A stretch of DNA of 64,000 bases from Micractinium sp. NFX-FRZ (Eukaryota; Chlorophyta; Trebouxiophyceae; Chlorellales; Chlorellaceae). Positions within the stretch are counted from its first letter, which is position 1, and each line of letters begins with the position of its first letter. The stretch lies in assembly GCA_029339195.1 (NCBI GenBank), contig JAPTJF010000371.1, positions 1 through 64,000 on the forward strand. The letters are read 5' to 3'. The notes below the pieces were generated by a model that was given only the letters and a program-made list of their open reading frames with translations, searched no databases and was not told the DNA's origin. Below are positions 1 to 64,000 of the stretch, in pieces. A program made the translations under genes and the position numbers.

Positions 1-85
1 CAACCGCCCCCCGGCCGACAGCAGGCCCCCTCCCCCCCCCCCCCCCCCCACCGCCCCCTCACCCCCCCCCCCCCACCCCCCCCAG
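1..85. other. C-rich intron end
   Basis: Almost pure cytosine runs leading to CCCAG at 81-85, the acceptor of the first visible wax synthase exon. This is the end of an intron; no coding sequence is visible. Confidence 0.6.
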
Positions 86-2179
86 GCCCGCTGCAGCAGC
101 CGTGGTCGCCGCTGCAGTTTTGGGTGTTGTATGCGCTGCCTCTCGTCCCCGCCAGCAGCGCCACCGCCGAGCCACGCCGGCGGCAGGGCAAGCCGCAGCA
201 GGAGAGCTCTGGCACTGCACAGAGCCTGCTGCTAAGGTGCGACCTGGCTGCCTACCCTGGCTGCCCGCCCCCGCTGCCCCTGGTCGCCCTGTGTTGCCAG
301 CCAGCCTGCCTGCCTGGCCCGCCCCTGCTGCTGGGCGCCGCGCTCAACAGCGCAGCCTGCCTGCTCCCCGCCCCACCTCCCCCTGCCTGCCTGCCCGCCA
401 CAGGTGGCTCGCCAAGGTGGCAGTCACAGCAGCCATCGTGTTTTCTCTGCTCCACGAGGGCCTGCCGCCCCTGCTCCGAAGCCTGTGCTACGCCCTGGGC
501 ATCTACAGCATGCTCGGTGTCGTAATGGATGGGCCGGCAGCGCTCGTGCTGCGCCCGCTGCGCCTGCGCCTTGCCCCCCACTTCCTGCCCCCCTGGGAGT
601 CATCAGGCCTCCCCGACTTCTGGGGAACGAGGTGAGCCCCACAGCTTGGCTCGCAGCTGTGCCTCTTCTTTTGTTCGAGGAGCCCTGCAGTCTCCTGGCG
701 TGTGCAGTGGTTGGGTCAGCTCGCCAGGAAGCCTGCCTGCCTGGCAGCCCGCCTTACTGAACCAACCGGCACGGGTGCAAACAGTCGGTTGGCCTGGCTG
801 GGCGGGCAGGCCTTCCCTCCACCCACACCCCAGATGGTTGACCCCCAGTCGCCCGCCCTGCTGGCCGCTGCCATGCTGGCACCTCTTGGCTGCAGGTGGA
901 ACCAAGCGGCAGGCAGCGCATTGCGCACCACTATTTACGAACCCATTGTGGAGGGCCGCCTGCTGAGCTCCTCGCCCCTTGGCACCGCCGCCGCCCCTGC
1001 TGCCACCGCCGAGAAGGGCCGGCGGCGCAGCGCGCGGCTCGCAGCTGCAGCCGCTGGTGGAGCGGCGGGGCGCTCGGGTGGCAGCAGTGGTGGCGGGAGA
1101 AGCAGTGGCAGCCTAGCTGGCGCCCGCCTGGCGGGCATGGCAGCTTCCTTCCTAGCCAGCGGCTTGATCCACGAGCTCATCTTCTGGTGAGGCTGACCTG
1201 GCGCCAGCCGAGCTGAGCTCAGGGGTGTTGGCGGCCTGGCTCCTCAGGCTGTGCAGGCCACACAATGTGCAGTTGGGGGCGCCCATACCGCCTGTCTTTG
1301 TACCCGCTGCACGCCACCTGTTCGCGTGTTTGGGCTTGCACCCGCCGGCAAGCCCGCCTGCTGCAAGATGCACACGCATTTTGCTTGCGGTGCTTCTGAA
1401 CGGCCTGCCTGCCTGCCTGCCCGCCTGCCTGTAGGTATGTGCACGGCGCTGTCACTGACCGCCTGGCTTGGCTCTTCTTCTTCCTAGGCAAGGCAGATCG
1501 CCAGTGCTGCTGCCGCTGCCGCTGCTGCCGCTGCTGCGCTGCACATGTGCTGCTTGTGAGCAAGCCCCTGCTCACTGCTGGCTTACCGCTGCTGCGCTGC
1601 ACGCGTGCTGCTTGTGAGCAAGCCCCTGCTCACTGCTGGCATGCCGCTGTGCAGGCCAGGTGCCGCTGATCCTCGCCGAGCGCTGGCTGCTGGCCAAGCT
1701 CAAGCAATGCGGTGTCTCGGTGCCTCAGATGGCGCGCAGCGCTGTAACCCTGGTGCGCCTGGGGTGTGTGCGGGGCAGCAGGGCGTGAAGGGGAAGCGGT
1801 TGGGGTGGGGGCGGCAGAGGGTAGGGCAGGGTGGGGTGTGCGCCCACCACGGGGCGGGTACCAAGGCAGTTGATGGGTTGACCAGAATGCCAGCAGCACG
1901 TGTGACCTACACGACCTCCCCTGCCTGTCACATGGCCTGCATGTGCCCTAACCCTGCCAGTCCCCTGCCCCGCCCCAATTCGCTTCACGTGATTTCCTGC
2001 CTGCCTGCCCGTGCCCCCTGCAGTCTGTGCTGCTGGGCACCGCCCACTGCTTCTTCTTTGCGCCGGCAGAGGCGGCAGGAATGCCCGCCCTGTTTGCCGC
2101 CAGCATCCGGCAAGGCTTCTCTTCTATGGCATCCCACGCGGCTCAGCTGCTGTCGGCGGCTGGCCTCGGGCCCGCGTGA
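86..2179 (+). CDS. Wax synthase-like membrane-bound O-acyltransferase (5' end outside window)
   Basis: Exons 86-236, 404-631, 896-1186, 1435-1487, 1655-1752 and 2024-2179 join in phase and encode the last ~325 residues; the beginning lies left of the window. The family (wax synthase / long-chain-alcohol O-fatty-acyltransferase, MBOAT type) esterifies fatty acyl-CoA to long-chain alcohols or sterols in the ER membrane. Visible signatures are SGLPDFWGTRWN across the exon 2/3 joint (family pattern DFWxxRWN) and FLASGLIHELIFW, which carries the conserved His of the S/G-x-x-H-E motif. Several hydrophobic segments are present (WLAKVAVTAAIVFSLL, DRLAWLFFFLG, SVLLGTAHCFFFA). A low-complexity insert rich in Ala, Gly, Ser and Arg (about 980-1125) separates the two motifs, where family members usually have only a short loop. 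Intron 4 starts with GC (CTAG|GCAAGG). Substrate cannot be read from sequence. Confidence 0.8.
1533..1650 (+). repeat. Two-copy tandem repeat inside wax synthase intron 4
   Basis: A unit of about 56 bp (GCTGCGCTGCAC, then GTGCTGCTTGTGAGCAAGC, then CCCTGCTCACTGCTGGC) occurs at about 1533 and again at about 1589 with few differences, directly before the acceptor at 1654. It makes up most of the short GC-AG intron. Confidence 0.75.
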
Positions 2180-3281
2180 CCGTCCTTAAGAGTTTGCAAG
2201 GGTTGGTCTTGCCAGAGAGCTCCGTCTGGGCAGCCAAGTGGGGCCAGCACTGGCCCCTGCCGTGCTCAACTTCCTCTGCTACTGCCCCTTGCTTGGTTTC
2301 CGTAAACGCCGCATGCCATCAAGCAGCTCCCCTTGAGAGCACTGTGGCGCCTGGAGGGCGTCCCAGTCAGCCCTCCAAGCAGCCTATGCCTCTCGGCGGC
2401 GTGTCATGCAGGATCGGGGGGAAAGAGTGCTAGTGGGGGCAGGTGACCGGGGCAGTGGCAGGCCTTCTGAAGCAAGTGCTGTAGGTGTCGTCCATGCTCC
2501 ACGCGGGATGCAAGGGGCGGTCGCTGTGTGCTGTAGTGCACCCCAGGTGCCTTGGTTGGCGGCGCAATGGGATGAGCGCCGATGTGGGGGGTGGAGGGAT
2601 TGCATGACGCACCTTACCATCCAGGCGGGGGGTAGGGCGGCGGGGGCGGAGCCGCCGGCACCCGCAGCCACCCATGCAGTATCCAAGACCGGCCCGCGTG
2701 AGGGTCCAGGAGGAAAGGGGCTCTTTCTGCGGTTTTCAGGGAAGTGGGGGTCGACATCCGGCTCCAAGTCAGTTGCTGATCATGGGACGCCCGCGGCCAG
2801 CGGGGACACAAGCGACCGTCCGGGCCGTCCGATTGCTCCCTGATTGGCTAGCCTTTTGAAGCAGCGCGCCTCCCTTCCGCACACCTTATCACCCTCCTGG
2901 TCTGCCCTGCAGCAGGTGCTTGTGTCACACGGCCTGCCGCCCTCTCACTCTCGAGGGGTGTCCCTCCCCACGGCACACTCCTCGCGCGGCCCGTCCGTCC
3001 AGTGATAGCGCTTCCACCACTCACAATCACATTCTTGGGCGTGCCAGCGTCGCCCCGCCGGTGACGTCCGGCCAAACCTGGCTGTGCCATTGAATCACCG
3101 CCGCGGGTGAGCCAGGAGCGCTGCCACCAGCGCTCACACGCCCTGTGTACAAAGAGCATTGCCGCGGGACCTCGTATAGGTGGACGGAAGAGCACAAGAG
3201 AGATTGGGGCACTTGACTCCCTCACCAACCCGGCTCGCATCCCGCTCCTCGCCCCTCCCAAAGGTGCTCTCAGTGACACCG
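2180..3281. other. Intergenic: wax synthase 3' region and SBP gene 1 promoter
   Basis: No reading frame here has splice-compatible or family-like content. It should hold the 3' UTR of the upstream acyltransferase and the promoter and 5' UTR of the SBP-box gene. No clear TATA box or TGTAA polyadenylation signal was found. Confidence 0.5.
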
Positions 3282-6187
3282 ATGCACCCCAGTAGCAGCG
3301 GCGGCAGCGATGGCACAGCCGCCGGCCCGCAGCAGCAGCAGCGGCGGCGGCCGCAACCCACCAGCGGCAGCGGCCGCACGTCGCTGCCCTGCCGCATCGC
3401 AGGCTGCACCGAGCCGCTCCTGCAGGCCTACAACCAGGCAAGTGTTGTGCGCAGTCTTGTGGGACCATGACGACCCTGGCGACCGTGCTAGCAGCAGCTC
3501 CTCAGCCTACCCCACCCGGCGGCGAAGTGACGTGTGCGGTACTCCACGCCGCGCTGCGCGAAGGGCACTCGACCGCCGCCCTCCCTCCCCCCTCGCTGCC
3601 CCCCCGCCTGCAGTCACACCGCATCTGTGCGGAGCACCGCAAGTCGCTGAGGATCGAGACGGATGGGGCGGTGTGGCGCTTCTGCCAGCAGGCAAGAGGG
3701 AGGGGAGTGGGGGGGCCAGGAGCTCATGGGCACCTGCTCAGGGGTCATGTGAGTGTTGTGGGTCGGGACCCCCTCGAATACCTCCCATACACCTCCCACA
3801 GCACAACGAGCAGCTATTTTTCCGCTGCCGGCGCAAGGCTCTCACTGCGGCAGTCCCGGCCCCATGGCAGCAGACGAGCAGCAGCTGCTTGCCTGCCCTA
3901 GCTGCGTGCGCCGCCCGACTGGTGCCCGCCACCACCGCTGCCCGCCTCGTGCCCCTGCTGCTGCCTCCCCCCCAACCACGCCCTGCCCTGCCCTGCGCCC
4001 CCATACCACCGTGCAGTGCGCCCGCCTGCACACGATAGACCACTTTTCCGAGGACCGGCGCAGCTGCCAGATCAGCCTGCACAGCCGGCGGCTGCGCAAG
4101 CGGCGGCGCCGCGAGGCGGCGCTCGACGCCGAGGCCGTAAATGGTGCAGCTGCCCGGCGCAAGCCCAGCGGGCGTGCAGCAGCTGCCAAGGCAGCCAGCT
4201 GGCTGCCCACCCTGCCGGGCAGCAGCCAGGGGGAGGACGAGTCGTCCAACACGCGCAGCGCATCCCCCATGGCTGCAGCGGCGGCGGCCGCCGCAGCCGC
4301 CGCAGCAGCGGCAGCGCCGAGCGGCGAAGAGTTGCTGGATGGCGGGGGCAACAGCTCCTTCTTGCAGTTGCTTCTAGACGACGGCAACGCGGCAGCGGCA
4401 GCGGCAGCGGCAGCGGCCACAGCAGCGGCCGGCCACGACGGCCTGCAGCACTTCCAAGATCAGCTACACCGCATGGGGCTGGCCACGCCGGCGGCGCCGG
4501 CGGCGGCGCCGCTCTTGCCGCCGCTGGCGCTCATGGACTGCCCTGCCGACCAGCAGCAGCAGCAGCAGCAGCGCGAGCTGCAGCGGCAGGGGAGCCAGCT
4601 GCAGCGGCAGGAAAGCCAGGTGCAGCGGCAGGAGTCTGCGTCCCAGGCGCAGCTCCAAGAGTCTGCTGCCACGGCGTTCGAGTGGCCCTCGGCGGCAGCG
4701 CACCTCCTGGCCCAGCAGGCCCAGCAGGTGCAGCAGCAGCGGCAGGTGGTGGCACAGAGGCGGTGCTCACCGCCGCTGCCTGCCGCGGTGGCGTGGGAGG
4801 CCGAGGAGGCGGCAGGCGTTGCCGCGCTGGCCGCAGCGTGGGCCCGCCCTGCGGCGCCAGCGCGTGCTGACCGGGACCGCCACCCGTCTGCGGCTCAGGA
4901 GCTGCTGCAGTGGCACGCGCAGCAGGCGGAGCCGGGGGCCGCGCTGCAGGCGGCGCTGCAGCGCGCGTGGCGGCAGGCGCCGCAGGCGCCGCGGCAGAGC
5001 GAGACGTCGCTGCAGGCTGCCGCCGACAGCCTGAGGAACTCTGTCATGGGGATGAGGAGGCACATGCAGATGCTGGAGCAGCGGCTGTTGGAGCAGCGCC
5101 GGCGGCGGGAGGAGCAGGCGGCACAGCAGGCCGAGGCCGCGCGCGAGATGCTGGGACAGCACCAGAGGCGGGCGCACGCTCACGCCGCCGCCGCCGCCGT
5201 GGCTGCCGTCAGCTCGGTTTCCGGCCAGCAGCCCTCGGCAGGCCGCAAGCTAGCGGCAGAGGCACCCGCTGCAGCCAACCCAGGGCCAGCAGCAGCCCGG
5301 GACTGGCCTGTGCCAGCGGCGCAGCTGCGAGGGCAGGCCGACAGCCCGCCGCCCGCGCCGCATCAGCCGCACAAGGCGGCCCAGCAGGCGCAGCAGGCAC
5401 AGCAGGCGACCCCGCTGGCTCGTGAGGCAGTGGCCTTCCTTGAGAGGAATGCACTGGAGCTCTTGGAGGTGTGCTGAGCTGGCGGGGCGGGGCTGCTGAC
5501 CTGGCACGGAGGGTTGCTGAGCTGGCGGGGCTGCTGGCCCGGCAGGGCGGGTTGCTGAGCTGGCGGGGCGGGGAGGGTTGCTGAGCTGGCGGGGCTGTCG
5601 GAGTGGAGCAAGAGCAGGGGGCATCGGGCAGGGGCATGTGCGTGTGTGCAGAGGCCCCGCGGCGGCCTGCCCTGCGCTGCCCTGCCCCTGCCCTGCTGCT
5701 GCCCTGCCGCCCTGCCGCGCTCGCCTCCCGCCGCGCGCACCTGACCTGGCCTCCCCTCTTGTGCCCCCTCCTCTCCCCCATGTTGGTTTTGCCGCAGGTG
5801 GGAGACGTGCCCAGCGAGTCGATGCTGCTCCGGGTGTCCCAAGAGTTGGGCCTGCTGAGCCAGCCGGATCGCCACGCGGGCCTGGCGCTGCCCTCGCCGC
5901 TGCTGTCCCCTCTGGCGCTGCCCGCGCTGCCCTCACTGCTGCCGCCGGCGCAGCGGCAGCGCGCGGGCAAGCCTGCGGCGCAGCCGCAGGCGCAGCAGCA
6001 GCAGGCGCAGCACAGCGCGGCGGCCAGCATGAGCGCACACATCGATGTCGGTTCCCTGGCTGAGCACGAGCTGAGGGAGCTCCTGGCTTTGGAGCAGGAG
6101 CTGATGAATGGGCACGTGGAGAGCGAGCGGGAGCACGAGGCGCTGATGCAGGGCATGCAGGCCGCCTGGTGGGGCGGCGGCATGTGA
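3282..6187 (+). CDS. SBP-box transcription factor, paralogue 1
   Basis: Exons 3282-3437, 3614-3691, 4017-5468 and 5798-6187 join in phase to about 691 aa. The SBP zinc-binding domain (plant and green-alga specific, binds GTAC-core DNA in the nucleus) is split over the first three exons. Ligands: C37, C42, C57, H60 for the first site and C76, C79, H83, C95 for the second (FCQQCARLHTIDHF, then RRSC), followed by the basic nuclear signal RRLRKRRRR. The rest is disordered Ala/Gln-rich sequence with a coiled-coil stretch (residues around MRRHMQMLEQRLLEQRRRR). The last exon (VGDVPSES...) was added because reading past the donor at 5469 stops after two codons and because the neighbouring paralogue has the same final intron. 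The first two introns have GC donors (CAG|GCAAGT, CAG|GCAAGA). An in-frame upstream ATG at 3180 is an alternative start. Confidence 0.87.
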
Positions 6188-6395
6188 GCCGCCCTGCGCT
6201 TGCCACACGCGCGGCCACAGCCTGAGCCAGCAGCCTCCTCGCCCCGCGCCCTCCAACCCTCCCACCCAGGCTGCCCCTCTCCCTGCCCCCCACGATATGC
6301 ACGCGCTCCACACCCGTGCCATGCAAGGCGCGTCATGTGCCCGCACCCCTTGCTCAAGTTGGCGGGCGGCGGCCCACCCATGCCCAAGCCTTCTT

Positions 6396-6491
6396 CTCTC
6401 CCCCTCCTCTCTCTCTCTCTCTTTCTCTCTCTCTCCTTCTCTCTCTCTCTCTCTCTCTCACTCTCTCTCTCTCTCCCTCTCCCTCTCTCCC
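6396..6491 (+). repeat. CT microsatellite
   Basis: Interrupted (CT)n tract followed by CCCTCTCCCTCTCTCC and a C run, in the SBP gene 1 3' region. Confidence 0.9.
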
Positions 6492-7546
6492 CCCCCCCCG
6501 CACATCCACTTCCCCCCCTGCAGCTCCGCCTTTGTCCCCCAACTGGCGGTGCTCCCACGCTCCCCCAGGACCCTCCGACTTCCTCCCACCTCACTGACCC
6601 ACCTTACTTTTACTCAACACTGCTGGAGCTCCACCCATCCCCAGTCCCCACCCACCCACCCTCAGCACACTGCACCACCCACTCACTTGCCCTTGCACCC
6701 CTCCCCACCACCTCTGTCGCCCCGCACGCCACCTGCCCACCCCCCACCTCATCCTGCTGTGCCGGCCCGGCCGGCTGCCCTCCCCCACTCCTTGTGGCGG
6801 CCAACACCCCCCGCCCGCCACCCCGAAGCACATAACGCTCCGTTCCAAGCTCCAATTGGTCGCTGCAGCCCCGCCGGAACGACAGCCCTACCAGCCGGTT
6901 TCCCATCCTTGCCATGTTTCCCCCCTGCTCATTCATCCGCCCCTGACCCTGGCTTGACCCAGCACTGACTCCACCACACATAAGCCCCCTCTGCTAAAGG
7001 GCCCCACTTTCTCTTGTGCCTCTCTCAACCAGATGCCCTCCCCTCCCTGCTGCCCGCAAGGGCAGCCGCCTGCCTCACTGTGACCCAATTGCCTCAAAAG
7101 CCGGGTCCCTCCACCCTGCCCCGCCCCACCCCGCACCTGCCTCCGTGCTATTCTTGTGCCATCCAAGCAGCGATGTGCAGCCGGCCGCGCCAAAGCGGGC
7201 CGCCCGCCCCACCCGCCCCCTGTTCTCTTAACCTAGCTAAGCCCCACCGTGGTGACCCTGTCCCCCCACCCAATAACCGAATGCGCAGCCGCACCCTTAC
7301 AATTGTAGCCACCCTGCCTGCTGATCACAACACAGAAACTGGGCCCGGGGGCAGGGCTGGCCGGTGGGCGTTCAATTTGCTGGAGGGGGGAGGGAGAGGG
7401 TGCTTTTGGGTGTGTCGCCAGTTGCGCCTGTGGCTCGGTGGAACCACAGCGTGCGGCTGTTTACCCACCCAACCCACAGGGGCCTCGACATGTGTGGAGG
7501 CGGCGGCGGGGCAGTGACTCTCACCCACTGAGATGGAGCGGTCTCA

Positions 7547-7551
7547 TGTAA
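7547..7551 (+). terminator. Possible TGTAA polyadenylation signal for SBP gene 1
   Basis: TGTAA is the usual green-algal polyadenylation signal. This copy lies about 1.36 kb after the SBP gene 1 stop codon, implying a long 3' UTR. One pentamer alone is weak evidence. Confidence 0.25.
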
Positions 7552-8298
7552 CGGGAGCCGATGGCTTGAAGCTTGAGTGGACAGCATGATGCGCTGCTCG
7601 CAATGCACACACTGCATGGGCTTGCAAAGCTACCGGACGTTACGAGCTGTCGCATTCGAAGCCCGCGACATGCCTACAGGCCCCGTGCTCACAGGGCCCA
7701 GCGGCTGGGCGTCAAATGCACTGGCAGCGGTGCCCCGTCAGCGGCGGCAGCATGCGCCCGCCCGCAGGCGCTGCCAGGTGCCACTGCGCTATGCCCGCCT
7801 GCTCTCCAGAGCTTCCCTGCACGGTGAGGGCTTACTGGCTGTAAGTTGACGTTAACCTTTGCTTCTCCTCTGCCAGCGGGCTGTGGCCGGTCGTCATTCG
7901 AGATTCACAGGCTGAACAGAAGGTTGCCATCAACAGCACCTGTTAGTACACCCCCTACGTGCAGCTGTGACATGGCTCTGGGGACCACACTGTTCAGACT
8001 GCTGTCAGATCCACTTGCACGGCGGTGCAAAGGAGCAAGTGAGGGTATGCAAATTAGTGCTGCTCCCCGCGACCGGCGGCTCGGGCCCGACTCAGTACCT
8101 TTAACGGAGCGTCCCCATGCGGTTCCATTCCCCTCTGATGTGTGATCGCACCCTGCGCGCCCCGTTGATCACCGTTCAGCAAGTCTCCTCGGGCTCTGGG
8201 CTCGCCTCAGGAGGCCTCTGCCCCACTGAAGTGACACTCCGGAACGCTCCCAACTACAGCTGGGCGACGCCCAGCGAACAGGACGTTGGTCTCTCAGA

Positions 8299-10478
8299 AT
8301 GTGTGGGCCGCTGCATGAAGATGCGGCTGGCGCGGGTGCAGTGCCAGGCCCCGCCTTGGGGGAGGCAGGTGAGCGGGAGTCGCTGGTGGAGAATACAGGC
8401 TTCTTGCCACGGTGAAAAGACGTCTTGCGGGAGTTGAGACAGCCATTTGAGGTTTCCAGGGGCTGGGGGCAGGGGGTGGAGGAGGGGAGGGGGTGCCCGT
8501 GACCTCCCCCTGTCCCAACAAGTGGTGGACCGCCACCTGCGGTGCTCACCGCCTCCTGCCCCTTGAACGCGTGCAGGCACGCCCTCCGCGGGCAGCACCG
8601 ACTCGGAGAAGGCGGCAGGGCCTGGCGATGCGCACCCCACGCCGCCGCTCCCAGCCGCCGCACAGCCGTCGCCGCGGCGGCGCGTCACCATCGACCGATC
8701 TGCGCTGCCCTGCCGCATCTTGGGGTGCGGGCAGCCGCTGCTGCAGGCCTACAACCAGGCAAGCGTGTGCGTGAGTGGGAGGGCAGGGCGCGCCCGCTGG
8801 TCGGCACCAACACCCGCCGTCTGCCACGCCCGCCCGCCGCCTCGGCTCCGCCGTACTGGTACTCCTGCCAGAGCCGTGATGGGCTACGTGGCTGGCAGGT
8901 GCTCCCTGGCCTTCTTTCCTGCCAACTGCCTCAACGCACGCCTCTGGCTGTGGCATCCTCGCATCTCCTACGGGTGCTGTGACCAGCATGTCATGGGTGC
9001 ACATCTGTTTGCCTGCCACTCTAGACTCAACAGCCGGTTGGCCCAGCCCCGCACCAGCATCTGGCAGCAGGTCCCGCACACCTCCATCCCCTGCCGCCCA
9101 GCCCAGGGCGCACACACTGCGCCCCGAGATAGGCGCTGCCTGCACCGCCCCGCCTGCACCCTCCACGTACCGTGCCTCAACCCATATTGCCTGGCGGCAT
9201 GCGTGCGTGACATGCCAGCCCGGCCCGCCCTCCCTCCCTCCCTGCCCCCCACCTGCAGACGCACCGCATTTGTGCCGAGCACCGCAGGGCACTGCACATA
9301 GAAACGGACGGGGCCGTGTGGCGCTTCTGCCAGCAGGCAAGAGGGAGGGATGGGCCATGTGTTTGGTCTTCCTTTGTGTGGGCGTGCTTTTGGGGTGCGC
9401 TTGTGCGCATGCCGACGGGCGGGGCAGTGTTGCGCTTCTGCCTGCAGCAGGCGAGAGTGAGGGGTGGGTATGTGTGTGGGCGGCGGGTGTCTAACGTGCA
9501 GAGGATTGGAGGGGGGGCAGTGGCTGTGTATCCGCCGTGAGCTGTGCGGTGGGCCCCACGAGAGAGAGGGAACTGGGGAAGGGTCCGAGTGCATATGGTG
9601 GAGGGCAATGGTGCTTCTGCCAGTCAGGTTGACCCACACATGGACAAGCCCGCGCACACACACACGCACGCGCGCATGCACGTGCCACATGGCGCACGCA
9701 TGGCATGGCACGAGCCGCCCTGCTGCCGGCCGGCACACCCTCTTCCCAGCGCGGTTGCGACTTCACACGGCATGCCATGGCCACCTCCCCTGCCTCTCCC
9801 TGTCTCTTGCTGGGTCTTACTGCCTGCCTGTTTTGCCCTGCCTCTGACTGCCCCTCTGCAGTGCGCCCGGCTGCACACAGTCGACCACTTTGCTGGGGAC
9901 AGGCGCAGCTGCCAGCTCAGCCTGCAGAGCCGGCGGGCGCGCATGCGGAAGCGGCGGGATGCCGAGAGCGCCGACAGCGCAGACACCACCTCGCCCTCGC
10001 CCCGCCCCGCGTCCCGGCAGCAGCGTGCGCGGCAGCACCAGGAGCAGCCGGCGGCGGCGGCGCAGCAGCAGGGGCAGAAGCCGCCGCAGCGCCCTCTGCA
10101 GCAGCCGCCGCCGCAGCAGCAGCAGCAGCGGCCGGCAGAGCGAGCAAGCATGCCTGTGGATGGCCCGCCGCCCCCCAGCAGCAGGGGGCGGGCACAGGCG
10201 TCGCAGCCTGCGCCATCTCAGCAGCTGCCACCTCAGCAGGCAGCTCCTTGGCAGCCGCCACCTCGGCAGCCACCACCTCAGCAGCTGCCACCTCAGCAGC
10301 AGGCAGTGCCGCCAGGCCTGACTCCTGAAGAGCGGGCGCTTCTGTCTGAGGTGGATCTAGCCAGCAGCCTGGCTGGTTCTGATGGGGGCGCGACGGAGCG
10401 GCTGCTGCGTGAGTTGCTGCTGCAGCAGGCGTCAGCGCTTGTGGCGCGCCCGCTGCAGCCGCCGCAGCCCAGCTGGCC

Positions 10479-10521
<43 letters not shown>

Positions 10522-11515
10522 TTGAAGCGGAAGCAAGAGGCGGTGCACAAGTTTACGGCACGGCAAGAACAGGAGCAGCAGGAGGAGCGGCTGCGGCGGC
10601 AGCAGCAGCGGCAGCAGCAGCAGCAGCAGCTGCTAGCGGCAGCGTTGCAGCGCGCTGCTTCGCTGCCAGATGAGCGAGAGCTTAACCTGGGATCTGCTGG
10701 ACGGCAGGGTGGCGAGCAGCAGCACGGCTCCCGGGCGCCCCCTGCCGCCTCGCCTTGGGCCCAGCAGCTGCCACAGCGGGACATGGCGCAGCCGGCTGAA
10801 CAAGACTCGGATGTGCAGCCTCCCAACCTCTCTGACCGCCTGCTGGAATCTCTGGGAGGGGTGGGCAGCTGGCAGCCGCAGCCGCAGCAGCCGCAGCTGC
10901 AGCAGCAGGCGCCAGAGCAGCAACGACCGGCGTCGCAGTGGCCGCCGGTGGGCGGCAAGATGCAGGCAAGCGCGGTTGGCATGGCCAGGGTTGCAGCCGC
11001 CATGCTGGAGGCGGAGGATGCAATGCCCTCGGAGGTGTGCCGAGTGCTGTGCTGTGCCGCGCTGCGCCGTGCTGTGCTGAGGATGCTGCGCTGTGCTGCG
11101 CTGCGCTGTTTGGAAACCTGTTCCCCTTCCCGGCCCACCCCTCCCTTTCACTTCCCCCCTGACACGTCCCATCTCCGCCCGCCCCCTGCAGGGCGACATC
11201 CCTTCTGAGCTAGAGATGCTGTTGTTTCTGAAAGAGCTGGAGCTGAGGACGCCCCACGAAGGCTCTGGCCCAGCCCAGCAGCCCCACCAGCAGCTGCCTC
11301 ACTCCCTCCCCAGCCGCTCGGCGGCGCCCGCAGCACAGCACGACGCAGCGCCCGGCAGCACGGCGCAGGCGGCAGCGCTGGACCGGGCCCTGCCCGGCGG
11401 CGGCAGCGCGGCGCTGCTTGGCCGGGGTGCCGAGCAGCAGCTACTCATGCTCCTGCACGGCCAGCAGCAGAAGCTGAGGCGGCCGCCGCCGCCGCCGCCA
11501 TTTGGTGGGCATTGA
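8299..11515 (+). CDS. SBP-box transcription factor, paralogue 2
   Basis: Exons 8299-8368, 8577-8758, 9259-9336, 9862-11034 and 11192-11515 join in phase to 608 aa. The first exon was chosen because its ATG frame ends in phase 1 at GCAG|GTGAGC, exactly what the exon at 8577 requires; that exon has an in-frame TGA just upstream and cannot start by itself. SBP ligands are C69, C74, C89, H92 and C108, C111, H115, C127 (FCQQCARLHTVDHF, RRSC), followed by basic SRRARMRKRRD. The zinc-finger exon of 78 bp, both GC-donor introns and the last intron (GAG|GTGTGC) match paralogue 1, so this is a tandem duplicate. The middle is a long Gln/Pro-rich region with a pure poly-Q run near 10484-10518. The final exon starts GDIPSELEMLLFLKELEL, resembling GDVPSESMLLRVSQELGL in paralogue 1. 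Confidence 0.87.
9412..9478 (+). repeat. Decayed copy of SBP2 exon 3 end and donor
   Basis: This intronic segment repeats the exon 3 edge at about 9306-9366 (GACGGGGCCGTGTGGCG, then CTTCTGCCAGCAGGCAAGAG) in degraded form: GACGGGCGGGGCAGTGTTGC, then GCTTCTGCCTGCAGCAGGCG. The reading frame is lost. Confidence 0.75.
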
Positions 11516-12488
11516 GCGCCCGCTGGCCTCCGCTGCTGGCGCTGTTCTGCGCCACCTCAACCGCTCTCGCTGCACACACGACCAGCCCACGTGTTGTACT
11601 CTCGGGTGGGCTCCTCTGCCCTCCCGGGAGAATAGGCGACTTCTTCAACCCTCACACACCTGCTACTGCCAACCTCTTCCATACCCACTCACTCAACACA
11701 GCACTTCCTGCCTAAGCTTGGCTTGTATCAGCCCACCATAGCATACACCGTTTCTGTGTACCGGCCCGCTACCTTTCAGCGCCCCCTGACACAGGCCCGC
11801 CTGGCGCTGGTCCTGCTGCGCGCACTGTTGCACCCCATCCGCTGCCCGGACTAGCCCACTTGTCGCTTCATGCGCATGAGTCGACCCCAGGGCAAATGCA
11901 TGCCTGCGTGCATGCGTTCTTAAACGTTGCCCCAGAGCCACGCCGAAACAAACCGCTCAACCCCTTTGAGGCCGTCCCTTGCGGGGACGCACCCGCACAT
12001 GTTCCTGCCTCAGCCCCGCTGACCCTTGAATCAACCTGTCCCTCTTTCCCTCAGCTTATAAGGCGGCGCAGCCTTTGACTTCTTGTATCCCACTGTTCTG
12101 CTCTCCCCGGCTGCGTTGCCGCCACACTGCCCACACTGTTCACTTGAGCAGAAATGAAGCCAAGCACCGCGCTGAAGGGTTGCCTGTAGAGGCACGTCTA
12201 CAGGGACAGCACCAATCGGGGAACGTTTGCGTGACTGAAGACCGATGGTCCTTGGGACAGTGCACTTGGCACTTGGCTGCACAGGCAGGCAGGCCACCAT
12301 CTGTCGGGCGGCACGCTGTGCCTGCTGTGCTTTTTGCAAAACTCAAGTCGCTGAGCCACCCACCAATCAGCTTGCAACGCACACGCGCATCGTGCTGATA
12401 ACTGCGCGGTCTGTGCGTGCCCTCAACAAGCTACCCCGCTCCCCGTCGTCTGGCTGCTTGTCTGTCTCCCCCTGCTCGCTCTCCCACG
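11516..12488. other. Intergenic: SBP2 3' region and promoter of the Cys-rich gene
   Basis: No supported exon. Base composition is more balanced than in the flanking coding exons. Nothing distinctive was found apart from pyrimidine-rich sequence just before the ATG at 12489. Confidence 0.45.
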
Positions 12489-14701
12489 ATGCGCGCCGCG
12501 GTCGCCTGCCTAGCGGCCCTGCTGCTGGCCGTTGCGCCCGCAGCCGATGCAGCCGGTGCTGTGGATTTGCGCCCGGCTGGCTGTGCCACCAACGCCTGCG
12601 ACAAGTGCGACGCCTATCCTCTGACAACGAAGGACCTCAAAACCCCCCTTGATCAAGCCTTCCCCTGCGGCAACGATGGCCTCTACTTCCCAGGTGAGTA
12701 TGGTTTAAGAGCAAAATGCATGGGATCCTGCTGGTGTGAGTGTTCTAGGCAGGGCTGCAGGCGGAGGCCGGGCGGCAGCAGGAGCGGGGCCTGTGCCAGC
12801 ATCCTTGCCCGGCCTGCCCAGCATCCTTGCCAGGTCGGGAGCTTATGAGTATGTGTACAGTAAGCCTCCTTGACGCGCGATGGGTGTGCCAACCTGCTGG
12901 GGTGGCGCCGCACCGATGCAAGCGCAGGAGGGCTTGGAGGGCAGCATCCTGCCCCGCCCGACATGCACGCTTCGTTGCCGCCCTCCTCCTCCCCCTCCCT
13001 CGCTGCAGTGCCCACCAAATTTGACGCAGAGTGCGAGACTGCCACCGCCACCGCCTGGCAGTGCCTGCCCTGCTGCTCTGGTAGGCATGCCTTGCTGCTC
13101 TGCCCTGCTGCTCTGGCGGTGCCTGCCTGCTGCTCTGGCAGTGCCTCCCCTGCTGTTCTGATAGGCGGCAGCGGTAGCGCACCGCTAGCCAGCCCGCCAG
13201 CCTGCCAGCCTGCCCATGCGGTGCATGCGCGCGTCCTGCATCAGATTCTCATGTCGCATCATTTCGTGCCACCCCACTCGAGGACAGCTCGCCTGAAATG
13301 TCAGGACAGCTCGTGGGCGAGTGCACTCCGGGGGGCCTTCCTTTGCATGCACGCAGCCTCACACCGCCTCATTACCCACCCGCCCCGCTGTCCCTCCCGC
13401 CTGTCCACCTGGCCTGACCTGATTGCCTCATTCCCTTGCCAGCACCTGGGCGTTTCATATCGGCGCCTGCCGGTTTGCCCAAGCTGCGTGCACACCAGCG
13501 CACCCACACAGCAAGTCCCCCCTCACCCCTCCTTCCCCGCCCCTCCCATGCCCCCCCTGCCTGCAGCCGGCTGCGCCGTGGGCGCCTGCCAGTTTGCCTG
13601 GAGCGGCAGCTACACCGGAACCCACGGCTGCGCCAAGTGCGCCGCCGGGAGCAAGGCACAGGAGCTGAGCCTTGCCCGGGAGACCTGCACGTAAGTGTGG
13701 CAGGGGTTTACCAGGGGATGACGGCGTGCCCTGGCGGTCTCGTATTTGTCCCCCGGTTCAGGAGGGTGACCTGGCGGGCGCCCTCACCTAGTCTTCGTTT
13801 AATGGTAATAAATACCCCCCTGCAGGACTGCAGGTCGACACGGTGCCCCAATCTGCACTTTCTGGCTCGACACTTGTGCTTTGCCCTGCGCCCCGCGCGG
13901 TCCGCCAAGGCACACACACACTGGGGACCCACAGCATCCCTGCCCACCGGGCACTCCCCCCCCCCCCTGCTGCAGGGTGTGCAACGGGGCGGATGGCGGC
14001 TGCAGCGCCGACGGCGGCAGCAAGTATCGGGGTGAGGGGGATGTGAGAGGGATGGTACTGCAGCGAGATTGATAGTGATACTTAGAGTGACAGTTGACCT
14101 CGTGGTAGTTGCAGGGACAGGGATGGTTGGAGGGGCCTTGAAGCGGCGGGCCCTGGGCGACCCGCAAGGCATGCGCCGAGGCGGTGTGCCCGTGAAGAAA
14201 GAGGGTGGGTAAGGCTGGGCAGCACTGACACGGCCCCGTCCGCTGCCTCTGCGCCACCTCACCGCCAGCCCCCTCTGCCCCCTCTACTCCCTCCCCTCTT
14301 GCGCAGTGTGTGGCGACGAGCCTCCGCCCACCACGGCTGCCCCTCCCCCGCCTGCACCTGAAGAGGAGGCCCCGCCTGCCCAGCAAGTCCGGACGACGGC
14401 CCCTTCGCCACCACCGGAGTTTGCCGCACCGCCCCCTCCCGAGCCTGCCAGCCCCCCTGCTGAGGCCGCTGCGCCCGCACCGGCACCCGAAACTGAGGCA
14501 CCCACACCAGCGCCTGAGCCGGCAGGAGCTCCGGAGGCTGCCCCAGTGCCCGTGCCAGAGCCCGCACCCGCCCCAGTGCCCGTCCCTGTACCCACGCCCG
14601 CCCTAGCGCCGGCGCCGGCGCCCTCCTCGGCGGCCCTGCGCTGCGTCCGCTGCCTGGCGCTGCTGCTGGCCGCTGTGGTGGCTGCCGTGCTGCTGGCCTG
14701 A
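12489..14701 (+). CDS. Cys-rich, Pro-rich secreted or membrane-anchored protein (unknown function)
   Basis: Exons 12489-12693, 13009-13080, 13567-13690, 13976-14031 and 14307-14701 join in phase to 283 aa. The N-terminus MRAAVACLAALLLAVAPAADA is a typical cleaved signal peptide. Next comes a Cys-rich region with CxxC-type spacing (CATNACDKCD, WQCLPCC, GCAVGACQF, GCAKCAAG, CTVCNG), then a long proline/alanine/glutamate tract of PAPEPAP type resembling an extracellular hydroxyproline-rich linker. The C-terminus is hydrophobic (CLALLLAAVVAAVLLA, then stop), which fits a GPI-anchor signal or terminal membrane segment. This layout suggests a cell-surface or wall protein. No named family was recognised. 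Intron 2 holds decayed copies of both flanking exon edges. Confidence 0.7.
13055..13166 (+). repeat. Exon 2 end of the Cys-rich gene copied into the intron
   Basis: The exon edge TGGCAGTGCCTGCCCTGC, TGCTCTGGTAGGC (13056-13086) is echoed twice downstream (about 13113-13140 and 13137-13166: GCAGTGCCTCCCCTGCTGTT, CTGATAGGC). Copies are tandem and decayed, and the donor GT is lost in the last. Confidence 0.7.
13436..13490 (+). repeat. Decayed copy of exon 3 start of the Cys-rich gene
   Basis: The intronic segment GGCGCCTGCCGGTTTGCCCA resembles GGCGCCTGCCAGTTTGCCTG of the true exon 3 at about 13580-13600, about 120 bp upstream of it. Confidence 0.6.
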
Positions 14702-16994
14702 GCAGAGGCTACGATACGGTTTAGATTGCTGAGGGGATGTGGCGAGCTGGGAAGTATTGGCCCTCAACACACCCTCAAGGCACACACCTTCTTCTCCCCC
14801 ACCTCGGCCATTAGCACACCCTCAACACACCCACCTCCTCCTCCACCTCTTCCTAGTACTGAGAACCAAGTGCTGGGCTCACACGCCAAGTGCTATGCAC
14901 CCCGTTGCATTTCGTTGCTTACCACCGCCACCACGCCTGGTCCCTGACCCATGCCAGTCACCAATGGCAGCGATGCTGCAGCCACACTTGGGTGCACGAT
15001 TGCTGGCATGCAGCAGGGGCACGACTGCCGCGCTATAATACTTTCAAGCTATATAGCTTAATATATGACACCTTCAAGCATAGATGACACCTTCAAAATA
15101 AAGCTCGGGAACTGCAATGTGCCCTGCTGATGTCAACAACAGGTTGACCTCGCATCACGGGTCATAAGAGGCATGCAGAGCTGCCTGCCGGCACAACTGG
15201 TCCAAAAAAGGCACATGCATGCCAGCATGTGATGCCAGCACGTGGCTGTCCCTCGCGCCTGCCACAGCCTGCCCTTGAAGCTCTTCAAGCAGGGTGCACC
15301 GGCCACAAACCCTTGAGAGGCCAGGCCAGTGCCAGCGTTCTGACGGTATTGCTCCTCAGCTTCATGCACATCACAGCAGGCGCAGCACGCTGTGGGCCAG
15401 CATGGCATGCCGCGGCGCAGCGTGAGCACGCCGTGCACGTGTGTCCCAAATGGTGCCAAGCCCTGCCCTGCGCCTGTGGAATGCACAATCTAGCCTGCGA
15501 TCTTACACGGTCGGAGCAAGCGGGGCAGAAAATCGGTGCGGGCAGGCGGGCTGCAGCAGAGCCGCTGCCAAGCGAGCGGCGCAGAGAGAACCAGGCGCCG
15601 GCAAACAGCAGGCACAGCACACACACACCAGGCGAGGCGGGGTGTGTGGGTCTGGCAGCTTCAAAAGACGCGATGAAAAACACACTAGTAGTGATAGGCG
15701 CTTGAAATCTTGATAGGATGGAGAGAGGGCAGGGGCATGCGCAGGCCGCCGCACAGGGCCCGTGAGAAAACTGCGCCGGTTCGGCACAAACGCGGTGGAG
15801 GGAGGGATGAAATGGGCGGCGAAAAAGTGGGCACGCGCTGCGTGGGAAAAGCGTGCGGTGCGACCGCGGCGGGGAAAGAGCAGGGTGGAGGTGCAAACAA
15901 GAACGAGGACAGGGAGGGCTCAGCGCTACAGTGGTGCATGGGGTGCCGTGCACCCGAGACAACCCAGGGGGACAGGGGTGGGCGTACTGGGAAAAAGGCC
16001 GCAGGTCGGGGGGGCTAGGTCGAATCTACAACAGGCACGCGGGGGCGGGCGGGGTGGGAGACACAGGCGGGCAGAGGGCCCGGGCATTGGGGAGCTCGAG
16101 CGGGAGACAGGCGCAGGCACACGCGTAGCAGCAGGTGAACTTGCGCGGCGGCGAAGAGGATTAGGTTAGGGTGGGTTGGGAGGGAGGGGGAAAGGGGCCG
16201 GGAAAAAGGTCGGGGGGTCAGGCGAGTGCGGCGCCTGCCCTTGCGGCGGGGCGCCTGGGGAGGCGCCGGCGCCTGCGGGGGCGGCAACGAAATGGGGCGG
16301 AGGCGGGAGCACGGACGACTCTTCTGGTTGTCTCATCTCGGGTTTCAAAAGGAGCAAACAAGAACAAGGCAGCCTGGCGGGCTGGGCGGGGTGGCGCGAT
16401 GCTGATGTGTCATGTTGGGCCAGCCGCAGCGCGTGGCTGAGCAAGGGGTGGGTCGGCAGTGGAGGGTTTGAGAAGATTGATGCGTAGTATCGACGGGCGG
16501 GTAGGTGGGCTTGGCCCGGAGGAGCCGTGCTGCTCAGGCAGCGCATGCCGTCAGGTGACAGCTGAGCGGCACCTGGGGCACAGGGGCGCGCACAAGGCGC
16601 TCACTCGCTAAGACCCGCCAGGCTGCAGGAGGGGGGCGGCAGGGGAGGGGGCAGGGCGAAGTAAGCAGAGGTGATCAGAGGCACAGGGCCACGCCGGGGC
16701 GCACCACACCAATGCAGCCAGGCCTGCCCGCTGCCTGCACCCTGTGGGGTTGTCGTTGAGCCGGGGCCCCTTGCTGGGAGACCTGCTGCTGTACCCGCAC
16801 CTGCTTCCCTGACATGGACGTCCCTTCCTTCAGTGGTTGGCTAGTTTGAGAACAGTCAAAAACCCACCCGCAGGGCTCAGCTCCCAACCCCCGCCCCCCA
16901 CTGATTGTTGCCGTCTTTGGGGTGGCGCCCGGTCAACAACAACACAAGCCAGCTGAAACAAGTGAAAAAACTGAACACGGCAACCAACTATAAT
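14702..16994. other. Convergent 3' regions of the Cys-rich and mTERF-like genes
   Basis: About 2.3 kb without a supported gene. It contains an AT-rich patch (about 15030-15100, unusual for this window) ending in AATAAA at 15097-15102 on the plus strand. TTACA at 15503 reads TGTAA on the minus strand, a candidate signal for the mTERF-like transcript. Open frames here are compositional only. Confidence 0.45.
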
Positions 16995-18005
16995 TCACCT
17001 GCGCAGCTCGCGGAGGGGCAGGTCCCCAAGCATGGCCGGCTTGGCCAGGATCAGGTTCCTCAGCCGCACGGGGGAGATGCCCAGGCCGCACTGCATGAAC
17101 TGCATGCGCTCCTGCAGGCGGGCGGGGGGGGGGGGGGGGGCAAGGTAGGCAAGTTGGCGGCACGGCGCACAGAGTGAGTGGTGGTGAGGACGTTGTTCAA
17201 CACGGGCGCATGACCGCCACGCTGCTGACCGACTGCACGCGCTCCGGCAGGCAGGCGGTGCACAGGGACAGGGGCTGTCAGGCCTCGGCACGCTGCGCGT
17301 GCTGTGTGGGTGGGGCCGAGGAGGGGCAGGGCGGGAATTCCGGAAGCGGGGGCGCTCCAGGCCTCCCAACAGGCGGGGCCCACCAACCCAACGCACCACT
17401 CAGGTGGGTGGGTGCCTGCCTGGCCACCCCTACGGGCCGCTGGGTGCTTACGAGTACAAGGCTGTGAAAGCGCTGGGAGAGAGGCAGGCGCGGGCAGGGC
17501 GGGAATGCTCACCAGCAGAATGGAGGGCTTGGTGGCCGCCACATCTGGCACCGCCTCCACCAGAGCCGTCGCCTCCTGCGCAGACAGGCCCAGCACCTGC
17601 TGGAGGCCAACTGCAGCTGAGGCAGCCGCGGCGGTGGGAGCCTGCAGGGGAAGAGGGGCGGAATCGGCAGGGCGTGGTCAGGACGGAACCGGCGGGACGG
17701 CGTATCCCACCCGTTCGGGGCGGCCGGTAGGGTTTTTGGGGTGGGGAAAGTGGGTGGGGTTGGCCGCAGCCCCCGCGCGTTGACCAGGCGCCTTCGGTTT
17801 TGCAGGGGAACAATGCCTGCAAGCGAAGCGGCGAGGGAGGCGCCCAGGACGCTGCCACAAGATACGCCCGAGCAGCCAGGGCAAGTCCAGACTCCGCCTC
17901 CAGGCCTCCACTCACCCTCAGGCTTGCGCTGCTGTGCAGCGCGCAAGACAGAGCGGGCGCCAGCCGGCCGAAAGACTTGGAGTGAGTGAAGGCCGCGGCC
18001 AGCAT
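16995..18005 (-). CDS. Short mTERF-like organellar protein
   Basis: Exons 18005-17916, 17641-17513 and 17111-16995 (complement) are all phase 0 and give 111 aa. mTERF proteins bind organellar nucleic acids through tandem ~30-residue helical repeats ending in a Pro motif. Two such repeats are visible: VLGLSAQEATALVEAVPDVA then TKPSILL, and CGLGISPVRLRNLILAKPAM then LGDLPL. The N-terminus (MLAAAFTHSKSFGRLAPALS) looks like a mitochondrial or plastid transit peptide. Length is far below usual mTERFs, so the gene is either a miniature member or decayed. The last codon region reads CGCAG|GTGAAT. Splicing there to the acceptor near 16629 would give an alternative short C-terminus (SLAGLSE). The gene is head-to-head with the AsmA-like gene. 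Confidence 0.62.
17221..17255 (-). repeat. Decayed copy of mTERF-like exon 3 start with dead acceptor
   Basis: On the minus strand this intronic stretch reads CTGCCGGAGCGCGTGCAGTC, matching the true exon edge CTGCAG|GAGCGCATGCAGTT at about 17117-17098. The CAG acceptor has become CCG, and the frame runs into a stop soon after. Confidence 0.7.
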
Positions 18006-18340
18006 GGTTATTAGGCTTGCTGGACTCTGTCTTGGGTGCTGGGAGCCGGCGGGGATGAAGCAAAATGAGGCTGGCGAAAGGAATTCAGTTGCTTGTGGCC
18101 ACAATCGGCGCCCTGTAAGACGTCACCCTCAGGACCAGCCAGCCTGGCCTTGCATGGAAGTTTCGGAGCCGTGTCATCCTCAAAACTCGTCAAATCCTGC
18201 TCACGACACTGTGGGTCGCTCTTCCGACACAGTGAGAGGTACTGCTCCCGCTTTGCCTAACCACAGACCAGGGAACTTCCCCAAGCGCACCGCTGGCACT
18301 CGGCACCTTTGAAGGGCGAGGGAGAAGCTGGTGAAGGCGT
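18006..18340. promoter_or_regulatory. Shared head-to-head promoter region
   Basis: 335 bp separate the divergent ATGs of the mTERF-like gene (minus) and the AsmA-like gene (plus), so both 5' UTRs and promoters must lie here. Both products look organelle-targeted. No specific element was recognised. Confidence 0.4.
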
Positions 18341-20342
18341 ATGGCGACAGGCGCGCCTAGGCTGGCGGTGGGCGGGTTGCTGCCGCTGCCGCCGCCGCCA
18401 CTCGCCGCCCAGCGGCGCCTGGGCCGCGGCGCCCGGCCGCCCTCGCTGGGCCTAGCCCACCTGCAGCGCTCGTCCTGTCGCACAGTGGTGGCACGGACCA
18501 AGAAGCTCACGGGCGTGGGCACGGACCAGCTAAGGCATGAAGGCAACAACGGCGGCAGCGGCACCGTCGGTCACGGCGGCAGAGGCGGCGGGAGCGGCGG
18601 CGGCGGCGGTGGTCGCGGCGGCGGCGGCGGTGGCAACAGTGATGATGATGACCACCCGCGGCGTGCCCTGGCGTTAGACACCCTGAAGTGGATGGCAATA
18701 GGGGCTACTGTGACTGCGGCGCTAGTGGCGGCGCTGCCATCTGCGCTGAGCCACCCTTTGGGGCTGAGCGCCACGCTGGCACTCGCCAACCTGGCGCTCC
18801 CCGAGGACGTGTCAATCCAGCTGGACAGGCTGGACGCCAGCTGGCAGCGCCCCCTGGCGCTCCATGGGCTGCGTCTGGTGGAACGCAGCGGCGGCAGCGG
18901 CGGCGGCAGCGGCAGCAGCCGGGAGGGGGAGAGCCCGAACAGCGCCCCTTTCGACCCCAGCAGCAGCGATGAGGAGGAGGAGGAGCAAGCCGAGGAGCCA
19001 CTGCTGCTGCCACAGGTGCCAGCAGGGGCAGCAGGGACGGCAGGCGCTAGCGGGGCAGGGCTGCTGCGCCGACGGCGCCGCGGCGGGCGGCCAGCTGCGG
19101 CTGCTGCGCCGGCGGAAACGGCAGGCGCCAGCGGCCCCATTGGTGGCAGCAGCAGCAAGCGGCGGCGTGTGCTGATTTCAGTGGAGCGGATCAGCGTGGC
19201 CCAAAGCCTGTGGCAGCTGCTCACAGGCAGTGCAGGTGAGGCCGGCAGCACATCGCTGCGACAGCTGTTCTAGGAGGGCTGGGTGCATCATGTCCTCATG
19301 CTGCATGGCGCTTTGCTGTTGCTTGGTGCCGTGTGCGCTGCTGCGTGTGCCTGCTGCAGCCCTTGTGCTGCTGCTTGTGCCTGCTGCCCTCGGGCCCCCG
19401 CCCACCCATGCGTAGCCCGTTTCCCCGCCCTCCCCCGACTTCCCCAGGGCTCTGTGCCGCTGCTTGCGCCCGCTGGCTGTGCTGGCGCCTCCATCCACCC
19501 ACCCGTTGCCTGTGCCACCTGATTCCCTGCGCTGCCCTGGCCCCTGCCGCCCTGCCGTGCAGCTCAAGTGGTGATTGGGAAGCCTAGGATCGACTGCACG
19601 CTCGCCCCCTCTGGCCAGCCCCGCCTCTTGGCTGTGTTGCAAGCAGCCGGGGCGGCACCCCGGGCCCACCCCATGCCGCCTTCAGAGGAGCAGCAGCCTG
19701 GCAGCAGCAGCAGCAGTAGCGGCAATAGCGCCGGCGCAGGCTCAGCAGGCGGACGCGGCAGCAAGCCTGAGCAGCAGGGGCGGCAGCCAGGGGGCGAGGC
19801 GGCGGGGGCAGCGCCTGCAGTAGCGGCAGCGGCGGCGAAGCAGGGGGGGGGCGGAGGAAGAACGGGGCGTAAGCGAGACGACAGCGATTCAGATAGTGAT
19901 GCAGAGGAGGCACCCACGCTAGCACAGGCTGCCATGGCTGCTGCAGCCGGGCAGGCAGCGGCCAACCGCAAAGGCACGGGCAGCAGCAGCAGCAGCGGCG
20001 GAGGCAGTGGCGGGGGCGGCAAGGCTGCCAGCAACGGCAAGCAGGAGGCAGCAGCAGCAGCGGGCAAGCCGGGTAAGGCAGCAGCTCAGCCTGTGGCAGC
20101 AGCAGCAGCAGCAGCAGCGGCGGCAGCGCAAGCAGCGCAAGCAGCAGAAGCAGCAGCCCGCAAAGACAAAGGAAGGCAGCAGCATGACAGCAGTGATAGC
20201 GACGATGAAGAGGCCCCCACGCTGGCGCAGGCTGCCCGGGCAGCACGGCAGACCGGGGGCGGCGACAACAGCGGCAGCGGCGGTGGGGCGATGTCTCTGA
20301 GCCCGGCCATGCTGCTGGGGCTCGCCCCCCCACCTCCCCGCA

Positions 20343-20374
<32 letters not shown>

Positions 20375-21640
20375 GCAGGGGAGGGCGGTGGCGGTGCAGA
20401 TGCCCAGCCTGGTTCAACCTCAGGCAGTGGCGCTCCAGGCTCTGGCAGTGCAGGCCAGGGCGGGGGCGGCGGCAGGGTCAAGTCCTGGCTGCCCGAGAGC
20501 CTGCAGCACGCCAGCAGCTCAGTGGCTGTCACAGGTGGGTGGTGCCAGCGGGGCGGGCGCCATGGCGGTGTGTATGCGGATATCGCCCGCCTGCACACCA
20601 CCCGCAGCCGTGGCGCCGTGGCCTGCGGCACCTGGCTGACTGGTCCCTGCAGCAAGACGGGTGTACTTTCACAGCCGGCAGGGGTGTCAAACAAACAGCC
20701 CCCTGAGGCGGGCTCACTCACGCCTTTTACAAACATTCAGTAACAAACGGTATGTCTTGTGCCCATGCTGCAGGGGAGGTGAACGCCGGCAAGCTGCAGC
20801 TGTGCATCTCAGATGGAGCGCTGCTGGTGCCAATGGAAGTCAGGTGGGTGGCTGGCTGCTCACTCGTTTCAAGGAGGAGCAAGCACGCGTTGTGCAGGTG
20901 GTGAGGAGCAAACAAGCATTGCAAGAGGTGGTGCACGGCATGCACAGCGCGCGTGCTCCCCTGCAACCTTGTTTGTGCCGCTCTGCTCCTTGCAAAGCCG
21001 CTCCCATCCTTCTGCCGCACCACCTCCGCACCTCGACTGCGACTGCTGCTGCTGACCTCTGCAGTGCATTGCGGCCTGCGAGCCTCTGTCCCCATCCTGC
21101 CGCCCCTCTTGTTTCGTCTCCTGGCTTGCCCATCCCATCATTGAATCATTGAATCACGATAACAACATGTGCTTGTGTGCCTGCCGCAGGGAGCTGCTGG
21201 GCAAGCACCTGCATCTGGAGGTGCTTCAGGGGGCGGCAGCAATAGAGGAGGCCGCAGCTGACGACCAGGCGGCCGCAGCCTTGGGCAGCAACAACAGCGG
21301 CAGCAGCAGCGCCGCGAGTAGCAGCAGTGCCGGCGGCAGCGCAGGCGTCCCTGGCAGCAGCAGCAGTGGCAGCAACGGCAGGAAGAAGCTCAAATGGGTT
21401 CGCCAGCGACCGGCGGTGCTGCTGCCCTGGGGCACAGGTGAGCCGTGGTTGCACCCTGCTGCCCGCTGGCCCGCCGCACTGCTGCCGCCCCTGCATCGCT
21501 TGCGCCGTCACGCTAGCGCCACCTCCGCTCCTGTGCAGCCCCCCGTTTGTCCATGCCGCGGCTTGCTGCTCTGAACCCTAGCCCGGCCACGTCCTCGCCG
21601 CCTCTCCCCAAGCCGTCACCGTCTGCTTGCCCGCCCTGTG

Positions 21641-21676
<36 letters not shown>

Positions 21677-24600
21677 CCATACTTTGCCCACCCGCCATTG
21701 TTCAAGGCAACACTGGACCACCGCCTGGTTGCTTCCCTGCAGGCATGCCCCAGACTCCCGTGCAGGTGCGGCTTGACGGCGAGCTCATGAAGTTCAGGTG
21801 AGGGAAATGTGCTTGCCCCAAATATGCATGTCCCTGTTGCGGGCTTGGGCTGGGTTGCGCAGTTGGGATGGAGAGCGCTTGGTTCTCAGGTGAGGGAAAC
21901 CAGTGTATGTGCCTCTTCAGTTGGGACGGAGGTGGCCGGGATTTAGATGGGATGGGGTAAGGGTGGAGTTGGCGCAGTTGGGACGGCGAGCTCATGAAGT
22001 TCAGGTGAGGGAAATGTGCTTGCCCCAAATATGCATGTCCCTGTTGCGGGCTTGGGCTGGGTTGCGCAGCTGGGATGGAGAGCGCTTGGTTCTCAGGTGA
22101 GGAAACGTGTGGCCTCTTCCGGGCTTGGGCTGGGTTGCGCAGTTGGGAAGGAGCGCTTGCAAGGACCAGTGCACCAAACAATTTGAGCTTTCCCCCCATC
22201 ACTAATGATCAGCGGCCATGTGTGTTGCCACCACAGCATGCTTGCATCGGCATGCTAACCCAGCTTATCACGTGCCTCCTGCCTCTCACGTGTCCTGCAG
22301 GCTGGAGGGGTGGCAGACGGCGCGCGGCTTTGTCTACTTGGTGCGCCCCATTGAGGCCTCCATGCAGTTCACCCCCGCCCTCAGCCGCTACCTGCTCACC
22401 CTGGCACATCCCGCACTGGGGGGTGCGGTGGGAATGAAGGGTAGCACCGTGGTGCAGGCGCGCCTGACGCCGCACGGCGGGCTGCTGCCGGCCAAGCAGG
22501 CAAGCAGGGGGTGCCGCTGGGCGGCGGGGGGCGTGCCAGCCCCTGCTGTGTGGGGGAAGGCGCGCGGCCCTGAGATGTCAGCCATGTGCTCCCCTAGCCT
22601 GCCTGCTCCGCCCTGCTGTGCCTGCTGTGCTCCTCCCGCTGTTACAATGGCGCAGGCCCCGGCACATTCATCTCGACTGCTTCTCTCCACACATCTGCAG
22701 CCTTTCGGAAGCAAACCTCGCGCATTCTGGTCGAGTTTTCCGTTTCCCAGTGGCGCCCTGTCTGTTGTACAGATTGCGCTTGCCAGCTCGCACCGCCTTG
22801 CCTGACGAACACAACTGCCACCCCCCGTCCTTGTTATCGGGATTCGCAGGCCACGCTGCGTGTGGAGCCGCTCTCAGTGGAGATGGCGGAATCGCCGGTG
22901 CTGCGCCAGACGGTGGGGGTGCTTGGCGAGGCGGTGAGGTGAGCGGGGGCGGCAGGTGGGCGGAGGGCAGAGGGAGGTAAGGAGGGCAGAGGGAGGTAAG
23001 GAGGGCAGAGGGAGGTAAGGAGGGCACTCAAGGAAGGGTTGGCGGGACACGGAGTCAAGGAGGGGCATTGTTGGAGGGTGCGGAGGGCAGGGAGTCAAGG
23101 AGGGGCCTTAATTGTTGGAGGGTGCGGAGGGCAGGGAGTCAAGGAGGGGCCTTAATTGTTGGAGGGTGCGGAGGCCTGGGAAGAAAGCAGCGTTGTTAGA
23201 GGGGCGGCCATGCAGGGAGTATATGGCTCCCACCTCCCACCCCTTCTGCCCCCTTGCCCACCTCCCGCCCAACCCCACATGCTGGCACTCCCTGCAGCAA
23301 GCTGCGCGTGGGCGGCAGCGTGCGTGCTGAGCTGTCGCCCATCCAGGCAACCCTGGGCGTCGACGGCCAGCTGCGGGCGGAGCGGCTGGACATACGCGTG
23401 CAGACAGGTGGGGTGTGAGCACCATTTGTGTTGTGGGAAACGCCAGCGAGCGAAGCAGCGAGTTGGGTGGGGTGGCAGGGAGCTCACCTCCTCTGCCTGC
23501 CTCCCCTTTAGCCCGCTCACCTGCCTACCTCCCTGCCCTCCTGCCACCCTGGGCGCCTGAAAGAAGGGGCTGCACGCTGTCAGGTGGGGCGCCGCCAACC
23601 CGCTCAGCCTCCCTGCTTCCCGTGCCGATCAAGCATGCTCCCCTGCACACCCAACCCGCCCCCCTCCCCCCCGCAGGCCTGGGCCCCTGGAAGAAGGGGC
23701 TGCACCTGGTCAGCTGGGGCGCCGCCAACCTGCAGCCGCCGCAGTCGCTGGACGCAACGCTTTGCGTGCCAGGTGCGTGCCTTGTTTTGTTTGATGGTCA
23801 GTGAGGTGTTTGATGGTCAGTGAGGTGTTTGATGGTCAGTGAGGTGTTTGATGGTCAGTGAGATCTGGGGAATGGGGGGAGGGAGGGGGAAGGGGGTTCT
23901 GCGGCATGCAGCCCTAGTGCACAGCCTTGGTGGATCACGGAGTCGGCTCATCTGCAATCTGTGTGCCTTCCCTGTGGCGCAGGCGCTGCTCTCAAGGGGG
24001 GGTAGGCCTGCCGGAGCTGCATGCCCACCCTTCCCAAACCTGCACCGCACACCCCACCTGCAACAGAAGCACTCACCTGTTTCTTACACTGTGTGCCTTC
24101 CCTGTGGCGCAGGCGATGCTTCTCAAGGGGCGCGGCCTGCCGGAGCTGCATGCCCACCCTTCCCAGACCTGCACCGCACACCCCACCTGCAAAATACACA
24201 CTCATCTGTTTCTTGCACTGTGCGTCTCCTGTTGTGCAGGCGATGCTCTCAAGGGGCTAGGCCTGCCGGAGCTGCCGGACGGTGCGGGCCTGCCGCTGCA
24301 CATCAGCGGCACGCCCACCGCTCCCAAGGTTGAGATTGGCAGGTGGGTGGGTGGGATGGGTGGGCAGCCAGCGATGTGGTTTGAGACTGGCAGGTGGAGG
24401 GGCGGGCCGGACAACTGCAATGTTAGGTGCACGGCTGGTGGGGGAGGGTTGGTTCAGGCACTGTGGCTGGCTGGCTGGCTGGCTGGCTGGAAGCATTATT
24501 GCCCACAAGGATGGTCCCCCCGCCCTCTGTGCGAACGCTCGCACAAGACCCCTCCTCTCCTGCTGCCACCGTCCCTTGCAGGGCGAGCCGCGAGCTGGCC

Positions 24601-24735
24601 CTGCTGGTTGCCACCCAGCAGGCCTCCTCGCTGGTCAAGTCAAAGGGCGGGCCGCAGTGGCTGGCAGACAAGATTGAGGGCATTGCTGGGGGCACCCAGG
24701 CCCGCGGCGTGCAGATGCCGCCACCCCTGGAGTGA
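18341..24735 (+). CDS. AsmA/TamB-like protein, putatively plastid-targeted, with one N-terminal membrane segment
   Basis: Eleven exons (18341-19235, 19563-20534, 20774-20843, 21190-21437, 21743-21797, 22301-22499, 22850-22938, 23298-23407, 23677-23772, 24240-24342, 24582-24735) join in phase to 996 aa. The N-terminus is basic and Ser/Ala-rich like a transit peptide, then Gly-rich and acidic, then a membrane segment at about 114-136 (WMAIGATVTAALVAALPSAL). What follows resembles the start of bacterial AsmA-family proteins: SIQLDRLDASWQRPLALHG, then VERISVAQSLWQLLTG, then VVIGKPRIDCTL. The C-terminal half has repeating short beta strands (RVGGSVRAELSPIQATLGVD; HISGTPTAPKVEIG). AsmA/TamB proteins are thought to move lipids between membranes; function here is inference. 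A disordered insert carries EEAPTLAQAA twice (around residues 412 and 514), each after an acidic Asp/Ser run. Intron 6 has a GC donor. Confidence 0.65.
21642..21678 (+). repeat. CCTG tetranucleotide repeat
   Basis: About nine CCTG units in intron 4 of the AsmA-like gene, just before exon 5. Confidence 0.9.
21772..22104 (+). repeat. ~210-bp tandem duplication across the exon 5 donor of the AsmA-like gene
   Basis: The end of exon 5 plus its donor and following intron (GACGGCGAGCTCATGAAGTT, CAGGTGAGGGAAATG, onward) at 21777-21894 is repeated nearly exactly from about 21984, including GCTCATGAAGTTCAGGTGAG. Both donors look intact. A shorter third echo (GGGCTTGGGCTGGGTTGCGC) follows at about 22119. 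Confidence 0.85.
23548..23602 (+). repeat. Decayed copy of AsmA-like exon 9
   Basis: Intronic CCTGGGCGCCTGAAAGAAGG, GGCTGCACGC, TGTCAGGTGGGGCGCCGCC parallels exon 9 CCTGGGCCCCTGGAAGAAGG, GGCTGCACCT, GGTCAGCTGGGGCGCCGCC at 23679-23728. It carries a TGA and has no usable acceptor. Confidence 0.85.
23961..24270 (+). repeat. Three-step ~130-bp array leading into AsmA-like exon 10
   Basis: Units begin with GTGTGCCTTCCCTGTGGCGC AGG at 23961 and 24091, and in diverged form at about 24220 where the true exon 10 starts. The two upstream copies contain GGCCTGCCGGAGCTGCATGC where exon 10 has GGCCTGCCGGAGCTGCCGGA, preceded by CAGGCG and TCAAGGGG as in the real exon. Confidence 0.85.
24462..24491 (+). 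repeat. TGGC tetranucleotide repeat
   Basis: About seven (TGGC) units in the last intron of the AsmA-like gene. Confidence 0.85.
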
Positions 24736-25088
24736 TGCGCATGCGCTGGGAGTGCGGCTCACAGCGTGCACAGTGATATAGGCTGGCTTGAAGGAAGCAC
24801 ACAGTTCCGGAGCCTGGCTGGTGGCGGTGGCGGCAGTATGCTGTGCTGCCCTGCTTGTTTGGCGCTGAACGCATTCCAGTGCACCATTGTGTTGTACAAT
24901 GATTGTTTTCTGTGCTGAAACAACGACCGAGGTTTGGGCTGGCACATCCCGGGTTCCAGACAGCTCTTGGCACGGTCACAAGCGCCGGCGCCGCCTGGGT
25001 GGCGCCTGGGTGGCGCAGCACAGCACAGCACATCCAGCATTCTGGCGCCGATGGCTTGCTCGGCACGACCATTAGCACTCCAGCAGCG
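24736..25088. other. Short intergenic region before the OEP24-like gene
   Basis: 353 bp holding the AsmA-like 3' UTR and the OEP24-like promoter. No clear polyadenylation pentamer or TATA box was found. Confidence 0.4.
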
Positions 25089-26930
25089 ATGGTGAAAGCT
25101 ACGCAAGCCGGCACAGAGATTTGCCTCAATGACCAGCGGTTCAGCAGCAAGGCCACCTTGAAGCTCACAGATGGCCTGAAGGTGTGGCGCTCACGCCTCG
25201 ATTGCGATCACTGTTGTCGTCTGTTCTCGGCCAGGCCCGGCAGCGCTCCCGACTCCTGCTCCTGCCTCTTCTCCGGCACAGCCCAATTGCCGCCACTCCC
25301 GCGGTCCGCGATGGCCATCTCGATTGAACGCGTGATGTGACGGTGGCGAGCGTTGCCTCTGCCGCATCCCATCTACCCCTCACACACTTGGCCTGCTGCT
25401 GTCGCCGCCGCCGCCGCTGCCTGCCTGGTGCCTCGCAGCTGCAGGCGTCAGTGACGCACAAGACGGGCAGCCCGCAGGGCTATGGCTTCACGCTGACTGG
25501 CAAGAAGTGGGAGGTGGCACATGACTTCCAGAAGAACGTGCGTGGTTGCTCTGCATGAAGCCTGAGCTGAGCCGGAGGGTGCACGCGGGTGCTGGCCCCG
25601 CCGCCGGCAGTTACGGCGCCCGGCCCCCTTTGCTGCTGGTGCTCCCCCGGCCAGCACCTACCGTCAGGCCCGTCGCGTGCGCTGATGTGGGTGCTGGCTG
25701 TCGCTGCCTGCAGGACACGCGGTTCAAATACAAGACCAAGGTGGCCAGCGCAGGCACTCTGACCATCAAGCAAGTGGTGCCCGGCGGCAAGTGGGCGCTC
25801 GTCCCCAACCCAGGTGGGCTTTGTGCCACTGAGCGTGACGCGTTGCCGTCTATGAAAGCGTGAAGCGTCACCTTGCTGCACGCCTCAGCCTCCCATCCAG
25901 CTGCTGCCTCTCAACACCTGCTGCCGCTGCGCGCAGCAAGTTCAATTCACTGCCAGTTGCCGCCGCTGTCGCCCCGCTGCCCCTGCAGCCTTTGAGCTGA
26001 GCCGGAGCGGTGACCTCGGGGAGGACAGCAGGCTGGTGGCAGGCTACGACTGCATGGAGTGAGCTGCTGCTGCCGCTCTGCTGCTGCTGCTGCTGCTGCT
26101 GCTGCTTGCTTTTCCTCCTCCTGCATACGCAGACACAATTGGGCGTGTGTGCAGAGGCCAGCAGGGCGGGCTACAACTGCTTGCAGTGGGAGTGAGAGGC
26201 TGCTGCTGGTCTGTCTTTTTAATCCTGCATCTGCTTCGGGAAGGGGGCGGAACATTACTGGTGTGAGTTGAGCGAGAGATGCTGCATGCAGTCAACAAGG
26301 CCAGTAATGTCCCTTGCTAACCCTGAAGTGCGGCATTGCTGCGATCAGGTGGGGGAGCAATGCTGGGCTGGTTGTGTGTTTCTGACCACTTTCCACTGTC
26401 CCTCACGCCCGGTAGGCGGGCAGGCACCCGCCCTGGATCAAGCCGTTCAGTTCCTCTCTTCCTGCAGCCAGCACTGACTGCTGCCTCCAAAGCTGCTTCA
26501 CTCCCGACTTCCTGTCGTTCTCTGCAGGCAGTTGGGCACCCTGGAGCAGACGCACACGGTGGGGGCGACAGGACGCGTGGCATCACGCCTGCCACACCCC
26601 CTTCCCACAAGCAAAGCAATATGAGTGCATCCACGCTGCCGCCACACCTGTGCAGGCGGGTGGGCACCCTGGAGCAGACAGTGTACAGTGGAGAGGACCG
26701 GCGGAACAAGGCCACGCTCAAGCTGTCCAGCAAGGCGGTGAGCGTGTTGTGCGTTGCATGTTGCCCTTTCGGCCGCATCATGCGCAGTGTGCCGTGCAGT
26801 GTCCAGCAAAGGCGCTCGAGCTGCCGAGCAAGGCCAGTGCTGCGACGTGGATGGGTGCTGCCGTGGGGGCGCAGCGCTCAGTGTGCAGTTGCCAGGCATG
26901 CCCATGCTGAAGACGTCCTGCAAGGCGACG

Positions 26931-26976
<46 letters not shown>

Positions 26977-28251
26977 GTAATGTCTGTTTGCCAAATCACT
27001 CAGCAATGCGCTGTTGCCGCTCGGTGTTGGCTGTTTGTGTGTTTGTGTGCACAGGCACTGTGTGTTGTGTGCACTGCGCGCCAGGCGGCTGCCCTGCTCT
27101 GGCGAACATGCTCATGCATGCCCATCAGGCGGCTGTGCTGCTGGCGTCTGCGCTCTGTGCCCCAAGCTTGCAGGGGGCTGTGTTTGCAGAAAGCATGCGC
27201 CACAAGGTGATGGCGGGCCCGCTGCTGCACCCTTAGCACCAATACACAACACTCAACCTTTCCCCTTTCTCTTACACTTCCCCCTCCCGGCAGGCCCCTG
27301 TGCTTGGCATGCTCCGCGAGGTGACGGCAGCTGCGCTGCTGCACTCCCGGCACCAACATCCCCTTCCCCCAAACTCCCCCCCCCCAGCAGGGCCCTGTGT
27401 TTGGCGTGCGCAGCAAGGTGAAGGCGGGGCCGCTGCTGCACTCTGCTGCCGCAGCCTACAGCCAGGCGGGCGGCTGGAAGCTGTCTGCCAAGAGCAAGTT
27501 TAGTGACGGCACCAAGGTCAAGACCAGCTATGCGGTGCAGAGCGAGACGCTGGTCGTGTCGGGTGAGTGCATTGGGGTTGAGATGCAACGACGAGGAGGG
27601 ACAAGGGGATGGATTTGGGATGGAGGTGAATGTTGCTTTGGAGGCCCTCCTCTCGCTTCCAGCGCAGCCAAAGCACACCTCCAAAAGCGAGCGTAGGTTG
27701 AGAGTGTGCCGCGCAAGCCCGCAGCGACCTGGTTGCACAGACAAGCCCTGCTTCATGCTGCTGTGGAGCCCCTCCTCCCCCTGCACCGTAGCCAAGCACA
27801 CCCCCAAGGGCGAGGGCAAGGAGGGCCCCAAGCCCACAGTCACCCTCAACATGACCATCCCTGTGCGGCAGCAGGCCGACCCGCGGGTGGGTGGGCGAGG
27901 TTGGGGCGAGGTACGGTGGGGTGATGCCAGGTGGCACGCAGCCCGCCGCCGGGTGGGGGGGATGCCGGCGTGGGGCAGTCTCTTCTGGTGTGTCTGGTGT
28001 GTAATTGGTGGAGGGGCGGCCATGCGAGGGCTACATCGCAAGCAGCAAACCTATTTATGTAAGCATGCGTTCTCATGGTGTGTGAGGGTGGCTTGACGCG
28101 CTGTGGCAAGCCTCGCGGGTCCTGGCACCAGCCGCCAACGCCCGCATGAGTGCGCCCTTGCCGCACCCTCTAGCAGCCACCCCTGTCTTTCTTTTGCCGC
28201 GCTGCCCTGCCCGCCACGCAGGTCACGCTTGGCCTGAAGTGGGACGTTTGA
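25089..28251 (+). CDS. OEP24: Chloroplast outer-envelope porin OEP24-like
   Basis: Exons 25089-25181, 25439-25537, 25714-25813, 25989-26058, 26656-26737, 27391-27562, 27792-27886 and 28222-28251 join in phase to 246 aa. OEP24 forms a beta-barrel channel in the chloroplast outer envelope that passes small charged metabolites. The order of features matches plant OEP24: MVKAT at the start, LQASVTHKTG (plant KLRASVTD...), FQKNDTRFKYKTKVASAGTL, a central LEQTVYSGEDRRNKATLKL, SQAGGWKLSAKSKFSDGTKV (plant YD..NTWDFAVSRR) and a terminal beta strand VTLGLKWDV ending at the stop. There is no cleavable transit peptide, as expected for this family. Length is close to plant OEP24 (about 213-220 aa). Introns 4, 5 and 6 contain decayed exon-edge copies. 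Acceptor of exon 6 is an AGCAG doublet, so one extra Gln is possible. Confidence 0.7.
26164..26200 (+). repeat. Decayed copy of OEP24-like exon 4 donor edge
   Basis: CGGGCTACAACTGCTTGCAG, TGGGAGTGAG echoes the true edge CAGGCTACGACTGCATGGA|GTGAG at 26040-26063. Confidence 0.7.
26522..26560 (+). repeat. Copy of OEP24-like exon 5 start, possibly an alternative exon
   Basis: CTGCAGGCAGTTGGGCACCC, TGGAGCAGACG repeats the real edge TGCAGGCGGGTGGGCACCCT, GGAGCAGACAG at 26651-26681. It keeps an acceptor, an open frame and a possible donor (ACACG|GTGGGG at 26557/26558). Its 31-nt length would move phase 2 to phase 0, as real exon 5 does, so it could replace but not accompany it. Confidence 0.65.
26932..26975 (+). 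repeat. CTG microsatellite in an intron
   Basis: About 14 perfect CTG units in intron 5 of the OEP24-like gene. Confidence 0.92.
27174..27348 (+). repeat. Two decayed copies of OEP24-like exon 6 start
   Basis: Segments at about 27174-27233 and 27289-27348 both align with the true exon start (27388-27445: GGGCCCTGTGTTTGGCGTGC, GCAGCAAGGTGAAGGC, GCTGCTGCACTC). Shared blocks include AAGGTGATGGCGGGCCCGCT and GCGAGGTGACGGCAGCTGCG. The first has a stop, and the acceptors differ. Confidence 0.8.
27656..27695 (+). repeat. Decayed copy of OEP24-like exon 7 start
   Basis: GCAGCCAAAGCACACCTCCA, AAAGCGAG parallels GTAGCCAAGCACACCCCCAA, GGGCGAG at 27788-27814. A one-base insertion breaks the frame. Confidence 0.8.
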
Positions 28252-28984
28252 GAAGCGTGTGGCGCTGCCACTTGTCTGCCTGCCTGCGTGGCGTGACGGG
28301 GCCGCGCTCCCGAGCCACACGCCGCGCTGTTGTTAGCACGAAGGGCGCCCGCCTTGAAGGCGCTGCACTTGAATGGAGCCGCCCCCCCATGGCTGCCCAG
28401 CTTATTTTTTGCCTTCGAGAGTTGGATGGATGTCCCTGTCTGCCCTGTTTTCCCTCCCCCCACCACACATTGTTGAACTGCACTTGCTTGCACATTTTCA
28501 TTTGCCCCCGGTGCCGGCGTTGCCGGGTGCGGCCCCGACCCCCGACCCACCAAGCTGCCCTGGCATGCCACCATATGCACAACGGTTTTATTGTGGGGTG
28601 TAAGTGGCAAACATGCAGGGCAGCCAGCAAGTACGGACGTGATAGTGGCGGTGGCGCACAGTTGCGTTAAGGAGTGGTGGGCGGTGGCGGGCGTCGTGTC
28701 GCCGTGGGGTTCTCAGGGTTCTTGGCGTGCCGCGCTCTCCCGCTGTGACATATCGGCTTCTTGCAACACTATCTTTGTGTTTGCAGCAAGAAATGAGCAC
28801 CCTGGAGAGGTGCCCTACAAATGCAGCGGCGGAAGAAGGCGCAGGCACGAGCAAGTGTCTCGCAGCTGTCAGTGCCAACTCTATTCTGTCGTTGCCTCCC
28901 GCCCCCTCTCCCCGTCCCACAACTCAAACTTACTGTTCCTGCCTGTACTCAGCCGGAGCTGCCTGCACTCGACAGCCCGACACT
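28252..28984. other. Intergenic: OEP24-like 3' region and histone H1 promoter
   Basis: No supported exon. A TGTAA at 28599 may end the OEP24-like transcript, leaving about 380 bp for the H1 promoter and 5' UTR. Confidence 0.45.
28599..28603 (+). terminator. Possible TGTAA polyadenylation signal for the OEP24-like gene
   Basis: TGTAA 348 bp after the stop codon, within a locally more AT-rich stretch (GGTTTTATTGTGGGGTGTAA). Confidence 0.4.
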
Positions 28985-31873
28985 ATGTCCGCCCCCAAGA
29001 CAGCCCCCGCGCACCCGCCCTATGCCACCATGATTGCTGATGCGATCAAGCAGCTGAAGGTGCGACTCGCCTGCTTGCGCGCAACAGGGAGGCCGGCAGC
29101 CCGCGCGCACGCTTGGGCACCCACTCCAAACTTGCCGTTCACACTTGCAGGAGCGGTCTGGGTCCAGTGTGCATGCGATCACGAAGGTTGTAGGTGAGTT
29201 GCGAAGTTTTGCGCAGAGCTACGACGCAAGTTTGGGCAGCGGGGAGGCCGGCAGCTCTGCGGCTCGCCGCCTCCCTTGCCACGGCACCCACCCACCAGCC
29301 CCTTTGCACTTGTGGCAGCTGTCTGGGGCCCAAGCAGCTGGGTGCCATGCCCCGGCAGCGCTGTAGGCGCCGCCTGTGCCGCCCCGCCCGCCGGCGACAT
29401 TGAGATCGCCGCGCCGTCTGACTGGAGTGCGCCCCTGCTCCTCCTGGGCTGCCCTGCCCTCGTCCGTGCAGGCGAGAAGTATGGAGACAAGCTGAAGAGC
29501 GGTGTGATGACCTGGGAGAAGCAGGCAAGTTGGCAGAAGTGTCGCCAGCACCCACGTGTGCCTCCCGCCGCCCGCCCTCGACCCGCTCCGCCCTCGCTGG
29601 CCTCCCTCTCACCCCCCTTTCACCTACCCTTGGCCCCTCCCGCAGGTCAGCAAGGCGCTCAAGAGCATGGCCGAGAAGGGGGACCTGGTGAAGGTCAAGA
29701 GCAGCTACAAGCTGGTGAGTTTGCACCTGCAGGCCTGCGCCACCGCTGCCGCCTAGGGGGCGCGCCGGCGGTGACCCCGGCGCCGTCCCGTCCCGGATGT
29801 GCGACGCTGCCCGTGCTGGTTGCCTGCTGCGCTGGCCTGCCAATCCTCCTGTTTCTCCTTCTGTGCCCAATGGGTGCTGGTCAGGAAGCTGTTGCGCAGC
29901 AACCTGCGGCTGCGGCGGCTCTTGGGAACGCGCACAGCCCCGCGCAAGGGCAGTGTGACCCCGGCGCTGCCGCGCCAGCGCCGCTGCCAGGCGGCCCTGC
30001 CCTCTTGCTTGGCCTGCCTGACCCTGCCAGCCAGCCTTCCCCACCCTCTGTGATGTCTGCGATCAAGGGTTTGGCTGGGCAGAGAGGCTGCAGCCGCCCC
30101 CAGCAACCACAGGGCTCTCCTGGCTCTGGTTTGGGTGGGCGGGGGCCGTCGCACCCCGCCGGCGCGCGCTGGCCCTGCCGCACCTGGGCACACGCCCCTC
30201 TCCCTTGGCCCCTCCCCACCCTCATACACCTTCTTCACAACTCGTACTTTCCCCTTTATCTGTTGCAGGGCGAGGCGCTCAAGAAGAAGAAGCCGGCGGC
30301 AAAGGTGGGGCGGCAAAGTGGCGTGGGGGGCAAGAGGACGCCAGCTGGCGTGCCAAAGGGGGCGCTTAGGGTTTGCCGATAGGCAGTGACTCCTGCTTGG
30401 TGCTCTCCCGTGCAGCTGCAGCACTCAGCGCCTTTTTTGTGCTGTTCCCAGTCTATCTTTGATGTTGCTGTTGATGCTGCTGCGTATGTCTCCAATCACC
30501 TGCCCGCAATCAAAGTTGGTTTCGCGCGCACGCCGCTTCTGCCCCTCCCGCCTTTGCGCGCTCGCCCCTGCGCCCTTCCCCCTCTGAAATTCTTGGCTCC
30601 CCCTCTTGGCTGCAGAAGCCCAAGGCGCCCAAGGCCAAGAAGGAGGAGGGAGAGAAGAAGGTGAAGACGGCGGCCAAGGTGGGTACAATCAAGTGGGTGG
30701 GGAAGAGGCACTCGACGTGCGCGGCGCAGCGCACAGTGGCAGGCGTGGCTGGGCCTGGGGACACTGGCATGTGCTTGGCAGGCAGCCATGGCACGTTCCT
30801 GTGTGTGGCGTGCACAGGATGTGCACTGCAGGGGCACACAGCAGCCACGCACGTCTGCAAGGCCCCGCCTGCGGACCCCGCTGCCTGTCTCCGCCTGTAT
30901 TTTTTATGAACCTCAACCCGCTGCCAATTTGGATCTTGTCCTGCAGAAGAAGACGCCCGCCAAGAAGAAGGAGACAGGGGAGAAGAAGGAGAAGAAGGCT
31001 GCATCGGCCAAGGTGTGCGGGCGGGCAGAGGGCACCCTGAGCAGCGCCATGGCACTCGGGGCGGGACGCGGGTGAACGGGCGTCCCCACCACACCCACCC
31101 ACCCGCCTCCTCCCCTCTTCCCGCCTCCTCCCCAGCCTTCCCGCCTGCAATCACATGTCAAGCCGCATCCCCCACCCCTACCCCGTCCCTTGCATCCGCA
31201 CTGCCCGCCCCCAACCGCCGCACCCTTCCCCCCTGCCCCTTTGCCTGTTCGCTGCTGCAGAAGCCCGCCGCCAAGAAGGAGGCCGGCGAGAAGAAGGTCA
31301 AGGCCGTCAAGGTGAGACAAACCATGCGGTGCTCTTGCTCTTCTTGGGGCACAGCAGCATGTGGTGGCGCCGCAGCGCGTGCTGGTGCCACATCCTTCCA
31401 CCCACCTCCACCGCCCAGCCCCACCCTCTTCTCCCACTGGCACCGCACCTTACTCGCAATATCCTGCTCCCCACTGCTGCCCGTCTCCTCCCCCTGGTCT
31501 ACCCTTTCTTTCCACCCATCCCAAGTCACCCACCCTGCCCTTTTTGCACCACCGCTCGCCCTCCCCGCAGAAGGCAAAGGCCACCCCCAAGAAGGCCTCG
31601 GCGGCCAAGCCCAAGGCCAAGACGGCCGTCAAGAAGACCACCGCGACGAAGAAGAAGGCTGCCCCCAAGGCCAAGGTGGGAGGGTAGGGAGAGGGCAATG
31701 CAAGCGGCCCTGCCTTCTGCAACCTCCGAGTCTCGTACCGTCCCGGTAACCATGAAGCTACACCGGGTTGAGTACCGCTTCTCGCGCACCCCAGCCTTTG
31801 AAAAGAACCTGTCCTCACCCCGCCCCTCTGCGTCGCCTCCCCTCCCGCCCCACAGGCCGCCAAGAAGGAGTGA
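28985..31873 (+). CDS. Linker histone H1
   Basis: Ten exons (28985-29059, 29151-29193, 29472-29524, 29646-29714, 30269-30304, 30616-30678, 30947-31012, 31261-31311, 31571-31675, 31856-31873) join in phase to 192 aa. Residues about 10-80 form the H15 winged-helix globular domain: HPPYATMIADAIKQLKERSG, SSVHAITKVVGEKYG, VSKALKSMAEKGDLVKVKSS, YKL. The C-terminal tail is Lys/Ala/Pro-rich (KKKKPAAK, KPKAPKAKKEEGEKK, KKATPKKAS-like units), the form that binds linker DNA and compacts chromatin. Exons 5-9 each encode one Lys-rich block, all phase 0 and all ending in AAG before GT. Intron 3 has a GC donor (CAG|GCAAGT). Ten coding exons is unusual for a histone. The gene is convergent with PA200. Confidence 0.92.
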
Positions 31874-32814
31874 GCGAGCAGCTTGGGCCGCCGCCGGCCC
31901 AGCACACCTCTGCGCCCCCTGACGACGGCGCGGACAGGGGACGTTGGCTGACAGGCTCTGACTGACAGGGAGCGGCTGCGGCTGAGCCAGCATGTACCAG
32001 CGCTCACTGGCCGCAAGCCGCAGCCCACCTATGTATCCCTCTCACGCAGACACTTACCTGGCCCGCCCCCCACCACTTGTCTCAGTGTACCTCCCTCCCA
32101 TGCCGCCGCCGCACCCCCGCCTTGCTTGCACCGCGCACTCGCTCTCCGCGCCACGCCGGTATTGCCCTGCACGTCGGCTGCGGGCACAACCCCCAACCCC
32201 TCTGACCCCGCAGCCCCCCTTTTTTGGCCGGCCACACTCGCGCTCCCAGGCCCACACACACACACAAACCCTGCACGTCATCACACACGCTTGTGCAACA
32301 CGCCCACTCCCACGCTGACACACCTCCTGACGCTTATTCTGCATCCCCTGCGCTGACACGCGACTGCTGACGCCACACCCTTTGGGATTGTCTGGGCATG
32401 ACAGATGTAAGGAAGACAAGACCACGGCGGCAGGCAGACAGACCGGCCGACCCCACCGTCGGTTGGGTGACAGACTTTCAAGCACGGAGAGGACGCAAGG
32501 CAGGAAGGAAGCTGGCACGCAACGCCTCGTTGCGCGGCAAGAAGAAGGGGCGCCGGCAGAGCCCAGAAAGCGTGACGGCAGCGAGAACGGACCGAGAAAG
32601 GGAGCAGGAGCGGGCACACGGGTGCAGGGTGGGGTGCCTGGCCACGCGCTGCAGAGACGGGGAAGAAGCCCCACAGCGGAACTGACGGGTGCTTGGGGGC
32701 CAAACGACACCCCTCCGCCGCCGCTCCATCGCTGCGCCGCTGTTTCCAGCCCCGACGCAGGCCCTGGGTGCAGGCGCCGGCTGGCGCGTGTGCTGGCGCA
32801 CATGTGGCGCCAGC
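31874..32814. other. Convergent 3' regions of H1 and PA200
   Basis: About 940 bp with no supported exon. It contains TGTAA at 32406 on the H1 strand and short CA repeats near 32250-32275. Confidence 0.45.
32406..32410 (+). terminator. Possible TGTAA polyadenylation signal for H1
   Basis: TGTAA 533 bp after the H1 stop codon. Confidence 0.35.
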
Positions 32815-35800
32815 TCAGACAAAGTAGCTGGCTGGTGAGGCCACGTCTCGGATGGCCTCCCATTGCTCAGACGTCAGCAGCTCCCGCACCTGCACGGGAG
32901 GGCAGGCACAGAAGAGCACCAGCGCGTGAGAAGAGCAGCGCATATCCAGGGGCAGGCAGGCCCTCTCCCCACAGCACACGAGCACCAGGGCTTGAGAAGG
33001 GCAGCACAGCATGGGCGCTTGGGCCGCCCCCCGTACGCGCCCACTCAACCAACCACTCTCTTTGCCAGCCCACCCGCACCTCGGACAGCCCGGCCTCCTC
33101 GTGCGTGCGCCTGAACTCTGCCAGCGTCTTGGTCACGCTCGTCCTGCGGGCGGGGTGGCACGCAAGTGGTTGCAACTGAGGAGCAGCAATAACAAGTAGC
33201 CTGTAGCCAGCAAGCAGGCATGGTCACGCTTGTCCTGCGGGCAGCACAGCAACGACACGGAGCAGAGGTGAGGGGCAAGTAGCAAGCAAGCCGACACAGA
33301 AAGAGGTGAGGGGCAAGGTGGCAAGCAAGCAGGCATGGTCACGCTCGTCCTGCGGGCGGGGTGGCACGCAAGTGGTTGCAATTGAGGAGCAGCAATAACA
33401 AGTAGCCTGTAGCCAGCAAGCAGGCATGGTCACGCTTGTCCTGCGGGCAGCACAGCAACGACACGGAGCAGAGGTGAGGGGCAAGTAGCAAGCAAGCCGA
33501 CACAGAAAGAGGTGAGGGGCAAGGTGGCAAGCAAGCAGGCATGGTCACGCTCGTCCTGCGGGCGGGGTGGCACGCAAGTGGTTGCAATTGAGGAGCAGCA
33601 ACAACAAGGACACTGTAGCCAGCAAGCAGGCATGGTCACGCTTGTCCTGCGGGGCGGGCGGGGTGGGACAGCAAGGAAGCAGGAAGCGATGAGGAGCAGT
33701 GGCAAACACGCAAACGTTGTCACGCTGGGTTGCGCAGGCAGAGCAGCTGCCCAGACAGCGAATTGGTTGGGGCAGGTGCCTGATCAGTGCAGGCTGCGTT
33801 GCGCGTTCCTACTTACAGCTTGACTAGTCAGCAGACCAACAACGCACCTGAGGGGCGGGGGCTCCGGGGCCAGGCGCACCAGCGCCATGAGCACCTCTGG
33901 CAGCCAGGCTGCACACGTGATGGCAGGGTGGGGCAGGGGGCGGGGTGTGTGGTGTGAGCGGGGCACGCGTGGCAAGCCGTGCAGGCAGGCACCCAAACTC
34001 TGACCCTGAACCCTAACACCCTACACCCTGCAGGGGCAAGGCTGTGCAGGCAGCACCCCCGCTGCTGCTGCTTCAGCGCTTGGCGGCAAGCGCAGCAGAG
34101 TGGTAGGATGGGGCGCCCAAGGGCAACTCACCTGCCCCACTGTGCAAGGGCAAAGCGCAAGTACAGCAGGGCACCTTACGTGGCGCATGGTCGAGTTTTG
34201 GGCAAAGCGCACAGCGCCCCGCTGCACTCCACAGAAAGGCTGCTTAGAACACAACACAACACAACACAACGCACATCAAAGCCCACCTGGCACGTGGTAG
34301 GGGGTGGACAGCACGAAGGCCTTGAGGCCCAGCACCACGGCGTGGCGCTGCGCCAGGCTGGCGCCCTCCCCTGCGGCGGCAATGCCAGGAAGATGTTCGA
34401 GGTCAATGGGGAGGGCGGTGTGCGGCGAGCAACGGGCGGGGGAAATCTCGGGCGGGCAGGCAGGGCGGCCAGGCGAGCAAGCATTGGAGGCAAAGGATAG
34501 AGCAGCACACACAGGCGCCGCAGCCGGCTCGCCAGCAAGCGCTCAACCAGCCAGGCCAGGAGCCCACCCAGCTGGGCAAGAGCCTTTCCCCGCACCCCTA
34601 CACTTCAAATCACCTGCCACGGCCGCGGTTGCCGCCGCGCCGCCGGCGCCGCCCGTGCGGCGGCGCTTGTTTGTGGGGAAGAGCTCTCGGGACTGACGGA
34701 TGAAGCGGTCCCGCAGGGCAGCCGCCTCGCCGGGGGGCAGCCCCTTGACCAGGCCTGCATGCGGCAAGGGGTGATGAGACTGATAGATGAAGAAGGGGAC
34801 ATAGATTTACAGCCTGGCTGCCGACTGGTAGGGGGCAGCCCCTTGACCAGCCCTGCATGCGGCGAGGGGTACTCTCAAGGTACTGAGACTGAGCAGGGAG
34901 CGACATCTATCCTCAATGCTCGCTTCCCCTCTCTTCCCTGCTGCTTCCCCAGCACACCTGCTGTTCCCCAGCACACAGCGTGGGAAGAACCCATCTCCCC
35001 AGCCTCTGCAAAGTGTTGCACCCCCGCCAGCATGGCCCTCCTCCGCCCCTCCCCTGGTCGCCGCCCCTGTTCTGGTGCCTGCTGCCTCTGCGCTCTGGAA
35101 ACAGCAGCAGCAGGCGCAGGCGCGCACACACCCTGCAGCGCTGACACCTACAATTAGAACAGCAGACAGCAAGGTGGGCACACACACCCTCACAGCGCTC
35201 TCACCCGACAGCGTGGCGGCCGCCATCTCCCGCACTTCCAGCTTGGCATCCGCCAGCATGGCGCACACCAGCGCCTGCACGCGCGCCGCGCCCGGCCGCC
35301 CCAGCAGGAAGATGTGCCTGCAAGGAACGTATTATTATATTATTAAAGGGACAGAGAGAAGAGGTACGGGCGGTAAGAACGGGTTGCAAGCCTGCGCAGA
35401 AACAGAGTGCTTGGCCGGCCCAGCAGGCAGATGTGCCTGCAAGGGGGTGGTAAGGCAGGGTGGCAGGAAGAAAGTGAGCGGACCAATCGTGTGGTGCGCA
35501 AGTATGGGCGAAACGTGGGCGCTTGGCCGGCCCAGCAGGCGCACGTGCCCCACTCGCGGGGCGTCACTTCTGGGCGCCTTGCATTGAAGCTGGCTACGGG
35601 AGCAATCTGTCAACCCTATGTTCCACTAGGAACGAGAGGCATTATGGGAAAGGGGACAGCCCCTGCATGCACCATGGCCTGACCCTACACAACCACGCAC
35701 GCGCACACAATGATGCGGGACAGCAACTATATGTGCAGCATAAGCGCACCTAAACCAGAAGTACTGGGCGAAGAGCAGGGCGGAGGCGCGCTCCGGCCAG

Positions 35801-38800
35801 AGATCGGCGGTCGACGCCTGCAGGGCGGGGGGTGGAGCGTGGGAGGTGAGGGCCGATGGGGGGTGAGGAGGTGGCTGCCCCGTCAGCAGGCAGCCATGGT
35901 GTGCATGGGCCCGCCGTAAACTGACGAGGAGGCGGGAGGCGGGAGACACGGGAAGACGGAGGATCCGCCCGTACCGACCCCCTCCGAGCCTCCAAAACTT
36001 GGAACAAACAAACGGCGGACAAGCAGTAGTGTGAGGCAGGGTGGAGACAGGGTAGGGTTAGGGGTTTAGGGTTCACCCAAACCCTAAAACCCTAAATTCC
36101 ACTGCCTGCTCCAGCAGCATCCACCGACACCGGCCACCTTCACTCAGCCCTGCCGCTGTTGACAAGTGAGCGATAACCTTCATGGACAGGCACCCACCCC
36201 GCCTGCTTTAGAGCGTGCCCAGCACCGGCCCGGGCCCCCGCCAGCCCTGCCATCACGGAAAGAAACGCTCAACCAAAAACAACACAACCTAGCACCCCGC
36301 ACCTGCTCCAGCGTGCCCAGCACCGGCCCCACCAGGCGCGCCGGCAGCGGCAGGTACTTGAAGCACACAAGCGCCTTGCGCGCCTCCAGGGCCACAAACT
36401 GCAGCTCAGAGGGGATCACCTCCTGCACAGGCAAAGGGCACACAGGGGCAGAGGGAAAGGGAAACAGGGAGAGGGAGAGCGATCAAATCACATGCTGCCT
36501 ATAGGGCCACGAACTGCAGGGGATGACCTCCTGCAGGGAAGAAAGAAAGAAAGAAGCACACAGGGGCACACACAAGGGGAGCGGGTTGATACACGTGCTG
36601 CAGGATCGTGACTTGCTTTTGTCATACGTGTGGGAGGGGGGAGCGGCGGATGCTTGCAAGCGGGCTGGCCTGGGCTTTGCAGGCTGCTCGGGGCTGGCAA
36701 AAACTGCCCACCCAGCGCCCCCTGCGTGTGCCACCGTCACCCGCTTGCCTGCAGGCGCAGCAGGCTGCGCAGCGTGCGGGCTGCCAGCACGTAATCACAC
36801 AGCGATAGGAAACCCCTAAACCCCAGCAGCAAAGGCAGCAATACCATGGCGTGCTTGCCTGCAGGCGCAGCAGGCTGCGCAGCATGCGCGCCAGCCAGGG
36901 CGCTAGCCCAGGCCCCTCGCCGCCTGTCAGCGCTTGCACCATCATCTGCACTGTGAAGCTGACGGTTGCCACGGCTGCAGCAGGGGCAGAGCAAAAGGGC
37001 AGGCGAGGAGGTGAGAGCGGGAAGCGGGGAGGGAGCAGTGCGGAGCGCTTGCACCAACAATTGAGCGGCAAAACTGCCGGTTGGCGCGGCGGCCAGCGGC
37101 ATAGCAGAGGGAAGAGGGAACGAGTGGCGCTGGTGCATGGCACGTGGCAGTGGGCGCTACAGGTAGCTTAAAGGACGGGGGGCGGGGGGGGGGGGCAAGG
37201 AGGGCAAAGGTGAGGGAAGAACATGGGGAAGTACAGGACGAGGCTTTAAGCAAGAAGGCCCGGACGCTAAGGCACAGGCGCATGTGTCGCCAGCTGTCCC
37301 AATTCTCTTCAACCCTACCCTTGCCCATTACGCCGGCCGCCCCCTGTCCTCCCCTCAAGCACCCAGGCACCCCCTCCTCGCCTGCTTGGTACTCTGGGCT
37401 GCCCTTGACCGCAAGCTCGCCAGCGCCAGCGCCCGCCGCCGCCGCCTCCTCCTCGCTCGGGCCGCCCAGCAGCACTCCCTCGTCCTCGCTCATCAGGACA
37501 GAGGCCCCCTCCTCCTCTCCCTCCTCCTCCCCTGCTGCCAGCATGTCAGTCTCAGCTTCCACCGCTGCCAGCACCGCCACGGCTGCGCCAGATGGCGGCA
37601 GGCCAGCTGTCACCGCCGCCGCCACCTCCCCCACCGCCGCCGCCAGGGCGGCCGTGTCGAGCGCCCCGGCGCCCGCAGGTGCCGGAGGGGTGGCGGCGCC
37701 GCTGCCGCCAGCGGTGCCGGTGCCGGTGCTGGTGCCAGCACCCGCCTCGCCGGAGCGCAGCGCAGCAAACATGTGGTCAACGCTGTGGTCAAACTGCGCG
37801 GTCAAACGGGGCGGGGCGACAGGTGGCAGCAGGCACACATGGTGGTCAACGCTGCGGTCAAACCAAGTGGGCCACCGCATGCTGCCGGCACACCAACACA
37901 CAACAGCACCGACCTTCTACACCAGCCCTTTATATAGCAAATACAACCGCCAGCCCTTATGATAACACCCCCCCCCCACACACACTACACACCCACCCCA
38001 CCTTCTGCACCAGGCCATCCAAGTATGCCACCGCCGCTCGGCGCAGCGCGGCACTGCTGCAGGGCACCAGCAGCAGCGCCTCATCCCCACCGGCGCCTGC
38101 AGCACCCACAAAGGGAGGGAAGCAGGGGTGGGAGAGGTCGGGAGGGCGGTCGGGGCGGGGCATGTGCTCGCTCGCAGGGTGGAAGGGCGGCGCCCGTGCA
38201 AGCCGTGAGAGTGGGCAGCAAGGGGCCAAGGCGGGGCCTGCACAGCGGGCAGCGGCTCACGAGCAGGAAACATGCGACGCCGATTTGGACAGCAAGCAAG
38301 AAGAGGCACCCCTGTAACCCACCCTCTGACGCTGCGCCGACAAGACGCGCTGCTGCTGCCGCCGCCGCCTGCCTCTCCCTGGCAGAACTCAGCGCCTGTG
38401 CTCAGTTCCAAAAGCACGCACGCGTCCAGAATCCTCTTCAACAAAAAACCGAGTTGTGATCCCAGACAGCTCCTCATCCCACCCCAAAACGAGAGCTGAT
38501 GGAAAAAAGAACATCCATGCCTCACCTTCAGGGACAGCCTCGAGGGACGCTGTGCTGCCGCCACCTGCCGCCTCAACCAGCACCAACTCAGCATCGCTGC
38601 TGCCGTTGCCATTGCCGTTTCCATTGCCGTTTCCGTTGCCGCCGCCCGCTGCGTCCTGCACCGCCTGCTCGGCCTCCAGAATGGAGCAAGGGATAAAAGC
38701 TGCCAGCTGGGCAGCCGCCAGCCGGACGTTCTCCCCTGGCAGGTCTGAGAGGCAGGGCAGCTCTTGCAGGAGGCGGGCCTGCAAGGGTGGGGGGGCAGGC

Positions 38801-41800
38801 AATTATATGCGGTGTGAAAAATCTGGGACGACAGCTGAGGCGCCGCTAGGGCAGGTCCGCCAGGGAGGGCAGCTCTTGCAGGAGGCGCGCCTGCAGGCTC
38901 AAAATTGCGGGAAAAATCATATAGTATGTTTGAACATGGGCCGACAGCTGGGGTGCATCGGACAGCTCTTGCAGGAGGCGGGCCTGGGGCGGTGCAGTGG
39001 CAGTGGGTGGGGGTGTCAGAGCACAGCAGAAGGAAGGGCAGGGGTGGTTGTGTAACGAGGCAGGGGCTCAGCTCAAGGCGCCAGGCCAGTTGAGAGAGCC
39101 GGCCAGTCGGCAGCCTCAGCACCCATCACAGGCAGCAACACTTTTCAACACTCGGCGTGGTCCAGCCAGGCAGCAGCAACAGCACATCACTTCACAGGCG
39201 TTCCCTGGCGCCGGCCGGAACGTGCCCGTACCTGCAGCCTGCGCAGCAGCGGCGGCGGGTGCAGCGTGCCCGTGGCCGTTGCCACCTCCGCCGCCACCAG
39301 CAGCAGCGCCGACAGGCGCTTGTACACCTGGCCCGACGTGGAGCCTGCATCGGAGGGGAGAGTGGAAGGGGGGCAGGGATGAACGAGTCAACACAGAGGT
39401 CGGGTCATCAAAGTGGCGGCGGCAACCTCTGCCGCCGCCAGCAGCAGCGCCGGCAGACGCGGATTTGGCATGAGGCGACGTGGCGCCGGCAGGTGGGAAA
39501 CGGGCGGGCACGGGCGAACAACGGTCCCACCACCTGACAATACTAAGCAGCAGCCGGCTCGTGCTGCGCCTGCTGAGCTGGCGCGCCTGGTCCTGTGCCA
39601 GCTCAGCCCTTGTCAGGTGGTGTGGCCAGTTCAGGTGGTGGGAACCCAACTCAACCCAACTCCCCAGCCTCCGGCATACTGTCATTAAATCACAAACGTG
39701 AACCAACTAACACAAACGTGAACTAACACCGCACCCTCTGGCAGCGGCTCAGCCAAACAGTCCAGCAGCGTCTGCAGCGCCTGCTGTGGCTCCTGCTGCG
39801 CCTGCGCCAGCTCAGCAATCGCCAGGTGGTGCCCAGCGTAGCGCAGCGTGCAGGCCACCCACAGGTCCACATTCTCTGCAGGGGGTGATGGGACCATGGT
39901 TAGGTTTAGTATATATTTGTTTGGGAGAGTGAGGAGGAGAGAAGATAGCGAGAGAGACGCCAGCGTAGAGCAGGAGTGGGAGGGGCACGCGAGGCAGCAC
40001 GCACGCGCTGCCGGTCCCAGCCCGCTGCTGGTTGCAACCAGCGGCAGCACCCAGGCGGGCTGCCAGCGCTTGGTTTTCAGCTTTAGCACGCGCGCCAGTG
40101 CAACAGTTTCACCCAGGGGCACGCGCTCAGAGCATACGTCAGCGTCGCAGCACAGCACAGGATAGCACAGCAGAGCACAGCGCAGCGCAGCGCAGCGCAG
40201 CACAGCAGCTCACCCAGGGGGCATGCTGCCAGAGCAGACTTGAGCGCCGCACCCACCCAGGCATCCCAGGCGCCTGCACAGATGACAGTTGCGAACACAA
40301 GCGCTTTAAGAGCTTAACAAATCACAAAGATTCACGCGGAGCCGCTGCAAGGACAGCACAGCAGGGGCACCACTCCGCTTGTGCCACATGCCCGGCAGCA
40401 CTCCTCATGCTGCTGCACAGCCCAGTGCAGCGCAGCGCAGCGCAGCAAAGCACAGCAGGGGCCCACCTCCGCTTATGTACGTGCCCGGCAGTGCCAGCAG
40501 GCCGGCCAGCACCTCTGCCGCCGCTGCGGTGGCGGGCCGGTCTTCGTCCTGAGAGCGGCTGCAGGCACCAAAAGGGTGGGTGGAATCATGACGAAAGGAA
40601 GAAACCCTACAACAGAGCATGCTGAGGGCTGCCTGAGCTGGAAAGCAGGCGGGCAAGCAAGCAAGCAGACGCCAGGCATAAATACAGATGCCTCAGCAGT
40701 CGTATGAGTTGTGGAGAATGGGGCCCACCTGAGGGCTGCCTCGAGCGGCTGCTGGAAAGCTGGGACTATCTCGGGCGCCACCACCGCCAGCACCTGCGTA
40801 TTGTGTAATGGCGGATAATGGCGTATGGTTTAAATGGTGTACTGTGTAATGGCGTGTAACGGTGTACTGTGTGATTGTATATTCAAGTTAATGGTGACGT
40901 CCATGCGGCGACATGAATATATTGTCCTATCCGCCCCAGCCAGGTGCACATCACCTCGCCGTGCTGCCCTGCCCGTCCCCCAGCTTGCCTGCACCAGCTG
41001 CGCATGCGTGGGCAGGAACTCCTCTTTGCTGATGGCCGGGATGGACTCGCGCCCCTGTGGCCAGATGGCGCCCCTGCAGGCGGGAGGGGCGGCGGGCGCA
41101 GCACGCACAGCAGGCAGGTGTGAGCAGGGCAGTATGCGAGCCAGGAGCGCCGAAAGCGCCACACCATGCCACCAGAACCAGTTCTAATTTCCGAATGAAA
41201 TCGACTGATTAATTGATTTACCTATTTAATGCCTCACCTGGTCAGCGTCTTTGTGATCATCTTCATCAGCATGTCGTCCCGGCTCATGCCCAGCATCTGC
41301 CTGCAGCCGCACAGCAGGCACAGCAGGCACAGCAGGGACGTTTCCATTAGCACAGCAGGGGGTGCCAACACAGGGGTTTGCAGCGTGTGCCAGCTGAGCC
41401 CAGCCCAGCAGGCCCCAATGAATGAAACCACCAGCGGCGGGTGACCCCCTGCGTCGCGCTGCGTGCGGGAGCGCCGCTGCGCTGCAGGCGATGCAGGCCC
41501 AGCATGGCCAGCACAGCAGGCACAGCAGGCACAGCAGGCATCCTGGGGCTTGCCTGACGGTGCGCTGCTGCCCCTCCCCGCCAAGCAGCGGGTGCCCGTG
41601 TGCCAGCTGCTGAAAGAGGGAGGAAGCAAAGTCGGCAGGGGCGGCGGCAACCGCCTCGCGCAGCGCCGCCGCCGCCGCCGCCACGGCGGCAGGGTCAACC
41701 TCCGGCGCTGTCTGCACCCCTGCCTCTGCCTCTGCTGCTGCCTCAATGGACAGCGGGTGGCGCTGGAGCCACAGCGGCAGCAGCAGCATGATGAGGCCGG

Positions 41801-44800
41801 TGGCCGCCAGGTGGCGCAGCAGCAGCATGTCGGATGTGAGCAGGGCTGCACGCCAGGGCGGTGGGGAGGGCAGAAGGCACGGAGCAGCAGTTCAGAGAGC
41901 GGCACGCAGCAGCAGGATGTCGGGAGGTGAGGAGAGCTGCACTCCAGGGCGGTGGGGAGGGCAGAAGCCACACAACAGCAGGTTTGAGTGCGGCAGTTTG
42001 CAGAGGGGCGGCAGGGGCGGCAGCATGATGCCTTGGGACGTCAGCGGGGATGCAGGCAGGTGGGGAAGGTGGGGAGGCGAGTCAGGCGGGCGGGGCGGCA
42101 ACAGACCAGAGGCTCAAGGCAGGGGAGGAGCTGCAGGGCGGTGATACGTGGATCGTAAGTGCTTACCACAGGTCAGACCAGTGGGCACTCTTCAACCTTC
42201 CCAGATTCCTAAGGTATCCAGCAAACACACTAAACAGCTCACCTGCCCAGTGGCGGGCCACCGCGGTACCGCTGGCGGCATCCAGCTGCGGCAGCAGCAT
42301 GCACAGCGCGCACTCGGCCAGGCAGCGGTACCGCCAGTGCAGCTGCTGCTGCTCCGCAGCTGCCAGGAGGTCGGAGATCAGCGCGGCGCTCTGCAGAGGG
42401 GAGGGCAGTGTCCGTGATTAATAAGTACTTCAGTACCATAAGTTCAGTGGTACGAACATCAACGGTCATGGTGCGAGGCGGGAGGGGAGGCAGGGGCAGT
42501 TCTGAGCTGAGACGATCACAGATCAGCGCGGCAGCCTGCAGGTTTGGTTGATAGGAAAGAGCACACCGGGGCAGCATGCTGAGCAGAAGGCGGCGCCACC
42601 TCGGGTGCCTGCTGAGCCTGGCTACCCCCATGAACAGCACAGCACAGCACAGCACAGCAGCAGTGCCAGTGCACGCACCGCTGCCGGGTTGCGAGTGGAA
42701 GGGGTGGTGAGGCGGAAGGCGGTGATGAGGAAGCAGCGCTGGATGCCTGCCTGCGCCTCCACACCGGTGTGAGCGGCTGCAGGGAGGGGAGGCGGGGGGG
42801 AGGCGGGGCAGGCAGGCGGCGCGGCAGGGCGCGGCGGGTGTGAGGTTAGAGATGATGATGGCATGGGGCTGGCTGGGCTGGAGAGCGGCTGCCTAAGCAC
42901 AGGTGGCTGTGTAGAAGGGCTGACGTGGCAAGCTGACATGGCAAGCTGACAGGCGGGGGCGAGCCCCACCCAGACCCAGCACCAGCGCCCCGCTGGCGTC
43001 CAAGTCAGGGCTGACGTGGCACGGCTGGAAGAGTTGCAACCGGGTGACCCTAAACCTAAATGGATCCCAAAACCCCAGGCGCCTTGCCTGAGGCCAGCAG
43101 CGCCAGCATGAGCGCCCGGCTGGCGTCCCAGTCCCGCGCCACGTGGCGCCACACGGCGCGCCCCTCCAGCACGCGGCAGGCGCCGATGGCAAGCGCCTGC
43201 TCCTGCTCAGACTCTGCGGCAGCGCAATGTAGGGTGCAAAGAATGAAACACGGCGTTAACACTCTGCGACAGCCACCCACAAAAAACGTGTGCGCCTGAC
43301 GGCCAGCAGCTGCGGCAACCTTCAGCGGAAAAGCATAGCCCGCACATTATTCTAGGAAGCCGCCTGAATCATTCCAGGGAGCAGAACATGCCACCCACAC
43401 CCACCTGGCTGGTCGGCAGCTGCGGCCGCCGCCGCGCCGGCGCCCGCCAGCGCCTGCTGCAGCGCTGGCAGCACATCTGCCATGCTGGCGCCCCACTCTC
43501 CCTGCACAGCACGCAGCACGGCACATGAAAGCGGCGTGGCGCGAGGTCAGAAAGCGGAAACAAGCACAGCACATGAAAGCGGTATGCCGCAAGGTCAGAC
43601 AGTGGCAGCAAAAAACATGAAAGCGGCATGGCGCAAGGTCGGGTGGCAGCACATCCCTGCTGCAATGGCGCCCCTCCACCGCCGTGCGGGTGAGGATGCA
43701 ACATGGACAGGCGCAGCAGGCACAGCAGGCAGATCTCCACCCTCCCATCGGCCCATCGGGCACAGCAGGCACAGCAGGCATAACCCTCCAAGCAACTCCC
43801 TGTTCTCACCGCAGGCCCCGGCGGCAGCTTGGCAAGCGCCGCCAGCATGGGGGGCAGCACCAGGGGTGCCAGGCAGGGGTAGCGCTTGACCGCCCGCTCC
43901 AGCAGGGACACCGCCGCCTCACGCACCTCCTGTGGGGTTGCAACAAAATGGAGCAAGGGGAGGGCAGGCGAGGTAGGCGTTTGCCCGCTTGTTCAAGAAT
44001 TACACACAAAAAATCAATCACACACACCCGGGTCGCTGCAGGTGGCAAAGCGCATGCCCTGCTGTACCAGCTGCGCCGCCAGCAATGCGCACCCACTGTT
44101 TGTTCAATACAGGTTTTACAACTACCACCTATACGCAGCGCACCGGGTAGCTGTGGGTGGCAAACCGCACGCCCTGCTGCACCAGCTGCACCGCCAGCGG
44201 CGGCACGGCAGCCAGCGTTGGCGCCGGCATGTCGAGAGACGCCCACCAGCGGTAGGCGGCCTGCGGGATGAGGGTGTGGAGGAGGGAGAGGCAGTACATT
44301 TAACTCACACACAAACATCCACAGGGCATAACCTATGAGGCCTGCCACTCCAAGTTGAGGTGCACCTTTCCTGGCAGCCTGCTAATGCTACACACGTCAG
44401 CGCCAACGGGGGGAGGGACCGGGGAAAGGACGGAGAAATGCTACACACCCCGGGAGGCCCGCCACTCCACGCCCAAACACGCCTTTGCCCGCCACAACCC
44501 AACCCACTCTATCCATCCTTATTTCCACTCATCGCCTGAGATCTGCCACCCACCTGGGAGGCCCGCCACTCGAGGTTCAAATACACCTTCTCCGCCACCA
44601 GCCAGCGCGGCCGCCGCCGCCGCCACTTGCCGCCCGGCCCCCCGCCGCTTGCCCCGCCGTTGCCACCGTTGCCGCTGTTGCCAGCTGCGCCTGCTGGGCG
44701 GGGGCCCACCACGCCCTGCTCCTGCCGCAGCAGCCCCGACACTGCCGGTTCGTGCATCCACTTTTCGTCGCTGTTCCAGGCGGCAAGGTTGCTGGTGCTG

Positions 44801-47800
44801 TCGGCATACTCGCTCGTCCCAACTGCAGAAGCGGGAAGAGGAGGGGGGAGAATGCACACGGAGCGGCTCGTGCTCATGTACCAAATGGTTTGCCGCTGTT
44901 GTACTACCCCCAAAGACTTTGCTCCTGCAAACACCCACTCCCTTGCTTTGCTTTCAACATACACAGCCACGAGCAGTCACTCAAAAATCTCATCTTATCC
45001 TCTCACCTGCCAGCACCCCGTCCATCGCCAGCACCAGCTGCTTGAGGGAGTCGGAATCAGTTGCACCCACACAGCCTGCCGCCGCCAGCAGCGCCTCGGC
45101 GGCCGCCGCCCTTATGGCGCCGTCCGCCCCCAGGGGCACCCCGCTGCAGCCCACCAGCCCCAGGGGCTGTGCCGCATCCGAGGTGCACCCGGGCAGGTCG
45201 GGCAGGCAGGTGCGGGCGCCGCCCAGCACGCCCTCAATCTGTGCGGGGGGGAAAGGGGGCGGGACGGGGCGGGGCAGGGGTGGGGTTGTGCAGAAGCGCC
45301 TATCTGTGGTGCAACAGTCTGGGCGGGTCGGGCAGGCAGGTGCGGGTGCCCCTGGTGCCGAGCTGGCACCGAGCTGGCGCCGAGCCGGCGTTGATCTGGC
45401 GCTGAGCTGGCGCAGCCGCTGCGCTGGGCCCAGCCCCTCGAGCCGCTCACATCCCACCACCCCCCCAGCCCACAGGCAGACCAGCCACAAGGGAAAAGTG
45501 TGGAGAAGCAAGGCACATGCAAAGTAGAAACCCATTACCTGCAGCAGCAGGCCCTTGAGCAGCTCGCGTGGCACCTCCCCCGCGCCGCTGAGCTGGCGCA
45601 GCTGCTGGGCCGGGCCCAGCAGCATCGCCTGCACCAGCTCCTGGCCCAGGGCCACCTGCGCAGGCAACAGGGGGTGGGTAGCAAACGAGCTCCATGTGAG
45701 TTGGCGGTTTTGAAAGCTTGGCTTGGGCCCAGCAGCAGGGCCTGAAAGCAGACCCCGCCCCAGGGCCGCTGGCAAGAGGGATGACGCGGCAGTCAGCGGG
45801 GACAGGCGGCGGGGCGGGCAGGCAACCGGCAGTCTGAGGGAATCAGGGGGAGGGGGAGCAATCAGGAGAAGAACACCGGACCCGCCTGCCAGCCCAGCCA
45901 GGCAGGCGGGCCACCCCCCAGCAGGGCCCTCCCGATGCGACCCCCCGGGTGCCTCCTCACCTCCTCGGCTGCCGGCTCGTGCCACGTCAGCGGCTGGCTG
46001 CACCCCGACCCCAGCTTGTCCACGCAGCACTCGATGAACAGGCCCTCCCCTGCAGGCACAAGCAACGAATGAAGACACGGCAGGTGTAAGGGCGGGTCCT
46101 ATACTTACAGGGGCAGGCCAGGTGGCGTTCGAAGGGGCATGCATTACCCGCACCATACAACATACTGTAAGCCAAAACAGAAGACCACCCAGGTCGTAGA
46201 CGTCGTTGCACGCGTCGGCAAAAGACCAGCAGGCCCACCCAAACCTCAGCTTCCACTTGTTATGGTTAAACTCGCATACTTGTAGTGCCTCGCCCACTTA
46301 CCCAGGTCGTAGACGTCGGTGCACGTGTCGTGCTGGTTGGTGGGGTAGATGCCCAGCAGGCCTGACAGCATGCTGCCCACCGCACGCGCCGTCGCCTCTT
46401 GCACCGACTGCAGGTGGGAGGCACAGTGGGCCAAGGGAGGCGGGGGAGGGGGCGAGGATTGGGATCAAAGCGTGCACAGGGAGGTCAGTAGCCCTGTGGG
46501 CAGGCGGGTGCAAACAAGTCGGCTGGGCAGCGTCCCGTGCGTGCGTGCACCGCTGGTGCTTGCAGCGCAGCGCCAGGGGGCGGGAGCGGCCCGTCATGCG
46601 CGTGCGCCCTGCTGGCAAGGGTTGTCGGCGGTCGCTGCTGGCCAGCCGTCGCCACCTGTCACGCTGTCACCCACACGACCGCACACCCCCGTGCTATGCT
46701 GCGCTGTGCCATGTCTTGCCTGGGAGGGCGCCGCCGCCAGGGCTGTCACGATCTGCAGTATCTGCGGCTTGAACGCCGCCAGGGCGGGGCCCGTGCGGAA
46801 GGCTGTGGAGCTCAGCAGCCCCAGCCGCCACTGCAGGGAGGCCTCGTGCGCCTGTGGGCAGAGGTTGAGGAGGCGGGCAAGAAAGAAAGGAAGGAGTGAG
46901 CGTGCCTGGGAGCATTCGTGAGAAACAAGGAGCGCGAGGGCAGCAGTAGCACGGCCCAGGCGCCACTGCAGGGAGGCGTCGTGCGCCTGTGGGCAGTAAG
47001 CAGGAGGGCGAGAAGGGGGACAGGCGAAAGCCGGCAGCCCTGCTACGGTGGGCGGGAGCAGCAGAACCCAGCAAGCCTAGCAGGCCTTAGCCTTTACTGC
47101 AGGCATGTGGGGTGCCGTCTGCTGTGGCAGCTGGCGGGCAGGCCCCACAGCAGCCGCCCCACCCGCTCAGCCAGCCCGCTTGTCAACCTGGGCGCACCTT
47201 GGATAGGCGTGTGGTGCCGTCGGCTGCAGCGGCTGGCAGGTCCCGCTGCAGCTGCTCCACCAGAGGTGCCAGCAGCGCCTGCGCGGTGCCCTGCACGGCG
47301 GGAGGGGGCGGGCAATGCACGCAGCACGGGCAGAGCGCGTTGATGCAGGGTGACACTGGCTCGCAGCACAGGTAGCGTGCAAAAACGTGACCGCAGCATT
47401 GGCAAGGCACTGGCTGTTGTGAAGGAAGCCAGCCAGGGAGGCAGAGCCAAAGGGAATCAAGCCATCAGTCAATCAATCAATCAATCACACACACCCACCT
47501 GCGGGTCGGCCCAGGCCACAGCGTTGCACAGCACCGAGGCCTCAGCCCCCACAGAGGTCAGCGTGCTCTCCAGCAGGAACTTGGCCACCCGGCGCACCGC
47601 TGAGCGGCGCAGCGGGGGCGGCAGGCGGGCGAAGAGGAGCTCCATGAGCGGCCTGTGAGGCAAGGAGGAAGAGAGGCATGGGCGACCTTGTGTTCTGTGC
47701 GGGGGAATGTTGCAGGGGAGCGGCGCAACAGGAAAGGCAGGCGGGTGAACAGGAGCTCCAGCAGCGGCCAGTGAATTGGAGAAGGGGAGGAAGAAAAGGG

Positions 47801-50800
47801 ATGTGCTGGGGTTGGAAGGATACAAGCTGCCCCGAATGCATGCGACGGAGCGGGGCAGCGGGGGCGGCAGGCGGGTGAACAGGAGCTGCAAGAGGGGCCT
47901 GTGCGGGCCCAAACTCGATTCCTCAGCCCCTCCAGTGCCGCGTCCTCCGTGCACATCCCACCCTCTAGCAGAACCAGCCCCGTACCCCACCTGAACATGG
48001 AGTTGGAATCCAGCAGGAAGCTGCCCTCCTCCATGGCCAGCTTCTGCCCCTGGGCGCCGTGCTCGCCTGCGGGGCGGGGAGGGGCGACGCATGTCAGCGC
48101 GCGGCCCCCATGCGTGCGTGTGTGCAATGATGGCAACGCATCCAGGCAAACATGCGTACAGTTGAAACCACCACAGGGATCACAGCATGAGACCAGAGCA
48201 TGCTGTGCACAGCACCACGATCATCACCTGTGCTCCCGCACAACACATGCTGTTGCCTGCCACACAATTGCAAGCAAACCCACCTCTGTGCTCCGGCGAG
48301 TCCAGGTTTGTGATGATGGCAAAGCAGCGGCTCAGCAGCTCCTCCACCCACTCCTCGGTGTACAGCGGTACCGCCGGGGTGGGCGACTCCTGCGCGTGTG
48401 GTAGGCAGGGTGTGGGCGGGTGGGATGGGGTGTGTGTAGGTAAAGCGAGGGAGGGAGCATGAGATATAAATGGAGTGTCCACCCACTGCTTGGTGTAGCG
48501 GGGCACCTACTGCTGGCAAGGGGAAATGCAGGCCTTGTCAGGTAGTGGGAGGTGCAGGGCCGTGACAGAAAATGTGTGGGACCCACTCCTCGGTGTACAG
48601 CGGTACCGCCGGGGTGGGCGACTCCTGCGCGTGTGGTAGGCAGGGTTGAGGGAGGGAGCACGGAACAGGGGACGTCAACCCGTGGGGGTGGCGACCGCTG
48701 ACGAGGCGGTGTGAGGGGTGGAGGGAGCGAAGGGCGCGAACGCGCTGGCAGCCTGTGCTGCCCAGGACCCGCTTCCCGAAAACTGCACGGCGCTGCCGGC
48801 ACACGCACAGCAGCATACACACATGCGTACGCGCACGGGCGCGGCGCGCACCCGCCCAAGGCACCACCACCGTGAGATAAGACTTATAGAACTGATGAGA
48901 TCCCAGCCTACCGGCAGCTGGCCGATGCTGCCCAGCACGCAGCAGTAGAAGCGGAAGGCGGCCAGGCTCTTTGGCTCGTCGTTGGCGTCGATGCCCGGCA
49001 GGGTGGCCATCAGGGCTGCGTATCAAACCATACAGTCAAACGGGCACGCAGTGGTGGGATGATGTGTGCCATGCCAGGCCCAAAGCAAACAAGAGGCAGG
49101 CAGGAAAGGAAGCTACGCGTCGGTGGGACCTCTCTGCCCACGCCGTGCTCAGCCCACAGCACGCCACACCCTTTAGACAAACGAGATCAGAGCCGCGCAC
49201 AAGGCGCCCCACCTGAGACGCCGCCAGGAGCCGCTGCCCGTGGCCCCCCTTCACCCACCCACCCACCCCACCCCCAGCCCCCAACCATGTGCGCCACGCG
49301 ACAAAACCGCTGCCAGCCAGCAGGGACCCGACAGCAGAAACGAAAGCACGGCAGCACACCTGACACAAACGAAAGCACTCAACTCGCCACTCACATCTCC
49401 CCACTGACACTCCAAGCCCCCAGACTCCTACCTGAGGCCACAGCCTGTGCGGCCGCCACCCGCTGCTCCTCGCTAGCGGGGGCCACGTGCGCCGCCAGTG
49501 CCGCCGCCACGCTGTCTTCTGCCGCCGCTTCAGAGAGGCCGGCGGTGAGCAGGGGGCGCACGCACAGGCTGAGGGTCTGCAGTGGAAGAAGGGGCGAAAC
49601 AGGGTTGGTCGATTGCTTGATTATGGGTTGTTGAGAGGCCAGCGATGAGCAGGGGGCGCAGGCACAGGCTGAGCGTCTGCAGCAGGAGCAGGGGCGATTG
49701 CTCGATTACAGAGGACGTGGAGGAGGGTGATTGTAGGGCTGCGGCCACTGGGACCTGAAGGCCCCGCCCAACAGGCTGACCAACCAATCAGCTGGGAAAT
49801 GCTGACGTGGAACCTTGCTGACATGGCGGGGTGACGTGGCGGCAGGCTGACGTGGCGCACCTGGATGGCGGTGCCCAGCTGGCTGGCGGAGGTGACCGTC
49901 TCCAGAGCCGTGGTGAAGTGCTTGTGCACGTGCGGCTGCAGCGACAGGGTAAATAAGTGAGTGAACAGACATTCTTGGACATCACTTGTGCACATGCTGC
50001 TCCCTTCCTTCATTCTTTATGACACAACCAGTCGAGCAAGGGCGAGTGCGTGCATGGGGGGCTGCCTGGCAGCCACGGCTCACAAACTGGGTGGAGCACC
50101 AAGAAAAAATGCTGCATATTCCTCACGACATGCACATGCCACAACCCCGGCCATGCCCCTCCTCACAATGGGAGCAGCACCAAAACAAGACGAGTGCACA
50201 TGCCACAACCAATCAATCAATCAATCAATTACATTTCAAGTCCACAGCACATGCGCATGCCCCGCCTCACCAGCACAAGATCGGGGGCGAGGTGCGCCAG
50301 CGCAGACAGCACCTGGCTCGCCACGCGCGCGCTGCCCTTGTCCTGCAGGCAAGCCCACAAATTGGGGTTGTTTGTCAGGTCCGCTCCCTGATCTTGGCAG
50401 CCGCATGCCCGCTCCTAGATCAACACAACCGGGAGGAAGGATTGCAGATGCAAAACGCCGTGCCTGCGCCGGAGCCAGCGTATGTGGCAGCGCTCTGCGC
50501 TACGCTGCACCCACCTTATTAACCACACACACTGCCGCTGAGTTACTTTGTTTGTTATCATCAAACCAAAGACAGAACACCTGCTCACCTTTGCAAACTG
50601 CGCCTTCTTTGCCAGCCGCACCAGCAGCGCCGCCACGGCGCGGCGCATGGGGGCGCCCATGTGGCGCCGGGCGGCCGGATGCGCCCCCGTCTTGGGCGGT
50701 ACCGCCGCCACCTCTTCGTCTGTACTGCTGGTATCCTCCCCCCCGCCGAACCCGGACTGCGGGCGGGCAGCAGCCAGCAGGGCACTGGCGCCCTCCTCGC

Positions 50801-53800
50801 TGCCGCCGTCTGTAGGTGGGTGCATAGGTTGGGTCGGTGGATATGGGTTAGAAGGTGTGGGGGGGTGGGCAGTGCGCGGCCGGCAGGGGTGCGAACAGGG
50901 GGAAGGGGGAATGCAATGGCCGTGCGTGCTGCGATGGGAATTTGCACAATTGCTTGCAGGCAGGGCAGGCAGGCAGGGCAGGCAGGCAGGCAGCGCGGGG
51001 CCGGACGGCCAACTGGCGGGCCGGCACACAGGCTTCCAGTCGTGTGCCAAGAAGTGATTCCAAGCACGCAGTGGAGAAGATTCATGGTTCATGATTCAGG
51101 TTCATGGCCTGTCCCACCGCACCTGTGGCGGCGTCCTCCATCCCAGCATCCTCCATGTCATCATCAGTGTCTGCAAGCAAAACGAGAGACTCAATAACAT
51201 TAGGCGTCACCTTTGTGAAAGTGAACAGAAGCCATGTACCATGTACGATGCCTTTGTTAGAAGCGAGCACAGGGGGGGGAGGGGGGGCATGTCGACTTTG
51301 TTGCACCTCCAGCGCTTGCAACCTTTTCAAGAGCCCCCCGAATTGCCGCCGGAGCGCTTTGACAGCTATCCATAGTCAAGATTTGCCACGTTATACGCTG
51401 CTGGAGCACGCAACTGGCATGGCTGCCCCCCGGTTGGGACACACCTGAGTCGCTGCCGGAGCGCGCGTTGATGGCGGCATAGTGCTCCGCCACCAGCCGC
51501 TTGCACAGGTGGTGCGTCGCCTCGCGCATGAAGTTGGACAGCGTGCCGCTCCACCTGCGAGGCAGTACAAGGCAATACATACTGGCAGCGTGAGCGGTAC
51601 AGCGGTGCGCCGCCTCGCGCATGAAGTTGGACAGCGTGCCGCTCCACCTGCGAGGCAGTACAAGGCAATACAGTACTGGCAGCGTGAGCGGTACAGTGGT
51701 GCGCCGCCTCGCGCATGAAGTTGCAGAGGCTGCCGCAACTTGCCAGGGGGGTACAGCTGGTGGAGCGTGCACCACCCTTGCTGGCTAGCTGCCTGTTGCC
51801 GCTGCCCTGTATGCATCTGTTGGAAGGGTTGCCAGGTCGCACACTGCCCCCCCACATGTTATGGCCACCCCGCACAAGCCAGCAGGCATGCCACCAGCTG
51901 GACCGCCACCGCCCTCACCTGCCGCTGTTGGAGGGGTGGTAGTACTGCTCCAGCAGGTTCACCACAGCTTCCAGGTGACCCAGCACTGCGGGAAACGGGG
52001 GGGCCACATGGTCAAAGCCAGGGCCCAGGTAGTGTGAATAACGAGGGCATAATCGTCTTGCCCCTGCCATGCAGCCGAAAGAAGGAGGACGAAAAAGAAG
52101 AACACAACAAGCAGATTTGAGATGTCAGCAACCTCACCCGGGTCCTCTGCTGCATTGCCAGCCTCACAGCTGCCGGGTACACACACTGCACATTTAGATG
52201 CAATGTAAGCATTATTATCTATCATAATTATAATGCAAATTAAGCAACCCTCACCCGGGTCCTCTGCGGGGTTGCCGGCCTCATGGCTGCCCGGGGGCCC
52301 GGCCCGCCCCAGCAGGTAGACTGTTGCCTTGGCAATGCAGCTGCTGCGGCTTTCCTGCTCCGCGTTGAACAGCAGCTGGCAGAGGCCGGGGGCGGGGTAG
52401 GCTGCAGGGGAGAGGGGGAGGCATGCACAGGGGCCGGGTGAGACGACACAGTGGGGCAAGCCGTGGGGCGAACAGTGGTGCATCTGCTCTGCTCGACGTT
52501 GAATAGCAGCTGGCAGAGGCCGGGGGCGGGGCAGGCTGCAGGGGAGAGGGGGAGGCATGCACAGGGGCCGGGTGAGAGGACAAAGTGGGGCAAGCAGTGG
52601 GGCAAACAGTGGTGCATCTGCTCTGCTCGGCGTTGGAGGCATGCACAGGGGCCAGGTGGGGCCAGGGACGGGGCAAGAAAGTAAGGGAAGAAGTGGGCTG
52701 CGGGTCTTTGGCTCAGCAGCAACCAGCAGGCACCAAACAGGAGGCACAGGAGGCTCTGCAGTGCTAGTGTGCACCCGCCTCGCGCCTGCCCCGCAAAAGC
52801 AACTCCCGACCATGCCAGAACCCTGCCAGAACCCTGCCACAGCCGGTGCTGCGTGCGCCCCCGCTGATCTGGCAGAGCTCTTCCAGCACCGTGCCAGCAC
52901 CCTGCCATTGCCAGCAGCCGGCCAGAACCACGCCATTGCCGGTGCAACCACCGCCCTCCTGCAGCTGCAGGCCACTCACAAAAGGGAGCGGAGCCGGAGG
53001 CTGCCCCCACCGGCACCTCGAACGCCCACATGAACCGGGTGAACAGCTTGGGTAGCAGGGCGGGCCAGTCCACCAGGCCTGCAACACGGCACAGAAGGCA
53101 AGGTTGGTATGTTGGGTGTTAGGGTAGGGGAAGGGCAGGTGGCACGCGAGTCCCTTCAGGTGCAAGTGAGAAATGGAACAGGCAAGGCAAACAACCGAGC
53201 AGCCGTGAGGCAACCACCCTGCACAGCTTGCCGCCACCCGCTGTGCACGCTGTGCTTGGCCAGGCGTGAGAGGAGGGGGTACCATTGTGATCCCCGCACA
53301 AGTAACAAAAGTCAAACCTTTTAGATGACAAAAAGGCAGCACCCACCCTGCACGTCGTGCTTGGCCAGGCGCGAGAAGAGGTTGTACCAAAGCGAGTCCC
53401 AGTACCGGCAGTGGTCCAGCTGCTGCAGTGCGGGAAGGCGGCAAGGGGCAATGCGGTGCACAGTTTAGTCAGGGCGGCACACAGCCCAGCACGGCCCAGC
53501 GCAGCACAGCAGCGCACAGCGCAACAGGGCGCAGCAGCAAGGAGCAACACGGTGCCATGCAGTGAGGGCAGCAGAGGGCCCAGCACGGCCCGGAGCAGCA
53601 CAGCACAGCACGGCGAAGCGCAGCGCGGCACAGCACAGCACAGCGCGGCACTCGCCTGCCACAGCTGCAGCCACTGCGGCGCCCACTCCCCCCAGCTGCC
53701 CTCGCCCCGCAGTGCCTCGTGCGTCGGCAGCAGCATGGCCAGCCAGCCCAGGGCCTGCAGCGGTGGCAGGGTGGTTGGGTAGCAAGTCAACATTACTTTT

Positions 53801-56458
53801 GGGGAACAAGCGCGCAACTTTGTGCGGGGGCAGCAGCATGGCCAGCCAGCCGAGCGCCTGCAGCGGGGGGCACATAAACAAAGACACAGATCAAGAAGCG
53901 TGTTCAGTGCCGCGCTTTTACGCAGCAGCAGCGCCAGCCAGCCGAAGGGCACCCACCCGCCCCCTCCGCCCACAACCGCGCCACACCACAACCAACAACC
54001 ATGCCCCCTTCCCACGCCAGCCGCACCTCGAAACACTCGGGGCGCTGGGGGTCGGAGAGGGCGGGCGCAAAGTGGGCCCAGATCTCGGCGGCCGAACCCT
54101 GGGGGAAGAAGCGGCGGCAGCGGTGCACAAGGGTCACCAGGGACTGGTGGCGGGCCTCCGCCACGCCGCCGCCTGCAGGGGACAGTTGACAAAAAGGTGA
54201 GGGCAACTGAGGGCTTACAAGGGGGAGCAGCGTATCGGTTCCAGTTTGTGGCGGAGGCCGCCTTTCGGGAGACAGCGCCTGAGGTGGGAAACCTGAGAGC
54301 TCAACAGGATCGAAGGGGTCCCAAGCGGGAAGCAGGGCACAGCACAGCGCAGCGTGGCACAGCGCAGCACACCCAAGGCTTGGCTCCAGTCCAGTGACCA
54401 GCACAGCACAGCACAGGGCAGGACAGCAGGGTGCAGCACAGCGCAGCACAGCACCCACCCTCATAGGCTGCGCTGGGCTCCATTCCGTAGCGGTGCATCA
54501 TGAGGTACAGCGGGCGCCAAGGCACTACAATCCTGCGGTACAGCATGAGGAACAGCGGTGTAGCATGAGGCACAGCGGGCGCCAGGGCACCACAATCCTG
54601 CGGTACAGCATGAGGAACAGCGGTGCAGCATGAGGCACAGCGGCGCCAGGGCACTACAATCCTGCGGTACAGGCGGACAGGAGCACAGCGTGAGGCGGCA
54701 GGCAGCAGTCTCGAGCGTTTGACGGCAGTGAAGCGCACCGGCACTGTATGAACGGGTTCTGTTTGCAAACAAGCAGCCCACATGCGGAACCTTTGCTAGG
54801 TGGAGCAGCTCAACTTGCATCGTTCTCTGCCCTGCCTGAGCGGGCCTGCAACGCTGCTGACGCAAAAGTCGAAAGAGCAAGCAAAGGGGACGGCAGCCAC
54901 ACTCACTTGAGCTTGCGGCGGTGCACGCGCAGCAGGCGGTGCAGCTGCTGCGCCCAGCGGACCTGCACACAAACAGAGGGTTGCGACACACGAAGAGGAA
55001 GTGTCATGCATTAGAAAAGCGACGAACCAGGCAGCTGCTCCGCCCGGCTGACCTGCAACACGATGGCAGGGCAGGAGGCTACAGGCAAGCCTTGGCCGGG
55101 CACATGCTCAAGCCTGGCTGCAGCCTCCCTCCCAGCCACTCCCCCCTCCTCAGCCGCCCACCCACCCGCCCACCCGGCACCACATGCGTCTGGCAGGGCT
55201 GCCAGCACGGGTGTCCAACAAATAAGAGGAGCTGCCCACCCCCAAGCGTATCTGTCGTCGTCCCCTGACTGTCGTGCCCCTGCTTACTTGATTACCTTCA
55301 GGCACCCACCCACCCACCCACCCCCCACCCTTCACCCTTCACCCCCCTAGCACAAAAAGCACACACCCTTTATCCCCGGAGCACCCTCAGCTGACTACAC
55401 AGCCCCGCCCACCTGCGGCACCAGGTCGTCCCGGCACGACAGCACAATGTCCAGCAGCAGGGAGGCAAACTGCTGCAGGACAGCCGCCTCTGGTTCCGCG
55501 CGCGCGTTGATCAGGCTGCGGGGCGGTGGGTTGAAGGGAGTAGGGAGAGGGGAGGGGGGGGAGAGGGGTGCAGCAGGGGTTGACAGGAATAAAGTTGACC
55601 AGCGAGGACATTAAAGAAAACGGGTTTTGTAGAGCCAGCCTGGTCAAGCTGGCGCGGGAACAGCTTCTCACAGCCTTCAAAGAAGACGGGTGACTTGCAA
55701 ATACCAGGCCAGGCAGAAGGGACGGGCCACTTCAGTAGGCCAGGCAGAAGGCGCATCATCGTAACTGTGCCCTCTGCGCTGCGCGCCCTCAGCCCCCAGA
55801 AAAGAACGCAACGAACGAGCGATAAGGCTGCGCAAGGAACGCACCCAGGTGCTAGGACTCACCACTTGGCTGCACAAGGAAAGTAACCAGGTGCTAAGAC
55901 TCACCATTTGGCCAGGGGGACAAAGGGCAGGGTGGCCTCTGCTGCCGCTGCCACGCCGAGCTCGGCCTTGTCGCGGTCCCACTGCTGCTGCAGGTGGGCC
56001 ACCAGCGCTGCATACCGCTTGGGCTCCTCTGCAGCCGTGGCGTGTGAGTGATAGTGTGCCAACGTTAGTGTGGTAGTGAGATAGGACGGGTGGAGGGCAG
56101 AACCAGCGCAGCAAGTAGCGGGCAACATGGCAGGGGCAAGGTGGGGAGGGCGAGGTCGGGGCAGGGGATGCAGGGTGGGCGCTGGGAAGGCGCTGGAAGA
56201 GCGGCTGCGGCGGGCGCCAGGTCGGGGCTGTGCAAGCGGGGCAAGCTTCTGCCACTGCCTGATCCAGGCTGTCTTGCTCTGCCATGGCACATGCGGACGG
56301 CTCTTGGCAGCAGGGCGGTCCCCGGTGCAAAAGCAACGCGGCACAACAGTGCCCGGGGAAGGGCGGCCACACGCTGGCGCCGTCACCGCTGCCACACCTG
56401 TGCGGATCTGCTCGGCCTGCGCCGCCGGCAGCCAGTCATTCCACACACACGGCGCCAT
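32815..56458 (-). CDS. PSME4: Proteasome activator PA200 / Blm10 (PSME4 homologue)
   Basis: A 23.6-kb minus-strand gene of about 54 short exons, from the ATG at 56458 (MAPCVWNDWLPAAQAEQIR) to the TGA at 32815. PA200/Blm10 is a nuclear HEAT-repeat solenoid that caps the 20S proteasome and opens its gate. Diagnostic segments include VPWRPLYLMMHRYG near the N-terminus, LLPKLFTRFMWAFEVPVG, LLEQYYHPSNSGRW (human: YHPSN.GRW) and the C-terminal DUF3437 region: RHAVVLGLKAFVLSTPYHVP, WLPEVLMALVRLAPEPPPLR, TSVTKTLAEFRRTHEEAGLS, LLTSEQWEAIRDVASPASYF, V, stop. Expected length is roughly 2,100 residues, longer than human PA200 (about 1,840) because of acidic, Ala-rich and Asn-Gly inserts. The last three residues are YFV where animal PA200 has YYA. 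Many introns carry decayed exon-edge copies, and at least five have GC donors. It is head-to-head with TAF9. Confidence 0.9.
33132..33724 (-). repeat. 206-bp higher-order tandem array in a PA200 intron
   Basis: Copies of the penultimate exon's acceptor edge (minus strand CTGCAG or CCGCAG then GACGAGCGTGAC) start at 33132 (true exon), 33223, 33338, 33429, 33544, 33635 and, degraded, 33719. Spacing alternates 91 and 115 bp, so two unit types form a 206-bp dimer repeated about 2.5 times. The dimers are nearly identical to one another, which points to recent amplification. Confidence 0.88.
35405..35555 (-). repeat. Two extra copies of the PA200 LLGRP exon edge
   Basis: GGCCGGCCCAGCAGGCAGAT, GTGCCTGCAAG at about 35413-35443, and GGCCGGCCCAGCAGGCGCAC, GTG at about 35524-35546, parallel the true exon edge GGCCGCCCCAGCAGGAAGAT, GTGCCTGCAAG at 35296-35326. 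Confidence 0.75.
36048..36098. repeat. Interstitial telomere-like repeats in inverted arrangement
   Basis: GGGTAGGGTTAGGGGTTTAG, GGTT is followed after CACCC by AAACCCTAAAACCCTAAA. These are degenerate TTTAGGG-type units pointing toward each other inside a PA200 intron. Shorter fragments occur at about 34008-34028 and 43048-43060. Confidence 0.7.
43408..50343 (-). other. PA200 exon map, middle part
   Basis: Approximate exons on the minus strand: 50343-50273 (DKGSARVASQVLSALAHLAP); 49935-49861 (PHVHKHFTTALETVTSASQL); 49576-49434 (TLSLCVRPLLTAGLSEAAAE); 49014-48913 (ALMATLPGIDANDEPKSLAA); 48387-48287 (VPLYTEEWVEELLSRCFAII); 48068-47993; 47652-47502 (PLMELLFARLPPPLRRSAVR); 47291-47199 (GTAQALLAPLVEQLQRDLPA); 46851-46725 (GC donor); 46409-46302 (SVQEATARAVGSMLSGLLGI); 46050-45960 (GEGLFIECCVDKLGSGCSQP); 45658-45540 (VALGQELVQAMLLGPAQQLR); 45239-45007; 44821-44555; 44260-44139 (AAYRWWASLDMPAPTLAAVP); 43929-43812 (EVREAAVSLLERAVKRYPCL); 43500-43408. 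The repeated amphipathic helices fit HEAT repeats. Confidence 0.65.
47466..47487 (+). repeat. AATC tetranucleotide repeat
   Basis: Short (AATC)n run in a PA200 intron. A similar run occurs at about 50210-50229. Confidence 0.85.
51521..51724 (-). repeat. 93-bp tandem array of a PA200 exon edge
   Basis: The block CTCGCGCATGAAGTTGGACA, GCGTGCCGCTCCACCTGCGA, GGCAGTACAAGGCAATACA starts at 51521 (true exon WSGTLSNFMREA, minus strand), 51614 and 51708, periods 93 and 94 bp. The second copy still has an intact acceptor and frame; the third is truncated after the exon part. Confidence 0.88.
52401..52660 (-). repeat. ~134-bp tandem copies of the PA200 PGLCQLLFN exon edge
   Basis: GCTGCAGGGGAGAGGGGGAG, GCATGCACAGGGGCCGGGTG begins at 52401 (next to the true exon) and at 52535, each preceded by CAGCTGGCAGAGGCCGGGGG. 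A third, shortened copy ends near 52660. Confidence 0.82.
54498..54680 (-). repeat. 65-bp tandem array of the PA200 VPWRPLY exon start
   Basis: CATGAGG, ACAGCGGGCGCC, CACTACAATCCTGCGGTACA recurs at 54498 (true exon), 54564 and 54629. On the minus strand each extra copy still reads like TACCGCAGGATTGTAGTGCC, so acceptor-like CGCAG sequences persist. Confidence 0.85.
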
Positions 56459-56925
56459 GACGACCTAGCTGAACGGCCGCGCGCTTCCAAGGCCGGGTAG
56501 CGCCGAAATAAAAGGTGCAAACTTGACGGAACCCGCCGGGCTGCGGGCGGTGGCGCCGCCCAGCCGCGGGCAGGCGGCGAGGGTTTGGGGTATGCCGTGG
56601 TCCCGCTGCGCTCCGCTCTAGGGCTGACTCGATTGCGAGGATTACTGCACGCCCTTCAGCTGCCTCCAAGGCCTTCACCAGGCCTGCGAGACTTGGTGAT
56701 CGGCAGACAGGAGCACAACAACTTCAAGCCGGCGTTGACCCAACAACTTGGGCTCGATCGACTTCGGTGGCAATAGCCCTCTCCGGCGTTTCGGCCAAGG
56801 TGTGGCAAAAACTGCTGAGTTGGCAGCCGGCCCGCTGGTGCTGTCGTTTCGGGGGTCTGCATGCTCCTGCTGGCGATCTAACAATAGCCAGACCTCGCTC
56901 ATAAACTCTAAAGTTGCTTGCCGAC
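56459..56925. promoter_or_regulatory. Shared head-to-head promoter of PA200 and TAF9
   Basis: 467 bp separate the divergent start codons of PA200 (minus) and TAF9 (plus). Both genes are broadly expressed housekeeping types, consistent with one bidirectional promoter. No individual motif was recognised. Confidence 0.4.
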
Positions 56926-58546
56926 ATGCTGGTCCGGCCCAACAAGGCGCCAGGCGCAGGCGCTGCCCGCCCGCCGCAGAATGCAGCGCCTCTGGCTGCA
57001 CAACAGATGGACGTTCAAGAGCCTGCGGAGGCTGCGGTGATCAAGGACCTGCTCAAGTCGCTGGCAAGTTGGGGGCTCTCGGCGGCTCGCTGATGCGCCG
57101 ATTACATGCCAACATGTCATCGGAACGCTTGCAAATCGAGCCACCGTGTCATTGCTGCCGCCCGTGACTGCCGCCGCCACCGCCGCCGCCACCCTCCCGC
57201 CGGCCCACGCCTGCCTGCGTGCAGTCGCCTGCACTGCCTCAACATTCCTGGTCAAACCTGGTCAAACGTGCAGGGCATCAAGAAGTATGACCCCCGCATC
57301 GTCAGCCTGCTCATGGACTTTACGTGGCGCACAACCTCGGACATCCTGCAAGATGCAGAGGTAGGGGACTGAACGGAAAGAGTCGGCAATCAGGGCATGC
57401 AAACGGGAGAGGGGATGCCAAGCTGAATACACTGAAGTTGGCTAGCGGCGAGGAGAGGTCCCTAGGTTCAAAGTTTTGATTCAAAATGGAGGTTCCGACA
57501 GACTGTTACTGCTGCCAGCCGTGCTGCCGTGCTGCCCCCTGCCCACCGTTCCCGCGCCAAACAATCAACATGGCAGCAGGTGTGTGCCTCCGTGTAAACA
57601 CCCCGCCCCTCCGGTTGCCCTTCCCCCCATCACTTTTGAACAAATGCCCACTCTACCGCTGCCCCCCCCCCCTCTCCCCTTTTCATCGGCAGGCCATCAA
57701 CATAGCAGCGGGCGGCACGGGCGCCGAGCTGACGCCGCAGGACATTGCGCTAGCAGCCAGCCAGCAGGCGCGGGCGCACCCGCAGCTGCAGGCGCCGCCA
57801 CTGGCAGAGCTACATGCGCTGGCACGGCGTGTGAATGCGCAGCCCCTCACGGGACCCAGCGACAAGCAGCACGGCATCAAGCTGCCGCCAGGTGGGTGCT
57901 GATGTTTGCCAGCTGGGGATGAGAGCGAACGCTGGTGTACTTACATTCCATTTGGGGAAGGGAGCGAACGCTGGTGTACTTACATGGAAGCACATGCGAT
58001 GAGGTCCCGGCTATCCAGCTGCCGCCTGGGTTGGACGGTGCTCCTGCAGGCTGCTTGCTGCCCCTGTCATGGGATCTGCCCGCCAGCCGCTCTCTAGTCC
58101 AATCTTTATCGGCGACTGTCTACTGGCCTGCTTGCCTGCCCGTCAAACCACCTGCCGGCCCTCCCTCCCTCCTGCCCCCCGCAGTTGCCGACTGCCTGCT
58201 GAGCCAGAACTACCAGGTCAAGGCGCGGCCGCGACCACAGCAGGCACAGCGGGTGCAGGCAGCAGTGCAGCCGCCACGTCAGCATTATGCAGTGAAGCAG
58301 CAGCAGGGGAAGATGGGCATGGCGATACCGCAGCAGTGGCAGCCGGCGGCGGACGCTGCGGGCGTGCAGGCCGAGCCCTTTGCTCCGCCTGAGTACCGCC
58401 AGCCTGCAGCAGCGGCAGCAGGGGCAGGGGCAGCAGAAGCAGCGGCAGCGGCGGCACCGGCAGGGGCGGCAATAGCAGGGCTGCCAGAGCAGCAGCAGCA
58501 GCAGCAGCAGCCGGCAGGAATGGAGGTTGATCAGGAGGAGATTTGA
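56926..58546 (+). CDS. TAF9: Transcription initiation factor TFIID/SAGA subunit 9 (TAF9)
   Basis: Exons 56926-57063, 57274-57360, 57693-57891 and 58185-58546 join in phase to 261 aa. TAF9 pairs through its histone fold with TAF6 in TFIID and with related subunits in SAGA. The fold spans about residues 38-95: AVIKDLLKSLGIKKYDPRIV, SLLMDFTWRTTSDILQDAEA, INIAAGG, then LTPQDIALAASQQARAHPQL. The family's conserved extension follows: PPLAELHALARRVNAQPLTG, KLPPVADCLLSQNYQVK (animal: PLPLIKP...LPPDRYCLTAPNYRLK). The C-terminal tail is Gln/Ala-rich and ends in MEVDQEEI. Intron 1 has a GC donor (CTG|GCAAGT). The start codon is the first ATG in frame with the histone fold. Introns 2 and 3 carry decayed copies of the two edges of exon 3. 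Confidence 0.9.
57558..57585 (+). repeat. Decayed copy of TAF9 exon 3 start
   Basis: AAACAATCAACATGGCAGCA, GG resembles AGGCCATCAACATAGCAGCG, GG at 57691-57712. The acceptor is lost. Confidence 0.65.
58006..58034 (+). repeat. Decayed copy of TAF9 exon 3 end
   Basis: GGCTATCCAGCTGCCGCCTG, GGTT parallels GGCATCAAGCTGCCGCCAG|GTGGGT at 57873-57897. A tandem pair of GAGCGAACGCTGGTGTACTT (about 57922 and 57962) lies between. Confidence 0.65.
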
Positions 58547-60180
58547 GTTGTGGCCGCTTGCTAGAGGAGGGACGGAGGGAGACCAACAAAACAACAGCCT
58601 GTAGCACAGCAGCGCAAGCAGAGCGCAGGGTGCTGGCTTCTTCAGCCTCCTGCACAGGGCGGGCCTCCCCGCCCGCCTGCCTGCCTAAGAGTGTCCAGCC
58701 CTGTTCCCCGCCTCTCCTGTGTGCTGCACCAGCATGCCTCTTAGGGTTACATTGACGCATGTGGATGTGCAAGGCATTTGGAGAAGGGATAAAAGAGGTA
58801 GACGCAACAAGGGAGATGGCGGCGGGAGCCGAGGACGAACAAAGTGCGAAGGGGACAAGGGGCCGAGTGAGAAAAATCATAGTGACATGCGAAGCACACT
58901 TGGGAGTGGGACAGCGGCGAAGTTCGAGCGCAGCAAAGGGCAGGGATGCAAAAAAAAACCTCCACCCTTGCGCAGAGCTGAGCAACAGGAAGGTGAGGGA
59001 ACAGGGGTGGGGGGAGGGGGATAGATCAGGCAGTCCAAGAGGCAAGGGGGGAAAGCTTGCAGAGCTTTGCACAAGGGTGGAATCGTCGCTTGAAAGTCTG
59101 ACACACACACACACGCACACACACAACACAGGGTGCAGCGGGTGGGAGGGGAGAGAGCCTGCCAACACGAGCAGGAAAAGACGGGGCAGGAATAGGGGAG
59201 GGCAGGCAACAAAGTGAGCACACAGGAGGTGCTGGGAGCAGCGGGGGAGCGGTTTTTGCTCGAGGTGCGGCGGCAGCCAGGCAGCGAGGACACAAGGCTG
59301 GAAGATGCCATGAAGAGAAGAAGAAAGGAAGACAGTGGGAGAGGGCCGCGCTGTGGCAGCAGAGGCATTTGTTCAACGGGTTGTTTAATGGAAGGCACGC
59401 TGGCGCCAGCCGGCCGGGAGCCAGGCAGGACGGCGGCAGGAGGTAGGTAGCGCGGACAGGTGCGGATGGCACTGGCATACCTTCCGGACAGCTGCCGCAT
59501 CGAGACGGCTTGAAACGGGCAGGGGGGAGGGGTATATGCAACGTGAAAACGAGGCAGATGGGCTTAACGGAAAGCAGCAAGGGTGAGTGGGCTGGTGAGC
59601 GAAGGCATGTCGACTGGGGGGACGGCTTGGGGAGGGAGAGGGAGGGAGGGAGGGGCTGGAATTGGGAGGCTCTAGGGAGGGATGCGGGGTGCCGCAGGCT
59701 GGCCCACCTCCACGTGTCTCCTACTCTCCACCAAAGGGAAGCCAGGGAGTGGCTAGGCGGGGGCAGCATGCTGTGCTCGTCGGGCAGCAGCTGCCGCAGA
59801 GTTTCACACATCCGCACAAGCACAACACGTCCTCACACTGAGAAAGACGGAAACAGCTGTTTCGCTTGAAAAATCTAATTTAGGTTGACACACGCGCGTG
59901 CACGTGCGCACGGCGGCGGCGACCGGGGCTTGCAACTGGGGGAGTGGGTTTTGCGGGCAAGCGGGGCCTGGGGATTCATTAGGAGCATGGCCAGGCGCAG
60001 GGGCTGTGGAGCATTGGCGCTCCAGGCCTGCGCCTCACGCTTATTCAAGTGGTGTGGCGTTGAAAAGGGGTGCTGCGCCTGCTGAGGGCATCGCAGCATG
60101 GCGCAGCATGGCGCAGCCGCTGTGGCGTAGCGGCTGAGCCCACTGTGCTGCCGGGGAGCACTCCCACGGCTGCCTACAGC
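58547..60180. other. Convergent 3' regions of TAF9 and the Q-rich gene
   Basis: About 1.6 kb without a supported exon. The plus strand is strongly purine-biased over 58780-59700. TTACA at 58747 reads TGTAA on the minus strand, a weak candidate signal for the Q-rich gene. Confidence 0.4.
59101..59133 (+). repeat. CA microsatellite
   Basis: (CA)n with one interruption, in the convergent 3' region. Confidence 0.9.
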
Positions 60181-61964
60181 TCACCACATGGCCAGCTGTT
60201 GCCACGGCTGCGGCAGCGGCTCCGCCGCCTGTAGCCCCTGCACATGCGGCAGCTGCCGCGTCGACGGCTGTGGCGACAGCTGCGGCAGTGTAACAACCGG
60301 CACCCCGGTCTGCCATGAATCTTCGCTCACCCGGGGAGAGGGACTAAAAGCGACGCCCGGGGGAAGCTCCCATTGGCTGCTGGCCCCCGCCGCCAGCGGG
60401 GCGGCGGTGCCGCCGCCGCACCCTGGCGCCCCTGCTGAGCTGGCTGAGCCTGCTGGGCCCACTGAGCGGGCGCGCAGCGCGTGCACCGGCTGCTCTCCGT
60501 TCTGGGCTCCCGTCTGTTCAGGCAGGCTCTCAATCGACTGCGGAAGGGGCGGCACAGGGCGGCATACAATGGCATCAACTGTGAACGAGTGCACCAAGGG
60601 TGAGTAGGGACTGGGTGGGCCACAGCGGCAGCATGGCTAGCCAGCAGGCTGCCCAGCAAGCAGGGGCATGCGGGGCAGCTCCCCGCACAGGCGGCGGTGT
60701 GCATGCAGGTGGGCAGGGCGGGACAGCCTGGGCACGTGCGTGGGGAGGTGGTGGGTGGGCAGGTGATGGAGCCGACGGCAGGTCCTGGGAGGGCAGGCAG
60801 GCAGGCAGGCGGGCAGGCATCCCTTCCCCAAGCAGACACCGCACCCGCCTAGCCCCCCACCAGGCTGTGTGCCCCACCTGTGCTTCAGGGCGCTGCAGGC
60901 AGGCGGGGGCCGACAGGCGCACGGGGTCTGGGCAGGCGGCCTGCTCCAACTCTTGCCGCTTCAGAGCCACTAGCTGCTGGGAGGGTCGTGGGAGGGGCCA
61001 GGGGTGGGGAGCAAACGTGCTCAGAAGAGGGTGCACGCAAGCAGCAGCAGGCGGGGTCGGCGCACGGGGTACGGAAGGCAGGGGGCATGCATGTGGCGGC
61101 GTGAGGAGGCAGGCGTGAGGATGGCGGTTGGCGCTTCTGAACGGCAAGCGGCAGGGTGCCCCACTTGCCTGCTCGACTTGCATGCGGCGCTGCTGCTCCC
61201 ATGCCGCCCGCTGCTGCCGGCGCTGCCGCTCAAACTCTTCTGCCTCTGCCTGCCGCCGCCGCTCCCACTCCTGCTGCCGCCGCTGCTGCAGCGCCTCCCA
61301 CTCCTCCTGCTGCGCGCGCCGCTTGCCAACCCACTCCTCGCCCTGCTGCTGCTGCCAGCGCTCCCACGCCTCCTGCTGCAGCGTGAGAGCCGTCAGCTGC
61401 ACCTGCACGGCAGCAGCCACTGCCTCTTGCTTCCGCCGGCGCTGCTGCGAGGCTTCGGCGTCTGCCGACAGACTTGGTTGCTGCGCAGGCGCCTGCTGCG
61501 AGGGCTGCTGCATGGCCAGCGCCGCCGCCGCCTGGTGCAGCTGCAGCACGCGCCCGGCGGCGGCCGCCCACTGCTCCTGCTCTGCACGCTGCTGCCCGAG
61601 CAGCAGCTGCTGCCGCTGCATCTGCTCCTGGAGCCGCTGCTGCTCTGGGAGCGAGAGCATGTGGGAGGGAGAGGAGGGCACAGGGGAGCTGCCCACAGCC
61701 TCTACCTGCCCCTGCCCCTGCCCCTGCCCCTGCCCCTGCGCGACTATCGGGATGGCTGTGGCAGGTGTCCGGGCAAAGGGGGAGGCTGTGGGGTGGGAGC
61801 AAGCGGTGGGCAGCTGGCAGAGCCGCTCGCGCTCGGTTGCCCGCTGTGCATGCTGCGCGTGCCGTGCTTGCTGCACGTGCTGCTGTGCTTCCTGTGCTTG
61901 CTGCGCGTGTTGCGCGTGCTGCACTTGCTGTGCGTACTGTGCATGCTGACGATCGCTCGCTAGC

Positions 61965-61999
<35 letters not shown>

Positions 62000-62581
62000 G
62001 TACTGTGCCTCACGTGCCTGCTGTGCCTGCTGTGCTGCACGTGCCTGCTGTGCCCGCATGGCTTGATCCTCTGCCTGGCACTGCAGCCGGCACTCCTCTT
62101 CTGTGAAATCCTGGATCATCTGCACCAGAGCAGGGAAGCATGCAGGCACGGGCGACGTCAATAGAAGCAGGCAGCAAGCTGGGCGCCTATGCAGCAGGGG
62201 GTCCAACTCCTCTTTTATGAACTCCTATATCACCTGCTCACGGCAGGCGCAGGAAGGCATGGGGGAGCATAAGCGTCACGCCACAGCAAGCAAGTCAAGA
62301 GGGGATAGGTACCCCCTATCTCAACGAAAGTATGCACCCGCCAAGACCAACAATAGGACATTAAAGCGCTGGGCAGGGGTAAGGCGGGCAGGAGGAGTTT
62401 GCAGGCAAGCAGAGAGCAAGCGGCAGGCAAGCGGGGGTGCGGGAGGGTGCGGGAGGTGGTGTGCACACCTCCCGCACAAGCAGGCGAGCGGTCAAAAGCG
62501 GTGGCCGGTTGAAAGGGCAGGCAGGGGCGCACTTGCCTGCTCGCACTCATCCCAGAAAGGGGAGGCGGGTGTGATAGACAT
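60181..62581 (-). CDS. Q-rich coiled-coil protein of unknown function
   Basis: Exons 62581-62537, 62119-61169, 60976-60878 and 60537-60181 (complement) are all phase 0 and give 483 aa. The N-terminus MSITPASPFWDECEQ joins MIQDFTEEECRLQCQAEDQ, a compact Cys/acidic segment that looks conserved in type but matches no family I recognise. It is followed by a 12-residue poly-Q tract, alternating QHAQ/QQAQ repeats, a (QG)5 run, and a long charged coiled coil (EEWEALQQRRQQEWERRRQA, EEFERQRRQQRAAWEQQRRM). The last exon is Pro/Ser/Ala-rich. No signal peptide or membrane segment is visible. A nuclear or scaffold role would be a guess. Introns 1 and 2 have GC donors (CAG|GCAAGT both times). Exon 3 starts at a CAGCAG acceptor, so one Gln is optional. 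Confidence 0.68.
62206..62243 (-). repeat. Decayed copy of exon 2 start of the Q-rich gene
   Basis: Plus-strand ACTCCTCTTTTATGAACTCC, TATATCACCTGCTCAC parallels the true exon edge ACTCCTCTTCTGTGAAATCC, TGGATCATCTGCACC at 62092-62126. The frame now contains a stop. Confidence 0.75.
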
Positions 62582-63623
62582 GGCAGGGCGACTGTTGGAA
62601 ATGAGATGACGTGAGCAGCTGGGGATTAGCTGCCGCTGCCGCTGCCGCCAGGAACCCGCCGTGGCGGCGGACCCCCTGCACTCAGCGCGCGGTTCGCTGC
62701 CTTCCAAGGTGATGGCTGGCGGGGACCTGCGCCGGAAACAGGCGCAAAAGGGGCGTGAATGGTCCTTTCAAGGATCCTGACGGTGACATTCGGGCGGCTC
62801 GCATTCAACGCGCATGTGCCATCCCATGGGTGTGCGGCTGATGCTGAGAACGTGTTCAGACGGCAAGCTTCAGGTTTGGGCGTGTCTGCCGGCCGGCGCC
62901 TCACCTACCCAGTTCTGCTTGCAGTCGGTTTGCAGCGCTACCAAGTCGCCAGGACACCAGAAGGACAATGCAAGACCAGAAGCGCAACGAGAACCCGTGA
63001 AGGAGATATGAACTACTCCGGCCTCCCGAGTCCGGAAGTCTCTTGGTGACTGCCGCCTGCCCGCAATCCGTTGGCAATTCGAAGATCTTGACAATTTGAA
63101 CAATCAACCGAATGCAGCCCGCGGCGGCCCGCCTTCTCATGCGCCACGAGCTGGCCGCGGCCCCCGGGTGGTGATGACCTGGAGGAGGGGAGTTGGCACA
63201 TGCCCATGTGGGAGCTGTACATTTTGTGTAACACAGCTCCTCGATTCAAAACGTTTGTCAGGCACATGACGGCCCTGTGATCAATCCTAAGACGTGAGTC
63301 GGGTCAGGGCGGCGCCACGCCAAGGCGGCGACGGGCGGCGTGCCGAAAGGTTCTTTGGGAGGGGCAGAGCTGGGCAGTGCTTGCAGCGAGAACGAAAGGT
63401 GGAGGAACGGGAAAATGAGAAGACATCAGTTCAGAGAGGTGGGACAAACAGGGAGGAGGCACGGCCGGGGCGTTGCAGGAGCTGGACCCAGCAGCAGCAG
63501 CCGCGGGTGTGCAGACGGAAGGTAGCCAAGCAGACGCCACACAACGTGCCCAGCCAAGCAGGGGACTGACAACTGGGGCGGGGTGGGGAGAGTAACATAC
63601 ATGCTGCAGGCAATTCAAATCAT
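62582..63623. other. Intergenic: promoter of the Q-rich gene and 3' region of the next gene
   Basis: About 1 kb in which no frame shows family-like or splice-consistent content. It should include the Q-rich gene's 5' UTR and promoter and the 3' UTR of the minus-strand gene entering from the right. Confidence 0.4.
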
Positions 63624-63955
63624 TCAGCTGGCCCAACTGCCTGTGAGGCCGTGCCGCCGCCGCAGGCCCGTCACCACCCCCCTCGTTTCACTCCCAAGTA
63701 GTGGCTCAACTTCGCTGCAAGCGGCGCCGCCGGCAGGAGCACCGTCCTCGCTGCTGCTGTGGCGGCCTTGCTGGCCCCGCTGCACGTTGGCGCCGTCCAC
63801 CGGTGTGCCGGGCTCCACGCCGCCAACAGAAGACAGCGCCGCTGCTGCTGCGCTGCTGCTGCTGTGGTCTTGCTGGCCCCGCTGCACGTTGGCGCCGCCC
63901 ACCGGTGTGCCAGGCTCCACGCCGCCAACAGAAGACAGCGCCGCTGCTGTGGCCG
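63624..63955 (-). CDS. Last exon of an unidentified gene with a tandem coding repeat (5' part outside window)
   Basis: On the minus strand an acceptor (CCCTGCAG|CGGCCA) at 63956-63958 opens a frame that ends at the stop at 63624. It encodes two near-identical units: ALSSVGGVEPGTPVGGANVQ, RGQQDHSSSS, and ALSSVGGVEPGTPVDGANVQ, RGQQGRHSSS. The tail that follows (VEPLLGSETRGVVTGLRRRH) is not repeated. The exon needs phase 1 from the exon outside the window. Function is unknown. Persistence of the open frame through both repeats and the sharp acceptor support it being coding, but only this exon is visible. Confidence 0.5.
63757..63937 (-). repeat. Two-copy tandem repeat in coding sequence
   Basis: CTTGCTGGCCCCGCTGCACG, TTGGCGCCG, CCACCGGTGTGCC, GGCTCCACGCCGCCAACAGA, AGACAGCGCCGCTGCTG occurs at about 63768 and 63870, about 102 bp apart (34 codons), with few substitutions. 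Confidence 0.88.
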
Positions 63956-64000
63956 CTGCAGGGCAGGAAGGGGTGCGTTGTGGGAGATGAGGCTGCCTTG

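Follow-up and report, generated by a model that had tools for sequence, protein, structure and literature searches.

The window analyzed here, a 64-kb stretch of DNA from Micractinium sp. NFX-FRZ, carries a gene for the proteasome activator PA200, our model of which aligned over 81% of its own length to a Micractinium tetrahymenae protein at 77% identity, with 44 of its 57 junctions contiguous with that protein. It also contains histone H1, TAF9, wax synthase and SBP-domain genes, and genes that we call AsmA-like, OEP24-like, Cys-rich, mTERF-like and Q-rich after an earlier note on this DNA; Pfam gave no family for our models of the AsmA-like, OEP24-like, Cys-rich and Q-rich proteins, nor for ORF 15285-16022. 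All exons are predictions of our own self-trained gene finder, seeded with a Chlamydomonas codon table. The wax synthase, SBP and Cys-rich genes share one merged model, while positions 14702-16479, probably the location of the mTERF-like gene, have no model and are left out of the window counts. The window was chosen because the earlier note had reported copies of exon edges in its introns, and was analyzed together with 17 other loci (227 kb in all, or 0.34% of the genome).

The edge of an exon recurred in direct orientation within its own intron at 48 of 763 junctions (score of at least 36; 227 kb), comprising 28/383 acceptor and 20/380 donor edges, compared to an expectation of 0.0 from matched unrelated introns. 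Inverted copies were found at 0/763 junctions. Exon-edge copies in neighbouring introns are real, as first proposed, being far above chance and far commoner in an exon's own intron than in unrelated ones. The typical copy spans about 44 exon bases at an offset of about 119 bp and diverges from the exon by about 12%. Identity over 76 matches ranged from 0.74 to 1.00, and 48 of these matches began no more than 3 nt from the splice junction. Exon interiors, at a looser score of 30, gave matches at 4/130 and 3/127. The placement of acceptor copies upstream and of donor copies downstream simply reflects the fact that only the adjacent intron was searched. Repeat offsets were concentrated at 80-139 bp (38 of 86 pairs, vs. 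a single pair in all in a Markov control); the complexity filter behind these offset counts was strict and lost real pairs, and was relaxed in the later repeat listing.

The copies are unevenly distributed. The earlier note had placed them in nine of the eleven genes of the window, which is too high a figure: PA200 accounts for 26 of the 34 copies in the window (score of at least 34), with two each in the AsmA-like, OEP24-like and Q-rich genes and two in the merged model (one SBP, one Cys-rich). Both Q-rich copies sit at least 29 bases from the exon edge, and the TAF9 and histone H1 introns of the window contained no edge copy at this score. The repeats noted at TAF9 (57914-57985) and wax synthase (1528-1649) are wholly intronic in our models, and that of the edge gene (63749-63949) is exon-exon. 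Within PA200, 23 of 57 introns carried an edge copy. Copy-bearing junctions numbered 24/114 in PA200 vs. 35/702 elsewhere at an edge offset of at most 25; the corresponding counts were 20 vs. 31 at a limit of 8, and 26 vs. 38 with no limit. One PA200 intron held both an acceptor copy (46948..46996) and a donor-side copy (47107..47163).

Table 1. Exon-edge copies and related repeats in the window
Positions	Strand	Feature	Offset (bp)	Remarks
32815..56458	-	PA200 (proteasome activator 4/Blm10) gene		own gene model; 58 predicted exons, at least one spurious (51621-51647)
34831..34870	-	acceptor-edge copy, exon starting 34754	98	
35413..35444	-	acceptor-edge copy, exon starting 35317	119	
36743..36787	-	donor-edge copy, exon ending 36859	110-111	GC donor
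38850..38890	-	acceptor-edge copy, exon starting 38778	112	another copy at offset 205
41905..41995	-	whole-unit tandem copy across acceptor of exon starting 41845		91 bp; 84%
44028..44083	-	donor-edge copy, exon ending 44144	115	
46187..46217	-	donor-edge copy, exon ending 46302	113	
46948..46996	-	acceptor-edge copy, exon starting 46851	135	own pyrimidine tract and AG
47107..47163	-	donor-side copy, exon ending 47198		11 bases from edge
47848..47898	-	acceptor-edge copy, exon starting 47652	246	
48581..48646	-	acceptor-edge copy, exon 48284-48389	235	66 bp; 100% identical
49633..49697	-	acceptor-edge copy, exon starting 49576	100	
51580..51736	-	tandem copies, acceptor edge of exon starting 51554		93-94 bp units
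52132..52177	-	donor-edge copy, exon ending 52255	117	donor GTGAGG intact
52489..52635	-	whole-unit tandem copy, intron end and start of exon 52255-52401		134 bp; 94%
53244..53284	-	donor-edge copy, exon ending 53347	105	
53822..53869	-	acceptor-edge copy, exon starting 53754	103	
54554..54672	-	tandem copies, acceptor edge of exon starting 54532		65-bp period
9415..9450	+	donor-edge copy, SBP-domain exon ending 9336	111	
13135..13166	+	donor-edge copy, Cys-rich gene exon ending 13080	80	
21775..22105	+	AsmA-like gene donor-edge array, exon end 21797		
23548..23612	+	acceptor-edge copy, exon starting 23677	130	
23959..24275	+	tandem array across acceptor of exon starting 24240		129 bp
26520..26551	+	acceptor-edge copy, exon starting 26656	128	
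27263..27346	+	copy across acceptor of exon starting 27391	97	77%

The copies are non-coding, judging by their one-base indels (31 of 38 indels were single bases) and by alignment to the PA200 proteins of relatives: of the 26 copy-bearing PA200 introns (score of at least 30), 21 added no residues in the alignment with the M. tetrahymenae protein, and 22 added none in the alignment with the C. vulgaris one. Copy offsets showed no preference for multiples of three. It is therefore very improbable that transcripts use the copies as alternative exons or exon edges, even though their splice sites are partly intact and our gene finder called two or three of them exons. One such call, 51621-51647, is part of a tandem copy in 51580..51736 and goes against both PA200 relatives, in line with the earlier warning that the copies would mislead gene prediction; those at 21978-22004 and 9448-9450 (3 bases) are likely false as well. 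The offset equalled the intron length in 1 of 76 matches, at 9337, in a doubtful model with a 3-nt exon. We rejected 9337-9447 as a case of intron gain, since the 3-nt exon would insert a residue that the window's other SBP domain lacks.

Beyond the bases shared with the exon edge, the 29 acceptor copies examined were preceded by a pyrimidine fraction of 0.69, with 27 of 29 higher than introns without a copy, which gave 0.53 when measured at an equal distance. Because acceptor copies lie behind this relic splice-site composition, they do not resemble a random pasting of exon edges into introns, which we rejected. Another explanation, in which templated insertion or a repair resembling target duplication copies the edge alone, with new or unrelated DNA as the spacer, would account for the sharp block edges and unrelated flanks, for homology often ending near the junction and for most spacers being unalignable. 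However, relic pyrimidine tracts precede the copies, a working splice site would presumably seldom come with a random insert, and the spacers have a weak but significant homology (see below); we consider this explanation unlikely. Among copies with a score of at least 32 and an edge offset of at most 5 (29 acceptors and 21 donors), AG was kept in 22/29 and GT/GC in 12/21, no better than the rest of the copy.

The earlier note interpreted the copies as products of tandem duplication across splice junctions. The exclusively direct orientation, relic splice context, remote spacer homology and whole-unit cases agree with this interpretation, but a preference for junctions is not supported. After low-complexity filtering, which removed 100/763 edges and 8/48 matches, repeats were found in 71/1764 segments of intron interiors vs. 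40/663 edges. Junctions are thus probably not special targets, interiors repeating nearly as often. Nor did we find spacers common to many loci, in the manner of introners: within the sample, 245 cross-locus spacer pairs were hardly above shuffles (mean z 0.24 and 0.13; 9/245 above 2.5).

If the copies were simply decaying from one duplication, copy and spacer should be of the same age. Part of the repeats are indeed whole-unit tandem copies, with spacers below 30 bp beyond the shared part in 4 of 53 pairs, in addition to the array at 24240 (examples at 52401, 41845 and 24240; the whole-unit comparison used a score of at least 34, an edge offset of at most 8 and an offset of at most 150, giving 41 pairs). 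To this extent the description of decayed tandem copies stands, but most of the intervening DNA barely aligns. In the spacer tests (score of at least 32, edge offset of at most 8; 53 pairs, 49 with a spacer of at least 30), composition-controlled z had an own-spacer median of 1.02 for acceptors and 1.40 for donors, vs. 0.10 and -0.04, respectively, between loci (p = 0.0145 and 0.0009), and single loci reached p of at most 0.05 in 13/49 cases. For the strong cases (score of at least 60, edge offset of at most 12; 13 pairs, 12 with a spacer), spacer homology at p of at most 0.01 was seen in 1/12, whereas simulation at equal age gave 473/480. Over all cases, it was seen in 2/49, compared to 48/49 simulated at 0.10 per lineage; the data fit about 0.35. 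Copy divergence was near 0.10 at first and second codon positions, with a modest spread (chi2/df 1.29). The copies thus seem younger than their own spacers, a pattern that templated insertion or constraint would also produce.

The view of the earlier note, in which a tandem duplication across the junction simply decays neutrally and nothing else takes place, explains the position at the edge, the orientation and the whole-unit cases, and fits with the copies changing, at first and second codon positions, about as fast as the exon's own third positions. It does not predict the mismatch in age between copy and spacer, nor a 66-bp copy at 100% identity with unrelated flanks, and is quite improbable as a full account. 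Purifying selection at the RNA level, keeping copies as decoy or helper splice sites for example, would fit with a per-lineage divergence of copies that seems about 3.5 times below that of spacers, and with the many copies retaining AG or GT/GC and splice-like composition nearby. Against it are the retention of splice dinucleotides at no more than the level of the remaining copy, the prevalence of single-base indels and this same near-equality with exon third positions, and we think such selection has a low probability.

Our best reading, which we hold tentatively and at slightly less than an even chance, is that these are old tandem duplications in which short-tract gene conversion later renewed the exon block from the exon. 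Short tandem duplications would arise in the genes of this alga, with repeat offsets mostly of about 80-140 bp, and one spanning a junction would yield the order spacer'-edge'-spacer-edge. Both this geometry and the non-coding decay are seen at the loci. Splicing would presumably stay with the copy adjoining the intact exon, perhaps under selection, leaving the extra edge inside the intron. The spacers would then diverge almost past recognition, while gene conversion, or template switching during break repair, may write the exon edge anew over the intronic copy, at times carrying along a few bases of intron, resetting the age of the copy and leaving the diverged spacer untouched. Conservation of the real exon and this putative re-copying would together keep the exonic block recognizable. 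Duplications wholly within introns would also occur and fade about twice as fast, for which reason exon edges look favoured.

Two blocks have the appearance expected of conversion, both with unrelated flanks: 66 bp at 100% (48346/48581), with an older decayed copy lying between 48581..48646 and its exon, and 124 bp at 98% in the AsmA-like array (21775/21982), where a block of edge, spacer and older edge copy is repeated at an offset of 207. At 11 PA200 sites where the exon is unlike both outgroups, the copy matched the exon at 5, the outgroup residue at 3 and neither at 3 (protein level). Since 3 of 11 keep the outgroup residue, some copies have not been recently converted. Pure conversion should also yield some isolated near-identical intron pairs; none (identity of at least 0.93, unrelated spacer) was recognized outside arrays in the relaxed repeat listing, which is a point against it, as are the modest spread of copy divergence and the weakness of spacer homology at single loci.

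Through short local duplications of exon edges, introns can become longer and acquire decoy splice sites. If our reading is right, a local process that can be measured accounts for part of the intron lengthening in these algae and for some of their spare splice sites, and introns preserve a record of it, next to constrained sequence, that can be dated. Short-range conversion between an exon and its own intron can be tested directly through this difference in age between copies and spacers. A broader proposal, possible but doubtful, is that exons are standing templates, short-tract conversion continually rewriting their edges and splice signals into neighbouring intronic relics. The introns of intron-rich algae would then hold a store of almost identical decoy splice sites and of variant exon edges that renews itself and could also return changes to the exon.

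Ectopic gene conversion between tandem copies homogenizes the copies while unlike flanks diverge. Our proposal differs in its partners: a constrained exon edge would act as donor, and a relic in the intron, mostly of about 20-65 bp, as recipient. Among the literature matches listed, consisting of titles and abstract openings with subscription journals mostly outside, we found no account of such a density of exon-edge copies, nor, among the same matches, of young copies with old spacers. Small tandem duplications form in human and mouse cells through fill-in of 3' overhangs by CST and Pol alpha-primase (PMC8355091), a general route to such duplications at DNA breaks that may resemble the one operating here; the parts of that report drawn on here mention no re-copying of an exon block, which we propose for the alga. 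In intron gain of the Rogers type, an exon segment containing AGGT is duplicated and the new intron matches the duplication in size (as described in PMC4974935 and PMC2891723). The alga likewise shows tandem duplication near splice sites, but its intron equals the offset in only the one doubtful match described above. Junction-spanning duplication itself is already known from the potato RdRp gene, where a tandem genomic duplication created a new intron and an inserted exon (Ma, Lan and Niu 2016, PMC4974935). As in potato, the unit in the alga joins the 3' side of an intron to the 5' side of the next exon, with the pyrimidine tract and 3' splice site; unlike in potato, the extra copy stays within an existing intron, this is repeated at many junctions, and divergence is usually much greater in the spacer than in the copy.

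Exon edges are copied in the adjacent introns well beyond chance. The first 45 bases of each exon were compared with its own upstream intron and the last 45 with the downstream intron; at a score of ≥36, matches were obtained for 28/383 acceptor edges and 20/380 donor edges, vs. an expectation of 0.0 from unrelated introns of like length. The earlier note had reported such copies from the sequence alone and named a comparison with unrelated introns as a check; the present one bears out that the copies exist. Exon interiors (bases 45-90 in) matched their own introns in only 0/130 and 1/127 cases at the same score (4/130 and 3/127 at a looser score of 30); their near absence follows from the geometry, since any tandem copy extending into the intron begins at the edge. 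No inverted edge copies were found at the 763 junctions tested.

The phenomenon extends beyond the window: copies occur at 30/246 junctions there and at 29/570 in the 17 other loci sampled (score ≥34, edge offset ≤25), six of which have none by this measure. An even spread over the window's genes is not supported, as copies there lie mostly in one gene, PA200 (proteasome activator 4/Blm10), with 24/114 junctions affected vs. 35/702 in the rest of the sample (p = 1.1e-7). Per junction, this is about 4 times the number in other sample genes. PA200 introns are only slightly longer than those elsewhere (median 288 vs. 264).

The gene models come from a small splice-aware finder trained on the window (GC about 65%, from an assembly of 66 Mb in 838 contigs) and the 17 other loci. 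It yielded 39 genes with 447 exons (median 103 bp) and 408 introns (median 268 bp). PA200, the largest protein of the window, is predicted to have 58 exons without internal stops; its closest named relatives are in Micractinium tetrahymenae (77% identity, 81% of query covered) and Chlorella vulgaris (70%), whose proteins are contiguous across 44/57 and 41/57 of its junctions, respectively; this kinship places the source among green algae close to these two. In the donor matrix that the finder learned, about 15% of sites carry GC in place of GT, some of which may be finder errors, and acceptors are strongly TGCAG. Sample introns of at least 240 bp differ in composition between strands: G falls from 0.51 to 0.28 over the first 200 bases and pyrimidines climb from 0.52 to 0.75 approaching the acceptor. 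Both SBP domains and an MBOAT_2 (wax-synthase-like) gene were fused into one model; these are probably separate genes.

The copies are non-coding. Single-base events make up 31/38 of the indels between copy and exon, and no preference of copy offsets (distances from the exon edge) for multiples of three was found. Differences at codon positions 1, 2 and 3 (8.8%, 10.5% and 17.4%; 64 pairs) fit a copy that is free to change within the intron and an exon that changes mainly at third positions.

Among 76 matches with a score of ≥30, copies of acceptor edges extend from the junction a median of 44 bases into the exon and 4 into the intron; for donor edges the figures are 43 and 1. The median offset is 119. 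Local direct repeats overall peak at offsets of 80-139 (38/86 pairs; 1 pair in total in a Markov control). Donor-side and acceptor-side copies occur together in three PA200 introns (score ≥34), and several copies share one intron at 1042 of locus L011, 171 of locus L014 and 38778 of the window. The junction is probably not a special target of duplication: 71/1764 intron-interior 45-mers have a second copy in the same intron, a count that interior pairs and arrays enter more than once, vs. 40/663 exon edges under the same filter, and with a randomly placed unit of 100-135 bp, 49-61% of intron-touching duplications would span one junction. Junction-spanning duplications should remain visible longer, since their exon half is held constant.

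Had copy and spacer (the DNA between exon edge and copy) been duplicated together and then simply decayed, alignment of the spacers should be roughly as good as that of third positions. They do align at 52401, 41845 and 24240, but most fail: homology was detected in 2/49 at p ≤0.01 (13/49 at p ≤0.05), vs. 48/49 in simulations that assumed 10% divergence per lineage; the real spacers fit about 35%. Plain decay after one duplication fits these data poorly. The 12 strongest copies whose spacer could be tested, which would not be expected to be chance remnants of old copies, show spacer homology in 1/12 cases vs. 473/480 simulated. How closely a copy matches its exon does not correlate with the similarity of its spacer (Spearman 0.11, n = 49). 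Judged by composition-controlled likeness, higher within than between loci (p = 0.0145 for acceptors, 0.0009 for donors), the spacers are not entirely foreign DNA. Pyrimidines are enriched in the 30 bases above acceptor copies (0.69 vs. 0.53; higher in 27/29), as is G in those below donor copies (0.374 vs. 0.292; higher in 17/23). On this evidence, the duplications appear to be old and their exon blocks recent.

Coordinates of arrays, repeats and domains
Locus	Position	Feature
L011	1042-1372	660-bp intron with donor edge plus three copies (offsets 93, 234, 333)
Window	48346/48581	Identical 66-bp block (22 intron + 44 exon bases), offset 235, unrelated flanks
Window	21775/21982	124-bp block, 98% identical, offset 207, background similarity at both ends
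Window	32815-56458 (-)	PA200
Window	33130-33653	206-bp unit x2.5, 98%, inside predicted PA200 intron; 91/115-bp sub-repeats
Window	63749-63949	Tandem duplication of 102 bp of coding sequence, 94%, window-edge gene
L018	2514-2955	Coding array, ~45-bp units, predicted exon region
Window	3384-4046	SBP domain
Window	8705-9891	SBP domain

The two most telling cases, 48346/48581 and 21775/21982, look like re-copying between array members. A decayed copy sits between both members of the first pair; the distal end of the second block, read by eye, is an edge-type repeat. Because of these cases, we favor a model in which tandem duplication would be followed by divergence of the spacers and then by re-copying from the exon, through exon-templated conversion or template switching. 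Against this model, at PA200 sites where the exon has changed, 3/11 copies retain the outgroup residue, so that conversion can be neither universal nor always recent.

In the portions read of two related studies (PMC4974935, PMC2891723), and among the results listed by our literature searches, we found no description of introns that already exist harboring edge copies at several per cent of junctions, or of the age mismatch between copy and spacer. In Drosophila, tandem duplication is reported to have given rise to introns at new positions (PMC2891723). The potato study describes an intron end duplicated together with the start of the next exon (PMC4974935), and it is in this combination that the likeness to our copies lies. 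We therefore regard junction-spanning duplication as already known, edge copies at this frequency and their age mismatch as possibly new, and the mechanism as a candidate.
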